Source: Cenococcum geophilum 1.58
Taxonomy: Eukaryota; Ascomycota; Dothideomycetes; Gloniales; Gloniaceae
Assembly: GCA_001692895.1 (NCBI GenBank)
Contig: KV748213.1
Coordinates: forward strand, 744,001 to 808,000
Direction: 5' to 3'
Length of the DNA: 64,000 bases
Shown: positions 1-64,000 of the stretch, one piece after another
Layout of the letters: the number at the start of each line of letters is the position of its first letter
Numbering within the stretch: the stretch's first letter is position 1
Program-made: the position numbers and the translations under genes
Notes under the pieces: generated by a model
Databases searched by the model: none
The model's input: only the letters and a program-made list of their open reading frames with translations
Told to the model about the DNA's origin: nothing

Positions 1-634
1 AGTTAAATTCGGAAAAGTATACTAGGAAACTTTTCGTTCCTTAAGTTATATAGTTTATCTTTCTTTAAGCAGTAGCTTAGCGGTTTGGGTTACTATATAT
101 AGCTTTAAGAAGTACAACTAGGCTTTATACTAAGTTTGGCTAAAGCGGTTTAATAAAGTTAGCTATATCTCCTCTTAGTCGACTTAGGGCATAATAGAGT
201 TGGTTAGCTTTAGTTAGGTAACGGTTAATATTACTAGTTAACTTATTTTTAAGCTAGCTTAGAAATAATTGGAGCTTTTATTATTTACTAGTAAATACTA
301 GGGGGTCTAGTAGTTATTTAGATCGTTTTGGTATAGTAGTCGGCTTAAGGTAAGTAGCTACTGTGGGTTTAGGGCTCGTATTCCGCGTGTTTATCTTTAG
401 AGATGGCGTTTAGTCTTAAGGTCCTAGTGTAGGTATTTTAAGGGCGCGGACTTCTTCTTAGAGGTTCTTAATTAATTGCTAGTATTATGCTTCTTATTCG
501 GCTTATTATTAATTTAAAGTAGCTTAGTTCTGTTTAAGGGCGTCTATAAAAGACTTCTATATCCCTACTAATTATTTTTAGAGTGTAAATATGATGCCGG
601 CGGCCGTTATAGGGGCTTTAGGTTTATTCTGCAT
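1..634 (-). pseudogene. unrecognised minus-strand coding relic
   Basis: On the minus strand an ATG at 634 opens a frame beginning MQNKPKAPITAAG that can be followed to the window edge only by reading through TAA/TAG codons. The residues are charged and Pro/Ser-rich, and all interruptions are TAA or TAG, as expected from RIP. It lies just beyond the LTR-like sequence at 740-1038, so it could be the start of a gag-type gene of a second element in tandem, or flanking sequence. I do not recognise the family. Confidence 0.3.
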
Positions 635-739
635 GTCGACGGTAGTATAGGTAGTTAACGCAACGTAGTATTACGGAGTGAGTATAAGCGACGATAATAT
701 ATAGTAAGGTAGATATTATTAAGCTATATATATAAACTG

Positions 740-1038
740 TGTAAGGAGGTTAAGACGTTATATAAGGAAAGAAGGTAGGAGAATAGGAAGAAAGGGTATA
801 TATTGTTGACTTAGTTACTTAGTTAATATATATATAGGCAGAATAGGGTTTAGGTCGTGGTCCTGGCAGAACTTAGTAGAATTTGGTAGAACTTGGCAGA
901 ATATAGCAGAATGCCGTAGATTGCCGTTAGATTGCCATCAGATTGCTATTAGATTGCTATTTCGCGGTTAGTCTCTAATTGCTAAGTNGGTGGAAACAGG
1001 TGGACGTGTGTAAGGTGTCACAGGGGTGTCCCGTAACA
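740..1038 (-). repeat. LTR-like sequence of a Gypsy element
   Basis: Read on the minus strand it begins TGTTACGGGACACC at 1038 and plausibly ends CCTTACA at 740, giving the usual TG...CA ends. It lies directly downstream of the minus-strand Gypsy pol relic, so it fits a 3' LTR. It contains imperfect 10-12-bp tandem units (865-960, variants of ggcagaacttagtaga). The 740 border is inferred; no second LTR copy or target duplication was found. One undetermined base is at 988. Confidence 0.45.
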
Positions 1039-1049
1039 CTTAATACCTA

Positions 1050-4000
1050 TATTTAACCTTATGGTTTCGATTTATGGGGTTTTCCCCATTATCTTATCTA
1101 TAGTATATCCGGAACCATTACTAAATCTTTACCTTTAGTCCTTAGAAATGTTTTAATTGCCGTATTATATCCCGGCTAAAGGTATTTCTTAGGTTCCTAA
1201 CTATTATGCGCCTAAGAGTATTCTTCCTAACGGATTAAAAATTCGCGCTTCTTCTAGCACTATCTTTAGTCTAAAATGTCTTCTATATTCCATTCTAGTT
1301 CCCCATTAATTTGCTAGGGGGTAGTAATTCCGCACCGTCTCTTCTCCGGTATAGCTTTAGTAAGAAAACATAAAATATAGGATGTATTAAATATAATTTC
1401 AGTAATTCTAATTTATAGGCTTAATTTCCTTTAGTTTTCCTAACTATCTTAAAGGGTCCGAGCTACTAGTAATCTAGCTTCTTCTTAATACGTTTTATTT
1501 GGATATTTTTTATAAATAGTAAGACTTCGTCTCCTATCTTAAATTCTTTTAGTATATATTTTTCGTTATAGTATCTTTTTTGCACAGCCTAGGCGTCTAA
1601 TAAGTGCTTTTTAAGTTCTTTTCTACGAATTCTTATTTGCTTAATTCTCTTAGACACTACTAGTGCCTCCCTTTTAGGAATAATGTCCTTAACGTTCTAG
1701 GGGTTATTTACTTTTACCCCAAATAATGCTTTATAAGGGGTCATTTTTATACTACTATAAATACTTATATTATATATATATTACGCCAAAGCTAACCACA
1801 ATGTCTAATTATCCTGTTAATAATTAATATAGTAGTGGAGGTAGTGTTCTAATAACATATTTAGACGCTCCGTTAACCTATCTGTTTATAGGTAAAAGGT
1901 GGTGCTTATCCTTTACTGTATTTTTAATAAGAGATAGAATAAAGACTAAAATACGCTGTTAAATACGGTACCTCTGTTAGATATAATTCCCCTTAGCGTG
2001 CTAAATAAGAGCTACCGTTTTAAAAATAGGTCTACTAGTTCTGCTGCTGTAATCGTTATTATAATAGTAAAGTACCCTAAGAACTTTGTATATCTATCAA
2101 CGATTACTAGGATAGCATTAGTAACCTCTCCCGTTCTTATTTTAGTAGGGGGTAAGCCTATTATAAAATCTATTGTTAATTCTAATATAGGTCCCTATAG
2201 AATAGGAAGCACTAATAACTCACTATATAGGCGATGTCTAAATATCTGTACCCTTTGGCACGTATTACATCTTAATATATAGTCCTTAACCTCCTTAGAT
2301 ATTCCATCCTAAAAGTATTTCCTTTAAACGGCCTTAAGGGTTCTATTAGCACCGTAGTAACCCCTAAAAGGGTCGTTATAGAAGACCTTTAAAATTTCGT
2401 CTTAAACTGCTTAGTCCTTTGGGATATATATAGCACCCTTAAAGCGTAATAGACCCTTTTAGTCTTGTTACTATAGCTTCTTAGTAACTCCGGCCAAGTC
2501 GGTCTCTACTATATTCTTCCACCTCTCCCCAGAAATAAAGGCGTCCCTCTATTATACTTAAAGAAGAAGATCTAAAAAGGTTTTGTATAAATTACTTACT
2601 TCTATTTCACCTACCACTATTATGGATATAAGGCGTGGTATAAGACGTTTTAAACCATTAGTGCTAGTAGATTCTCCTACCGTTATACAGTATACCACGC
2701 TGCGGATAGGTATCTTGCCTATCCCCTTTAGATCCGGATACTTGCAGCTAATATACCGTTAAGTTAAAGGTGCTGTAACACCCCTAATACTTTCTATAGA
2801 ATTCTTACTAATTCTAGGGTACGCTAACTTTATAATATCTGCCTGGCCTATAACCTAGTCCATAACTATATCCTACGGCTCTATAATTATAGCGCTTTAT
2901 AGCTATATCGCCAGGACCTCTGCCCTACTATAAAATTCTATAGTTTTAGGGAAAGAGTCTTTTTTCTTCCTAAGCAAATTTTGCAATGTAGGGATTATTT
3001 CCCCTATACTGTTCTAGATTCTTCCTATCTTGTAATCCGGACGTCTTAATAACCTATTAGCGGGATTTATCTTTCCTAGGTGGTACATAATTTTAAAGTT
3101 ATACTATAATAGTGCCTCTGCCTATCTGGCTTGTTAACCACTTAACACCTTTATAGTTATAAAGTATTCTAGGTTGTTATAGTCTGTAAGGACTTTAATA
3201 GGGTAATTGCTTCCTATATAATAATGTCGCCAGTACTTTATTACTATAACTATTACAAGTAACTCCTAGTTATACGTTATATAACGCTATTTTATAAGGG
3301 TTATTTTCCTTAATTAAAACGCCACAGGATACTATTCTCCGTCTTTTAATTAAGATATAATTACCCCTAGGGTAAAGCCGGATATATTTGTTTTAAGGTA
3401 TATATATAGCTCCTAGCAGAAGTGTATTAGGATAGGCGCTAACGTAAATAAATCCTTTAACCGGTCTATAGCCTGCTTAGCAGCTTCCCTAAATATAAAG
3501 GGTTCTAACTTCTTACTATTCTTAGATCCTTTTAGTAGATCGGTAATTGGGAGTATTACTTATAAATAGTAAATAATAAACGTTTAGTAGAAGTTTGCCG
3601 TGCCTAAGAAAACCTACACCTCTCTAAATATCGTAGGGTAGGGCCATTCCCTAATAGCGTCCACCCGACTTTTCTCTATTAATACTCCGTTAACGCTAAC
3701 AATAAAGCCTAGAAAATTAATGCTAGTAGTATAGAACGTGCACTTTTTTAGGTTTATATAGAGCTTATATTCCTATAGTCTTTCTAGTACTATTTATACG
3801 TGGTGCGTATATGCTTCGTAGTTATTAGAGTAGACTATAATGTTATTAAAGTAGACCATATATATTGTGTCTAATAGGCCTAATAATACCTTATTAATAT
3901 AGGCCTAAAATATCACTAGTGCGTTGGTAAGCCTAAATGGCATTACTAGGTACTTAAAGTGGCCGTACTATATTTAAAACGCCGTTTTCCACTTATCGCT

Positions 4001-4720
4001 GGCTTTAATCCAGATTTAATGGTATATATCTTTTAGATCTAATTTCATAAATATCTTTACGCCCAACAGCCTGTTAATAAGCTCCCCTATTAAGGGTAAT
4101 AGGTAGCAATTCTTTATAGTAATCTTGTTTAGCGCCCAATAGTCGACATAGAGGTAAAAGGTTTTGTCCTTCTTGGGTATAAATATAATTGGTGCCCCTG
4201 CCAGGCTTATAGAGGGCTAAATCTATCCTCTCTAAAGGTTGTCTACTATATATTAACGTAGTACCGCCAGCTTATTTTCTAATAGGTTATACAGAAGCGT
4301 ATCTCCTGCGTATTTTATAGACTATCGCGGTCCTAGCTAGCCACGGAAAAAGCCTGTTCCCTGTAGTATGGAATCCGGTGGCCTCTAATACTTTAAACAG
4401 TGCGCACCTGCGAGCCACTAAGGTCCAAATCCAATTCTTTTACTGGTAATTAAGAAATGAACCCTATAGTCGCGCCGCTCTCTATAAGGTAGTCTTACGT
4501 TACCTATTTGTTATTAACTTAAATAGAGATAGGAATAACCATGCGGTAGCTTACTTCCTCCTTCTCTTACTGGCCCAGTATAAGGGAGTAAAGATCTACT
4601 AAGCTCTCTCTTTTTCCAATTAATCCGACTCTTATTTCTTCTACTAGCAGAAGCGCCTTATATAGCCCTTCTTACTGTAGTTATAATAAACGCGTAACTC
4701 TTAGTTCCACTTATATAGAT
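1050..4720 (-). pseudogene. pol: Ty3/Gypsy pol relic (RT, RNase H, integrase)
   Basis: Minus-strand translation, reading TAA/TAG as former Gln/Trp, gives reverse transcriptase at about 3,550-4,250. Visible are a PIIFIPKKD-like block, KIFMKLDLKDIYHQIWI, and a degenerate active-site block YMVYFNNIIVYSNN in which the two Asp of the usual YLDDI motif read Asn, the result expected from G-to-A change. Integrase lies at about 1,450-2,350, with a zinc-finger remnant RCNTCQR, the core LTIDFIIGLPP and VIVDRYTKF, and a C-terminal GPF-like block (KLDYQQLGPFKIV) followed by tail. RT lies upstream of IN, the Gypsy order. No intact frame is left, so the element is dead. Confidence 0.85.
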
Positions 4721-4739
4721 TAGGTTTTTGCCTATTGTT

Positions 4740-5760
4740 ATTCTAGGGCTAACTAGTATTGCTCTAGGGCTTTAAAGCCTACTCGCGTTGTTCTTCCGTA
4801 GAGTAGTTAGGTCGGGATCTACCCCTATTATTAAAGCTAGGTCTAGTCCTACGCTCTTTATTATTGGTATCTCGTTCCTTTCGCTTGCCCGGATAGTCTC
4901 TTTTAGTATTCTTAATCCGAGTAGCTTTAGAGATAAGCTTTTCTCAAAAGGTAGGAATTTCGCCCTTCTCCTATATAGCCTGTTAAATCTTAGGTCGTAA
5001 CTTGGCAAGTAACTGGTAAAGTTATATAGTATTATCCCATAGGTCTAAGTAGGGTATATTATCTTCTAATTCTTCTAAGTAGTTTATAAACTGGACTATA
5101 CTCTGGCCTTCTTACTATTTAGTGTTATAGTATCGCTGGTTATAATCCATCCCTTAATTAGTAGGGTCTTAGACCTAATTAACTAACTAGGACTTAAGTT
5201 CGTTAAATTTAAGGGGTGTAGTAAGTTTCTTCTTATAGCGTATCTATAAACTCTCGACAGTGCTACGTAGGAAGGTAGAAGCAATTAGTGTCTAATTATA
5301 CTTGTTAGAGTAACGTTTCGGATTTAGCTAAAACTTAGTTTTGCATTAACGGATAAAACGATTGCAGTTCCGAAGACTATTACTATAGTACTTATTAGGT
5401 TCCTTTATACGTAATTTAGGTTTTTCTAACGTTATAGCGTAGTATAGCGTTACCCCTTTAAGTCCGCTTTATGTCTAGGGTATCTATACTTCCCCTAATT
5501 ATCCTTATAATTGTTCTTAGTAGTCTTAATATACTTATCTTAATTATATCTCTAACTCCTTTGTTTTTTATAGGGTCTTATATAGCGACCGCTCTAATAA
5601 CTCCCTAGCGGTAATCGTTCCTAAAGGTCTCGCAAGGTTAGACAGACCAGCCGTGGCTTCTTCGTAGGAAGAGGGAATGCGCTCCTCTAGGGAGACTCTT
5701 TAAGCCTCTTACGGTAGGGGCGTCGTTTCGGGGGGTAAGGAGGTATGGCCCGTTATCGTT
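4740..5760 (-). pseudogene. gag: Ty3/Gypsy gag relic
   Basis: Directly upstream of the minus-strand pol relic. Translation gives a capsid-like block (RFIRQCKTKFQLNPKRYSNK, then a QRYYNTKQQEGQSIVQFINY-like helix and LEELEDNIP), matching the usual fungal Gypsy gag pattern in which a 'Q(S)xxxFxxYLEELE' helix follows the capsid core. The segment 4,772-5,008 is still open on the minus strand but is only a surviving fragment. Everything else is broken by TAA/TAG. The 5' LTR was not found upstream. Confidence 0.6.
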
Positions 5761-5769
5761 AATTAATAG

Positions 5770-6229
5770 CCGTACGTTCCTTCCGTAAAGGATTAAGAGC
5801 GATTAGAATTATAAGAGGCCAGTTTAACCGGAACGTATAATTATCTAATTAATAGTGTAGAATACGAGTTATAGGTAAGTAGAAGATAAGTTAAGGTAAA
5901 ACAATCTTTATATATAAAGGATAAATGCTTTCTAACCTCTTCTATTTAGAGACTAATTGCTAGTCCTTCTCTAGAGGAGAACCAGCTCCCTATATAATCC
6001 TTCTAAGACGCTAGCTAAACCCTTTACCCCTTATCTGTCTAACCGTATCTTCTAGGACATAGATGGAATATAGATAAGACCTCCTTCTGTCTTATCTGAT
6101 ATATACCTTCGAGGGAATTCCGTTATACTAGTTTATTTTAGACTTCTAGTAAACCCTATATAAACGATTAAGTATATAAATATAACTCTTAACTATATTT
6201 TATTTAGAGATAGATAGTTAAACTAAAAT
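5770..6229. other. unassigned RIPped gap
   Basis: Between the 5' end of the minus-strand Gypsy gag and the next plus-strand Gypsy fragment. AT-shifted, with no frame I can follow and no LTR termini recognised. Probably eroded LTR or flank. Confidence 0.3.
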
Positions 6230-7022
6230 TGCGAACGTAATTATGGAATAATACCTATAAATATACTACTCCTACCTATAAGACGACTAGGAAAAATAGC
6301 TACCATTAGCTAAGTTTACTGCAAATAATATAAGAAACAAATTAATAGGCGTAACGCTGTTCTACGTAACCTATAAATAAGACCCTTAACTTAGATTTAA
6401 ACTATAACCTAAAATTAATATAATAGGACCTATAATTAAGAGGATTTAACTAATTAACATATATAACTTCGCTAATTAAATAAAGTAGTTAATGGAACTA
6501 TTATAAAGTAAATTAGCGTATGCTTAAATAGTATAGGAATAGTATATGAACAAAGAACGAGCTTTCGCGTGGGACTTTAAGGAAGGTAATATAGTTTACC
6601 TAAATATACAAAACCTAAAGACTTAATAACCCTTAAAGAAATTAGACTGGAAGTTTACGGGCCTATACTAAGTTAAGAAGAAACTAAGCCTATATACTTA
6701 TAAACTTAAACTACTAACTAAGATAAAAATATATTTAACGTTTTATGTAAACTTATTATAACCCTTAAAGGGTAAACCTATAACTTATAAAGTACTACTA
6801 CTACCTTCCGTAATTATTAATAACGGTAACAGTTCTTACTTTATTAACTTAATTAATGATATATAATAGAAGATATAATCTAAATAATTTAAATTTCTTA
6901 TTAAATAGGAAAGATATAAAATATAAACTTAGGAAACCTATAACTAGATTAAGACCAACGCGCCTTCCCTAGTAAAAGAATTCTATAAAGACTATCCTTC
7001 GCGGCCTACTTTAGCTAAATGG
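6230..7022 (+). pseudogene. Gypsy integrase C-terminus and chromodomain relic
   Basis: Plus-strand translation with TAA/TAG read through gives the C-terminal part of a Ty3/Gypsy integrase: a TANNIRNKLIGVTLFYVTYK block (integrase core end), KERAFAWDFKEGNIVYLN, then KKLDWKFTGLYQVKKKLS (GPY/F-type module), YKLKLLTKIKIYLTFYVNLL, and a chromodomain-like end (INDIQQKIQSKQFKFLIK, followed by ERYKIQTQETYNQI). The reverse transcriptase portion is missing upstream, so the element is 5'-truncated. Its strand is opposite to the neighbouring Gypsy relic, so it is a separate copy. Confidence 0.75.
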
Positions 7023-7025
7023 ACA

Positions 7026-10010
7026 TAATATATTATTATTATTCATTGCTTAACGTCCGATTCGGATCCCTATTAGGCCCACGCGGACTACTCCTTATAT
7101 ACATGTGGGGAGAAAACTTTATTTAAGAAAACCCCGTAATCTATCTCCCTGCCTTTTAGGACTCGCCTATAAGGCGCCTACGAGGCGCCTACGAGTTACC
7201 TGTGGTGCTCTACTACCTTACTTTTTAACCTTTTTAGGAACCACTGCTGCCGTAACAAGCCTACGGACGCGCTAGTATTGTAAACTTTACTCTACTACTG
7301 TAGAGTTATTAGGGGGCGCCCATTGCTCACCCCCCCCCCCCCCCACCCTTTATTACTATTTCCCTTACAACCTAGAACTGGTTTAGTATATTTTGGCTAA
7401 TAAGCTACTAGGTAACTACCTTAAGGCCTTTTTATATCAAGAGTAGTATGTTATAATTCTCTATACTAGCTACTAAGAGTATTACTTCTTAGTTAGTACG
7501 TAAGGGGTATAACAGTATTACGTATTTTAGTGTCTGTCTTAGCTAGCTATATTTGTATCTTAGGCTACCTACTAGAACACCCACCTAGTAGAGCTAGTTT
7601 TTTAGTCCTATTATTCCTGTTCTTAAGAGTGTTGCTATTATATTTTCTACCTTTATTAGGCCTTCTTAGAGCCCTAGAGTGTTTACCTCCTATAGCGTTA
7701 ACTATGCTACGGCTTAGGTTCCTCTTGCCTTAGTTAGCCTTTATACCTTTAACTCTTATACACCTCTTTAGTGTTAGTCTAGCTAGTGTTATATTACGGT
7801 AGATAGTTTCCTAGCGTTCTTTTATGCTTTACTTTAGCTCCTTTCTCTCTCTTACTATTATCTTTACTGGCCTCTTACGCGTTTCCCTTCCTCCTCTATA
7901 TAGGCCTAGGCCCTAAAGCAGTACTATTCTTCTTTTACTTTCTTTACCTATTTCTCTAATATGTCTTCCCTACTTTAGGGTTATTAGTTTATTCTCCTAT
8001 AGGGCGCCCTAGGGTCCCTCTATAGTTTATTTAGGCGTGTCTTAATATACTTTATAACATTAGAGTTACGTTTATTTTACGCCCTTTATATTGCAGCGGC
8101 TTTAATATATAGTTATAGGGGGGGAATATTGGCTTCCTTTTTAAGCAGTGCTGTAGCCGTTCGCTTATATCCGCCTGTTATACTCTAAAGGTAGGCTATT
8201 TAGACCTTTTAGAGTGGTTTAAGGAGTAATTTAGGGGGGCCTTTCTTAGATTCTCTAATGGCCTAAATACTAGACCTATATGTTATAGTTGGCCGGACAA
8301 CTGCTGTATATAGTAGGCGTAACCTCTAGAAGTATAGACCCTATATAAAATTAACGATCCTAGATAATATAATGTACTATACTTAGCCCTTATGGGCCGC
8401 TTACGCTATATATACGCTCTACCGGAGCTTGCTATCTACCTATACTTCTAATACCCTTAGGCCCTAAACTAGTTAACCCCTAAAGCCTTAGATATAAATT
8501 ATATACTAGAGATCTATAGATTAGTTACGTTTTCTTATAAAGTGGATTAGCTGGTATTTCTCTAGTGAGAATTAAACTTTATATTGTCTTACCTATTCTA
8601 TATAGGTGTTATAAGCTTTCTTTAGTGTTCTATAATTCTCTGCGGCTATTAGCCCTTATATAATTAGGTTTGTATTATTAATAAAGCCTATCCCCTAGGT
8701 TGCCCCTTCCTTAAAGAAGTTAAGTAGGTTACTTATAAAGAAAAGGAAGAGTATAGGCGAGAGGGGTAATCCTTATAGTATTCCTGTTATAACTGCGATA
8801 GAGGGGCTCTAGTATCTACTAAAGATTAGTAATGTTTCTTTTTAACCTATAAACCCTTAAATAAATTATATAATCCATTCTAGGAAGCCTTTTACCCTAA
8901 GGATATATAGAAGACGCTCGTGGGGTATATTATCGTAGGCGCCGCTAATATCTAGGCTAAGTATTAATACTACAAAGTCTCTTCGCATCGCCTATACGGA
9001 TTTAATGGTGGTAGCGAGTAGCGTAAGTGCTAATAGTGTTAAGCGGTTCTTTCTTGCCCCCATTTAGCTTTGTAGTAGTAGGTTATATTCCTTAACCGTG
9101 TCTGCTATACGGTCCGCTATTACCTTTTCTAAGATCTTGCTAAGGGTGTTTTCTAAGGCAATATGGCGGTAGCTTCCTGGGATTAAGTAATCTGCTTTAC
9201 CTTTTTTCTATAGAATAACTGTTGTTATAGATCTTCCGAGTTATAGGTAGTAGCCTATAGTAAAGTATACCCTGGCTATATCTGTAAGCTAGGGTGCTAT
9301 AAGTAGTCCATAGGTTTTTAAGGCCTTATTTAGAATCCTATCTGGTCCTAGTACTATATTATTTAAAAGGCGGCTAATAGTTCTAGCCATTTCCTCTATT
9401 ATTATATCGCTGTTGACCCTTAGGTGAGTTACTAGTATTTTACCTATAATATCGCTAAGGTCTGCCGGAGCCGGTTAAGGGAAGAACCTTTCTATAAGGA
9501 TCTTTGCCTTCTTATTATTGTTATTAGTAGCCTATAATTCCCCTACTCTTTATAGGGGTGGTAAGTATAGGTCTTCTGCTAGGCGCCCTACCTTTTTCTT
9601 TACCTATTTTGCTATAGCCTAAAGGCCCTTATTATAGGGGAGGCTTAAGTTAAAAGTATGCTTATTTATAACCCATCTCTAGTTATTTCTTACTTCTTTC
9701 TTTAGGGTATTCTTTAACTGGTTTCTCGTGTCTTTATATCGTCTTTCGTCTTTAGGGTTATGGCTGCTTGTGTATTTCCTTCTTGCTTATTATTAGCTAG
9801 CAATAAGAACCGCGCATTATGCGGACCATACGTGTCGCGCGTAGGGGCCCGGTTTTGAGACCGGGCAGTGCTCTTCTAGCCCGTTTTTAATCGCTGCCTA
9901 GATCCTTTCTAGTCTTTGGTCGATTTCCTTAGGGGTGGCTAATAAGCCTCGCTTATTTGGAATTGGGTGGATTTCTTCTAGGTCTTAGAGTTGTTATTTA
10001 ACTGTATTAA
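7026..10010 (-). mobile_element. LINE (non-LTR retrotransposon), 5'-truncated
   Basis: Minus-strand non-LTR element. The presumed 3' end is at the low-coordinate side, where the plus strand shows tattattattattcattgc, i.e. a (TAA)n-type tail on the minus strand, preceded by a 3' UTR of about 300 bp. That UTR contains a run of 15 C (7,330-7,344). The UTR start resembles 13,331-13,390 in the Copia interior. Only the end of the endonuclease region, RT and an RNase H-like part remain. Neighbours are Gypsy fragments on both sides. Confidence 0.7.
7400..9960 (-). pseudogene. LINE ORF2 relic (RT, RNase H-like tail)
   Basis: Minus-strand translation gives a typical Tad/I-like RT: KADYLIPGSYRHIALENTLS, KILEKVIADRIADTV, MGARKNRLTLLALTLL, LSLDISGAYDNIPHERLLYI, QGLPLSPILFLFFISNLL, then GIGFINNTNLI at the FVDD position, where both Asp read Asn, as G-to-A RIP would produce. 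Downstream is KAYNTYIEQVRQYKVQFS, then a tail where RNase H is expected (7,400-8,000). All stops in the followed frame are TAA/TAG. A Cys/His-poor linker with WSA...C lies at about 9,800. Function was target-primed reverse transcription; it is now inactive. Confidence 0.8.
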
Positions 10011-10029
10011 GGAAACTGTCTGTCTTGAG

Positions 10030-10640
10030 ATGGATATAATATAAAAGTAAATAATTGCTACCTAATACGAATATATAAAATATAATAGCAGAAAGCTTAA
10101 AATTAAAAAGAACTTAAAATACGTTATAATGTTTGTAATATAATTATATAATACGCAAGATATTAAGGAACTTTAACCGCTAGTTAAAGTTATTTAATTA
10201 GTTAGATCTGCCTTACTAAGACCTACTATAAAGATATTAGTTCTACTTACCGCCTTAACTAAGCTAATCGCGATTTTTTATCCTAGGGATAGAAAATCCT
10301 AATTAGCCTATTTAATGATAGAATTGGTAAAACCTTATACCGCTACCTAACGCGAAAATATAACACGCGATAAGTTATAAGTCTTAACTAAAATTAAATT
10401 ATTTGGACCTTTAGCTAAAAGGGGGGATACTATAACGGGACTAGCCTAGTTATAGTAGGAATGTCTTAATAAAACACTTAATAGATAAATTCTAACGCTT
10501 TAACCAAATTCTAATAGATTAATTAAATTCTACTAAAGTCCGTTAAAGACCGCGTGTATATATACGCATGCATTGACTACCAAGCCCCTAACTATTTAAT
10601 TATATAATTCTCTTATTATTCCTTTCTCTTCTTTACGCAA
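10030..10640 (+). repeat. Gypsy 3' end: polypurine tract and 3' LTR
   Basis: 10,030-10,420 is a short RIPped pol tail. The plus strand then shows a polypurine stretch (ctaaaaggggggatac, about 10,415-10,430) immediately followed by TATAACGGGACTAGCC at 10,431, which reads as a RIPped TGTAACGGGAC LTR start. The LTR end is not certain; about 10,640 is a guess because the next coding relic begins there. It is a different LTR family from 740-1038. Confidence 0.5.
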
Positions 10641-10649
10641 CGTCTTGTT

Positions 10650-12665
10650 CTTAGCAAGAGCTATATACCCTTAGATTTAGATAGAATTTATATTGTTCCT
10701 TTAAATCTTCCCTAAAGTCTCTTAGCGCCCTTATAGCTAAGTATAATAGGATTAAATAGCTAATAGTTAGAAAAAGTAAAGGCCTATAAAACTAAAAGGA
10801 GCTAGTAGTAAAGCCTTAAACCCTTAACGGAATTTAAGGATAACACCTAAATTTATAAGTTAATTAGTAGGATTAGTAGTTTAAAGTATTAATAAATAGT
10901 AAAGTAATACGGAACTATATCTTACTAATAGTAGTTAAAAAAAAATAGAATTATTTTATAGATAAAAGGAGTAACCTTACCTATTAGTTATAATTTTAGG
11001 AGATCTAATAGCTTATAGAGGAGGGATTATTAACCTTAAAATAGGACCTATTTAAATAACTATTAAAGGAAAACAAATTAAGATATTTTTAATATCCTAC
11101 TATTAGGACGGGATAAGGTAGTATTAGAAATACCTTAATTATAAGAATATAATCTAAAAATTAATTAGATTATAGGCTAGGTTAATATTAGAGATACTTA
11201 ATAATATAAAATATAATAGTAAACTAAGTTAGTATTGTACTAAGTTAAAGTAATATATAAAGAGACTAAGTAAGACTTAAGTTATATACTAAAGAGATAC
11301 TATAAGTATAGTAAAAAACTATAGAGCCTAGAAAGTAAAAAGTTAGTAAATTATATAGTATAGGACTATAAAATAAAGTTAGAACTAGGAATAAGTCTAA
11401 GGTTCTTTTTAACCTATAAGCTTACTTAAAAAGAATTAGGGGTACTTAAAGAGTTTATTTTATAAAAAAAACTTATAAAAGGGATATATTAGACTATTAT
11501 AGTTATTAGTAGAATATCTAGTATTATTTATACTAAAGAAGAATGGAAAACTTAGGCTATATATTAACTCTAAATGGTTAAATAGTATTACTTAAAAGGA
11601 TAGGTATTCTTTACCCTTAATTAGCGAAATCTAGGATTAAATAGGTAATGCGTAAATTTTTATAAAGATAGATCTAAAGTAGGCGTACTATTAGATTAAG
11701 ATTAAGGAGGGCAATAAATAAAAGGCAGCCTTTAGGTTAAGAGAAGGACTATATAAGCTATTAATTATATAATTCAGATTAATAAATATATTAGTAATAT
11801 TCTAGAAGAGAATTAATAGTATATTAGGAGAATACCTTAATAATAATATTATCTATTTAATAACTAAGGAAGAGTACGGAAAATACATTAAATAGGTTTT
11901 AAAGAGACTATAAGAAAAATAAATGCTAGTAATAATTAAGAAATATAAGTTCTTTATAAGGAAGACTAATTTTATTAGATTTATTATTAAACTAGGTTAT
12001 ATTAATATAGACCTAAGAAAAATTAAAGCTATAGTAAGTTAGTAGGAACTAAAGAATATTAAACTATTTACTAGGCTTATAAAAAAAGAGGAATTATAGG
12101 TATAAGGAGATAAATAAAAGGAGCTATTTAAAGAACTTAAAGAACTGTTTACCTAGGAACTAATCTTTAAAATCTATTAACTAGGACTAGATATAGTTAT
12201 AGAAACAAATATATTAAACTTTATACTAGGAGTATAGAAATATATAGCACCTAATAGCATACTATAGTTAAAAGATAACACTACTAGAGTTAAACTATAA
12301 CGTCTATAATAAAGAGTTATTAGGTATAATTATAGTACTTAAGAAATAAAGAGCATTCTTATAAGGTATAGAAAAACTATTTATAGTTAAAACGGATTAT
12401 AAAAACCTAATGGGGTTCCTAATAATAAAAAAACTTAATTAAAGATAGGTTAAATAGGTAGAAATGCTTATAAAATACTATTTTAAAATTTAGTATATTA
12501 AGGGCACTAAGAATATAAGGGTAGATGCGCTAAGTAAAAAGGCTAAATTATAGAATAATAAGGAACTATTAGAAGTAGTACTATATAGAGATAAGGATGG
12601 ATTAATTAGATATAATTGCCCTAAGCTAGTAGTAACTTAAGAGGATAATAAACTAAAAAAAGTCT
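10650..12665 (+). pseudogene. pol: Gypsy pol relic, 5' part (protease, RT, RNase H)
   Basis: Plus-strand frame with TAA/TAG read through. A protease-end block ILLLGRDKVVLEIP lies near 11,100. RT follows: KELGVLKEFILQKKLIKGI, KLRLCIDFQWLNSITQKDRY (from about 11,545), FIKIDLKQAYYQIKIKEGNK, a degenerate active-site region (NNNIIYLITKEEY), then IKQVLKRLQEKQMLVIIKKY. RNase H remnants follow. It stops abruptly at 12,665, where a Copia element is inserted. Its integrase half continues at 19,734, so both parts belong to one former element of about 4 kb of coding sequence. Confidence 0.8.
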
Positions 12666-12670
12666 ATAAG
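12666..12670. repeat. target-site duplication, left copy (ataag)
   Basis: The 5 bp ataag abut the left Copia LTR and recur at 19,729-19,733 directly after the right LTR. They mark insertion of the Copia element into Gypsy pol. Confidence 0.85.
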
Positions 12671-12876
12671 TGTTGGGAATAAGGCAAGTTGCTATTATAT
12701 ACGGCAAACTGCCGTCACGTAATGGCAAGTTGCTATTACGTGTCGCCGCGGCACTAGCGTAGTAAGGAGCCTTAAGTTCCTTGCCCTCTCTTATTCTAAT
12801 AAAATAAGCTTTTAACTAACATTACTATAACCTACTTAAGTAGTCGTTATTAGTGAGTTACCCTATATAACTAACA
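12671..12876 (+). repeat. Copia 5' LTR (206 bp)
   Basis: Starts TGTTGGGAATAAGG and ends ctaaca. It is the same length as the right LTR at 19,523-19,728 and alignable end to end; differences are mostly C/T and G/A. This copy carries more T/A at variable sites than the right copy. It contains an internal near-duplicate (ggcaagttgctattatatac / ggcaagttgctattacgtg). Confidence 0.9.
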
Positions 12877-13330
12877 CTAATTAGTAGTTAAATACACAGT
12901 TAACTATAGAGCAGCTAGGTTTTTAAATAAAAGAAATAGTCTTATATAGGGGTACTATATACGCTTATATGGAATAGATCCCGGCAATACTATACTACCT
13001 TAAACTTATAGAAAACTAGTAATAAAAGTGTTACTAAATACTAAGAGATACTAAGTTGCGTCTATTATATAGAATAACCGCGGTTACGAAGATTTGGTTA
13101 AGTACTTTAGGTTAAAAGTATTACTAAACCTAGGGTCCTAAGTTAACGTCTGAAACGCGTTAAACAACTACCTTAACACCCTCTATGTACCTTTGCAGAT
13201 CTTAGGATCACAATTAATACCCAAATCTACCTATATACGTTTGTTATTATAGCGTTAACCTATCTAAAGAAGTATAAGAAGGATATTAACCCGGAAATAT
13301 AGAATACTAATATAGTAGTAATTCTTAATT
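12877..13330 (+). other. Copia 5' internal region, no gene assigned
   Basis: Follows the 5' LTR. RIPped. A short plus-strand frame near 13,180-13,320 (LRITINTQIYLYTFVIIALT, then KKYKKDINPEIQNTNI) may be a gag-like fragment, but I cannot place it. A primer-binding site was not recognised. Confidence 0.3.
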
Positions 13331-13720
13331 AACGTCTGATATGGATCCTATCTAGGCCTACGCAGACTACTCCATTACAGGGGGAAAACTTATAATTTAT
13401 AGGAAGAAAACCCTGTAGTTTAGGGGAGGAAAAACCCTATAAGCCACCTTAGTAGGATAAAAAACCCCGGTTTGCCATGTTCGTCCGTAGCGGCGGCCCT
13501 ATAGGCCTACGGCTACGTCCTGTCCTCCTTAGATGTTTAAACTCCTTAGGAACTACTACTTCCTTCTCTAGCTTATCCTAGCTAGGGTTTACTACGTCCT
13601 AGCTAGGCCTTGCCGTTCGATTGCTGTATACTTATAGTTATGTTCCGTATTTTAACTACCCCCTATATACTATCTCTTATTAACTATTACTATATACGCC
13701 ATGCCTCCCCCCCCCCTAAG
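13331..13720. repeat. dispersed repeat shared with the LINE 3' UTR
   Basis: The stretch beginning ttaacgtctgatatggatcc resembles ttaacgtccgattcggatcc at about 7,048. Both go on with the pattern ctattaggccYacgcRgactactcc, then gggg...aaaact and eventually a C-run (13,707-13,718 versus 7,330-7,344). This suggests a 5'-truncated LINE tail inside the Copia 5' region, in the same orientation as the LINE at 7.0-10.0 kb. Confidence 0.5.
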
Positions 13721-13859
13721 GCCTATTAAAGGCGTAAGGGGGATTTATTTATAAACTACTACTATACTAAAAGGCGAGCGGGACGTGTGTGCCTAAGTAT
13801 TTTTTATGCCTAGGCCCTAGTTACTAGGCCCTCGCCAAGGGTTACCACTCCTTAAGAGG

Positions 13860-14330
13860 AGACAGGAAAACCGTACGGTATTGTCTAGGCTGCTAGGTAG
13901 TATTTAATAGCTGATGGCGAGTGACTGTATGCTCCGCGGGCGATCGCCCTGGGGGTTAAAAGGGGCCGTATATTTGCTCGTTGCTTATTTGTTTGCAATC
14001 GCTCGTTCATTGACGTAAGAGGTCGTCGATGCTCTCTACTAGGGGTCGGGGGATGTTATTAAATGCTGTGTATCCATGTTGGATCGTATAGGTGCCTTAA
14101 TAGGAGAATAGTGTTGCTGTTGTTCGTAAGGGGCACTCAGTGGTGGTTTTTAAGATCTCACTATCCCATGTAAAAACTTTTTACCACCGCCTATAATACC
14201 TACTACCACCACTAGGTCGTATCGCACGCTGTGTGACGTCTCTGCGTTGGCTCTGAGTCTGAACTTTAAAGACTTAGGTTCGTAGCCGTCACCACGTATA
14301 GGTGCAGAGTCCGTTTTCGACGGCCTAGAA
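13860..14330. other. weakly RIPped island in the Copia 5' region
   Basis: CA and TG dinucleotides are common here (for example ctcagtggtggtttttaaga near 14,137), unlike both flanks. No open frame longer than a few dozen codons and no recognised motif. It could be the Copia 5' UTR or promoter, or a captured single-copy fragment. Confidence 0.4.
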
Positions 14331-14335
14331 TACTA

Positions 14336-17300
14336 ATATAATTAACTTTATAAACGCTAAGCAACAGGACCTAAATAGATTCTTATTATACTATATAGTA
14401 TACTATAAAGATAGTAAATATAACAATACTATACTATAGTACTGTGTAAGGGAGAACTTTATTAGATAGATAAAGGAAACATAGGCTTCTGTAAAGAAGG
14501 ATATTGTATAAAACTTCCGTAACTTCTTGCGGGAGTATAGAGTATTTATACCTATAGACGGGGGTACTATTAAAGACAATATTTAGGAGCAGGTTATTAA
14601 TGTAAAAGAAGAGCACGAATGGACTTTATAAGAGATTAAGCACTAACTACGCACTATAAGAAAGCTTAACTTATAATAGAACCTAAGTAATATACCTCTA
14701 GAGACAAACCTACCTCCGCCTTTAACTTCTCTGTATCTAATTTAACCCATAACCTTAATGTCGGATACTATACCCTAACGAGAGCAGGTATAGGATCCTA
14801 TTACTTTGCGATTTAACAACCTTTAGACTCTAGCGACTAGACCTACGTCCCTACTATAGCCTATAATGCAACCCCTACCTCTATCTTAATCTTAAATTGG
14901 AGGTAGTTTAAAATTGCTTATAGAGCTTGCAAAGCTCTATTCGGACTAAGAAAAGAAGTTTAGTAGGGAATTATATAATATTCTTAATTCGAAACTACGT
15001 ATCTTCTATAACTATTGCTAGAAGGTAGAAATAGAGTCTAATTAATACCACAACGCCTATTCCGTTATGCTTAAGGGCCAAGCTAGTACCTTCTATTATA
15101 ATTATTTGGTAGGAAAAGGATATGATTTCAACCGTATAATATATATATTAAGATACCACTTTAAAATAGAAGAGAATAAGTAGCAGTATATATTAGAATA
15201 GAGAGAGACTACCTTTTTAAAAATTATTACTATAAACCTAGGTATCCCTTAGCTTAATTATCTTTAAAAGCTCTTTAATTAACTTTAGACGATTTAGCGT
15301 GGTTTATCTAAATTATATTAAGAGAATTTCAGCCTATATAATTAAGTTATTAGCGTATACTAAGGCGTTAAAGAATACAACCTTGCTTTCTTTAATCCTG
15401 TAAATACTTATAAAGGAGTATATACTTAATTAAGATCTTCTATTAGCACTGCTCTACACTCTTAAAAAGTATAGCAATTTAATACCTAACTTTAACCTAC
15501 TTTAATTAACCTACCTAACTAATATAATTATAACTGGACTAATTAAATATATAGTGGCCGGGGTAGATAATATAGTAGAGGGTATAATTAACGACTATAA
15601 GGTAAAGGTAGAGGCCCTTGTAGAGGTTTGTTTTAAAGTAATTACTAAAAGAAGTGCTACGTTTATAAGAAACCAAATTGCTAGTTAACTAGGTATTCTC
15701 TTAATAAGTAAAAAGAGGTATATAATAAGTTTCGCTAAAGTATAAGAAATGTTAGAAATTATAAGGTTATTACAGCCTACTTTTAAAGCTTTTTAGTTTA
15801 ATATAAAGGCGTAAAAGATCTTAAGGGTAAGGTTAATAAGGCTAAACAGCTCCTTATAGATATAGAAATTAAGAACTACTCTCCTAACCAATACTTTACT
15901 AAGTATAGTAAGGTAAATGGTATATAAACCGTCACTGTTCTTAATAACTAATCTACGCTCTATTCTATTATAAAGTTAGATATCTTTAATAAGCTAAGGG
16001 AGAGTTCTGCGTTCTCCTTTAATAATAAATACTCAGCGAACGTCTTCTATAGTATTATACTAGATACTAGAGCTATAGGAGTATCTATAGCAGAAGAATC
16101 TTAAGTTTAAGCCCTTTAGCAGCTTAATAGCTCTATTTAAATTAACTATTTAACGGCAGGCTAATATACAATTCGTTTTAGTAAGGGTACTACAATCTCT
16201 CTTAGCATAATTAGGGTCCAAACCCCCTTAAGGCATATCACTTTCTATGTTATTTCTATAAATACCCCATTTCTATTTTACATTAGAGATATAAATAAAT
16301 TAGGCGTTAAGCTTAATAACCTTAAGAATATACTCGTTTAGGGAAATAATCGGGTGCCCGTTATACGCAAGTAGGGTTACCCCTAGTTGCTCTTTTATTA
16401 ACTAAAAAAGAGTATTGCTTGGAGCCATTTAACTAAGTTAGAGTTATATTAACTACACCATCGTTTTAGCTACCTATCCGTTTATTAATTACTTAGGGTT
16501 CTTTAGTAAGTAGGCCATAAAGTTAAGGTTAAGGCAATTAAGTATCTTATAAAGTACTGCTATTACTACTAAATAAACTAGAAGTCCCCTAGCCGATTTA
16601 AGTTTACCCTTAAAAATAACTATAACTTTAACTTCTATATTATCGTTAACGTTATATATCTTAGCGGTAAGCTAGTACTCTAAGTTATTAACTTCTTAAC
16701 CTCCTTCTAAGCCGTACGTTTTTTAAAGGATATATTAGCTAGGAACGTATAGGATACCCTTTAATTATACTAGATCAATATCTACCTAGGACCCCCTAAT
16801 TAAATCGTCCATAATATAGGAAAGAACTTCTTATTAGCAGAGTTTTAATAATAGATAAAGGTAATAGCAATTAAGGTTAAGGAAGTCCCTATTAAGGTAT
16901 ATAATAGTGTTAGAAAAGTAGAGCAATATTACGCGCTATTATGCCGCGTATATAAGATTATTTCTTTAGAACTAGAGGATACTAGCAAAGAACTTACCTT
17001 ACAAATGGCTGTTAAAGCCGTTAATAATTCCGCTGGCCTAGATAGACTTATACCCATATTACTAGTCTTTAGCGCCTACCCTTAAATAACTAATAATTCT
17101 CTACTATTTCCCTCCATTATATAATGAGTGGAGGCTATTTATAAGGTAATAAAGGAGGTATAACGTCTCTACGCTATACGCTAGGTTAATAACGTACTAG
17201 GAATAAGAAATGGCCTAAATACCTTAACTACACTTAATCTGCTACTCTAGTTAGAGGTATACATATAGCGTAAAAAGGGAGGGTAGTTAGGCCCACATTA

Positions 17301-19240
17301 ACTTATTATAATTAATAGTTAGACTTATACTATTTAGATACCTTATAGACCTACTTAATTCCATTTAACTATTATTAAGCCTTATTATAAAGATAATAAT
17401 TCTAAGCCTTTATAGAATGCCATAGAAAATACCTTAGAGGAGAGCTATAATTAACGTGCTTTAGAAGGCGACCACAATTCTAATATAATTATAGTAGATA
17501 CGCTATAACTACGACGCGGTAGAGGTCGCCTAAAGGGATTACAAAATCGCTAATATCTTATTAATTTTAAAGAGTAATTTATTGCCGCCATTAAGAATAG
17601 AGTTAAGTTATTAATGGCCTTTATAACAGCTAAGGAGAAGGCTAACTTTAAGCTCGCAAAACAGCTCTAAAAGGAAGGTCGTATTATAACCCCTAGAGCT
17701 CCTTTCCAAGTATCCGACAAGTAAGAGATTAATAGTCTTATTATAAGAGAAGTCTTTAAATTTAAGAAGTATAACCCTACTAAGTTCGATAAAGTTCGCA
17801 TCTTTAAGTTAAGAATGGTTAATAAGATTAAAGGCAAAGCTATAGACGCCCTATTTAAGAAATTAAGGCTTATTATCTAAGGCTATAACAATAATAGTAA
17901 GGAGGTAATTCTTATATAATCTTCTATAATTTAATAAGCTAGTTAGCAAGTTATTATTACACTAGCTTTCTCCTTAATAAAGAATAGAATAGCAGTTTAT
18001 TTATAAGATATTACTTAAGCCTATACCCAATCAGAGACGTACCTTTAGCGCTTAATATTAGTATACCTTCCAGAGTAAATTCGCCACTAGTATCCTAAGG
18101 ATATAGTTATAGTTATACTTAAGCCATTATATAAAATTGCAGAGGCAGGAACTTACTAGTGGGCTACCTATAGCAAGCACTATAAGGAGAAGCTTTTAAT
18201 AACTACTTCTATATTTAATCTATACTTCCTTATTATAACTACGGAAACCCTATTTAGAATTATTGGTATATAAACTAATAATATAATTATCTTAGGAAAC
18301 GACCAATTTTTAGCTCTTAAAGAAGATAAGCTAGTAAAGGTAAATCTTATAGCAAAGCTAAAAGAAAAGCTTAATTTAATAATACTATTACTTTTTAATA
18401 AATGCATCCTCTCCCTAAATAAGGATTCTATTGCTTTACGCCAGAAGGGTTAAGGTAAGAAGATTAATATTATTAACGTTAATTCTCTAAAGCAAGGATA
18501 TGTGGAGTAACGCGCTTATAGAGTATATATTGCTTCTATCTATTAACCTAAGGCTTTATTCAATCTCTCCGTTACCGCTTAATACTAGAAACTAACTAAG
18601 GATAACGTTCTTGCCCTAAATAAGCGTCTTTCCTAGTAAATAAACTATCTTAATTGGGGACTACTCTATGTGCCTATTAATCTTCCTACCACTAAGCTCT
18701 TTATATTTGTTAATAGATTATTTATAAATAATAAAGATTTTAGCTCCTAGCTAGGATATAAGATTATTATTATAAATAAATCTACTAAAGAGAATAACTT
18801 TATAATCCATAGCAATCTTATCTATTAGAGCTTAACTAAAAGTAAGCGCATTACTTAAAGCGTTTTAGCGTTAAAGATATATAGAATAGTTAGCGGAGTT
18901 AATATAGTAATTACAATTAGAACTACCCTAAAGATAATTATAAATCGACTCGAACTTTCCGTTATCCCTATAATTATATATACCAACTTATACTCCCTCT
19001 ATAAGTGTTTAGTCAAGCTTAATACTATAAAGGAGAAGCGCCTTATAATTAATATTATAGCACTTTATTAATCCTATAAACGGCGAGAACTCTTTAAGAT
19101 TTAATAGATTAATAGTTAAGATAACCTAGTAGATGTAATAATAAAGGTAAACCTAAATAAGGCTCTAGAAACGTTTATTAATACAAATACTTTACGTATA
19201 TAAGTTAAAGGTTGGGTAAAAAGGGAGTAGGAGTATAATA
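14336..19240 (+). pseudogene. Copia gag-pol relic (gag, protease, integrase, RT)
   Basis: Plus-strand, read through TAA/TAG. Gag: NFINAKQQDLNRFLLYYIVY at about 14,340, NFRNFLREYRVFIPIDGG, and a zinc-knuckle remnant KKCYVYKKPNC near 15,640 (second Cys reads Tyr, a G-to-A change). Protease: SIILDTRAIGVSIAEE at about 16,050. Integrase: LHHRFSYLSVYQLLRVL with Cys-poor zinc finger YLIKYCYYYQ, FNFYIIVNVIYLSGK (first catalytic Asp reads Asn), HNIGKNFLLAEFQ, VRKVEQYYALLCRVYKII. RT: FKFKKYNPTKFDKVRIFKLR, ALFKKLRLIIQGYNNNSKEV, AVYLQDITQAYTQSETYLQR, LKPLYKIAEAGTYQW, TNNIIILGNDQF at the active site. IN before RT establishes Copia rather than Gypsy. The element is inactive. Confidence 0.88.
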
Positions 19241-19522
19241 ATCTACGGACCCTAATTCCAACCAGCTAATTAGGATTTTCCATCCCTAGGATAGAAAATT
19301 GCTATTAGCTTGCTTATAGCTAGCGCCTTAGCGGCTCTAACGGCCCTAACACGATGTCTACCTATAACTCCTTAGTAAGAAAGCACCGCGTGCTAAGAGG
19401 CAAATTTTAGGATAGTGAGACTTATATTACAATAGCAATAATAAGTAAGAAGGATTTATATTTGTTATAATAGTTAAGCAGTATTTATATATAGATAGTA
19501 ACTATAAAAGAAGAGTTGCTAG

Positions 19523-19728
19523 TGTCAGGAATGAGGCAAGTTGCCGTCACATACGGCAAACTGCCGTTACGTGATGGCAAGTTGCTATCACGTGTCGCCG
19601 CGGCACTAGTGTGGCGAGGAGCCTTAAGTTCCTTGCCCTCTCTCATTCTAATAAAACAAGCTTTTAACTAACATCACTGTAACCTACTCGAGTAGTCGTT
19701 ATTGGTGAGTTACCCTATATGACCAACA
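19523..19728 (+). repeat. Copia 3' LTR (206 bp)
   Basis: Begins TGTCAGGAATGAGG and ends ccaaca; exact length match to the left LTR. Retains CA/TG sites lost in the left copy, so the two LTRs experienced RIP unequally. Followed by the ataag duplication (19,729-19,733). Confidence 0.9.
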
Positions 19729-19733
19729 ATAAG

Positions 19734-21090
19734 ATATTAGAGAGCTTTTAGGGGTAAAATTTTTTAGAAGTATAGTTAGAAGATCTATAGATAGATATAT
19801 ATAAAAACTAAGTAAAGTATATTTTAAAAAGTATAGTAGAGTATTTTATAGAAGATTTTTATAAGGGAATAACTTAAGAATATAATAGAGTAATAGGCTT
19901 AGTATTAAGATTATAAGAAGAATATATTATTAATGGAATCTAGGGTATAGCCAGAAAAGTAATAAAAGAGTATTTAAATTGCTAAAGAAATAAATTAATA
20001 AGGCATAAGCTATACAGAGGGCTATAACCTATTAAAATACTAGAGAGACTATAGAAAGTTATATTATAGGACTTTATTATTAAGTTACTAAAGTTAAAAG
20101 ATCTTATTACTGAATAAAAGTATAATATAATCTTAGTAATAGTAGATAAGTTAACTAAATAGGGCTACTTTATAGCATATATAGAAGAAATCTTAGTAAA
20201 GGATATTACTAAAATCTATATTAAGGAAGTATTTATAAGATATAAAGTATTAAGTAAAATTATATTAAATAGAGATCTAAGATTTATAATAGTATTCTAG
20301 GAAGTATTTTTTTAGCGGAATAAGGAGTTAAAGTAGCAACTTTTATTATATATTATCTATAGACAGATGGCTAAATAAAAAGATTAAATTAGACGCTAAA
20401 ATAGTATCTAAGATATTATATTAATTACGTATAGAATAATTAGGTATTATTATTACTAAGTATATAGTTTATATATAACGTAACACTATAAGAAGAAATA
20501 GGTATATTACTGTTACTATAATAAGTAAAGAAAATAAGTTATATAGCTAAAAAAAAGGATAAAGATATTAATAAATCTTTATATAAACCTTATAGAATTA
20601 GTAAAAAAGGTATAAGAAAGAATAAAACGATACTATAACGCTAAGAAATCTAAGGGACTAGATCTTAAGGAGGGGGATAAAGTATAGCTACTATACAAAA
20701 ATTTTAAGAGTTAATAACTAAGTAAAAAGTTAGACTATATTAAACTAGGACCTTTTAAAATTATATAGAGGATTTTACCAGTTATATTTAAGTTAAACCT
20801 ACTAGCTAAAATTAAGATCTACCCTATATAGCATATTCTAATGCTAGAACTAGTATATAGGAATATTAAACTACTAATTTATATAGTAGATACGTATAGA
20901 GGATAAGAAGAAGATAAGTAGTAAGTTTTAAAGATTATTAGCTAAAAGGATATTAATAATAAAATATAGTATAAGGTTAAGTAGATAGGCTATAATAAGA
21001 CTACCTAGGAACCACTATAAAATCTAAAGAATGCCATAGGAAAAGTATAGGAGTATTAAAAGAAAATAGGTTAGGTAATATTAAAAAGGA
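19734..21090 (+). pseudogene. pol: Gypsy pol relic, 3' part (integrase, chromodomain-like end)
   Basis: Resumes the Gypsy frame interrupted at 12,665. Visible blocks: NCQRNKLIRHKLYRGLQPI (zinc-finger end), LQDFIIKLLKLKD and VIVDKLTKQGYFIAYIEEIL (core), LNRDLRFIIVFQEVF, YRQMAKQKDQIRRQNS, then NAKKSKGLDLKEGDKVQLLY, KLDYIKLGPFKIIQRIL (GPF module), IYPIQHILMLELVYRN and a chromodomain-like tail near 20,930-21,080. TAA/TAG stops throughout. The 3' LTR is not recognised. Confidence 0.82.
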
Positions 21091-21099
21091 GCTAAAGAT

Positions 21100-22010
21100 A
21101 AAAGGATTAGTTAAAGGTAATAGATAAGCCGGATTATCTAAGGGATCTACTACTAGTATATTAGTTATTTCCGCCTCTACTTAACTAGAATCCCTTTTAG
21201 CCTCCTTAGCCTTAAGTTTAAATAGACCTTACTTTACTAAGTAAAGCTCTTTTAAACGCACCTTTTTTAAGACCTTTATTAGACGGTTTAGGCAAGTATA
21301 AGTATCTAGTTAAGCTTTTAGAGCCTAAGACGCCTTATTAAACGACACTAAACTTTAATAAGGGTCTCGGCTAGCTTACTTTTTAGTTTTTTAGCCGCTA
21401 CTAATACGCGCAACCCTAAAATAGATTAAATAAGAAACTAGACGATTATAAAGAATAATAAGACGCGTATATTTAGTATTAAAGATAGATTAAATATTAT
21501 AGGATAATTATATGTTTGCTTATATATATTTAGTATAAAAAGAAGGTTAGTAACTAGATAGAGCTACGATTATAATATATACTAACTTCTTCTCCGTATA
21601 ATAAGAATAAGACGGTATAACTTTACTAAGGGAAAAAATAAATATTACTAACTAGTTACAACGATTAAACGTAGAAGATTTAATAGAAGGTATTAGAAAT
21701 AATAAAGGTTATTAAATTAAAAATGGGAATATTATACCTCTAATAGATAACTTAAAGATAGGAGATATCTTTAAGGATAAAGATAAAGAGGAGGGGGATG
21801 GTATTACGGACCTTATATTAGTAGTAGTGCGACTACTAAGAATAAACATAAATGGGTTAGTTAAGATAATATAGGAGGCCCTAGAACCGATTAAGCTATA
21901 GGATAAAAGGTAGCTAAGTTATATAGCTAGTTATGTTATAAGTTTGGAACGTAGAAACGTAGGAATATAAGAACGCGATATACCGACGTACTAATATACT
22001 AATATACTAA
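21100..22010 (+). pseudogene. unrecognised relic
   Basis: From about 21,420 a plus-strand frame can be followed (for example VQKEGQQLDRATIIIYTNFF, INITNQLQRLNVEDLIEGIR, DNLKIGDIFKDKDKEEGDGI), hydrophilic and acidic, with stops only TAA/TAG. No family recognised. 21,100-21,420 has no frame I trust. It may be the gag part of yet another element. Confidence 0.3.
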
Positions 22011-22049
22011 ACCCTTTACTATAGGGAGGAGTTATATATTTAAGGACGT

Positions 22050-24160
22050 ACGGTCTTTATAAATAGTTTCTCTTATTTATAGTAAATCTTAGAATATAAT
22101 TAGAGTTAATTTATTAGGTAACTACTTCACTAGTTATTATTACGTTGTTAACTTCCTATTTACCTATATACCCGGCCTATTAACAAGTCCACCGTAGTAT
22201 TTCCTATAAGGCTTTGTTATATAGAGCCTATAATAGGCATCTTATAGATCTAGCTTTATAAAGATCTTTACCCCAAATAGTTAATCTAGCATTTTACTAA
22301 CTAGTAGTAGTAGGTAACGGTTCTTAATTATAATCTTATTAAGACTGTAATAGTTTACGTATAGCCTTATAGTTCTATCTAGTTTTAGGATAAAGAGGAT
22401 TAGCGCGCCTACTAGTAACTTACTAGGCTGGATTTACCCCTTTTCTAGTAACTTATTAAGGTATTCCTATAGGATCTTAAGCTCTTTATAAGAGAGGTTA
22501 TAGATAGGAAGGTTTGGCGGTTATTTACTTTCTTTTAAATTAATTATATAATTGTACTCTAAGTTCTACGGTAGGACTTTAGCTCTTTTGCCTAAAAATA
22601 CCCTTAATAAGTCTCTTAGGCCTACTAGAATATTTAACAAATTAAGGTCGCGTTTGTCCTTTATATTATTATTACGTAGGTCCTAAAGCTCCTTTAGGAT
22701 ACTTACGGGCAGCGTTATATACTGTAGTAGTTGCTTATATATAGTTGCTACTATACGTTAAACAGTTATATATAGTAGCTAGTAGAGGGTAGGGAATTCT
22801 TTAACGCAACGTTTAAGGTATTAAAGTATACTCTCTATATATTACTTAAGCCAGAGTAACCTGTGGCAGTTAAAGTATCTTATAAAATCTTTAAGATCGC
22901 TGCCTTTCTATAGTGTCTCTATAACCTATCTAGTAGTTCCTTATAAGGTTATTATTACGGAGGGGTTATTACCTATACTAGGCTTTATACCTATCTTGCT
23001 ATTAAATAGGGGTTAGATCTAATACTCCTTTAGGTGTAAAGCGTATACTATTTTACCTAGGGCTATATTCTCTAGGATGTCCTTTAGGCTTATTAGTAAT
23101 ATACACCCTTCTAAATCTTTATTATTCTACTATTTAAAGGCTCCTGTTTTAAAGCGTATCTTAAAATCTACTTCTATAAGCTAAGGGTATCTAAGGATAA
23201 GGTTATAACCTATAAAGTTAGCCGCCTAAAAGGGTTGCGAGCTAACTACTTTAGTATAGTTATATATATTAGCTACTAATACTATAAGCTTATAGGCACT
23301 ATATAGTTTAATCTAATACTTATCTAGGAAGCCTATAATAGGTTTCCGCTACCTTTATAATAGGATAATTTTATACTCTTTTACTAAATTATATTATATA
23401 AGATTAATTTTAGCGCCGTTATTATATAGTACTTAAAACTAACGCATCTTACCTATAGAGAGTGTTATTTCTAGCTTAATAGCGATACGGAGAGTCTCTT
23501 CTTCTATATCTTACCCTAGTTATAGCTATAAAAAAAAGTCCACAATTAGGGCTTTTTTTCAAAGATTATTAGTGCGGTTATTACCCTTTTTTTAATAAGA
23601 TCTACCTTTAGAGTTTTCTTTTAACTTCTTAAAGTATTTCTATAAAGGTGCTAGATAGGTATTAGGTTAGCCCTAGAAGTCTTTTCCATTATTTAAGGTT
23701 TTTAACTTTAACCCTTTTAAAGTTCTTTTTAAGAACGGCTTCTTTAAAGGTTAGGCCTGCCCTATATTACTACTAGAGTGCCCACACTTCTAGTGACCCC
23801 CTAACTTCCTACTAGAAGAGGTTTAGTTTTTTATTATATCTTTAGCGTTTAGAACTACTTATTTGAAATCCGTATATATATAGTAATCCGTAATAGGGCT
23901 CCTACGCGCTTTATTTTATTATAAATTACTAGCTTAATTCTAGCCTAAATAAACCTAATCTTCTCCTTTTTATAGATGCTACCGTCCTTATTTTTAATGG
24001 GTTTTAGATCTATCTATTAAGTATAAGTTTTTATAAAGTTTATAAACTGGTGGAAGTTATAGCGGTTAAGCTATGTCCTATTCTAGAATAGCTCTATATT
24101 ATTATATTATATAATATATAGATCTTAAGTCTATTTCTTTAAGAAGGTTTATAGCTATAG
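22050..24160 (-). pseudogene. Gypsy-type relic (gag end, protease, N-terminal RT)
   Basis: Minus-strand: a gag-like basic stretch near 23,600-23,900, a retropepsin block VLYNNGAKINLIQYNLVKEY (about 23,400; the D-[ST]-G-A motif reads NNGA), ALGKIVYALHLKEYQIQPLF, then the RT entrance YKELKILQEYLNKLLEKGQI, LFILKLDRTIRLYVNYYSLN, KIIIKNRYLLLLVSKMLDQL, FIKLDLQDAYYRLYI. It breaks off shortly after, before the YxDD region (about 22,200), so RT C-half, RNase H and integrase are missing. The truncation borders the unrecognised relic on the left. Confidence 0.7.
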
Positions 24161-24164
24161 CTAT

Positions 24165-24655
24165 ATAGTAATTTGCTCTTTATTAAGCTAATTAAGTGCA
24201 ATCCAGTTTAGCAATTAGTTTTTAATCTTGCTATATTAGCATTTTATTGGGGTGCTAAGATCCTAGAGGCCTCCTAATAGGATTTTAATTGTCCTAGAGG
24301 TCCTAGAGGTCCTAATAGGCTCCTAGTAGGCTCCTAGCAGGATTTTAATTTTCCTAATCGTCTTAGTTATCCCTTATAGTGACATTGGGTATTTTTTAAG
24401 GGCTAGTGGTAGTTTATAATATATGCCTAGTGTAATATAAAATACGCTAAAATATATAACCGCACGGACCTTCTATAATATTTAACGCGCTTAACGCACA
24501 TTATTAAATTATTAACTACTACCTCTATTACTATATTAGTCCGCAATAAGGCTTTTAAATAATAAAGTATTGCTAGCGTTTAAGTCTTTTATACGTCCTA
24601 ATCGATTGGTAAGTTTCTTATAACCCCTATAGGCCTAGAGCTAACTTTTCTACTA
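24165..24655. other. RIPped spacer with short tandem tract
   Basis: Contains a degenerate tandem of a 10-14-bp unit (gtcctagaggtcctagaggt, about 24,262-24,345). Otherwise no gene; probably includes the 5' end of the hAT element, whose terminal repeats I could not fix. Confidence 0.35.
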
Positions 24656-26560
24656 GTGTAATTATATGCGTTGCTTATACTGCGATAATAAAGCTATAAA
24701 AAATACCTCCCGCTAATTTAACCACCTTATACGCTGCTAAAGCTATATAAACGCCTATAAGGCTAAAGGTAAAGTAACTCCTGCTACTTAAAAGGCTTCT
24801 AAAGTCTATAATGACTTTACCGATAAACTTACTTAGAAAAAGCTAAAGATAAATTCCACCACCTATACGCGCTAACGCCTCTTAGAAAAGAAGGCTATAT
24901 ATATAATTATATACAACGTTCGCCCGTTTTAACTATTTTAGGATATAGCCTTGCAGGACTTTATATTAAGTCTTAATAATTTATTTAAGATACCTAATAA
25001 AACAACGTTTACTAGAATACTACTTAAGGAAATATACGCTACAACTATGGAGGATATTAAGCAGTATATTAGCACCCAAAAATACCTTAATTTTATTATC
25101 GATAAGTTAAGCAATATACTCCATAAGCGTGTGATCAACCTCTGTTATAATACGCTAAACGGTATACTTTATATTAAATTAGAAGTAGTAGATCTAGGGG
25201 CAAAATATAATACAGAATAGATATTTAGATGGGTTAGAAAGGAGATTAAGAATTTACTTAGTTTGTAAGGTATATTAAAGCTTACTAAAAGTGCTAAATA
25301 ATGTACATTTGGACTTTAAGCGTGTTAACTCCCTTGATACTGATACTTACTTAACCATATAATCCCTATAGGAACTTATATATAAAGATAAGGATCTTTA
25401 GTACGTATTTATCATTTCTTGCAACCGCTATAGCCTACAGCTGCTTATAAAGGATATACTTAAACAGATCTCTTAGTTTAAAACAGTGTTTGCTAACGCC
25501 TAGAGTATATTAACGAAATTCCGCACATTACCAAAATAGCTCTCTATACTGCGGCGCCACTAGAAAATAAAGAAAGCCTTTTCTACTACAGTTATTATAT
25601 GTTAGGGTACTTAGCTAGCTGTTGCGTAATTAGTAAAGGATAATTAGGAGGCTATTAAGACGTACTGCCTTGATCGAGATGTAGATATTAATGTAGTATT
25701 CCGAAGTTAAACTATCGCGGGACCCTTTTTTCAACAGCTTAGCTACTTCCTATACCTCTTTAAGCCTCTCTATAAGGCTTAAAAGATGTTAAAATTAGAC
25801 CGCGTACGCCTTAGATATATCTCTAGACGCTAGCAATCTATCTACTAGTGTTTCTGTAACGCTAGCGTCGCATATTCTTAGGCGAAGGAGGTGCTTAATT
25901 AGGTGTTCTATCCGCGTATAGCTAAACAGGTAGTTCCTATATATTAGGCTGCTTATTACCTCAACCCTACTTACGCAGGTTTAGAAATAAGTGTTAAATG
26001 TTAAAAGCTAGTCCTTAATTTTATTCGTAAGTATATGCCGGCTAATTAGGAGGCTGCCGCCTTATAGTTATACTTTAGCTACTATTATAAGGAGGATGAA
26101 TTTGCTTCTACTAATTACTATTAGCAGTATACAAACAAGCTAAACTTATTTTGGTCCTCTATAAGAGTTACTATACCTAATTTAGCTAATTTAGCGCGCC
26201 GTTTATATTTTATATAGGCTAATTTGGTGCCCTCTAAGCGCTTATTTAGTATAGTAAAGCTTATATACTCCTGAATAAAGGCCTTTACTAATCCTAAACG
26301 GGTAGATATATAGACGGCCGTCTATATTAACTAGCGGGTGTTTAATTAATATAAGGGCAAGTATTATAAACCGTTTGATTAGAACCAGCTAGATAAGTAG
26401 GAGCGTCTTAAATAGGAGAACTTAATTATTAAGCATAAGTATATAGAGGTTAGTAGGCGCGTTAGTAAGGTAGCGAATTAATTTTATATATATTTAACCC
26501 CTATATATTAATTTGATTAATTACTAACACTAAGTCTATATCTAAAATCCTATATATTTT
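24656..26560 (+). pseudogene. hAT-superfamily transposase relic (BED-like finger, DUF659-type core, hATC end)
   Basis: Plus-strand. A finger-like start CLYCDNKAIKNTSRQFNHLI then RC (C-x2-C...H...C, about 24,670-24,760), then the core: RQRLLEKKAIYIIIYNVRPF, NNLFKIPNKTTFTRILLKEI, YATTMEDIKQYISTQKYLNF. One piece (24,951-25,220) is still open. The middle region has VFIISCNRYSLQLLIKDILK and RTLPKQLSILRRH. The C-terminal dimerisation block has NLFWSSIRVTIPNLANLARR, LYFIQANLVPSKRLFSIVKL, ending near 26,560. The order and the 'A..lf.i.a...p.eR.FS' block are typical of hAT. Interruptions are TAA/TAG plus one or two possible frameshifts near 25,280. Inactive. Confidence 0.72.
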
Positions 26561-26612
26561 ATATGGTGGTAGTAATTTTGGATTAATACACGTATTTTAG
26601 TAAGCAGAGCTT

Positions 26613-26995
26613 ATGACAATACAACATGTAATTTTAGAGACCCCAGCCCTAGCGAAAAGTCGTCTCATTAGTTGGCGCATGGGTCCTGTTCCTTGGTCAA
26701 CAGAAAATACACAAAGAGCATATAATTTGGTGAAGTGTCAAGTAGCCAAAGAACGGAACGCAGATCTCCGGGACTTTTACCTGTACAATCTTTCCGGTCG
26801 TACCACCTCGTCTACTTGGATGAGTCCGGGTGCGACAAGCGAATTGGCTTCAGGGATACTGGATGATCTCCTCTTGGTGTGGCGCCGGTCCAGGTCGCTC
26901 AGTTTCACCGGGACCGTAGATATCAGATATTACCTGCGTATACTCAAGACGGCGTTCTCATTTCCCGAGTGTTTCAGGGAATGACTGACAGTGGT
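26613..26995 (+). pseudogene. Tc1/mariner-type transposase fragment (DDE_3-like)
   Basis: Little RIP damage. Two overlapping frames must be joined: 26,740-26,800 gives AKERNADLRDFYLYNLS, a frame change follows, then YLDESGCDKRIGF (26,800-26,840; the D-E-S-G block carries a catalytic Asp), TGWSPLGVAPVQVAQFHRD and RRYQILPAYTQDGVLISRVF, QGMTDS. These are signature blocks of fungal Tc1-like DDE transposases. Both N-terminal DNA-binding and C-terminal catalytic portions are absent, so it is a fragment broken by at least one frameshift. It sits 300 bp from the 3' end of the secreted-protein gene. Confidence 0.75.
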
Positions 26996-27298
26996 CATGG
27001 GATCTCTCTAGGGTCGTACTCCTTGCTCAAGCTACTAAAGACGACAAAGAGCTTACGAAAATACGCCAGCTCCGATCGATACTTGACGAAACAACAAACA
27101 CACCCATAATAGTGATGACGCTTCGGCGTCCCTTAAAAGCAGTACATTATGTGTTGTATTTAACGCGGCAGGATGACATTAGTTACACGTGTGTGCTATC
27201 AATTTTCACCACAGTAGCGGTCCCTTCAGCTTTCCCAACAGATTTGATTCATCTGGGCACCTCATGTGGTCCCGACCTAAACGTTGATGCCACTCCAC
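26996..27298. other. non-RIPped spacer, no gene assigned
   Basis: Normal base composition. Open stretches occur on the plus strand (27,112-27,459) but run antisense over the secreted-protein gene and resemble nothing. It should include the 3' UTR of the minus-strand gene (downstream of the stop at 27,299). Confidence 0.4.
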
Positions 27299-27701
27299 TT
27301 AGCCTCCAAGGTAGTTGTGGTTGCAGCAGACAAAGTCTCTTCCTCCTGGACAAACGGGATCTCCACGCACAATCAGCCACCGCATCATATCTAGAGTTGC
27401 CAAATTCAAACGACTTACCGGAGTTCACGGACTGGCAACCTTCTCTCCACAAGCACTGAGTGCTGGAGCCGTGGCCCGGGCAGTCGCGGACGACGCACGC
27501 CATGATGTTGTCAGGGTCCGAAGGGCAAGGCCAATTACTAGGAGTTCCGGTGTAAGGGTCACCGCCCCATCTGTTGCGGCACACGTTGTCGTCGAGGCAA
27601 ATGCAGTCATCCCCCCAGTTGTTTGAACAACGGCCACCAACGGCCGCTAGGGCTGGAGCTGCGATGGACAGGAATGCAAGGGTAGCACTAATAAGCTTCA
27701 T
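27299..27701 (-). CDS. small secreted cysteine-rich protein, two exons
   Basis: Minus-strand ATG at 27,701. Residues 1-19 form a clear signal peptide (MKLISATLAFLSIAAPALA), then a short mature protein rich in Cys, Trp, Gly and Pro (for example GGRCSNNWGDDCICLDDNVC, YTGTPSNWPCPSDPDNIMAC, VVRDCPGHGSSTQCLWREGC). A perfect donor GTAAGT begins at 27,418 after codon 94. With a 58-nt intron ending at 27,361 the frame continues DPVCPGGRDFVCCNHNYLGG and stops at 27,301-27,299: 114 residues, 12 Cys. Unspliced, the frame runs on to 150 residues with an unlikely basic tail. The role is unknown; size, secretion signal and dense Cys fit an apoplastic effector-like or antimicrobial-type protein, which is inference. 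It is the only gene here that looks intact. TATA box and foldback element lie upstream. Confidence 0.8.
27361..27418 (-). other. predicted intron (58 nt) in the secreted-protein gene
   Basis: Donor GTAAGT at 27,418-27,413, branch-like CTGAT about 12 nt before the acceptor, acceptor GAG at 27,363-27,361. An alternative CAG acceptor 15 nt further (ending 27,346) keeps the same frame but drops DPVCP and one Cys (109 residues, 11 Cys). Size and donor are typical of filamentous fungi. Confidence 0.7.
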
Positions 27702-27770
27702 GTTAGAAGTGGATTGATAAATTGATCTGTTCTGGAACTAATTCTGCGTGTCGGGCGAGGAGCCCTTGGT

Positions 27771-27780
27771 GTTTATATAG
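27771..27780 (-). promoter_or_regulatory. TATA box of the secreted-protein gene
   Basis: The minus strand reads CTATATAAAC, about 70 nt upstream of the ATG at 27,701, a normal spacing for a fungal core promoter with a 30-40-nt leader. Confidence 0.6.
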
Positions 27781-27864
27781 GCGCAGGCCCCGTCTCTAGC
27801 ACCATTTTTCACAATGTCCAAATGCCGAAGACCCGGTGTGAACGAGCAGCACCGATTGGTACTG

Positions 27865-28038
27865 ACAGTGATCTATTTGGACTGGAGCGGCGTGGATCCG
27901 GCGTGGAGCGCCGTTGGAGCGCCAGTTTACGTTTATCAATTATAGGTTTAGCACTTTCCTATAATTGATAAACGTAAACTGGCGCTCCAACGGCGCTCCA
28001 CGCCGGATCCACGCCGCTCCAGTCCAAATAGATCACTG
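27865..28038. mobile_element. foldback/MITE with perfect 81-bp arms
   Basis: Arms 27,866-27,946 and 27,958-28,038 are exact reverse complements over 81 bp, separated by an 11-nt loop (tttagcacttt). Ends are CAGTGATC...GATCACTG. The 10 bp attggtactg occur at 27,855-27,864 and again at 28,039-28,048, as a target-site duplication (one extra A on the left side). A 9-11-bp duplication would fit a Mutator-like mover; the CAGTG end would also suit hAT, which however makes 8 bp. There is no coding capacity. It lies about 165 bp upstream of the start of the secreted-protein gene and shows no RIP. Confidence 0.85.
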
Positions 28039-28048
28039 ATTGGTACTG

Positions 28049-28253
28049 CTATACCAGTTCATCACTGCCTGTCAGCAGACTACGCTGTCACCGAGTGCAG
28101 GTCTATCCGGTATCAGACACTGATTGGTGATACTTCTATTTTATTTCATTTTAGTTTCAGCAGAGGCTTCCCTGTTTTGCCATCAGCTGAGGTCTTTTCA
28201 GCTGAGGTCGTTTTGCCTTGTACGGCTTGTTCCATAAGCCACAATCTCTCGCT
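28049..28253. other. non-RIPped spacer
   Basis: No gene. Holds a short direct repeat (cagctgaggtc twice, about 28,185-28,210) and a third copy of the motif actgattggt (near 28,118) seen at both ends of the foldback element. It ends at the TA target of Tc1 element A. Confidence 0.4.
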
Positions 28254-28371
28254 TACTGTCGTTTGCAAAAGATCGGGAACTCGCTTAAGGACGAAAGAGC
28301 CGCATCGCCCCCCACCAAAATTTGTATGAGGGGCAATTCTTTTAATTTTAACCACCACAATTAAAGTTATT

Positions 28372-28447
28372 ATGGGCCGCCGCCTTCCAGATGAAGTTGT
28401 TTATAGAATTAGGATTCGTATTGAAGCTGGTGAGGCAGTACCAGCTA
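28372..28447 (+). pseudogene. Tc1-A transposase, 5' fragment
   Basis: ATG at 28,372, MGRRLPDEVVYRIRIRIEAG then EAVPA: the N-terminal helix-turn-helix start of a Tc1-like transposase. It is cut at TA 28,446-28,447 by the pogo element. Removing that insertion joins EAVPA to IAEAVKVGKKTIYKI at 34,218 in frame, completing the first HTH. The apparent 144-residue frame running on from here into the pogo element is a chimera created by the insertion. Confidence 0.85.
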
Positions 28448-29033
28448 GAAGTCTCCGCCAGGCCGTGCACGCTGCCAGGTCATGCACGGTCCAACCCCAC
28501 CAAAATCGTCCATTTTCAAAATCATCAAAATCGTCAAAATTAAACAACAGCACCACCAAAATGGCGAATATCGACGCCGCGCTTGCTGATTTAAGGCTTC
28601 AAGATAAGCCGAATATTTCTGCGACAGCAAAAAAGCATGGATGCGACCGCACGACCCTCTCTAAGCGCTTTTGCAACGTTACTAAGTCCAAGGAGTCTGC
28701 GAACGATTTAATGCGATTACTCGATAGCGTACAGTCAAAAGCGCTTATAAAATATATCAACGACCTTACCGAACGCGGGCTTCCTCCTATAACTGCAATG
28801 GTTTGAAATCTAGCAGCTAGAATTGCAGGAAGGCAGCCAGGAGATTATTGGGCGGCGCGCTGGCTGGCTGCTTATAAAGACGAAGTTAAATCCGGATACC
28901 TTTTACTAATTAACACTACACGCAAGAAGGCAGATTTAGCGCTATATTATAGCTTATATTTTAAGCTACTTAGCAGGAAGATTATTAAATATAGTATATA
29001 ATTAGAGAATACGTACAATATGGATAAAAAGGG

Positions 29034-29038
29034 CTTCC
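29034..29038. repeat. target-site duplication cttcc (left; right copy 29,299-29,303)
   Basis: cttcc flanks both sides of the solo LTR. One copy is needed to restore the pogo transposase frame. Confidence 0.85.
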
Positions 29039-29298
29039 TGTGAGGCAGTATTGCCAGGGTGTACGGTAGGGAGCAGGCAAGCCGAGCATGAGTCACATAG
29101 GGAGTCGATGGAAGAGGACGATATGGTAATGAGGGTAGGCAATAGCCTCGTACTGAGACGAACCGATGAGGAGGGAAGGGCTGCAAGCCCGAGGTGCTTA
29201 TAAGGAGGTGCCAAGGGCTAGCCGAAGGCTAGCCTTGGCGACCCCTGAGAGCCCCTAGGCGATGCAGCAGCCGAGTAAGGGCCAAAATAACCCTTACA
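29039..29298. mobile_element. solo LTR (260 bp) inside the pogo transposase
   Basis: Begins TGTGAGGCAG, ends CCCTTACA (TG...CA), flanked by the 5-bp duplication cttcc. GC-balanced and CA/TG-rich, unlike its host, so it inserted after RIP or escaped it. It contains a hairpin (gccaagggctagcc / ggctagccttggc, 29,209-29,238). No internal retroelement is left, so recombination between two LTRs is likely. Orientation cannot be set. Open frames across it are accidental. Confidence 0.85.
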
Positions 29299-30589
29299 CT
29301 TCCTTATCGGCTTCCTTAAGAAAACAAGGAGGATCTTTTCTAAGAAGGCTTTTAATAGCGGCAGGGTTAGAAATATTAGCTAGGATGGAAATAGAGAGTG
29401 GATTACTATATTAATAACTATCTGCGCTAATGGAACTAGCCTCTTGCCTAGTCTTATCTATTAAGCTATTTCTAGCAATATTTAAGACTCCTGGCTATAG
29501 GATTTCGACCTAAATAAATAGAGCTGCTTCTTCTCCTTATTGCTAATAGGCTGGACGAATGATGACTTAGGCTTCTTATAGCTTTCTATACTATTTAATC
29601 GTGAAATAAAGGCAAAGGCGCGCCAAGGAAGGGATTGGAGGCTCCTTATCGTCAACGGCCACGGCTCTTATATTAATATGAGGTTTATTAACTACTATTA
29701 CCTTTATAGAATATTACTGGCTATTTACCCACCTCATTTAACGCATAGATTACAACCTCTTAACGTCTCTCTCTTCTTACCGCTCGCTACATTCTACAGC
29801 CAGGAATTAAACCAGTTTACTCTTAATAGTGAAGGTTTCTCGCGTCTTACTAAGAGAGACTTCTTCCGACTATTTTAGGCGGCCTATAGTAAAGCTTTTA
29901 TAGCAAAGAACGTATAAAGTAGATGGGAAAAGACTAGTCTTTACCCTTTTAAGCTAGAGGTTATTTTAGATAAGTTCTTATTAAAAGAAGCTACTATAAA
30001 AGAAAGGCCTTTATCTAGTAAGTCTTCTAAGTTAGTATTAACGGTAGCCAATTAGAAGGGGATTAAGAGGAAGCTTAAGAACGTTATTACTAACGTTTTT
30101 AACTTAAGAGTTAAAGAGCTCACTAATATGATTAAGAACCTTACAGCAATGAATATCCTTCTTAAATCGCGAATTCAAGGCTACTAGCGAGCTCTTAAGA
30201 ATAAGTAGAAGAAGCGCCAACGCCAGAAACCTCTTTTTTACCAGCTTGCTATATAGAACGACGGTAGGGCTATATTCTATAGTCCTATAAAGGTATAATA
30301 AGCTCGCAACCTTTTAACGGAATAAGAGGAAGCCAAGAAGTATAAGGCAGCTCTTAAAGTTAATAAAAAGATTTAACGGCAACTACATAAGGATAAGAAG
30401 AGGCGTTTAGTGGAATAAAGGAAGGAACAGCGTGTGTAGGATAAGGTGCAGCGAGAGAGGGAAGCTGCGGCTAAAAAGGTCGCTTTATAGGAACGTCAGG
30501 AAAAAATTTACCAGCATTTTTGCAGCATTTGGCAGCATTTGGCGGCCAAATGCGCATTCCGCGCACTACAACGTGTAGCGTATGGTATC

Positions 30590-30800
30590 GACTAAGGTGC
30601 GGCATACTGCTGCATTTAACAATGCAGTGCGGCATACCGCTGCATACTGCTATATTTAACAATGCAGTGCAGCTAATTGCGCATTTTGCACTTAATGCGC
30701 AATTAATATATAATGCCCTCCTCGTGCATTCTGTACATAATGCCCTCCTCGCGCATTCTATATATCTTGCTCTTCTTACACACTTAATAGTATTTGCTTG
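30590..30800. repeat. subterminal repeats (gcggcatactgctgcattta family)
   Basis: About 30-bp units such as aatgcagtgcggcataccgc, followed by two copies of ataatgccctcctcgYgcat. The same motifs appear RIPped at 41,240-41,640. Confidence 0.7.
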
Positions 30801-30863
30801 GTTTATATAGTTGGTGCAAAATTATATTATTTTAGATAATTTAATATATAGCGACGGTTCTCT

Positions 30864-31070
30864 TCTACCTGCCTACCTACCGACCTACCTACCTGCCTAC
30901 CTGCCTGCCTGCCTGCCTGCCTGTCTACCTACCTGCCTACCTGCCTACCCGCCTGCCTGCCTGCCTGCTTGCCTACCCGTCCGCCCGTCTGTCTGTCTAT
31001 CTGTCTATCTGTCTGTCTGTCTGTCTATACCCACCCATCTATGCCTACCTATCTATGCCTACCCGTCTAT
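30864..31070. repeat. CCTN tetranucleotide microsatellite
   Basis: About 200 bp of (cctg/ccta/ccgt/tctg)n, pyrimidine-rich on the plus strand. Open frames through it are artefacts. Confidence 0.9.
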
Positions 31071-31124
31071 GTTACCTTGATTCGAGCGATCGATCGAATC
31101 GTTTATCGTGTTCGCTGGCTGGTC

Positions 31125-31485
31125 GTTCGAACGGTTGTCGTGTGGCTCTGGCGACGGTCGTGTGGCGATGACGACGGTCGTCTAGCTCTGGCGACGGTCA
31201 TCTGGCTCTGACGGTCGTCCAGCTCTGGCGACGGTCGTCTAGCTCTGACGACGGTCGTCTGGCTCTGACGGTCGTCTAGCTCTGGCGACGGTCATCTGGC
31301 TCCGGCGACGGTCGTCTGGCTCTGACGACGGTCATCTGGCTCTGACGACGGTCGTCTAGCTCTGACGACGATCGTCCAGCTCTGGCGACGGTCATCCTGG
31401 CTCCGGCGACGGTCGTCTAGCTCTGACGACGGTCGTCTGGCTCTGACGGTCGTCTAGCTCCGGCGACGGTCGTCTGCTGGCTGTC
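31125..31485. repeat. minisatellite, gacggtcgtctggctctgac units
   Basis: Roughly 18-21-bp units, about 17 copies, with variants cggtcatctggctccggcga. Part of the non-autonomous element. Confidence 0.85.
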
Positions 31486-31616
31486 GTTCTGGTGTCTTCC
31501 TAGGTAGGGAGGATGTAAGGAAGGGTAAAAAATGAGGTGGCTACCTAGGTGTATATAGGGGGTATACTTGGCAGAGGCACGTGTAGAGGCTATCGGGAAT
31601 ATAGCGGGGACCCGAT

Positions 31617-31978
31617 GCGGAGCTTCGTGTAGAGCCTCCGTACGCAGAGCTTCGTGTAGAGCCTCCGTACGCAGAGCTTCGCGCAGAGCCTTGTGCAGAG
31701 CCTCTGTACGCAGAGCTTTATGTAGACCCTTGTGTAGAGCTTCGTGCAGAGCTTCGCGTAGAGCTTCGTGCAGAGCTTCGTGCAGAGCTTCGTGTAGAGC
31801 TTCGTGCAGAGCTTCGTGTAGAGCTTCGTGCAGAGCTTCGTGCAGAACTTCGTGTAGAACTTCGTGCAGAGCTTCGTGCAGAACTTCGTGTAGAACTTCG
31901 TGCAGAGCTTCGTGTAGAACTTCGTGCAGAGCTTCGTGTAGAGCTTCGTGCAGAACTTCATGCAGAGCTTCGTGCAGC
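31617..31978. repeat. 12-bp minisatellite (agcttcgtgcag)
   Basis: About 30 near-perfect 12-mers. Because 12 is a multiple of 3 and the unit has few stops, three frames stay open (LHEALHEV and CTKLCTKF on minus, CRAS on plus). I do not regard these as genes. Confidence 0.9.
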
Positions 31979-31984
31979 ATTTAA

Positions 31985-32215
31985 TTTTACTTTCTGCCAT
32001 TTTAGCATTTTCTAGCATTTAGCAGCTAAATGCTAATACTTAATTATAAATGCAGCATTTGGCGGCTAATGCTAGTACTTAGTAATAAATGCAGCTAAAT
32101 GCTAATACTTAATTATAAATGCGGCATTTGGCGCTAAATGCTAGTACTTAGTAATAAATGCCGCATTTAGCTGCTAAATGCTAGAAAATGCTAGAAATGC
32201 TAGAAAATGCTAAAA
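31985..32215. repeat. subterminal tandem repeats (aaatgctaatacttaattat)
   Basis: About 40-60-bp units containing gcatttggcggctaatgct and taataaatgc. Closely related units fill 63,806-64,000. Confidence 0.8.
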
Positions 32216-32471
32216 TGGCAGAAAAGTAAAATCAGATGCTGGTAAATTTTTTCCTAACGAAGCTAAGGAAGCTAGACAAGTTAGGCTACAATTACAAAAT
32301 AAACTTAAACAGGTAAGGAAGTTAAAGAGGGTTTAAAATAACTCAATATTGGCTACAGAAGAGGTTGAAATTGTTACTGTTTATAGTGAGGAAGTTGAAG
32401 AGGTGGAAATAGCCAGGAAGCGCCCTTAACGCCTTCGACGGCTGCCAAGCAAACTTAACAACTACGAAGTA

Positions 32472-34059
32472 CGGAGGTGCCTGTCAAAAGTCTTTGCCGC
32501 CAAGAAAATTGACCGCCTTAGCTTACCGCCTTAGCTTACCGCCTTCCAAATCTAGATATCCTGCCATTTGTCCTCTCCCGCTTTAGGTGCTTTTAAGCGT
32601 CTTAGTGCCTCTATAGCACCCTCCCTATACTCATTACCTCCTTTAAGATTAATAACCTTCTGGATATGCCTAATAATCCGCTTAATCTAAGCCTGAATCC
32701 TCCACTATTTAAGATCTCTCTATATCGCCTGCTATACGTTCTTATAACCTCTCTCTACTACGGCGCTCCCTTACGCGCAGTAACCCTCTTTTATACGGCT
32801 AGCAAGGCTTAATTATATTTAAATTAGGAGAGTTGCTACACTAAAGAAGGCGTTAAATGTTCTATGCGTTATATATAGTTAATTAATATTAGTAGGTGTA
32901 AGCTAGAGCCTTATCCTCCTAGACAATAGTACTAAGCCTTTCCTTAAGGCACTCTTAAGTAAAAGGTAGTAGCTTTAGTATAAGAATTAATGTTTAATAT
33001 TGCCACTAATTAATACCTCCATAGCCCTAATTCCGTATAAGCTTGCTAGTTGCTTTAGTAAACTTCCATCTTAGCTTTAGTTTAGGAAAATTGCGCAGCC
33101 CTATCCTTCTAATACCCGTATTAAGCTCCCACTCCTACTATATATAAGGCTTAAGCTCCTTATTTAGCTTATTAATTACAGCCTAAGCTTTCTTCTATTC
33201 TATAGCTATTTCTAGCTACCAGATATAGCAAGGTCCTTTCTTATTATATAAAAAACAGCCCTAGAATATAAACTCTAAGTAGCCTTTCCAGTGGTTGCGT
33301 ATACAGCTCTTAATAAAACGCTTATCTACAGTACGCCAAATTTAATATTTACTATAGCAATAACCTAAGATAACAGATGTCTTGTCTAACTAGATAACAT
33401 TTTTCTAATCTTCTAACTTCTAATAAGCGTAATCTCTATAGAACTTAAGCCTCTTAAGCTTTATCTGCTCCGTTAATCCAGGCTTTTATATAGGTTTAGT
33501 CTTTCTTAATCTAGAGGCTCTAAGTATTCGCTATACGGTTTTAGCACTAACTCCTCTAACCTTTACAGTAATATAATTGCATGTCTTCTCTCTACTATAT
33601 TTATCACGGCGGACCTTCTTTAGTATTGCGTTCTTAGTATCTTTAGTCTGTTTAGATGGACGGCTAGGGCGAAAAGCGTCGTCTACGTAGGTATTAAGGA
33701 TGAGAGGAGGAGAAGATTTTGGGTTAAAGCCTCAATCGATTACGCGGCGATATATATCTCGTATAGTTCGTTTAGAAATTTAGGTTATCTTTATAATTTC
33801 GGCAGCTAAAATTCCGTAAGCTCTAAGAGCCACAATTTAAGCCCTTATAGCTAAATCGTAGCCACCTACGGAACGTTTAGCGGTAGATCTTTTGGTAGCT
33901 ATTTAGAATATTAAAAAGAACTTAAAAGCTACGGAATTAAGCTGCTAAAAACAACCTTGGTAAAACGCTTGATGACGTAGCAGAATTCTGCCGGCAGAAT
34001 ATTGTTTTTCTGCCTTGGCGGTAAGCCGGGGCGGCAAAGACTTTTAATAGGCACCTCCA
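32472..34059 (-). mobile_element. Tc1/mariner-like element B
   Basis: 1,588 bp with inverted repeats YGGAGGTGCCTRTYAAAAGT continuing into ctttgccgcc at both ends (32,472 on; to 34,059), flanked by TA (32,470-32,471; 34,060-34,061). Inserted in the 3' untranslated part of the pogo element. Transposase on the minus strand. TIR differences are C/T, as left by RIP. Confidence 0.9.
32575..33902 (-). pseudogene. Tc1-B transposase relic
   Basis: Minus-strand. The presumed start codon at 33,902 now reads ATA (ATG with G-to-A), then ATKRSTAKRSVGGYDLAIRA; HTH region IVALRAYGILAAEIIKIT and SKRTIRDIYRRVID; LTEQIKLKRLKFYRDYAY; DDE blocks NVIWLDKTSVILGYCYSK (first Asp kept), KGYLEFIFxGCFLYNKKGPC, a later block with EDKALAYTY (D-x-A-x-x-H-like), SPNLNIIKPC (third catalytic position, SPDLN form, Asp reads Asn) and the end WIKRIIRHIQKVINLKGGNE. 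Order and length (about 440 codons) fit the fungal DDE_3 Tc1 family. Broken by TAA/TAG. Confidence 0.85.
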
Positions 34060-34217
34060 TAGATATAAGCTGATTTAGCAATCTTTAAAGCCCTATACAC
34101 CAAAATTTTAATCAATTTAACCATTTGTATGGTTGTAAATAACCTTAATTTTAAACCCGATTTGGTGGGGTTGGACCACATATGCCTTGGCAGCGTACAC
34201 GGCCTAGCGGAGACTTC

Positions 34218-35110
34218 TATTGCGGAGGCTGTAAAAGTGGGCAAGAAGACGATTTATAAGATATAATTAAACCTTAATATTTAGGGTAAACTGTATACGC
34301 CTTTTATTATAGTTTAAGGTCGACCGAAAGCCCTACTACCTTACTAAGAAATTGTAATGTATACAGCCGTAGTATTAAGCTTTTTACTAACTACTTATAT
34401 AGCGCCTTCTTGACTTCTTTAAAGATTAGCTAATAGCGTATCTAGATAAGATATAGACTTTCCTATTTAACGAATTTAATATCTAAGTCTCTATTATAAC
34501 TGTCTGCCGTACTCTTAAGAGAGCTTCTTAGTTATAAAAGGTGGTTACGGCTTAGGCGGCTTAAAGGAGCGCTCTTCTTTATAATGCTTAGATTAGTATA
34601 TAGAAGAGCTAGGTAGTAGAATAGCTTATATTTCTTAATAAGTTAGTAGTAAATAAAAGGGCTAGTAATAGGAAGTACGGCTAGTTACTAAAAGGGACTA
34701 TATATAGTATAGTACGCGTACTTAAGAGGTTAGAGAGGTAGAGTATTCTACTAGTATTAGTAGTTAACGGATACCTTAGCTACCTTATCTTTTAAGGCTC
34801 TATTATATCTGTAATATTTAAAGCCTTTATAGAGGAGTAGGTACTACCTTATTATACGCTATATCTAGGGCTATAATTAGTCCTTATTCTTAATAATATA
34901 GCAATTTATAAATTAATACGGCTTTAAGAGCTTTATAAGTAACATAATATCTTACTAAAATTCCTACCACTATACTTACTAGATTATAATCCTATTAAGG
35001 CTTAGATTAGAAGAAACTAGTAGCTAATTAAGGACTTTAAGAGCTTTAAGAACTTCTTATATTTTGCTGTTAGTTAAGTATATAGTATATATATAGGAGC
35101 TTACTTCTAA
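34218..35110 (+). pseudogene. Tc1-A transposase, 3' part
   Basis: Continues the frame begun at 28,372: IAEAVKVGKKTIYKI, NLNIQGKLYTPFIIVQGRPK, ALLPYQEIVMYTA, GVGTTLLYAISRAII, then FLPLYLLDYNPIKAQIRRNQ (LPPYSPD.NPIE block with the third catalytic acidic region), QLIKDFKSFKNFLYFAV and stop region near 35,110. The middle is RIPped, with TAA/TAG and probable Cys/Trp losses. Together with the 5' fragment this makes a transposase of about 320 codons. Confidence 0.75.
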
Positions 35111-35189
35111 GAGGCAGGATATATTATAGAGTAATAGATAAATACTATCTTAATTGCTTAAACTTTAAGATTAAAGGCCTAATTTTAAC

Positions 35190-36730
35190 TAGCGTACTAA
35201 TCTTAAAGCTATATCTCTCCTATTAATTTAATATTATACCTTTACCTAGCTTTTCTAACTTTAGTAAGTTAATATTCCATTCTTCCTCTACTAGCTTATC
35301 CTTAATAGGCTTTAAAGTAGCCCTCTGCCTCTTACTACTAAACTTTAACTTATTAGCTAGCTAGTTAAAGAACTAGCTAAGTAGCTTAACTAGATATATT
35401 TCTAACTAAATAGGGCTTACGTTTTAGGGTGCTTTAATATTTAAAGATAACGTAAAATATTAACAGAGGTAAGGATTTTAGGCTATAGAATTGACCTAAT
35501 CTACAACTAATATTGCTACTAGCTGCTTAATATATTTTAGTATAGAATCTTCCTTCTTTACTACTAGCTCCTTTTAGATCTTCTTACTCCTCTCTTTACT
35601 ACTAGCTAAGACCATTATAATATTTTACGATGGCTGCTTAACGGTAGAGGCGCTAGAGAGAAGCTCTTTATTCTACTACTAAAAGTCTACTATATTTACA
35701 GGATAATGGTTAATTATAATACTGGGCGAGTTAGGTAATAGCTTATTCTACTACTACGTCTTACCTTTATTATAGTAATAGATATTTATATAAGGCCACT
35801 AATCTATAATTACTGGCATTATATTACTAGAAGCCTCCTTAGCAGTAATTATATTAGGTAAGTTAGTAATTTAAACTTATATAGCTATTCTTCTACCTAT
35901 AGGCCTTTTAATAACTTACTAACTTAGAGTTATAGTAGAAGGAGCCTAAGACTCTAGCTCCTTCTCCTTAACTAAATATAAGGTAAAGTTTAAGAAGAGA
36001 GACTTTAACGGCTAGTGCTTATACTACTCCTTATTTATTATAAGAGCTTAATATAGATTTATAGGCAACTAAATATCTTAAGGGCAGTAGTTAGCTTACC
36101 GCGCCTTCTTATAGGAGGTAATAGCTTAAAGGTAAGTAATCTTAAACTTTTATAGTAGTAGATTTAATACAGTCTTATTCTACTATTACTCCAGCTTAAA
36201 GTAGTATATATTTTTAGTATTAAATACTACTAACTTTATACTAAGAAGAGACTCCTTTCTATTACCTGTAATTGCCTTTTAAACACTTATAAAGCGTATA
36301 GGCGGCGGCGGCGGTAATAACGGCGGCGGCGACAAGCTTATATCCTTATCTTCTACCTTTATAAGCTCCTTAGTATTCTTATCCTCGTCCTTATTAACCT
36401 TATCTATAGACATAGGCTCTACGGGCGTTGCTAGTGGCGGCGATAGTAATAGCGACAGCGACGGCGACGGCGATGGTAATGGTGATAGCGATAGTACTAG
36501 TATTATCTTCTACCTCTTCTTTACCTTCCTCTTTACCTTCTTTTTAGGCGGCTGTAAGATAGCAAAAGTAGGTATAGATTAAGCCCACTTTTATTTAGAA
36601 GGCTTTAAAGTACAGCCTAATAATTAAGTAGGTAGCTGCTACTATTAGGGCGATATAAGATGCAACACTAAGATTTCTATATAATTGACTTAACTAGGTA
36701 ACGCGCCAGCTTCACTATTTAGGCGCTTAT
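35190..36730 (-). pseudogene. second coding relic carried by Tc1-A, unknown function
   Basis: A convergent minus-strand frame fills the rest of element A: near its start a basic cluster PPKKKVKRKVKKR (NLS-like, about 36,530), Pro/Ser-rich LSPLPSPSPSLSLLSPPL, acidic DKVNKDEDKNTKELIKVEDK, LSPPPLLPPPPPIRF, then FKITYLQAITSYKKARQANY, CPQDIQLPINLYQALIINKE, HQPLKSLFLNFTLYLVKEKE and IVDFQQQNKELLSSAS. Stops are TAA/TAG. The trinucleotide tracts at 36,301-36,340 and 36,430-36,500 encode the Pro/Ser runs. I do not recognise the protein; a nuclear, possibly DNA-binding accessory protein is only a guess. The plus strand also gives a readable but hydrophobic frame, which I consider the shadow. Confidence 0.45.
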
Positions 36731-36855
36731 AATAGGTGGTTAACGTATTATTAGTAGTTAAAATTAAAAGAATTACCCCTTATACAAATTTTAGTGGGGG
36801 GCGATGCGGCTCTTTTGTCCTTAAGCGAGTTCCCGATCTTTTGTAAACGATAGTA

Positions 36856-37571
36856 CACCCATTTCAAAAAGATCGGTAAAAATCGCCAAGCCGCACGACG
36901 CGCATCGCCCCCTCCATCAAAACAATATACCCCCTTATAGCCCCACCAATATAGCTCTATATTTATATAATTTAGGGCTGTTTTGGTAGAGTTATAGGGG
37001 GTGCTTATTTCTAGGAATGGAGGGGTCGCGTAGAGCCTTAATTCAAGTTTTACAGCCACCCCCTATAACCCTACTAATATAGCTCTATATTTAATAAATA
37101 AAGACCCATTTTATAGCCCTAGAATAGGCCTATAAAATGGACCTATATATATACAAATCGGATCAATATTGGTGGAATTATATGGGGTGGATTGTTTTAA
37201 TAAGAGGGTAATACGCTACTGCGGCTTGGCAATTTTTACTAGTATCTCCAAAACAGCAGTACACCCCCTATAGCCCCACCAATATAGCTCTATATTTTAT
37301 AAATAGAGGGCTATAAAATGGGTCTTTATTTATTAAATATAGAGCTGTATTAGTGGGGTTATAGGGGGTGGCTGTAAAACTTAAATTGAGGCTCTGCGCG
37401 ACCCCTCCATTCCTAGAAATAAGCACCCCCTATAACTCTACCAAAACAGCCCTAAATTATATAAATATAGAGCTATATTGGTGGGGCTATAAGGGGGTGT
37501 ATTGTTTTGATGGAGGGGGCGATGCGCGTCGTGCGGCTTGGCGATTTTTACCGATCTTTTTGAAATGGGTG
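36856..37571. mobile_element. palindromic composite of MITEs, TA-flanked
   Basis: Outer ends cacccatttcaaaaagatcg and its complement, flanked by TA (36,854-36,855; 37,572-37,573). Long inverted arms (about 36,856-37,115 and 37,305-37,571) each contain smaller units bounded by caccccctataRcYcYacca (for example 37,262-37,369 and 37,421-37,499). Both arms encode the same fortuitous frame starting MAVKLxLRLxATPPFLEIST. It is immediately adjacent to the right end of Tc1-A, sharing its TA. No transposase. Confidence 0.8.
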
Positions 37572-37733
37572 TACCGATATTTCTTAAACGACTGTAGTAG
37601 AGTAGCTCTCAGCTTCTTATCGAAACGTTCCGACCTGTGAGGCAACCAGCCATTACACTTTCAGGGGCTCGGGATTTTCAACCTTATCTTTAAATAATAC
37701 CCCCTAACACGCAGTACCCAAGTTGAGAAAAGA

Positions 37734-39120
37734 ATGGAGACGGCAGAGGCGGAAGGAGGCTCGACGCGTTAATCGCGTTGGGGACGCGCCAAGACAACCA
37801 AGGCCCTTGAAAACGATAGTTATGAGAGCAATACAGAAGATACGGTTCATGTGGTAGCAGTAACCCCTAGTATACCACGATTAAAGCGTATAGGGAAAAA
37901 ACTATGCCCTAAGGATTAAATAGTGTTAATAAGAAACTATATAATAGCTAAAAAGAGAGCAGAGTAGCTAGTAATAATAGCCACTATAGAAAACTAATTA
38001 ATAACTAAGAAGATAAATATAATAATAAATATATAAATTAAAGTGCTAACTAACCTAGTTATATTACTATTAGGGGAATTAGAGAAGTAGAAAAAGGCAT
38101 AAATAAACTAAATAAAAGTTATTACTAAAATATTTATAGAGTAGATTAACGCGCTTAGAGTAAAGGTTATAGAAAAGATAGAGGTAATCTAGACCTATTT
38201 ATTTAATATTTAAGCATTACTAAGCGCAGCTCTATTATATATAGATATTGCCTATATACTGCTAAGCAGTTAACTAAGTAACCTAATGTCCTTCCCTTTA
38301 AGGAATATTATACTATTAACTATTACTAATATATTATACTATATAGTTAATATATCTAGAGTTAAAGAGAAAAATAAAAATTAAGTATAACTGGGGGTAA
38401 TTAGGTAAGCAGTTAAAAATAGTATATATATAATAGAAGGCCACAAGAGCTAGCGCTGTATAGCAGTAATTAAAGATCCTAGAAACTATATATATATTAA
38501 AATAACTTATAGAAATAAAGCTAAGCTTTAATATATAAAAGAAGCGGCTTAAAAAACCTTAGTATTTAATATTTAGGTACTATAAAACTAGCTCTACCTA
38601 GTAAAAATTAATAATACTAACTAAATAGCAGTTCTTAACTAAGAAGGAAATATTTAAGATAAAGTAGTAAAGATACTAGGAAAAGAGAATTATATATATA
38701 TATATATAGCCTAAATAGGATGGCTTAGTAAAAAAGACATAGGAAAAATATATAGATTAATAGTAGTATATATTACTAAAAGTAGTAAGGTAGCATAATT
38801 ACTACAGGACTAATACTTTTATATTATAGGGGAATTAACCTATATTAGAACCTATAAACCTAAAAGGGGCCTAATGTAATGCTACTAGTATTAAACATTA
38901 GGATATAAAGTATTTATATATATAAGACTATAAGAATATACTAAATATACTTAAGAAGGATATTATTATAATAACTGCTAAGGATAGATCCTAAAATATA
39001 TACTATATAAAGGACTATATAAATTATTTAGTAAAAAGTATTAAGTACTTTATTCTACCTATTATATATAAAACACTTTAGATACTTTAACTAAATATTT
39101 AAAAATAAAGTATAGTACAA
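37734..39120 (+). pseudogene. LINE ORF1 relic (gag-like, CCHC)
   Basis: ATG at 37,734: METAEAEGGSTR, then a stop (former Gln or Trp codon) and SRWGRAKTTKALENDSYESN. The first 140 bp keep normal composition, the rest is RIPped. The C-terminal part has zinc-knuckle remnants MQCYQYQTLGYKVFIYI and EYTKYTQEGYYYNNC (about 38,870-38,960), in which several Cys and His read Tyr, as expected from TGC-to-TAC and CAC-to-TAC changes. ORF1 of such LINEs binds the element RNA. Confidence 0.75.
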
Positions 39121-39129
39121 CAAAGCTTA

Positions 39130-40985
39130 ATAAATAATAAACAACTAAAAGACTTTAGAGTGCTAGCAATATTAGAGCCAGATATATAGAAAATAGATAA
39201 TATAGTTGTAATAGTCCCCATAGGACACTTAAATTGGACTAAGGTAATACCTATGGTCTAGTATAAAGAGAGGTGGGCGATATAGAGCATACTATAGAAT
39301 AAAAAAGATATTAAGGCTAAATAGGTGCTAGTATAATTAGTAGACCTTACTATGGTAGTGCTGCGTCTTCCTAACTAATTAGTACTAGTAGTATTAGTAT
39401 ATATTAAGGAAAAGAATATAAAGCCACTATAGGATATAACTAGTAAACTATATTAACTAATCTAGAAAATATGGAATAAAATAGGTATATAAACTAATAT
39501 AATACTTATAGAAGACTTTAACCAGTATAACTAGTTATAGGGAGAAAATAACATCTTGCCGGTAAGATAGAGAGAAGCTAACCTAATTATTAACTTTATA
39601 GGAGATTCCTTCCCCTATAGCCTACTGCTTAGGGGTACAAAAATATAGCAAAATAGCAACTATAAGATAATAATTAATCTAATCCTAGTATTAGACAAGT
39701 TAGTATCTATAATGATAAAGTATATAGCATATGGATATAATTTTGGGGCAATTAAGATAATATTTAATATTATGGTCCCTAAATATGCTATAGAATAGAG
39801 AATGCTCTTTAAGAATATACTATAGAATAGAATTAGGAATAAGATTACTACTACCCTTTATATTATTCTAGTAAGTGGTAAAGTGTAGTAGTAAACAGAC
39901 TAGCTTATAGATATAGTGCTAGAGGCAGTCTATATATTAGCTCTAAAGGCTAGACCTTTACTATATATAAAAAGGTAGTAGATAACAAACCTTATAAAGC
40001 TCTGCTAAGTATATATTTACTAAAGGAACTGGGTAAAGAACTAACGCTAAGTAGGCCAGATATTACTAGAACTAGAGTAATAAGTAAAGGAGGCCTTAAA
40101 GAAACACCACAATATAATATAGAAATAGAAAAGAATATGCTGGAATAACTTCCTAGCTAATAATGCAAATATTTAGTAAGTAGTAAAATACCTTAACCTA
40201 AGCAGCAACTTAGTATTTAATAAAATACCACTATTAGTAAGGATAAATAGATTTACTATAGAAGGAAAAGATAAGTAAGTAGTAGAGCTGTTAACTATAT
40301 TCTTTTCCCTATTACTAGCAGGAATAAAGGACAAGGGCCTATGGCCTTAATAAATATTAACACTAATACCGCATCTTATAATAGAAGAGGTAGAATAGAA
40401 GATATTTACAGTAAAGCTATAGAAAGCACTAGGGGATAATAGCCTACTAGTAATAGTATAGAGGTAGATGTAGCTGGTAATAAAAGATAGGGTCCTACTC
40501 CTCTTTTAGACCTTATTAAATAAGGGCAACCTTCCTAACTAATAAAGAGGTGCTAAGATTATACTACTTAAAAAGCTAAATAAAGGAGACTATATAAAGG
40601 TAAGAATATAGAGGCCTATCTCTCTACTTTCTATATTAGGCAAGGTGCTAGAGTTTGTAGTTACTAAGAGAATATTATATACAGTAAAGACCTTTAGACT
40701 ACTGCCTATAAATTACTTTATGGTAAGGAAGAAGCGCTCTACTAAATAGGTGCCACTACTACTGCAAAAATATATTTATAATATATAGAGGTCTAAAAAG
40801 GTGCTTAGCTTTATTAGCTTTAATATAAAAGATATATATAATAAAGTATATAAAGAGAGGCTACTACAGAGGCTTATAGTAAGAGGTATACTACTAGCAC
40901 AGTAGATTAATATATTTTGCTCTAATTATATTATAACTATCTTGGTTAACGGCCATACCTTTATTAGGAAAATATCCGCAGGCTA
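39130..40985 (+). pseudogene. LINE ORF2 relic (endonuclease and part of RT)
   Basis: Plus-strand. Endonuclease-like region: KDFRVLAILEPDI, PIGHLNWTKVIPM, IILIEDFNQYNQLQGENN (the usual GDFN.H..W block, with changes), TNLI. RT entrance: KKLNKGDYIKVRIQRPISLL, SILGKVLEFVVTKRILYTVK, VRKKRSTKQVPLLLQKYIYN, LSFISFNIKDIYNKVYKERL, NYIITILVNGHTFIRKISAG. The FADD box is not reached, so it is truncated before the active site. Confidence 0.8.
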
Positions 40986-41141
40986 AGATTTAAACTACTC
41001 GTTAAGTGAAATCAAATACTACCAAATAGGTCAATTAGGCGCCAAATAGCTACAGTCGACGCCGCTGACGTCGTTAACGCATTTGGTGTTTTTAACGCGC
41101 AGCCTACGTATAGCCTACGCAGAGCCTACGCAACCCACGTA
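40986..41141. other. junction between LINE and giant element
   Basis: 156 bp of weakly RIPped DNA with several short catttggtg/caccaaat-type inverted motifs (near 41,022 and 41,079) and tandem cctacgYa units at 41,103-41,132. No gene. Confidence 0.4.
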
Positions 41142-41164
41142 CGTCAGGAAAAAATTTACCAGCA
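41142..41164 (+). repeat. left terminal inverted repeat of the giant element
   Basis: cgtcaggaaaaaatttacca followed by gca, identical to 30,494-30,516 and the complement of 32,236-32,258 apart from one C/T and an end base. Confidence 0.75.
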
Positions 41165-41234
41165 TTTTCGCAGCATTTGGCGGCATTTAGCGGCCAAATG
41201 CGCAATCCGCGCACTGCAACGTGTAGCGTATGGT

Positions 41235-41525
41235 ATCGACTCAGGTGCGGCATACTGCCGCATCTAATAACGCAGTGCAGTATACTGCCGTATCCAGTAA
41301 CGCGGTGCAAGTATACTACCGCATCTAATAACGTGGTGTAGTATTCTGCCGTATCTAATAACGCGGTGTAGTATTCTGCCGCATCTAATAATATAGTGCA
41401 GCATTCTGCCGCATCTAATAACGTGGTATAGTATACTGCCATATCTAGTAACGCGGTATAAGCATACTGCCGTATCTAATAACGCGGTATAGTATACTGC
41501 CATATCTAATAACGCGATATAGCTA
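41235..41525. repeat. 30-bp tandem repeats near the left end
   Basis: About nine units of ctaataacgcggtgtagtat plus tctgccgcat, with C/T and G/A variants. Equivalent to 30,590-30,680. The minus-strand open frames here are repeat artefacts. Transposase-binding subterminal sites are a plausible role (inference). Confidence 0.8.
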
Positions 41526-41990
41526 ATTGCGCATTTACAGCCACCTAAGTAAGTAGTGCCTTTATTCTATTAAGCTCTCTCTATACTTAATGCGTAATTA
41601 ATATATAATACCCCCCTTATATATTCTATATATCTTACTTACTTTAAGTAATAAATAAGCGTTGCTCTTCCCACGCACTTAATAGTATTTACTTAGTCTA
41701 CGCGGTTAATAGTATTTACCCGTTCTATATAATTAGTATACTTTACTTAGTTTATACAGTTAGTACCCTTTACTTATTCTACGCAGTTAGTACCCTTTAC
41801 TTATTTTACGTAGTTAGTATTCTCTACTTATTCTATATACCTAGTATATACTATATAAAGAATATATTTTAACCTAATAGTAATATAATATAACCTTAAT
41901 ACGCCTAATAACGCCCTTTAGTTAACCTACTATTTTAAGTTTAATATTTATATAAGTCCCGCCGTAATAGTAGTACCGTACTATTAAACC
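41526..41990. other. subterminal low-complexity region
   Basis: Degenerate repeats of ttagtaccctttacttattY about every 26-30 bp (41,690-41,850), no gene. Its start is homologous to 30,670-30,800. Confidence 0.5.
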
Positions 41991-41999
41991 CCTAATCGT

Positions 42000-44200
42000 C
42001 TTTATTCTTACCGTTATTCTTACTATTATTTTCCCCGTCTATCCTACTGCCTTCTCTACTCTTATCCTCTTTATTGCCGTTATTTTCCCTATCTATTCCG
42101 CTGCCTTCTTTACTCTTATCCTCTTTATTAGCAAATTCCAGTATTACTAATCTATCTCCACTTTATAGGCGGGCCTTTATATCCTCTAGTATAGCACTAT
42201 CTATAATATCTATAACCTTAGACTTGCCGGCGAAAGTACACTATAAGATACGGTAATTAATTCCTATTTCCTATTTATTATTACCTTAAATTTATTTAAG
42301 GCGCGCTTAAATAGCGTTAATGTTATAGTTATATAGCATTAAAATCGTCTTATTAGTATACTGCGAGAAGGAGACCTTATATATAATTTTAGGGTTTATT
42401 CTTTATAATAAATGCGCTAAGCTACTATTATCCTATTATATTATCTTTATTAGCCTATATATAACAATTAAAATAGCGTAATATTATAATATAGGAAACG
42501 GCGGTAAAGTACTATAGTATACAGCGAGTATTATAATATAATGTTATAATGCGATTAATATAATATTATATATTTACACTTACAGTATACGGTTATTAAG
42601 TAAACCTGTTATTATACTTAGGATCTAGTTCCTCTAGATCTTCTATAGTATTTTTAAATAGATTACTAATTGCCTGCTAAGTCTATAGTATCTTATCTCT
42701 AATTATATTCTATATCTTATTAACTTATTATAGAAGTAGCCTATATAGCCTTTTATTACGTTTAGGTTAGTAGCTCTTCTAAGTATTCTATAGTCGCTCC
42801 CAACTATTTATAATACGCTTTAGTAAGTATAATAAGAGGCTTCCTATAGATTTACCTATAATTATAGCGTTAGCTTTAAACTTATATTCCGCTTCTATAG
42901 TCCTTAAGAGTATATTAAATTACTACGTATATAAGCTATATCGTATTAGCTGTAATAGGTAAGAAGAGGTTAGTATTATTCTTATTAAGGGCGAGTGACC
43001 TTAGCCTAGTATTAAAGAATACACGCTTAATATAACGTGCGATAATTAGCGCCCTAAATCTTATCTCTCTATCCTAGCCTTAGTTAGTTAGGTATAGTAA
43101 AAGGTAGAGTACTAACCGGGCCACCGAGCGTAAAGTAGTTATCCTTAAGTAGTTCCGCTACTTCCTCTACTACGGCCTTAATATTTAGCTTAAGGCAGTT
43201 ATAGCTCCCGGTAATAGTATCGCGTACTATATTTATTATATAATACCAAAATACGCTAAGCTAGCCGTATAGCTGGAAAATTGGTTAGTATAGTGCTACT
43301 AAATCTAAGGACCGCGAACCTTGCGTGCCGCTGGCCCCAGTAATATACTTAATACTCTATTTATTGGGTTTTTATAACGGTCTATAATAGTAATCGCCTC
43401 TTTTTACGTCTGCTTTATTAGTGTGTTTAAACCGCTTATATTTATTTCTAGCTAAAAAAAGAGATAGAGCTCTTTAGGTATAGAGCCTATTATTACTTAT
43501 ATAATAAGACATATCTAAGTAATACTGTATATTATTATATTAACTAGGCTAAGTAGCTGCTTTATATATTATCTAAAGTTATCCTATAGCGGTTGTTTAT
43601 TTAAGTAATATATATATTTCTTTTAAGTGTAGGTTTTAGATATCTTACGGTCGCTTAGGGTTTATAGGCTTTTATCTAATAAGAATAAAACTATCCGTTA
43701 GGATAACGTTATTAAAATTAATAATAATAGGTTGTACTATAGCACATTAATAATAGCCTTGCCTTTTAATAGAGACAGTTATGGTATAGAGCCCGATATT
43801 ATCCCCTTTAAGATTTAGATTATCTTAGGAGCTACTACTTAACTTATAACATCTTTATTTACTTTTTTACAAAATAGGTAAAGAATAAGTATATTAGTTT
43901 AGTAGAACTATTTAGCTTTTATATACACTTTACTTCCCTAAAAGATACTAAATAGTCTAAAGTCTTATACCTAATATACTTTAAATAATAACTCGGTTAA
44001 CTTTTATAATATAAATTAGGCATTTTTTACTAAGTATATAAAAAGGAGCTTTAATAAACTTATAATAATAAGTTAGGAGGGCGGCCTAACTGTTTATTAG
44101 GCTTTATAACAGGGCGATTAGATTGCCTTACTATAGCATAGGGTCCTACTTTATATAATATTTTTTCTATACCATATAAAAGCCTAGTTCCTCGCGATAT
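42000..44200 (-). pseudogene. unrecognised coding relic(s) of the giant element
   Basis: Minus-strand stretches are readable: FYLFLARNKYKRFKHTNKAD then VKRGDYYYRPLQKPNKQSIK and YITGASGTQGSRSLDLVALY (43,240-43,460), LKLNIKAVVEEVAELLKDNY (43,130-43,190), and a hydrophilic C-terminal repeat DKSKEGSGIDRENNGNKEDK (42,030-42,120) after GKSKVIDIIDSAILEDIKAR. Several frames are involved, so there may be introns or more than one gene. No family recognised. Confidence 0.4.
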
Positions 44201-44399
44201 TTGCCTACTTTTAAGGTAGATAGTACGGTATATAGGATATAAAGGGTAGCTAGCGCGTAGAGGGCGATATATAGTAGTATTATATTCTAGTTTATTATAG
44301 TCGCGGCAATCTACCCCTTTATTACAATCTAGCGCCGCTAGTTATAACTTACCACTATTTTAGCTAAGTTATATTTCTTTACCGCCTAGTATAAGCCTA

Positions 44400-47300
44400 T
44401 TTCCTTATATATATATTAACCTATACCCTATTTATTCGCTTAAAATCTTTATTATATATAGTATTATATATATCCTAATTGCTATAGTTATTTATAAAGA
44501 AATAGTCTATAACGTTAATATCCGTTAGTATAAGTAAGATAGGCCTCGTGATATGGTTAATATTATATATTTAGAGGGCATCTAGCGTACGTTTCATCCT
44601 ACTGTTAGATAGCTTTATACTTTATACTCTAAGTATTTTAGTTCTTGCGTTAATCTTACTACTATTATAAACTTAAAGGGTCTCTACTAATACACTAGCG
44701 TATTTTAGGTATTTGCCCTTACTATCTAATCGCCTAGTATCTTAGATTGTAAGTAGTAAACAAAACCTCCCTACTTTATTGCTATAGAGGCTATTATTTA
44801 CCCGCTTATATTCTTATACTATTACAGCATTATAGCGGGGGGCTCTAATATTAGCCTATAACGGGGTATATTAAATTAATACCTTATTAAGCTTATTAGT
44901 ATTAGTAGCATTCTTCCTAAAGTAAATATAGCATATAACGCTATAATAGATACTTAAGGGCATCTTTAATACCCAATTATTATCGGCCTCTAGTTAGTTA
45001 ACGTCCTAGTTTATTTACCAGATTTCATTAATCTACTTACGGTATTCCCTTATAAAGGGGGCTAGTTTAGATATAAGGTCAGTAATCTCTATCCGGCACT
45101 ATACCTCCTTAACTATACGCTAAATAGATATATTAATTCTCTAGCCTTAAAGTATCTAAGTTATATAGTTATTAAAGTTCTATATATATAAGCGATGTAC
45201 ATATACATTAACTATAGGGCCTAGTTATATTATCTGTATTACGCTTATTAGGTCTACTATATCAATTATATTAGTTGACGCCTATAGCTTAAGTTTGTTT
45301 TAAAGCATAGTATTAAGATATATAGTGTTATATTATAGCATCTACTCTTTATAGTTATTCCGTTTGTTGGTCCTATAGTAGAATACCTTCTATAGCTTAT
45401 ATACTTGCTCTAAATACTTTATATCTATACCTCTAATTACTCCTAGTCGCTAGATACTCTCTAAATAGTAAGTAATAGTATATAGCTTAGGAATATTAAA
45501 GTATGGTAGTCCTACCTTACTTAGTTAAAACGGAAGAAATATATCCTTTATTTTATCCATTCTATAAATAGCTACTACTAGGTACTAAATAGTTAATTCA
45601 TTGTATAATATATATTAAGATAGTATAGTAAAGTTTATAAACGCCCGGATAAATAGCATAGCACCTTTATTCTATTTTAGTAAGGGTGCTATAGTAGGGA
45701 CTAATTATCGTAATAGAGATTTATACATCTTTTTTATCTATTAGCCAACATTTACCTAGCTATCCTATACTATTATATCGGTAAATTGTTCCACCTATGC
45801 GAAGCGGGTAGTAATAAGTATATTAATATTTAATATCTTTTAGCCGTAACTATCTGTACGCGGGATATCAAGGCCCTAATATTTTCCGGCCTATATTTCA
45901 CTTTATATAAGCCCCTTAATCTAGTATATAAGATATTTACTAGTAAGGCCTTTAAGCACCTAGTATAGAAAATTAGGCGCTATTATCTTATAGATATTAG
46001 ATAGATTATAGCCCTATATAAAGTTATAGAACGGCCAAATATAATCTAAGTTATCCTTCTTATTAGTATCGTAACCTTCCTACTATATTTATATTTGGTC
46101 TTTTATTAATTAGTATATATAGAACGGCTATAGTTGCTAAATAGCAGTTATTAAATCATGCCGTTCATTCGTATATATATAATAAGTTAAATATTTATAG
46201 CCACTTTTAATATCTATAAGCGTAACCTATTCTTTATAATTAGCCATAAATATAGCTAAAAGTAAAAAGCAGTATTAATCCTAGCTATCCGCGCATAGGA
46301 GATATACTCCTTCTTTACTAGCTTTCTCTAACGCTATAGGCATTATTAGCATAACTATACTAGTAGTAGGGTTATCGCTAAAATATACGTTTAAGGATAG
46401 CCGCGAGGGTCTTATATTGCACCGCTAGTTATATTATTTAGTTACTAGGTATATAAACCGGGAGGTATATAAGCAGTAATAGGGCTAGTTAATTTACGGA
46501 TTATTAAACGCGCAGTTTAATATTTCTAATTAAAATATAAAGTGGCCATGCTTTCTTGCCGCCGGTATATTATATTAATTAGGTTTTATTACTAGCTAAT
46601 ATAATTAGCACTACAGTTACGCCGAGCGGTAGCTACTCTTACATCTCCTACCACTAGTCTACTATATTAAGCTTATTATATATTCTTATTCCTACTAATA
46701 AGTACTACCTTACTAGTAAGAAAGTTATATCTCCTTAAAAAGGGCCATAACTAATAAGGAAGGACATAATTTCTAGAGCATTTCAGTAACGTACTAGTAG
46801 CTACTAGTCCCCTATGGTTATAATTATTTTAATCTACTATGGTTAATTACTCTTAGATTACATCTATTTTAAAAGTAGTTTTACTTTAATATTATTAGCA
46901 CTCTAGTAAGAAAAATAGTTAGTAAATACTCCCTAAAGCCTAATATCGTTAAACTACTCGTTAATAGCGCGGTTAAAAGTCCTATAGCTTACCCACTATA
47001 AGACCTATACGTATTCTGCCTTACTACCAAACGGATAAAATAGGGAAGGTATCTTATCTAGTACACTACTAATACGCTTAATACGCGGCATAATATCATA
47101 TACTACTGCAGTATTATCTATAGTTTATAAATTTCCTTAATTCCGTCCCAAAGGCTTTCCCACAGCACGGCTAGTGGCCTCTTTAAATATTTTAATCCAA
47201 AAGACGTCTATAGATATTCCAGTTAAAGTTTACCAATTAGTTTTAACTATCGCCAGGTTATATACCCTATTAAATATTACGGAATTATTATTATAGTGCA

Positions 47301-47650
47301 TATCCGCAGCCCCATTATTTAGCTTATTAATAATATTATCGCCTAAAGCTTATACAGGTGGCCACTTATTACCTTACTCTAATTCAGCCTTATAATTAGT
47401 TATATAATACCCTTTTAAGGTTTAATAGCATAATAGTGCATCGTCGTCTATATATTATATAAGTAGCTACTTATTATATTACTTTAGCTTAGCCCTATAA
47501 TAGGCTATCTAATACTCCTCTAAGCTTTAATAGCATAAGAGTGCATTATTATTTATCTCTTTAATATTAACGCCCTTATATCTACCCTTCTTCTATTTCT
47601 ATTATCTTAGATAATATTATTTATAATAGGTTAGACCGCCTATACTTTTT
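44400..47650 (-). pseudogene. Plavaka/KDZ-like transposase relic
   Basis: Minus-strand, TAA/TAG read through. N-terminal half: IDVFWIKIFKEATSRAVGKA, LDKIPSLFYPFGSKAEYVQV, LQWVSYRTFNRAINEQFNDI. Diagnostic block at about 46,510-46,610: LPLGVTVVLIILASNKTQLI then QYTGGKKAWPLYILIRNIKL, which follows the Plavaka pattern 'v.P.ilaSDKT.lt.fsG.k.awPvYltiGNi' with RIP-type changes (D to N, G to R). Then LALLLLIYLPVYIPS. Further on: RRSISPMRGQLGLILLFTFS, IFNLLYIYERHDLITAIQQL, and a leucine-rich LYxVLKGLTSKYL-type block (about 45,950). The catalytic residues cannot be assigned safely. It probably moved this element and the 1.77-kb derivative. Confidence 0.65.
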
Positions 47651-47843
47651 ACTTTAGTCCTATACTTTTTATATTACCGCTAGATAGAGCTTATTTATAA
47701 ATTGCCGCATTAAGCTATAATTTACTATAGTTTAGTTAGAAGGGAGCCGAAAATAATATCTATATAAAACCGTATATTTAAAGTAGTATTTATAGCTTAT
47801 ACTATATTATAAGCCAGTTAAGATAGGAGGAGTATAGTAAGAG

Positions 47844-49300
47844 CATGGTAATATCTGTAGACACTAACGCGCTAAATAGCGCAACCCGTTACATTTTATG
47901 CTAATTTATATTAAATCGCGTTACGTTAAGCTAGGAGACTCTACTTATTACTAATATCGCGCCGCCTTTCTATTATACTAAGTATAGAATTCTAAACACT
48001 ACTATTTCCTACTTAGGATACTAGACTATTTTTTATAATAGGACGCGATATATAATAGCGGTATACTATAAATACGGCGTAGTACAACTCTATAAGCGCT
48101 ATAGACCCGCAAAAAGATATACAGCTTATTACCGGCTTAGGCATTACTATAGAGAGACTTAATACTATTAAGCGGACTTTTAAGTAGGTTATTATTAAGG
48201 ACGGCATTTTATATATTTTATTTTATAAATAACTAAACAATTTGCTACGCAAGTAGGCAATCTAGAAAGTTATTTGTTAGGTAGTAGAATATAAGAAGGC
48301 ACTAGCGCTATAGGTATATAAGGCTATATAGAATATACTAGCCTATATATAGTTAAATATACACAAGAAGATAAAGGTGCTAGGGCGGCCTAGTATTAAC
48401 TATATAGTAGATATGGAAAGGGGGCATATAGCTGCCGCAAACTTATAGAGTTTATCCCAGCTTAACTATACGTAGAACTACGGCTATAATCTTAAATAAC
48501 TTATTATACTACTTTATAAGCGGAAACTAGATAATATAAACTTAGTCCTAAGTATAAACATAGCCTTAAGTCTAGTGTCGCTATTTAATACGGCTTAAGA
48601 CCTACGTATAGTTGAATATTAGCTACTAGTTAAGATGTTTTTAGAGGCCGGAGTAGATTATAACAAGGAGTAGATATAGGCCGCCTATATAAAAACTATA
48701 CCTATCTAAAACAATAGGGCCTTAAGGGCTGCTCTATTAAGGGCAGTTTATTATAGGGTAGGCTAAATTATATTTACAGCTATCTATAGAGATAGTATAC
48801 CGGTATCCGTTGTAATTATAATATATTACTAACGTTTATCTAGCCCTATCTCTAGTATAATATGTTTCACTAGGCGGGCTAAAAGGCATTAATTAATTAC
48901 AGCTAATCTAATCTACGTAAAGATAGTAACTTTAGTTAAGTTTACCTTATAGTAAGACCTCCTATTGTACTAAAAAGCCTTAAGATTATTACCTATATAT
49001 ATAATCTTAGGTTATCTAAATATAGTATAGCAAATTACCTTTACTATAGGCTTTTCTATTAGGGGCAACTATATAAATATTATATTTGTCCTATGTTTTA
49101 CTAGCTAGTAGCTAGTATAGTAGGATAAGTATTATTCTAAGGGCCTATAGTATTAGCGACAAGTTTCTTAAGATATAGTAACGGTATACTAATACTAGAA
49201 ATAGTATACCTAATATAAGCAGGAGAGGGCGTTAGGTTACATTGCCTTAGCGGCAGCTATAATAAGAAAAGGATTAGATCCTATTTAAGGTTATTATAGT
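47844..49300 (+). pseudogene. unrecognised coding relic, plus strand
   Basis: A frame from about 48,100 to 48,720 reads ITGLGITIERLNTIKRTFKQ, VIIKDGILYILFYKQLNNLL, VLGRPSINYIVDMERGHIAA, ANLQSLSQLNYTQNYGYNLK, QLIILLYKRKLDNINLVLSI, LVKMFLEAGVDYNKEQIQAA. Another piece at 48,800-49,200 has FTRRAKRHQLITANLIYVKI and FCLCFTSQQLV-like residues. Stops are TAA/TAG. An ATG at 47,844 begins a second readable frame, so introns or frameshifts are likely. I do not recognise it. It lies between the transposase and SF1 helicase relics. Confidence 0.4.
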
Positions 49301-49401
49301 TTAGTAAAAATAGAGGCGGCCTATACTATATAGAGAGTTATTAATAATAGTTGCGGTTATTAGTGAGATATCTAGACTATAATCTAACTAGTTAAGTATT
49401 T

Positions 49402-49798
49402 AGGGAATGTTTGGTTATAAGTTTAAATTAGAATAAGGGCTTTAGAATAGAGTTAATCTAAAGCTCTAATCTAATTCTAAGGTAACCATTTGGTTAAATT
49501 CTAGTTTAATTTAACTTTAGCTACAAATTTTTAATATTTTAAAAAACACGCTAAAAGTTACTAAAAAGTTGGTAACTTTACTATATACAGAATCTAAACT
49601 AAGGTCTTAGCATTAGTTTAAATTAGGAGCTTAAAGCTCTTTATTTAAACTCTAGATTAAATCTAAAGGCTTTAAATTATATATATTTATATAACCCGTA
49701 GAGCTATAGATACATATTAAATTGGGAAAGAACGCGTTCTTTCTACTAGACTTTTAGTTTAGATTTAAAAGTAATAAATTATAACTAAATAACCCCTT
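49402..49798. mobile_element. probable hAT-type MITE (about 397 bp)
   Basis: Imperfect inverted ends: agggaatgtttggttataag at 49,402 and, as complement of the other end, aggggttatttagttataat. Differences are mostly G/A. The aggg...TTTGGTTATAA style is common in hAT-like MITEs. No coding capacity, very AT-rich; no clear 8-bp duplication found. Confidence 0.5.
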
Positions 49799-50091
49799 AA
49801 AATCTGGATTACAGATTAGTATTAATTAACTACTAGCCTAAAAGGGATAAAAACTAGGATTACTAGGCTTTATAAATCGGGCTATCTTTACTATAATACG
49901 CTTATCTGTTTTAGAGATCTTATTTAGCTATAATATATAATATTATAATATGCCATATTTTACCTAATACTATAGCAAAATTGTAAATATTAAAGGCCTA
50001 TAGCTATTGCCGCTCTTAACTTCTATCTAGTATCCCTATTTAAGGGTCTTGCTACTAATAAAGTCTATAACATCTATCCTTACCACCCTCC

Positions 50092-53000
50092 TTATGTTCT
50101 AACACCACTAACATCCTCTCTATTATTGTTATCCTTGTTATTATCACTAGCACCGCCCCAGCCGTTATTATTAGCGCCCTCTCTATTAGCCTCATTCCAC
50201 GCTTTAGTATAATTACCAGTATTACTAATATTTATTACACCCGCGAAGTTAGGAATAGTAATATTAAAGTTAATATCCATACTATATAAAATAGGCGTAT
50301 AATTAGCTATACGCTAGCGGTAAATATACTATATAGTTTCATTAACGTTAAACAGGGTAATAAGTTACTAGAAGTGCTTTTTCCGCTTAAAATTCTTAAG
50401 GTTAATAAATACCTTATTATCCTTATACTACTTCTTAATTTTATAATACGCAGTATTTATAAAGGTCTTATTGCTAGTATAATAATTATAAACTACCTAG
50501 AGACTACTAATAATAATAAGGCCCGCTTATAGTCTAGTAATTATAAAAAGGTTTCTTACTGTATCCTAAATAAATTTTAGCGGACTAGCAACTATTATAT
50601 TATATACTAATAACTCCACCTAGCTGCCTTAGATGCCGTTAATGGTAAAGACCTTAATCTTACTAACTACTAGCGCAAATTCCCGCTACTTACTACCATC
50701 TTACTAGGCGTAGCACTATTCTTTAAGCGCATATAGCGCTGTGGAGTAGACAATAAGTTAGGCTATATATAGAACGGTAAGGCTAACCTCTAATAGCTTA
50801 AATTTAAAGTCTATTAGCGCTATAGCCACCTAAAATGCGCGTTAAGCGTGGACCAGGTTATACATTAATTAGCTAAGCTTATTTACCTATATAGTACCAT
50901 TAACGGCAAGAAAGGTAACAGGGTGGTCATAGCGCAGCATATCCTTAAAAAAGCTCGCCGCTAGCTTTAACTACTCTTAGTCCTTAATTATTAGGCTTAT
51001 CTAAAGCTGGCTATACGGCAGGATGGCATTTATAAGACATATAATATCTTTAATAAATTAATATTATAGCGAAAACTATACTATATCCGCACTAGCTGTA
51101 AGGAGACGCGTATAGAGGGAGATAGATTTCTAATAGTAGAACGGATTATTAAAATTAGGACTAAGGATTGGTTTTAGTTAGTATATATTACTAAGAAAAA
51201 CCTAAGGCATGGGGTCGCTAGCCTAGATTTATAGACCTCCTTAGATTAAATATGGTCTGCTCTAGGTGAACCTAATAAGATTACCTAGCTTAGATACCTT
51301 CCTGGCCTTATTATAGAAAACTATATATATAGCGCTAATAGAATATATATAAGTCTATAAGACCATATTAGGTATTATAAGAATAACATTAGCCTTCTTA
51401 GCTAGGTCTATAATAACTATATTAGCTATAAGTATTAATCCCATCTTATTATCTTACGTTATATTATTACTAAGCGCAAATCAGTATAAGTATTGGCAGA
51501 ATTTAGCGTATTTAGTTATATTAGGGTCTATAATAAAATATAGGTTTCTATTACTATTTAAAACACCTATAAGGTATAATAACTACTAACCTTTAGACAA
51601 ATCTATAACCTATAACTACTTATTAAAGCCAGTAGCATTACTAGCCTTAAATATACGGTAGAGTAGGAATACTATATTTAGTATAGATATATCCTTATTA
51701 ATTATAGCATAGTTATCCTATTCTTTAAAATGCTTAGGATAAGTATTAATACCTGCCGCTATTTACTATATAACGGCATCCTGCTTATAGGCCTTAGTTT
51801 CCGTTAAGTATATATAGCGGCGAAGGATAATAGGAAATTTAGCGGGATGGCCTTATACAATTAGTGCCTTATAGTCCTCTATAAGCGTATTATTAATTAT
51901 CTTAGCTAGTATATCTAGTTAGTAATTAAGCGGTAATAGGACCTAGATTTTAGTAGGATCCTATTAGGGTAACCTAAGTTAATACTAGTATTATACTAAA
52001 ACAGTTAGAAAGATTAATTTCCTAATACTACCGGGGCCTTATATTAGCAAAATACCGCCTATTATATATTTAAGCGCAGTATAGGCACCTATTTACTCTT
52101 TATTAAGTAGCGGTAAAACAGCCTTAAGGGCATTATTAACCAAGTTCTTCCTATACTTAGTAATATTATAGTTAAAGTAATTAATACGCGGGAGATCTAT
52201 AAAGTTATTAGATAGCACAATTTGGCGCTTAATATAGAAACTATTACCTCCTTACTATAGGTAGTATAGAGTATTAATCTCTTAAGAGATTCCAACCTTA
52301 GGGATACGCTCAGTTATAAGACATTTAATACCCTATGCCGTAATTAGGGCCTTACTTAGGTTACTAACTATTATAAAGTTGTTGCTGCTTAGGATATACT
52401 CCAGAGCAAATACGGGGTTTAGTATAAACTTATAACCTACCTATAGTTAAAAGACAAAAGTATAGTAGTTATAGCCGGAGCTAAAGGGAGTGGTATTAAT
52501 AATAACTCCTTTTTAACTAGCCTAGCTATCTATATTTTTACCTAAAAATAAGATATTAATGATAAAGTTAGTATAAAGGATAAGACCATTAACTATCTAG
52601 ATAGTAGTATAGTAGACTTAGTCTGCGCTACCTAAAAAGGTAATAAAATAAATAATAGTAGGTACCTAGGGGTTCTAATTAACGGCCTTAAGGCTCGCAA
52701 CTACGGCATAGAACTAGACCGTAAAATACTTAAGAACACTATTAAACTAATACCTTACGGGGATTTTATATAATAGTCGGTCCTCTACTAAAAGCTATAT
52801 ACTAAGCTAAATATTTATATTATAGTTCTTCTACTAGCAACCTAAAGGATTATTAACGCTCTGCTATTATAGGCTTATGTTTAGGCTTGCGATATAACTA
52901 TTAAGCCATTTAGTACCTAGTGTAAAGAAATAGACAACAACTATAGGACTATTTAATAGTATATCCTAAGCTTTATAGATTTACGGCGTAAATGGGCTAA

Positions 53001-53571
53001 AGTCCCTATTAATAAAGAAGTACTTACTAAGCAACATACGCGTACCTAGTGTAGGTTTATTAGAGGCGACAACGAACCTAATATAGTAAAGTTATAGGGT
53101 TATAGTATCTTGTAGGAGAATGCAAGTAAGATACTTAAGTATAGTTAGATATAATAGTTATTAAGTAACTAAAGAAGTAGCATTAGTAGTGTTAACCTTA
53201 ACATTGCTAGTAATATTAGCATCTATAAATTAGATAGACGCCATCTTATATAAACAATAAGTAGGCATTCCACTAGTCTTATAAGACACCTAGAATATAA
53301 TACTATATACTATAATATACTCTTTAATAATTTATATAACAAACTAAACTATAAAATAGTTATTATTTAGAAGCTAGAGTACATTTAAAGGTTCGGCTAT
53401 TACGGAATCACTATCCTCTATATAGGTATCTAGATTATCTACTAGGCTATCCGCTACCGGATAGAAGCCGGCTATATTAAGAGGTTTAGGCAATGAAGAG
53501 GTAGCAGCTATACTTAAAGCGGCAGCACTTAGTGCATCTATCTTACCTAGAGCGGTTATAGCATCTATCAC
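50092..53571 (-). pseudogene. SF1 (UPF1-like) helicase relic
   Basis: Minus-strand. The best part runs from about 52,250 down to the stop at 50,092. Before the Walker A: NALKAVLPLLNKEQIGAYTA. Walker A at 52,015-52,045: GGILLIQGPGSIRKLIFLTV, i.e. GPGGTGKS altered only by G-to-A and C-to-T. Further: LPLNYQLDILAKIINNTLIE, AKKANVIPITPNMVLQTYIY, YQFIKDIICLINAILPYSQL, a motif V/VI-like block FTINGIQGSQVELLVYNIIV then FIQDTVRNLFIITRLQAGLI, matching UPF1/SEN1 'D..QG.q.d.vi' and 'RlNVA.TRA..gl'. The C-terminal 62 residues (from 50,280) are still open and end in Asn/Gly-rich, acidic tail. A possible N-terminal start at 53,571 (MIDAITALGKIDALSAAALS) is in poorer context. Presumed nucleic-acid helicase. 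Confidence 0.65.
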
Positions 53572-53579
53572 CCAAATTA

Positions 53580-56080
53580 AAGTAGGTCTACTTATATAAT
53601 TATTAATATTATACCCTATAACTCTATAGTTCTTATATACCTAACTATAAAAGACAGTTTAATGGTTCAGAAAGCTATAGTTTAGGCAAGTCTACTTCTT
53701 CTTACCTAATAGCTAGGAACAGTCTCGCTTTCTATAGCCTATAGCACTATATTAGTTATATATTACACTAAGATAATTACTTTTAAGATAACCGGCTTCC
53801 TTATAATTATTATATATAAGGTTAAGGCAGTTAGCTTTAAGATAACCAGCCTTATTATAGCCGTAATAAAGTTAAGAGGCTTTCTTAAGAGGATAATTGG
53901 CGCGTATATAGCCGGTAAACAGACAGAAATAGCATTTTAAAGCGTTATTAGCCAAAAGGTATAGACTACTAAGCTCTAAAAGAAGAGGCTTATTAAGCGT
54001 AGGGCCCTTACTATTACCTTACAAGACACCAAAGCCCATAGTCGCCATAGTTAAGGCAATCTTAAAAACTATAACACCCTTAGCAAACTTTTTATAGTCA
54101 CAGACGTAGTTAATATCGCGAGTTATAAAATAATTAGTAGGTAGGTCTATTTTAGTAGCAGGCTATATTAAGCAGTAGTTTATATAAACGCATTAGTAAA
54201 CATAGACCCTCTATTATATAGCTAAGGCCAAAAATAAGGTAGCTGACTTACTATATTATAAGGCTCTATAGCTTAAATAGATCTACAAAGGCACTAGTTA
54301 TAAAGGTAAATGCTAGTAGGGTAGGAGTAAGGGTAGGTAATTAGTAGAGTTAGGTTAACTAGTAAAGGTAAGGAAATAAGGCGCGCCCTAATAAAATTAT
54401 ATAAGTAAGGCCTTAGCGGCAAAGTATACGGTTATATACTCTATAGGTCAAACGCGTATAAGGGTAAATCTATAGTAACAAAACCAACCTATAAAGGAAG
54501 ACGCGGTATAGTATAAGTTATAGGGACTACCCTACCTAGCCTATCTCTTAATATAGGCCAGGTAATAGTCCAGTACTATTAAGCTCTTATAGTTTATAAT
54601 ATAAGCATATAAATATATAGAAGGGTAAGGAAAAAAAGAAGCGAGTAGTAAAGTAAAAGCACTTTACTATAGGCAGGCTAATTACGTTATAGGTAAACGG
54701 AAACTTAAACACTGTAATCTATTAAAAATATTACTAATAAGCACAGCCTATCACTGCTAGAAAGTATAAGTCTTTTCCTCCCTTAATTAGTAAGAGAAAA
54801 GGCATTATTAACTAAATAATCTCTTACTAGAGTACTAAGTGGGAAACAGGATATTATAAAACTATATATAGTTCTAAACAGATCTTAAATAAAGATATTA
54901 AATTTAAAAGACTCTAACGTAATAAATACTATAGTAGAATACTAACCTCTTATATAACACTAAATAGATAAATAGCGAGATAAGTTAACGTTGCTAAGCG
55001 GCTGGATGCTAGTATATATAACATATCTACTATCCTAAAATGCCCTAAAATGCCGCAAAATACTGCAAAATACTATTAATTATATAAACTTATAATATAA
55101 GATACAAAACCTTCTACTACCTTTTACGGTAGATATATGTTTAAATAAGCACTAGATATTTATATACAGACATAAATCCTATATACTAGATAATTATTAT
55201 TCCGGATAGACTTATCTAGTAGGCCCTTAAGTACTATATAGTATAATAATAATACTAGCAATTATAAAGTAAGTATAATATATCGCTATCTACTAGAAGT
55301 ACTACCTATTATATACTAAGCACTTCGCAGCAATAAAGTCCGCAGGTATAGATATAGGCTAGCCCTCTAACTCTAGTAGCGTGCATATCCACCAACTTTA
55401 TATAACAATAAGAAATATAGTAACGCCTATAATAAGTGCAATACGTTACTATCTACTAGAAATACTACCTATTGTATAGCAAATACTTCGCAGTAATAAA
55501 GCCCGCATATATAGACGCAGGCTAGCCCTTTAACTCTAGCGGCGCGCATATATACCAACTCCATATAATAATAAGAAATATAGTAACGCCCACAACCTCC
55601 TATAGTCTACTATACTATAATAACTAATTACCCCTTCGCAGGCACTTAATAAATCGCTTGTATTAAAAACTATAAGAGTTTAGCGGTATTAAACCACCAC
55701 CTAGCCCTAAATAGGCTAGGTAGAGTAGTCCCTATAAGTTATATAATTATACCCTTATTTAACTGCACAGTACTAAGTCTAACCATATTTACCCTAACTA
55801 GTAGCAGCAAACTATAGCTAATTTTACCTCTATGCGGGCACATACGGGCAATTACAAGATCTACCTCTTTACCTCTTCTTAATTAACTTTACTTACCCTA
55901 CCTTCTATCTCTCCTATAACTAACCTCCAACTATATTTAACACTAAAGTTATACTAGTATAGCGCTAGCCAGCTACCATATAAAGCCCTCCTACTTTAAT
56001 AGTTACCTTCTACTTAATATATGCCGCAATATTACATATACCTAACTAAATAAGTAACTTAATAATAACGCAACTATAGG
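53580..56080. other. region between the two helicase relics; no gene assigned
   Basis: RIPped throughout. A minus-strand frame is readable between about 53,700 and 54,750 but is hydrophobic and resembles nothing. Two structures stand out: a 163-bp direct duplication (55,286-55,599) and a pair of about 35-bp inverted segments (near 54,512-54,550 and 55,712-55,752, core ggctaggtagRgtagtccct). Since the flanking helicase genes diverge, the shared promoter could be here. Confidence 0.4.
55286..55599. repeat. 163-bp tandem duplication
   Basis: ctatctactagaaRtactac starts at 55,286 and again at 55,449; both copies go on through cttcgcagYaataaagYccg and aataagaaatatagtaacgc. Differences are mainly C/T and G/A. 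Confidence 0.75.
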
Positions 56081-56089
56081 TAAAGCCGG

Positions 56090-59000
56090 ATGCGTGGTAT
56101 AAGGCGAACCTAAAGCCGACTAAAGATATAGATATTGCCTAAGGCTTTAAAATAAGCATTAAAAACTATAATAGACTAAAAGAGAAGGTTAAAAATATTG
56201 CGATTAAAGTTAAGCCTAAGCATATAACATATCACGGCAACTCTACAATAATAAAAAAAGGGCATATTAAGGAGTTTTATAAGTAACTCCTGTAATTTAC
56301 TAATACTTTACTGGATTAGAAACTACAGGTAATCCTAAAAATTATAGAAAGTACTTATTTTAATCGCGTAAAAAGGGTACTAAGTACCTCTAAAAGTGGG
56401 TATGCTCTATATAAATATATATTACCCCTAAAGACCAAAGCATAAGACGAGATAACGCCACCTTAGCTGCTGCATATAATATAGCCTATAGACGTTACTA
56501 TAACCTCACTATATAGTATCCCTTCGCCTCAGCCAGTAACCCTAGTGGCGAGCAACGTAATTAATATAAGAGATATTAAGATTAAAATTTAATCTATAGG
56601 CTTAATAGGTAGGTTAATAGTTAGGGTAGTCTAAGTCTTATATCTAATAAGCGAAAACCTATATATAGCTTTAGGTAAGCTATAGGAGGAACTATAAGCC
56701 TATATAGAGCTTAACATTAACAGTCCGCCTAAAAAGAACATCTATATATCGCTGTGGAGATACAAAAACCTTACAATACGGTTAAAGGGCACACTTATTA
56801 TAGCTCTTAGCGAAATAGCGCAAAATAGTACAAAGGAGGCCGTGCTTATAGCATTACTCTTACCTCCTAGCTTAAACTTCTAAGTCGCTACCACTAATAA
56901 TATACCGCTAGCTATTAAATCTAAGGCGCCTAGACGCGATGGATATAGCGTAAAAGATAGCCAGCAAGTCCCAATACCGCGTAAGGCCAGCGGTAAGAGT
57001 AAACTAAGAGAAGGCAAGAAGCAGAGTTATTTAGGATTAGCAGTATATAGCTCTAATAAAGATAGTAAGGGCGAGCCTATTAGATATAAGAAATTGGATA
57101 ATAGTAAAATTAAATTAGGCAAATATAATAAGTAGCCTTAACTAAAATCGGTAATAAGTGCCCTAGCGGAGAATAATAAAAGCGAGCCGGCCGCGCCTAG
57201 GAAGTTAAATAGTTATAAGGCCAACCTAAATAAAAGTAGAAAACGCCCTTAAGCAGAATTAGTAGCAGGCACTCTTATAAAAAACAGCAATAACGAGCTG
57301 GTTATACGCAGAAGGTAATTAGTAAAGGGAAAACGTAACCTATCTACCTATAAGCCCATATTAGCGAGTAACAGCGGTACTAAAGAAATTACCATAGATA
57401 ACGGTAAATTGCCGCAATTTATTACTAAACCTAAAGGTATACACTAGCCTAACGATATAATAGACGACCCTACTACTATATCACTAACCGTTAATATCCC
57501 TTAAAATATTACCGTAGAGGACAGTAAATTACCACAACATGCCAGTAGATATAATAATTAGTTCCTATATTACACTAACTCTAAAGATATAAAAAGTGGA
57601 GACAAAGATAAGGATTTAGTTAATAATAGCAACCAAAACAAGGATTTAGTTAATAATAATAACTAAGACGTAGACGTAAAGGAAGAACTTAACTAGCAAA
57701 CTTTCTTAGCCCAGCTCTATAAGGCTAGGAAGGATAACCTAAATAGCGCACTAGCGTATATAATAGAGGCGGATCTTCTACTTACTCTAAAGTATTTCCC
57801 ACTCGTCTTATTAAAAGTACTTTCTAAAACCGCCCTAATCGAACTCCCTAATTAGGGCCTCGTATTAGGCTTTAAATTCAGCCTATACCAAGTAGTATAT
57901 ATTACTTAGGCATTTAAGTAAAAGAGGATAATTAAAAAAAGCAGCATCTATATAAACAAACCCGGCGCGGGCAAGACTATATAAATAATTACTTAATAGC
58001 TAATAAACTACTTTTATTATTAGAACGTAATAAAGGTTTAAGAGGCCTAAGCTACTAGGGATATAACCCGCCACCTACCTAAGATATATCCGCTAGATTT
58101 AAAATGCCTATAGATAGCAAAGCAGCCGATTATATGCTACTGCGAAGATAACTCTAAAAAGCTATACCCTATAGACCTACAGCGAGGCTACCTAGTCATT
58201 TTTACGCCGACCCTAGGCCTGCCAGGATTCCTAAAGGACGCGAGTATAATATTATAAGACGGCGCAATTATAAAGCGCCCTAACCTGCCCTAGATTACAA
58301 TTCTCGCCCCTAGCTATAATAAAGTTAAGATATTTAATAAACTAAAAAAGGACAAATAGCCGCAAATCCGTAAGGCTCTTAAGTAGACTAATAAAAAATA
58401 ATAAAAGAACAACAATAACATATATCTAGTTAGCAAGGCTCTCCTATTATACCCATAGGGTAAAGCCAAGTTTAAGAATAATTATAGCCCTACCCCTAAT
58501 GCGACGGAACTATTAGCGCTAAAATACTTAACCTAATTCCTTCTAATTACTACGCGAAATTGTATTACCACACGACTAATATATAGGTTTATCGCTATAT
58601 AAACCAATATATAGAAACACCTAAATGGCTAATCCCCTAGAACGTATCAGAAATCAAAGAGTGTAATATAGGTTAGGCGTATTCTCTAAGATAAATGCTA
58701 CCTAGACGCAACCAGTAAAGTTTTAATATCGTTTATTAAGGATATAGTTAAGGAGTACCGCATTATATATAATCGCAGCCCTACTATATAGGGTACGTCT
58801 AGCACACCTAATAACGGAAACCTAATATAACCAATATGGTTTATTATAGCAGGATTAAAAAGGCTAGAGTGGGAAGAAGCTAATAAGCTAAAGGGAACAG
58901 AGTTTAAAGTACTACTTAAGCTTAAAGAAAAAAACATCTAGCTAAAGAAGAAGGAATTTAACCGTCTCTATAAGGATATAAAGACTAACCTAGCCAGAGT

Positions 59001-60072
59001 AATAGCAGATAGGAAATTCGGCAAACTAGCTGCATTTTTCCGTATAGTTATTCCAACGTTTTAGATATATAGAGGGGAGTTAACACTCTAGTTTAACCAG
59101 TAAAAGCTTATCCTAAAGAACAGCTATCTTAAATTAGTTATATTATAGGCCGACCCTAATAATACTAAGGCGGCTATAATTATAGCTATAAAGGACCAAG
59201 TAAGGATAGAGCAAAGGCACTAATATAAGGAACTTCTGGCTATATAGGAGGAAGATAGTAGCGATCTAAATACTAAACCTAAGATACCGAAACTCACCTA
59301 AGCCAAGTTATACACTAACGCGAAAATAGCAGTAAGCATAGCCTAGGTTGTCCAATACTAGGACTAGTATACCCCTATTATAATTAAGTCTAATAAATCC
59401 AATAAGTCCGATAATAAACGCCTAAAAACTTAAAGTTACACACTTAAGGACCTAATTATCGCTAAGTAAACTACTAACCCGCTTAGTAAGGAGTTCACCA
59501 ATATACTTAACCGCTATTTTTAACAGAATGCAAAGTTCTTTTAAGCTAAAAAAATCTGTAATTACGTTTATATCAAAAAATAAACGGATAGTTCAGCGTG
59601 TAAGATTATTATTACCACTCGCTTACCTCTTATACTAGCTTATTAGTTTAATAGGCTATATAAAGAATATAGTAAAGATAAGGTGCTCTACTATGTAGCC
59701 GGCATATCTAATATTAAAAAGGCCAAGGCTAGGCAAACCTTTAACACTAATAACTCTAAGTAGATCCTACTTTACACCTTCGCATTAATTAGGCTGTCCA
59801 TTAACCTATAGCGCGTAAATTACACTATTATAGTTAAGCTAAGCCATAAGCTCTTAGAGGTAAAGTAACTATTCGCTTAGATAGATTAACGAGGATAAAC
59901 TAAACCTATTTACTATAGTACTATTATAGCTAATTAGAAGTCGAGTATCGAGTAGAGAATATTAAAGTTAACTAAATTTACGTCGTTACTGCATAAGTCG
60001 GTATATAAGGAGAAGGCTAATTTAAGCTTAAAAGCAGGCTAAGGTAAGAAGGAAGACACTAAGACTATTTAA
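56090..60072 (+). pseudogene. SNF2-like helicase/ATPase relic, about 1,300 codons
   Basis: One frame can be followed from about 56,090 to 60,072, interrupted almost only by TAA/TAG. N-terminal 550 codons: hydrophilic (ISIKNYNRLKEKVKNIAIKV, KPKHITYHGNSTIIKKGHIK), then a charged linker with DKDKDLVNNSNQNKDLVNNN. ATPase: YLYINKPGAGKTIQ-type Walker A (SSIYINKPGAGKTIQIITQQ, about 57,940), GYLVIFTPTLGLPGFLKD, ITILAPSYNKVKIFNKLKK. Helicase C: KDKVLYYVAGISNIKKAKAR, LYTFALIRLSINLQRVNYTI, VKLSHKLLEVKQLFAQIDQR then GQTKPIYYSTIIANQKSSIE, the SNF2 'N(L)..a..vi...p.wn...e.Qa..R..RiGQ.k.v.v' pattern. The DEAH box was not identified with confidence. It presumably remodelled nucleoprotein complexes. An inserted LTR element follows 160 bp downstream. 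Confidence 0.75.
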
Positions 60073-60230
60073 TGCTAGTAATAATTATAAGAGTATAATA
60101 TAACTATAAATAGTTTTAAACACTATATATAGCCGCTATATGGCGAAACCTATTATAATTATATAGTGGCGTATATATAGGCCAAGGGACGTGTCTTCTA
60201 GTAACTTATAGGTAGTAGCGTAGCGTATAT

Positions 60231-60442
60231 TATAAGGTGAGGATATGGATAGGGAGTCCAATGATAGAACAATGGGTATATTGTATAGACAGAGACGAAT
60301 CCTTAAGGGAGAAGGAGGAGTCTGAGGTGCGAGGTAAGGGGTTTCCATAGGTACGTGTAGCGCACGTGCCTTACAGGCAAGTCGCCTGCGGGTCGCCTGT
60401 ACCTCGCAGCTATATAACTATATGCTCAGGTTTTACCTAACA
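60231..60442 (-). repeat. LTR (212 bp), 3' copy of a minus-strand element
   Basis: Minus-strand start TGTTAGGTAAAACC at 60,442, end CCTTATA at 60,231 (the other copy CCTTACA). Same length as 63,119-63,330. A polypurine tract (complement of taccccccccctttaaaaag, 60,443-60,465) abuts it, fixing the orientation. Flanked on the left by tatat (60,226-60,230). Confidence 0.9.
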
Positions 60443-60465
60443 ATACCCCCCCCTTTAAAAAGGGT

Positions 60466-61900
60466 CGTCCCCGATCCTTTACATACTTAGGCCTTAATAA
60501 AACCCCATAAAAAACCTTAATAAGGAAAAATTAAAAAGGGAAAGAGTGTCCTAATTTTGCGCACGAAAAGATAGGTATATACTTTACCGGTAAGTTATAG
60601 GTTATTTGTATATAGCTAGGCGTATAGTAGTAAGGCAGTATGCCCGTTAAATCCACCGCTAACCCTATACTTTGGCCTTATACTATACCTACGTAGTATA
60701 TAGAGATTCCGCCAAGTTCTGCCAAATTCTGCTAAATTCTGCCAAATTCTAGATGCGTACTTGTATAAGCAGGTTACTAATACCTTATAGGTAAGTCGTA
60801 GGTTATTCGCATGCAGCCAGATTTATAGACGGTAAGGCTATATACCTATTAAATCCGCCGCTAACCCTACTTTAGCCTTACGCTATACCGGCATAGCGCC
60901 GTGTATACTTTGTGGGTAGGTTATAGGTTATTTGCATACAGCCAGACGTATAGTAGTAGGGCAGTATACCCATTAAATCCACCGCCGACTTTATACTTTA
61001 GCCTTACGTTATCTGCGTAGCACATGCGTAGTATATACGTAGTTACATCGGGTCGCGATGCGCCTGCGCAAGGTATACGTTTAGGGGTATGCGGTATCCA
61101 AGTCTTCTGCCTATCTAACGTCGGGTCGCGATACACCTGCGCACGATATGCGTTTAGGGGTATACGGTATCTAAGTCTGATATATAAATCGTCGGTATAG
61201 GTTACTACCAGCAGGTTATTAGCAGGTCGTAGACCCTAGTTAAAGGACCCCAGTCACGGACGGATCTGTCCTTAGAGATATAAGTTATTAGTATAGGTTA
61301 CTACTAGTAGGTTACTAGCGGGTCAAAGGACCCTAGTTAAAGGACCCCAGTTATAGGCGGTATCTGTTACCAGTAGGGACTTACCCCTAAGTTAGCTAAT
61401 TACGCGTAAAGCGTAAGGCGTCCCTTTTACTCTACGGATAAAATCAACTAGTAACTTATAGGGTCGTCGGGTCGCGATGCGCCTGCGTAAGGTATGCGCT
61501 TAAGGGTATACGGTATCCAAGCTTTCTTTTCTCTAACGTTGGGTCGCGATATACCTGCGCACGATGTGCGTTTAGGGTATACGGTATCCAAGTCTTCTTC
61601 CTATTTAACGTTGGGTTGCGATGCGCCTATATAAGGTATACATTTAGGGTATACGTTATCCAAGTCTTTGTAGAGTAATGTATACATTATTAGCATAGGT
61701 TACTACTAGTAGGTTACTAGCAGGTTATAGACCCCGGTTAAAGGACTCCGGTTATAGACGGGCCTATTATATAATATATACATATAGTTATTGGTGTAGG
61801 TTATTACTAGTAGGTCACTAGCGGGTTAAAGGACCCTAGTTAAAGGACCCCGGTTATAGACGGACCTACTACCTGTCGCCTAATAGCTAAGACTTATCTG
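60466..61900. repeat. non-coding internal repeats of the gag-only element
   Basis: Several copies of gggtcgcgatgcgcctgcgc with aaggtatRcgtttaggggta and cggtatccaagtcttct (61,047-61,680, five copies at about 78-bp or longer spacing), and of ggttactactagtaggttac plus aggaccccRgttatagacgg (61,195-61,870). CpG-rich compared with the flanks. Confidence 0.75.
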
Positions 61901-63059
61901 CAATGGCTTACCGCTAGTATTCTTTATAGTTACTACCTACGTTCCTCTAGTAAGTCGTAGGCGTAGCGCCGGCGTCTAAGGGGTCCTTAGGGCTATCTAG
62001 CTGTTAAGTAGTCTCCCTAGAAGTTTACTTAGGAAAGCCTCGCCTTTCTTAGGTTCTGTCTTCTAAACCTAACCCTATAGAGCTTACGCTATAACCGCGC
62101 TTTAAGCGCGAGGATCTGCTACTAACCATATAATTTTTCGCAAGCTTTATGGTGTTAAGTAATTGTTCTATATAGCGGACTTTAGTAAAGAGGTCCTTAG
62201 TAGTTCTCACCCGTGCAGTAAAGTTCTGGCGGAAGAGCTCTACTTATAGGTAGGTTAGGAGATATAAGAACTAAAAGTCTACCTGCTAATTAGGATTAAT
62301 AAAGGGGGTATATAATAAGAGGTCCTCTAAGCTACGTATACGGGCTAAGAAGGTGTTAAACTTCTAGTTCTTCTTTATCACAGTTATATAGTACGCAATA
62401 GCATTATTAAAGCGTCTTACTATAGGGTCCTTAATCTGGTCTTAGACCATAGTCTTAAATTTGTCCCATAGTAAAGGACCTTTATTTTTGGCGCCTAGCC
62501 GGTAATACACCAGTTAAGTAATTGTCTTTACTTTTATAAGACCTTCGATGGCCTAACGCGTACGTTACTTATAGTTATAGTTAGCGTCGTTAACCTTAAA
62601 TTAGTTCTTAACTGCGGCGATCTACCGGTTAAACTTCTGTTAAGTAGTGCCACTAATATTAGGCGGTAACTTCTTAACCAGGGCGTTAAGATTCGTTTGG
62701 CGTATACGCTCGCTATGTAACTTGTATTCTTCGCTTAAGAGACAATAACAACGGGAGGGCTTTATTAAGTCAACGATGCTCCGTAAGTTGGCTATTTTCT
62801 TAGCTAGCTTATCTAGCTCCTTTAGGTTAGTAGTATTTAGTAGGACGCTAGTAACCTTACTAAGCTCCTATTAAGCCTAGGTATATAAGTTAAACTAGTC
62901 TCCAGCGTTTATAGATGTCTAATTGTCTTAAGATTCGGAAGGTAGCCCAGATGTTACTAGTGTAGAGGTTTCGTCTGCACTAGATCCTAAGGCGTTCTGC
63001 CGTTGTATCGCGGGCGTATTACCGTTAAGTGCAGGGGTCGATCTTGTCTTTGGAGGCAT
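61900..63059 (-). pseudogene. gag: gag-like relic of the LTR element
   Basis: ATG at 63,059, MPPKTRSTPALNGNTPAIQR, QNALGSSADETSTLVTSG, then (with TAA/TAG read through) LNTTNLKELDKLAKKIANLR, SIVDLIKPSRCYCLLSEEYK, LNALVKKLPPNISGTTQQKF, and a basic C-terminus near 62,120 (SSRSSRLKRGYSV). Size and basic tail fit an LTR-retrotransposon gag; no CCHC motif was seen. Which superfamily is uncertain. Confidence 0.55.
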
Positions 63060-63118
63060 TATAGATTGTAAGAAAATTAAACCGGCTATCCTCCCAAAGG
63101 GATTAGTAAGGATTTAAA

Positions 63119-63330
63119 TGTAAGGTAAGAATATGGATAGGGAGTCTAATAATAGAACAATGGGTATATTGTATAGACAGAGACGAATCCTTAAGGGAGA
63201 AGGAGGAGTCTAAGGTGCGAGGTAAGGGGTTTCCATAGGCACGTGCAGCGCACGTGCCTCACAGGCGAGTCGCCTACGGGTCGCCTGTACCTCGCAGCTA
63301 TATAACTATATGCTTAGGTTTTACCTAACA
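63119..63330 (-). repeat. LTR (212 bp), 5' copy
   Basis: Direct repeat of 60,231-60,442 with mostly C/T and G/A differences. Starts (minus) at 63,330 with TGTTAGG and ends TTACA at 63,119. Right-hand flank tatat duplicates the left flank. Confidence 0.9.
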
Positions 63331-63335
63331 TATAT

Positions 63336-63545
63336 AGTAAACTCAGTTAACCCAGTTAACCAAAATATTTCTAGTATTATTATTTCTAAAAGAGCATTAA
63401 GCTGCAGCTTACAGCACTTTTATTATTAAGGCGGCGTTTAGCCGCAAATTACAGCATTATTATTAGCAGTATAGTATATAGCCGCAAAATGCAACTAAAT
63501 GCGGCTAAATACCGAAATTACTTAATTAGCATAAACCTAATTTAA
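63336..63545. other. subterminal region of the giant element
   Basis: Continues after the inserted LTR element. Contains dispersed tagccgcaaaWtRca-type motifs (63,430-63,520), reminiscent of the gcggcattt units of the subterminal repeats. No gene. Confidence 0.4.
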
Positions 63546-63570
63546 GATACTAGTAAATTTTTTTATAACG
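63546..63570 (-). repeat. RIPped right terminal repeat (candidate)
   Basis: gatactagtaaattttttta followed by taacg resembles gatgctggtaaattttttcc plus taacg at 32,235-32,259, differing mainly by C/T and G/A changes. Confidence 0.5.
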
Positions 63571-63589
63571 CCGCCCTGCCCCCTATACT

Positions 63590-63795
63590 TACTAATATTA
63601 ATAAAATATATATAAAATATTAAATATTAAATTTTTATTAATAATATTAAATTTATATAAATTATACATTTTTATATGCTTAGTAATATTAATAAAGCGT
63701 ATATAAAATATTAAATTTATAAAAATTATACATTTATATATACTTAGTAATATTAATAAAGTGTATATAAAATATAAAAATTATAAAAATTATAC
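63590..63795. repeat. AT-rich tandem repeats, about 64-bp units
   Basis: Three to four imperfect units containing cttagtaatattaataaagY and gtatataaaatattaaattt. No coding signal. Confidence 0.7.
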
Positions 63796-63805
63796 TTTTA
63801 TATAT

Positions 63806-64000
63806 GCTTAGTAATCTTATAGTTAGCACTTAGTAGCTAAATACTAACACTTAATTATAAATGCNGCATTTAGCAGCTAAATGCTAACACTTAATTCTAA
63901 ATACGGCATTTAGCAGCTAAATGCTAATACTTAATTCTAAATACGGCATCTAGCAGCTAAATGCTAACACTTGATTCTAAATGCGGCATTTAGCAGCTAA
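63806..64000. repeat. 40-bp tandem repeats running off the window
   Basis: Units gcatttagcagctaaatgct plus aacacttaattctaaatgcg, at least four copies, related to 31,985-32,215. One undetermined base at 63,865. Confidence 0.85.

Follow-up and report, generated by a model that had tools for sequence, protein, structure and literature searches.

A Plavaka-like DNA transposon of Cenococcum geophilum that pairs its transposase with UPF1-like and SNF2-like helicases

Plavaka elements are no longer placed with KDZ and are instead related to EnSpm/CACTA (Kojima 2025, PMC12730594). In the portions of that account available to us, PlavakaA elements have 2-bp target site duplications (TSDs) and TGT..ACA termini, and PlavakaB elements have 2-3-bp TSDs and CATCA..TGATG termini; the TET/JBP genes that PlavakaB and some other fungal transposons carry are proposed there to aid escape from silencing. 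TSDs are 8 bp in Zisupton and KDZ1 and 4-8 bp in KDZ2 and KDZ3, as given in the sections consulted (PMC12730594, PMC12810828). Other DNA transposons encode helicases beside a transposase, SNF2 in Inton/Enton and helicases in Academ/AcademH and KolobokH (excerpts of PMC3627910, PMC10799480); these are named as other groups, are compared here by description, and in those excerpts have no UPF1-like partner mentioned.

We describe an element in a 64,000-nucleotide stretch of the Cenococcum geophilum 1.58 genome (the window) that is very probably a RIP-dead copy of a Plavaka-group DNA transposon of ~19.8 kb, related to CACTA/EnSpm and carrying both a UPF1-like and an SNF2-like helicase. The initial description spoke of Plavaka/KDZ elements, a grouping that no longer holds given the relationship of Plavaka to EnSpm/CACTA (PMC12730594, as far as consulted). 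With PlavakaA and PlavakaB, as partially seen in that paper, it shares a PF18759 transposase, 2-bp TSDs and membership of a group with accessory genes. Its termini, CGTCA..TGACG, are one base off those of PlavakaB and match neither published subgroup exactly; where the Plavaka accessory genes described in these sections are TET/JBP, this ~20-kb element has genes for an SNF2-like and a UPF1-like helicase and probably for a DUF6532 protein. SNF2 has no mention in the main text of Kojima 2025 (PMC12730594), as far as available, and helicase has one, for Helitron. The Plavaka giant repeats of Amoebidium differ in having cargo that includes many tyrosine recombinase genes, and the main text of that paper, as available, contains no occurrence of helicase or SNF2 (PMC11244446). 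The set of Plavaka, UPF1-like and SNF2-like genes was not found in the open-access literature, seen mostly as result listings. Plavaka elements as such are already known, and so are helicase genes in DNA transposons of other groups.

The element is a transposon with terminal inverted repeats (TIRs) that spans window positions 41142 to 64122, such that its right end lies 122 bp beyond the window. The left TIR is 26 bp long (41142-41167, plus strand) and the outer end of the right TIR is at C38:808122, which corresponds to window coordinate 64122; these are flanked by a 2-bp TA duplication at 41140-41141 and C38:808123-808124. The two ends belong to one insertion and not to two different ones. 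The right end had been placed initially at 63570, and this proves to be an internal TIR-like site (63550-63570) that is also present inside a complete copy on contig C30. Subterminal tandem repeats are present as reported near 41.1 kb, with a period of ~30 bp (41245-41522), and a right subterminal array with a period of 40 bp begins at 63786 and continues beyond the window end at 64000. The 24-bp core of the 26-bp TIR occurs exactly 203 times genome-wide and a reversed control not once, matching 2-bp duplications flank 19 of the 20 TIR pairs checked (one pair lacks them), and each of the sequence blocks described below has at least ~40 genomic copies; because of these numbers chance is excluded, and the element is a genuine TIR transposon.

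A short relative with the same TIRs lies at 30494-32259, flanked by a TSD of AA; as had been noted, this insertion and the window element, with its left TIR at 41142, have TIRs of identical type. The window element, the short relative and the C30 copy each have a 2-bp TSD. Paralogous empty sites for the short relative are of equal length, one on contig C48 matching over 282 of 282 bases, and they confirm its 2-bp duplication. The genome contains no such empty site for the full-length C30 copy because the flanks of that copy are single copy. Short TIR elements of this kind may have moved in trans. The right part of the window element is interrupted by a nested LTR element of ~3.1 kb (60231-63330) with 212-bp LTRs and a TSD of TATAT at 60226-60230 and 63331-63335; it is absent from the C30 copy and is not part of the transposon, whose undisturbed unit length is ~19.8 kb.

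Since fungal repeats are often nested, and the window itself holds one true nested element, the Plavaka, UPF1-like and SNF2-like blocks could in principle be separate insertions lying together by chance, or an assembly artefact. This is very improbable: the blocks recur on many contigs in the same order, orientation and spacing, and in seven copies (the window copy and those on contigs C30, C8, C10, C13, C22 and C26) all three, some of them partial, lie together between TIRs with matching 2-bp duplications. These seven copies refute separate insertion or artefact. Among the matches listed, 27 of 40 UPF1 loci have an SNF2 partner and 26 of 40 a Plavaka partner in the expected arrangement, and four wrong-arrangement controls gave 0, 0, 1 and 0 loci; the centres are 6.2-6.7 kb apart in 14 of the 27 UPF1-SNF2 pairs and 5.0-5.2 kb apart in 16 of the 26 UPF1-Plavaka pairs. 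Eight of the 40 UPF1 loci and seven of the 43 SNF2 loci listed are partnerless. The TIR-bounded copies with matching duplications show that the helicases moved with the unit, and within this genome the evidence supports a single transposon as the carrier of the Plavaka transposase and of both helicase genes, in agreement with the earlier proposal that the helicases are element-encoded.

The transposase gene is on the minus strand and decayed, where a Plavaka-type block had been recognized. A first exon part (46456-46794) matches PF18759 with an E-value of 5.4e-13 when stops are read as X and 1.2e-18 when they are read as Q/R; a second part (45930-46334), beyond an intron-like gap of ~120 bp, is below the cut-off in the window (E 0.0022, 17.7 bits). 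In the C30 copy the corresponding values are 6.4e-20 and 2.4e-14, with the second part (53.7 bits) above the cut-off. Plavaka transposases have C(2)C and H(3-4)H motifs ahead of the last catalytic E. Here the positions of a C..C are occupied by C or by Y, depending on the copy, in an alignment that counts C30 twice, and the H(3-4)H motif could not be placed with certainty. A DUF6532-like domain, also decayed, lies at 42834-43085 on the minus strand. It exceeds the cut-off of 24 bits in a frame of 333 aa in which stops are read as Q/R (31.4 bits), and longer frames fall short of it, with 21.7 bits when stops are X and 22.7 bits for the C30 copy; the predicted protein is probably encoded by the element.

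The large size, helicases and cargo also bring to mind a Helitron, a Starship, a KDZ element or a virus-like element. Helitrons have an HUH Rep and neither TIRs nor TSDs, and the 26-bp TIR and 2-bp TSD argue against that identity. TIRs with 2-bp TSDs together with a PF18759 transposase make the whole group of readings extremely improbable, and for KDZ the TSD would be 8 bp (4-8 bp) rather than 2 bp. HUH/Rep, DUF3435, KDZ, capsid and polymerase domains were absent from the frames scanned, which leave out the plus strand from 44.8 to 51 kb, a weak negative in that the scan missed both helicases too and, for KDZ, in view of the RIP damage. No relatives of the proteins P0002 or P0006 were found among viral contigs.

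All copies examined show RIP damage, all UPF1 and SNF2 matches contain stops, and no intact element copy was seen among the genomic matches to the helicase blocks. RIP indices over 41142-60226 indicate heavy RIP of the element, and the SNF2 copies compared differ at 1024 transition and 10 transversion sites. A burst of near-identical copies, subsequently mutated by RIP, would account for this pattern. With X at stops, the sole Pfam matches within the element were Plavaka and DUF6532, and with stops as Q/R a long minus-strand frame gave only Plavaka; the helicases were recognized via aligned copies and near-intact relatives. Fixed-stop counting supports the SNF2 frame and does not define the minus-strand genes.

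UPF1-like SF1 helicases are characterized by AAA_11/AAA_12 domains and SF1 motifs. The minus-strand SF1 helicase with a GPG..K motif, claimed from the sequence at the outset, is indeed UPF1-like: a single frame of ~1355 codons with 90 stops (54150-50083) and N-terminal CCHC zinc knuckles. An 840-aa piece of it matches AAA_12 at 1.3e-6 (5.2e-11 in the copy on contig C55), and a longer minus-strand frame holding the same residues has no match. A public protein of 1355 aa, P0006, is a near-intact version (63% identical, gapless, with 93% of the differences being RIP-type changes) that has CCHC knuckles and a UPF1-type AAA_12 above the curated cut-off (8.7e-20), with AAA_11 (1.5e-4) below its cut-off. 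UPF1 in the PDB was matched at 6.7e-13. A genome-wide AAA_12 search listed host-like genes, and the element copies are absent from that list.

SNF2 ATPases comprise SNF2_N and Helicase_C domains with motifs I, II, III, V and VI. The SNF2-like gene, on the plus strand at 56065-60039, is one frame of ~1325 codons with 72 stops, close to the ~1,300 codons first described. Its near-intact version P0001 (public protein, 1328 aa, 66% identical, 90% RIP-type differences) has both domains, with SNF2_N at 27.2 bits over profile positions 1-53 only (cut-off 24.9) and Helicase_C at 27.3 bits (cut-off 23.5); helicase motifs can be read directly in both P0001 and P0006. The RIPed SNF2 copies have a weak Helicase_C match in seven of nine (E up to 1, best 4.5e-4) and SNF2_N in one of nine. 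PDB searches with P0001 alone at 1e-3 and with RIPed profiles gave no match, and a further SNF2 profile (A4) matched a Rad54-like structure at 1.3e-11.

Large DNA transposons have to be excised and carried across silenced chromatin, a process that is poorly understood, and an element whose transposase is accompanied by a chromatin-type motor and by an SF1 helicase offers a direct test of the motors' part in transposition. Its gene content suggests that, among large transposons, some themselves supply the motors with which they move or pass host silencing. From family knowledge, the DDE transposase would cut at the TIRs and paste the element, here mostly at TA, with the two motors as putative accessory proteins. 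The SNF2 ATPase would most likely open or remodel chromatin or translocate on double-stranded DNA, at the element ends or the target, and the UPF1-like helicase would most likely act on single strands, whether of DNA, in strand exchange and gap repair, or of RNA made from the element itself. Judged from the sequences, the chance that the motors act directly in transposition is nearly even.

It is also possible, if somewhat less than probable, that the helicases are counter-defence cargo, with SNF2 undoing heterochromatin or methylation silencing and the UPF1-like protein protecting element RNA. The SNF2 gene would then be comparable to the TET/JBP genes that other Plavaka elements and KDZ elements have; for PlavakaB and other fungal transposons a role of TET/JBP in silencing escape is proposed (PMC12730594, in the sections seen). 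Among the PDB matches of the SNF2 profile are the remodelers LSH and DDM1, behind Rad54-like proteins and Rad5 as the best ones, and RNA-binding proteins, Lin-28 and AIR2 among them, also have CCHC knuckles resembling those of P0006. The element is heavily RIPed nonetheless, and its sequence cannot tell such cargo apart from a direct role in transposition.

An improbable reading treats the helicases as passengers, which a single element lineage would have captured from the host and would carry to no benefit. In its favour, the host has AAA_12 genes of its own (of 23 genome matches, 21 contain no stop) and other Plavaka copies are present in the genome. It is countered by the retention of both genes in at least seven insertions, by near-intact versions that keep helicase motifs over their full length, and by SNF2 relatives, 48-51% identical, that keep the core motifs falling within them. 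Returning to a direct role, we propose tentatively, as a rather unlikely strong form, that the Plavaka transposase depends on, or gains greatly from, the element's own SNF2 double-stranded DNA translocase and zinc-knuckle UPF1-like helicase, the two letting a 20-kb element leave and enter silenced chromatin, and that helicase-bearing elements form their own Plavaka lineage across fungi.

The element extends the accessory-gene theme of TET/JBP and helicases in fungal transposons, and where fungal genomes are rich in repeats, gene models for SNF2 and UPF1 may belong to transposons rather than to the host. The two helicase genes are divergent, and the region between them (54151-56064) contains two 163-bp direct repeats at 55265-55590.

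The window corresponds to C38:744001-808000, and the Plavaka-type element extends from 41142 to C38:808122 (window coordinate 64122), with TA flanking both ends. The right end at 63570 proposed in the initial annotation did not hold, and the TIR-like site at 63550-63570 is internal, 552 bp inside the true terminus; it occurs as well in a complete copy on contig C30 (196536-216347, 19,812 bp) and may represent a former right end, as though the element had grown outward. The C30 copy terminates in a perfect 26-bp TIR (CGTCAGGAAAAAATTTACCAGCATTT), aligns with window positions 41140-60230 at 89% and 63345-63966 at 94%, and is uninterrupted at the site where the window carries a nested 3.1 kb LTR element (60231-63330; LTRs of 212 bp, target site duplication TATAT), the interior of which has no Pfam match when translated with X at stops. 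No paralogous empty site was found in the genome for the C30 copy, because its flanks are single copy.

A 24-bp core of the TIR is present in the searched genome (177.2 Mb, 162 contigs) at 102 forward and 101 reverse places, and a reversed control at none. The first 100 places listed include 24 TIR pairs less than 50 kb apart, and both ends were compared for 20 of these, picked by eye. Matching 2-bp duplications flank 19 of the 20 (TA in 14, TT in two, and AA, AC and CT in one each), the exception being C29:946128-956538. TIR pairs whose duplications match include C1:2673465-2680298 (6.8 kb), C4:4519587-4529964 (10.4 kb) and C20:421299-435707 (14.4 kb), for which none of the Plavaka, UPF1-like or SNF2-like blocks is among the block matches listed.

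An insertion at ~30.5 kb with the same TIRs was correctly recognized from the window alone. When the flanks of this short relative (30494-32259) are joined with a single AA, they match C48 over 282/282 bases (88%), C46 over 298/298 bases (79%) and C10 over 297 against 298 (75%), all three being paralogous empty sites. The short relative adjoins a decayed DDE_1 match (HTH_Tnp_Tc5 being below cut-off) within multi-copy sequence, and its interior has GC-rich repeats and mixed RIP indices (1.29 and 1.06).

DNA searches with the three 3-4-kb blocks returned at least 40, at least 40 and at least 38 loci, and with protein searches added the comparison set comprised 40 UPF1, 43 SNF2 and 40 Plavaka-block loci among the matches listed. 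Among these, SNF2 lies upstream and divergent at 27/40 UPF1 loci, and Plavaka downstream on the same strand at 26/40; both partners are present at 21 and neither at eight, and four wrong-arrangement controls gave 0, 0, 1 and 0. At least one partner accompanies 36 of the 43 listed SNF2 loci. Centre-to-centre spacing is 6.2-6.7 kb in 14/27 UPF1-SNF2 pairs and 5.0-5.2 kb in 16/26 UPF1-Plavaka pairs. All three blocks lie between TIRs with matching target site duplications in seven copies (on C8, C10, C13, C22, C26 and C30, and in the window), the blocks being incomplete in some of them (Plavaka in C8, SNF2 in C22); the SNF2 of C10 and the UPF1 of C30 were located by protein searches. The unit with these TIRs, 2-bp duplications and gene set is thus mobile and the two helicase genes are part of it, as the initial annotation had proposed in calling them element-encoded.

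The Plavaka-type block anticipated on the minus strand is confirmed by a match to PF18759 in two exon-like parts, 46794-46456 (a Pfam match, above cut-off in the C30 copy) and 46334-45930 (below cut-off in the window, above it in the C30 copy). DUF6532 is matched at 43085-42834 (31.4 bits, cut-off 24) in a 333-aa frame, and falls below cut-off in longer frames of the window and the C30 copy. Many other Plavaka copies in the genome encode the domain without interruption in one frame and probably represent another group; the best of the other copies (C30:1712561-1713541) has only five stops. Among the matches listed, 41 of 43 split-domain Plavaka matches are not near block loci.

Both helicase frames read from the window also proved genuine. 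An 840-aa read-through of the UPF1-like frame matches AAA_12 above cut-off (1.3e-6), as does the C55 copy (5.2e-11); the domain is not reported when the same window residues are scored as part of a 3,329-aa frame. With a profile built from three copies, 8000 candidates out of 5.8 billion sequences were scored and one public protein was found, P0006 (1355 aa), whose residues 1-1355 correspond in one frame with 90 stops to window positions 54150-50083 (C38:794083-798150), with 63% identity over 1320 codons without gaps (stops read as Q/R). P0006 has five zf-CCHC stretches (2.2e-21), AAA_12 (8.7e-20) and a sub-threshold AAA_11, and among solved structures it is closest to UPF1 (6.7e-13) and Nam7 (2.1e-9). 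A genome-wide AAA_12 search gave 23 matches elsewhere, 21 of them without stops, and did not list the element copies.

Twelve copies of the SNF2-like gene align in one frame, with weak matches (E up to 1) to Helicase_C in 7/9 copies (best 4.5e-4) and SNF2_N in 1/9 (0.0016). A profile of these copies (8000 candidates scored) found the public protein P0001 (1328 aa), which is 66% identical to the window over 1311 columns (stops read as Q/R), is above cut-off for both domains, and has readable motifs DEPGAGKT, DECH, SGTP and RIDRRGQTEP. Four more distant relatives were found with it (51, 48, 29 and 26%), and the five-sequence profile matches Rad54-like (1.3e-11) and Rad5 (1.4e-9) structures in the PDB. 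In P0005 (1500 aa), a distant SNF2 relative, a sub-threshold match to the Ulp1 peptidase (C48) lies N-terminal to the helicase.

The base composition and stop codons of the window are those of RIP, which would indicate a filamentous ascomycete, with TA/AT of 1.66 and (CA+TG)/(AC+GT) of 0.41 over 41142-60226; other parts are similar (1.76 and 0.43 over 1-10000), and the nested LTR element has high indices as well. Window C-to-T or G-to-A changes explain 423/469 codons differing from P0001 (90%; 11 the reverse) and 517/556 differing from P0006 (93%; 21 the reverse), against a baseline of 261/837 (31%) for the more distant P0002. By this comparison P0001 and P0006 are nearly undamaged versions of the element's helicase genes, present in public sequence data. 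Biallelic sites at which both alleles occur in two or more SNF2 copies comprise 1024 transitions and 10 transversions (17-20 copies per site), a pattern that fits a burst of almost identical copies and subsequent RIP.

DDE transposases of the CACTA/EnSpm-related group cut and paste their elements. Direct action of the helicases in transposition has, in our estimation, a little under an even chance; the SNF2 ATPase would open chromatin or translocate along double-stranded DNA, and the UPF1-like helicase would act on single strands or element RNA. That they instead counter silencing is a more doubtful proposal. A role as mere passengers is less likely, since the helicase motifs are intact over their full length and conserved in relatives.

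Our search of the open-access literature found no paper describing a Plavaka, UPF1 and SNF2 gene set, and the passages covered of PMC8290104 and PMC12810828 describe Plavaka and KDZ elements without it. AcademH and KolobokH helicases are named in fungi in PMC10799480. In the main text of Kojima 2025 (PMC12730594), some PlavakaB elements carry TET/JBP and a helicase is mentioned once, for Helitron; PlavakaA is given a 2-bp duplication and termini TGT..ACA, and PlavakaB a 2-3 bp duplication and termini CATCA..TGATG, from which the CGTCA..TGACG termini of the window element are one base off.
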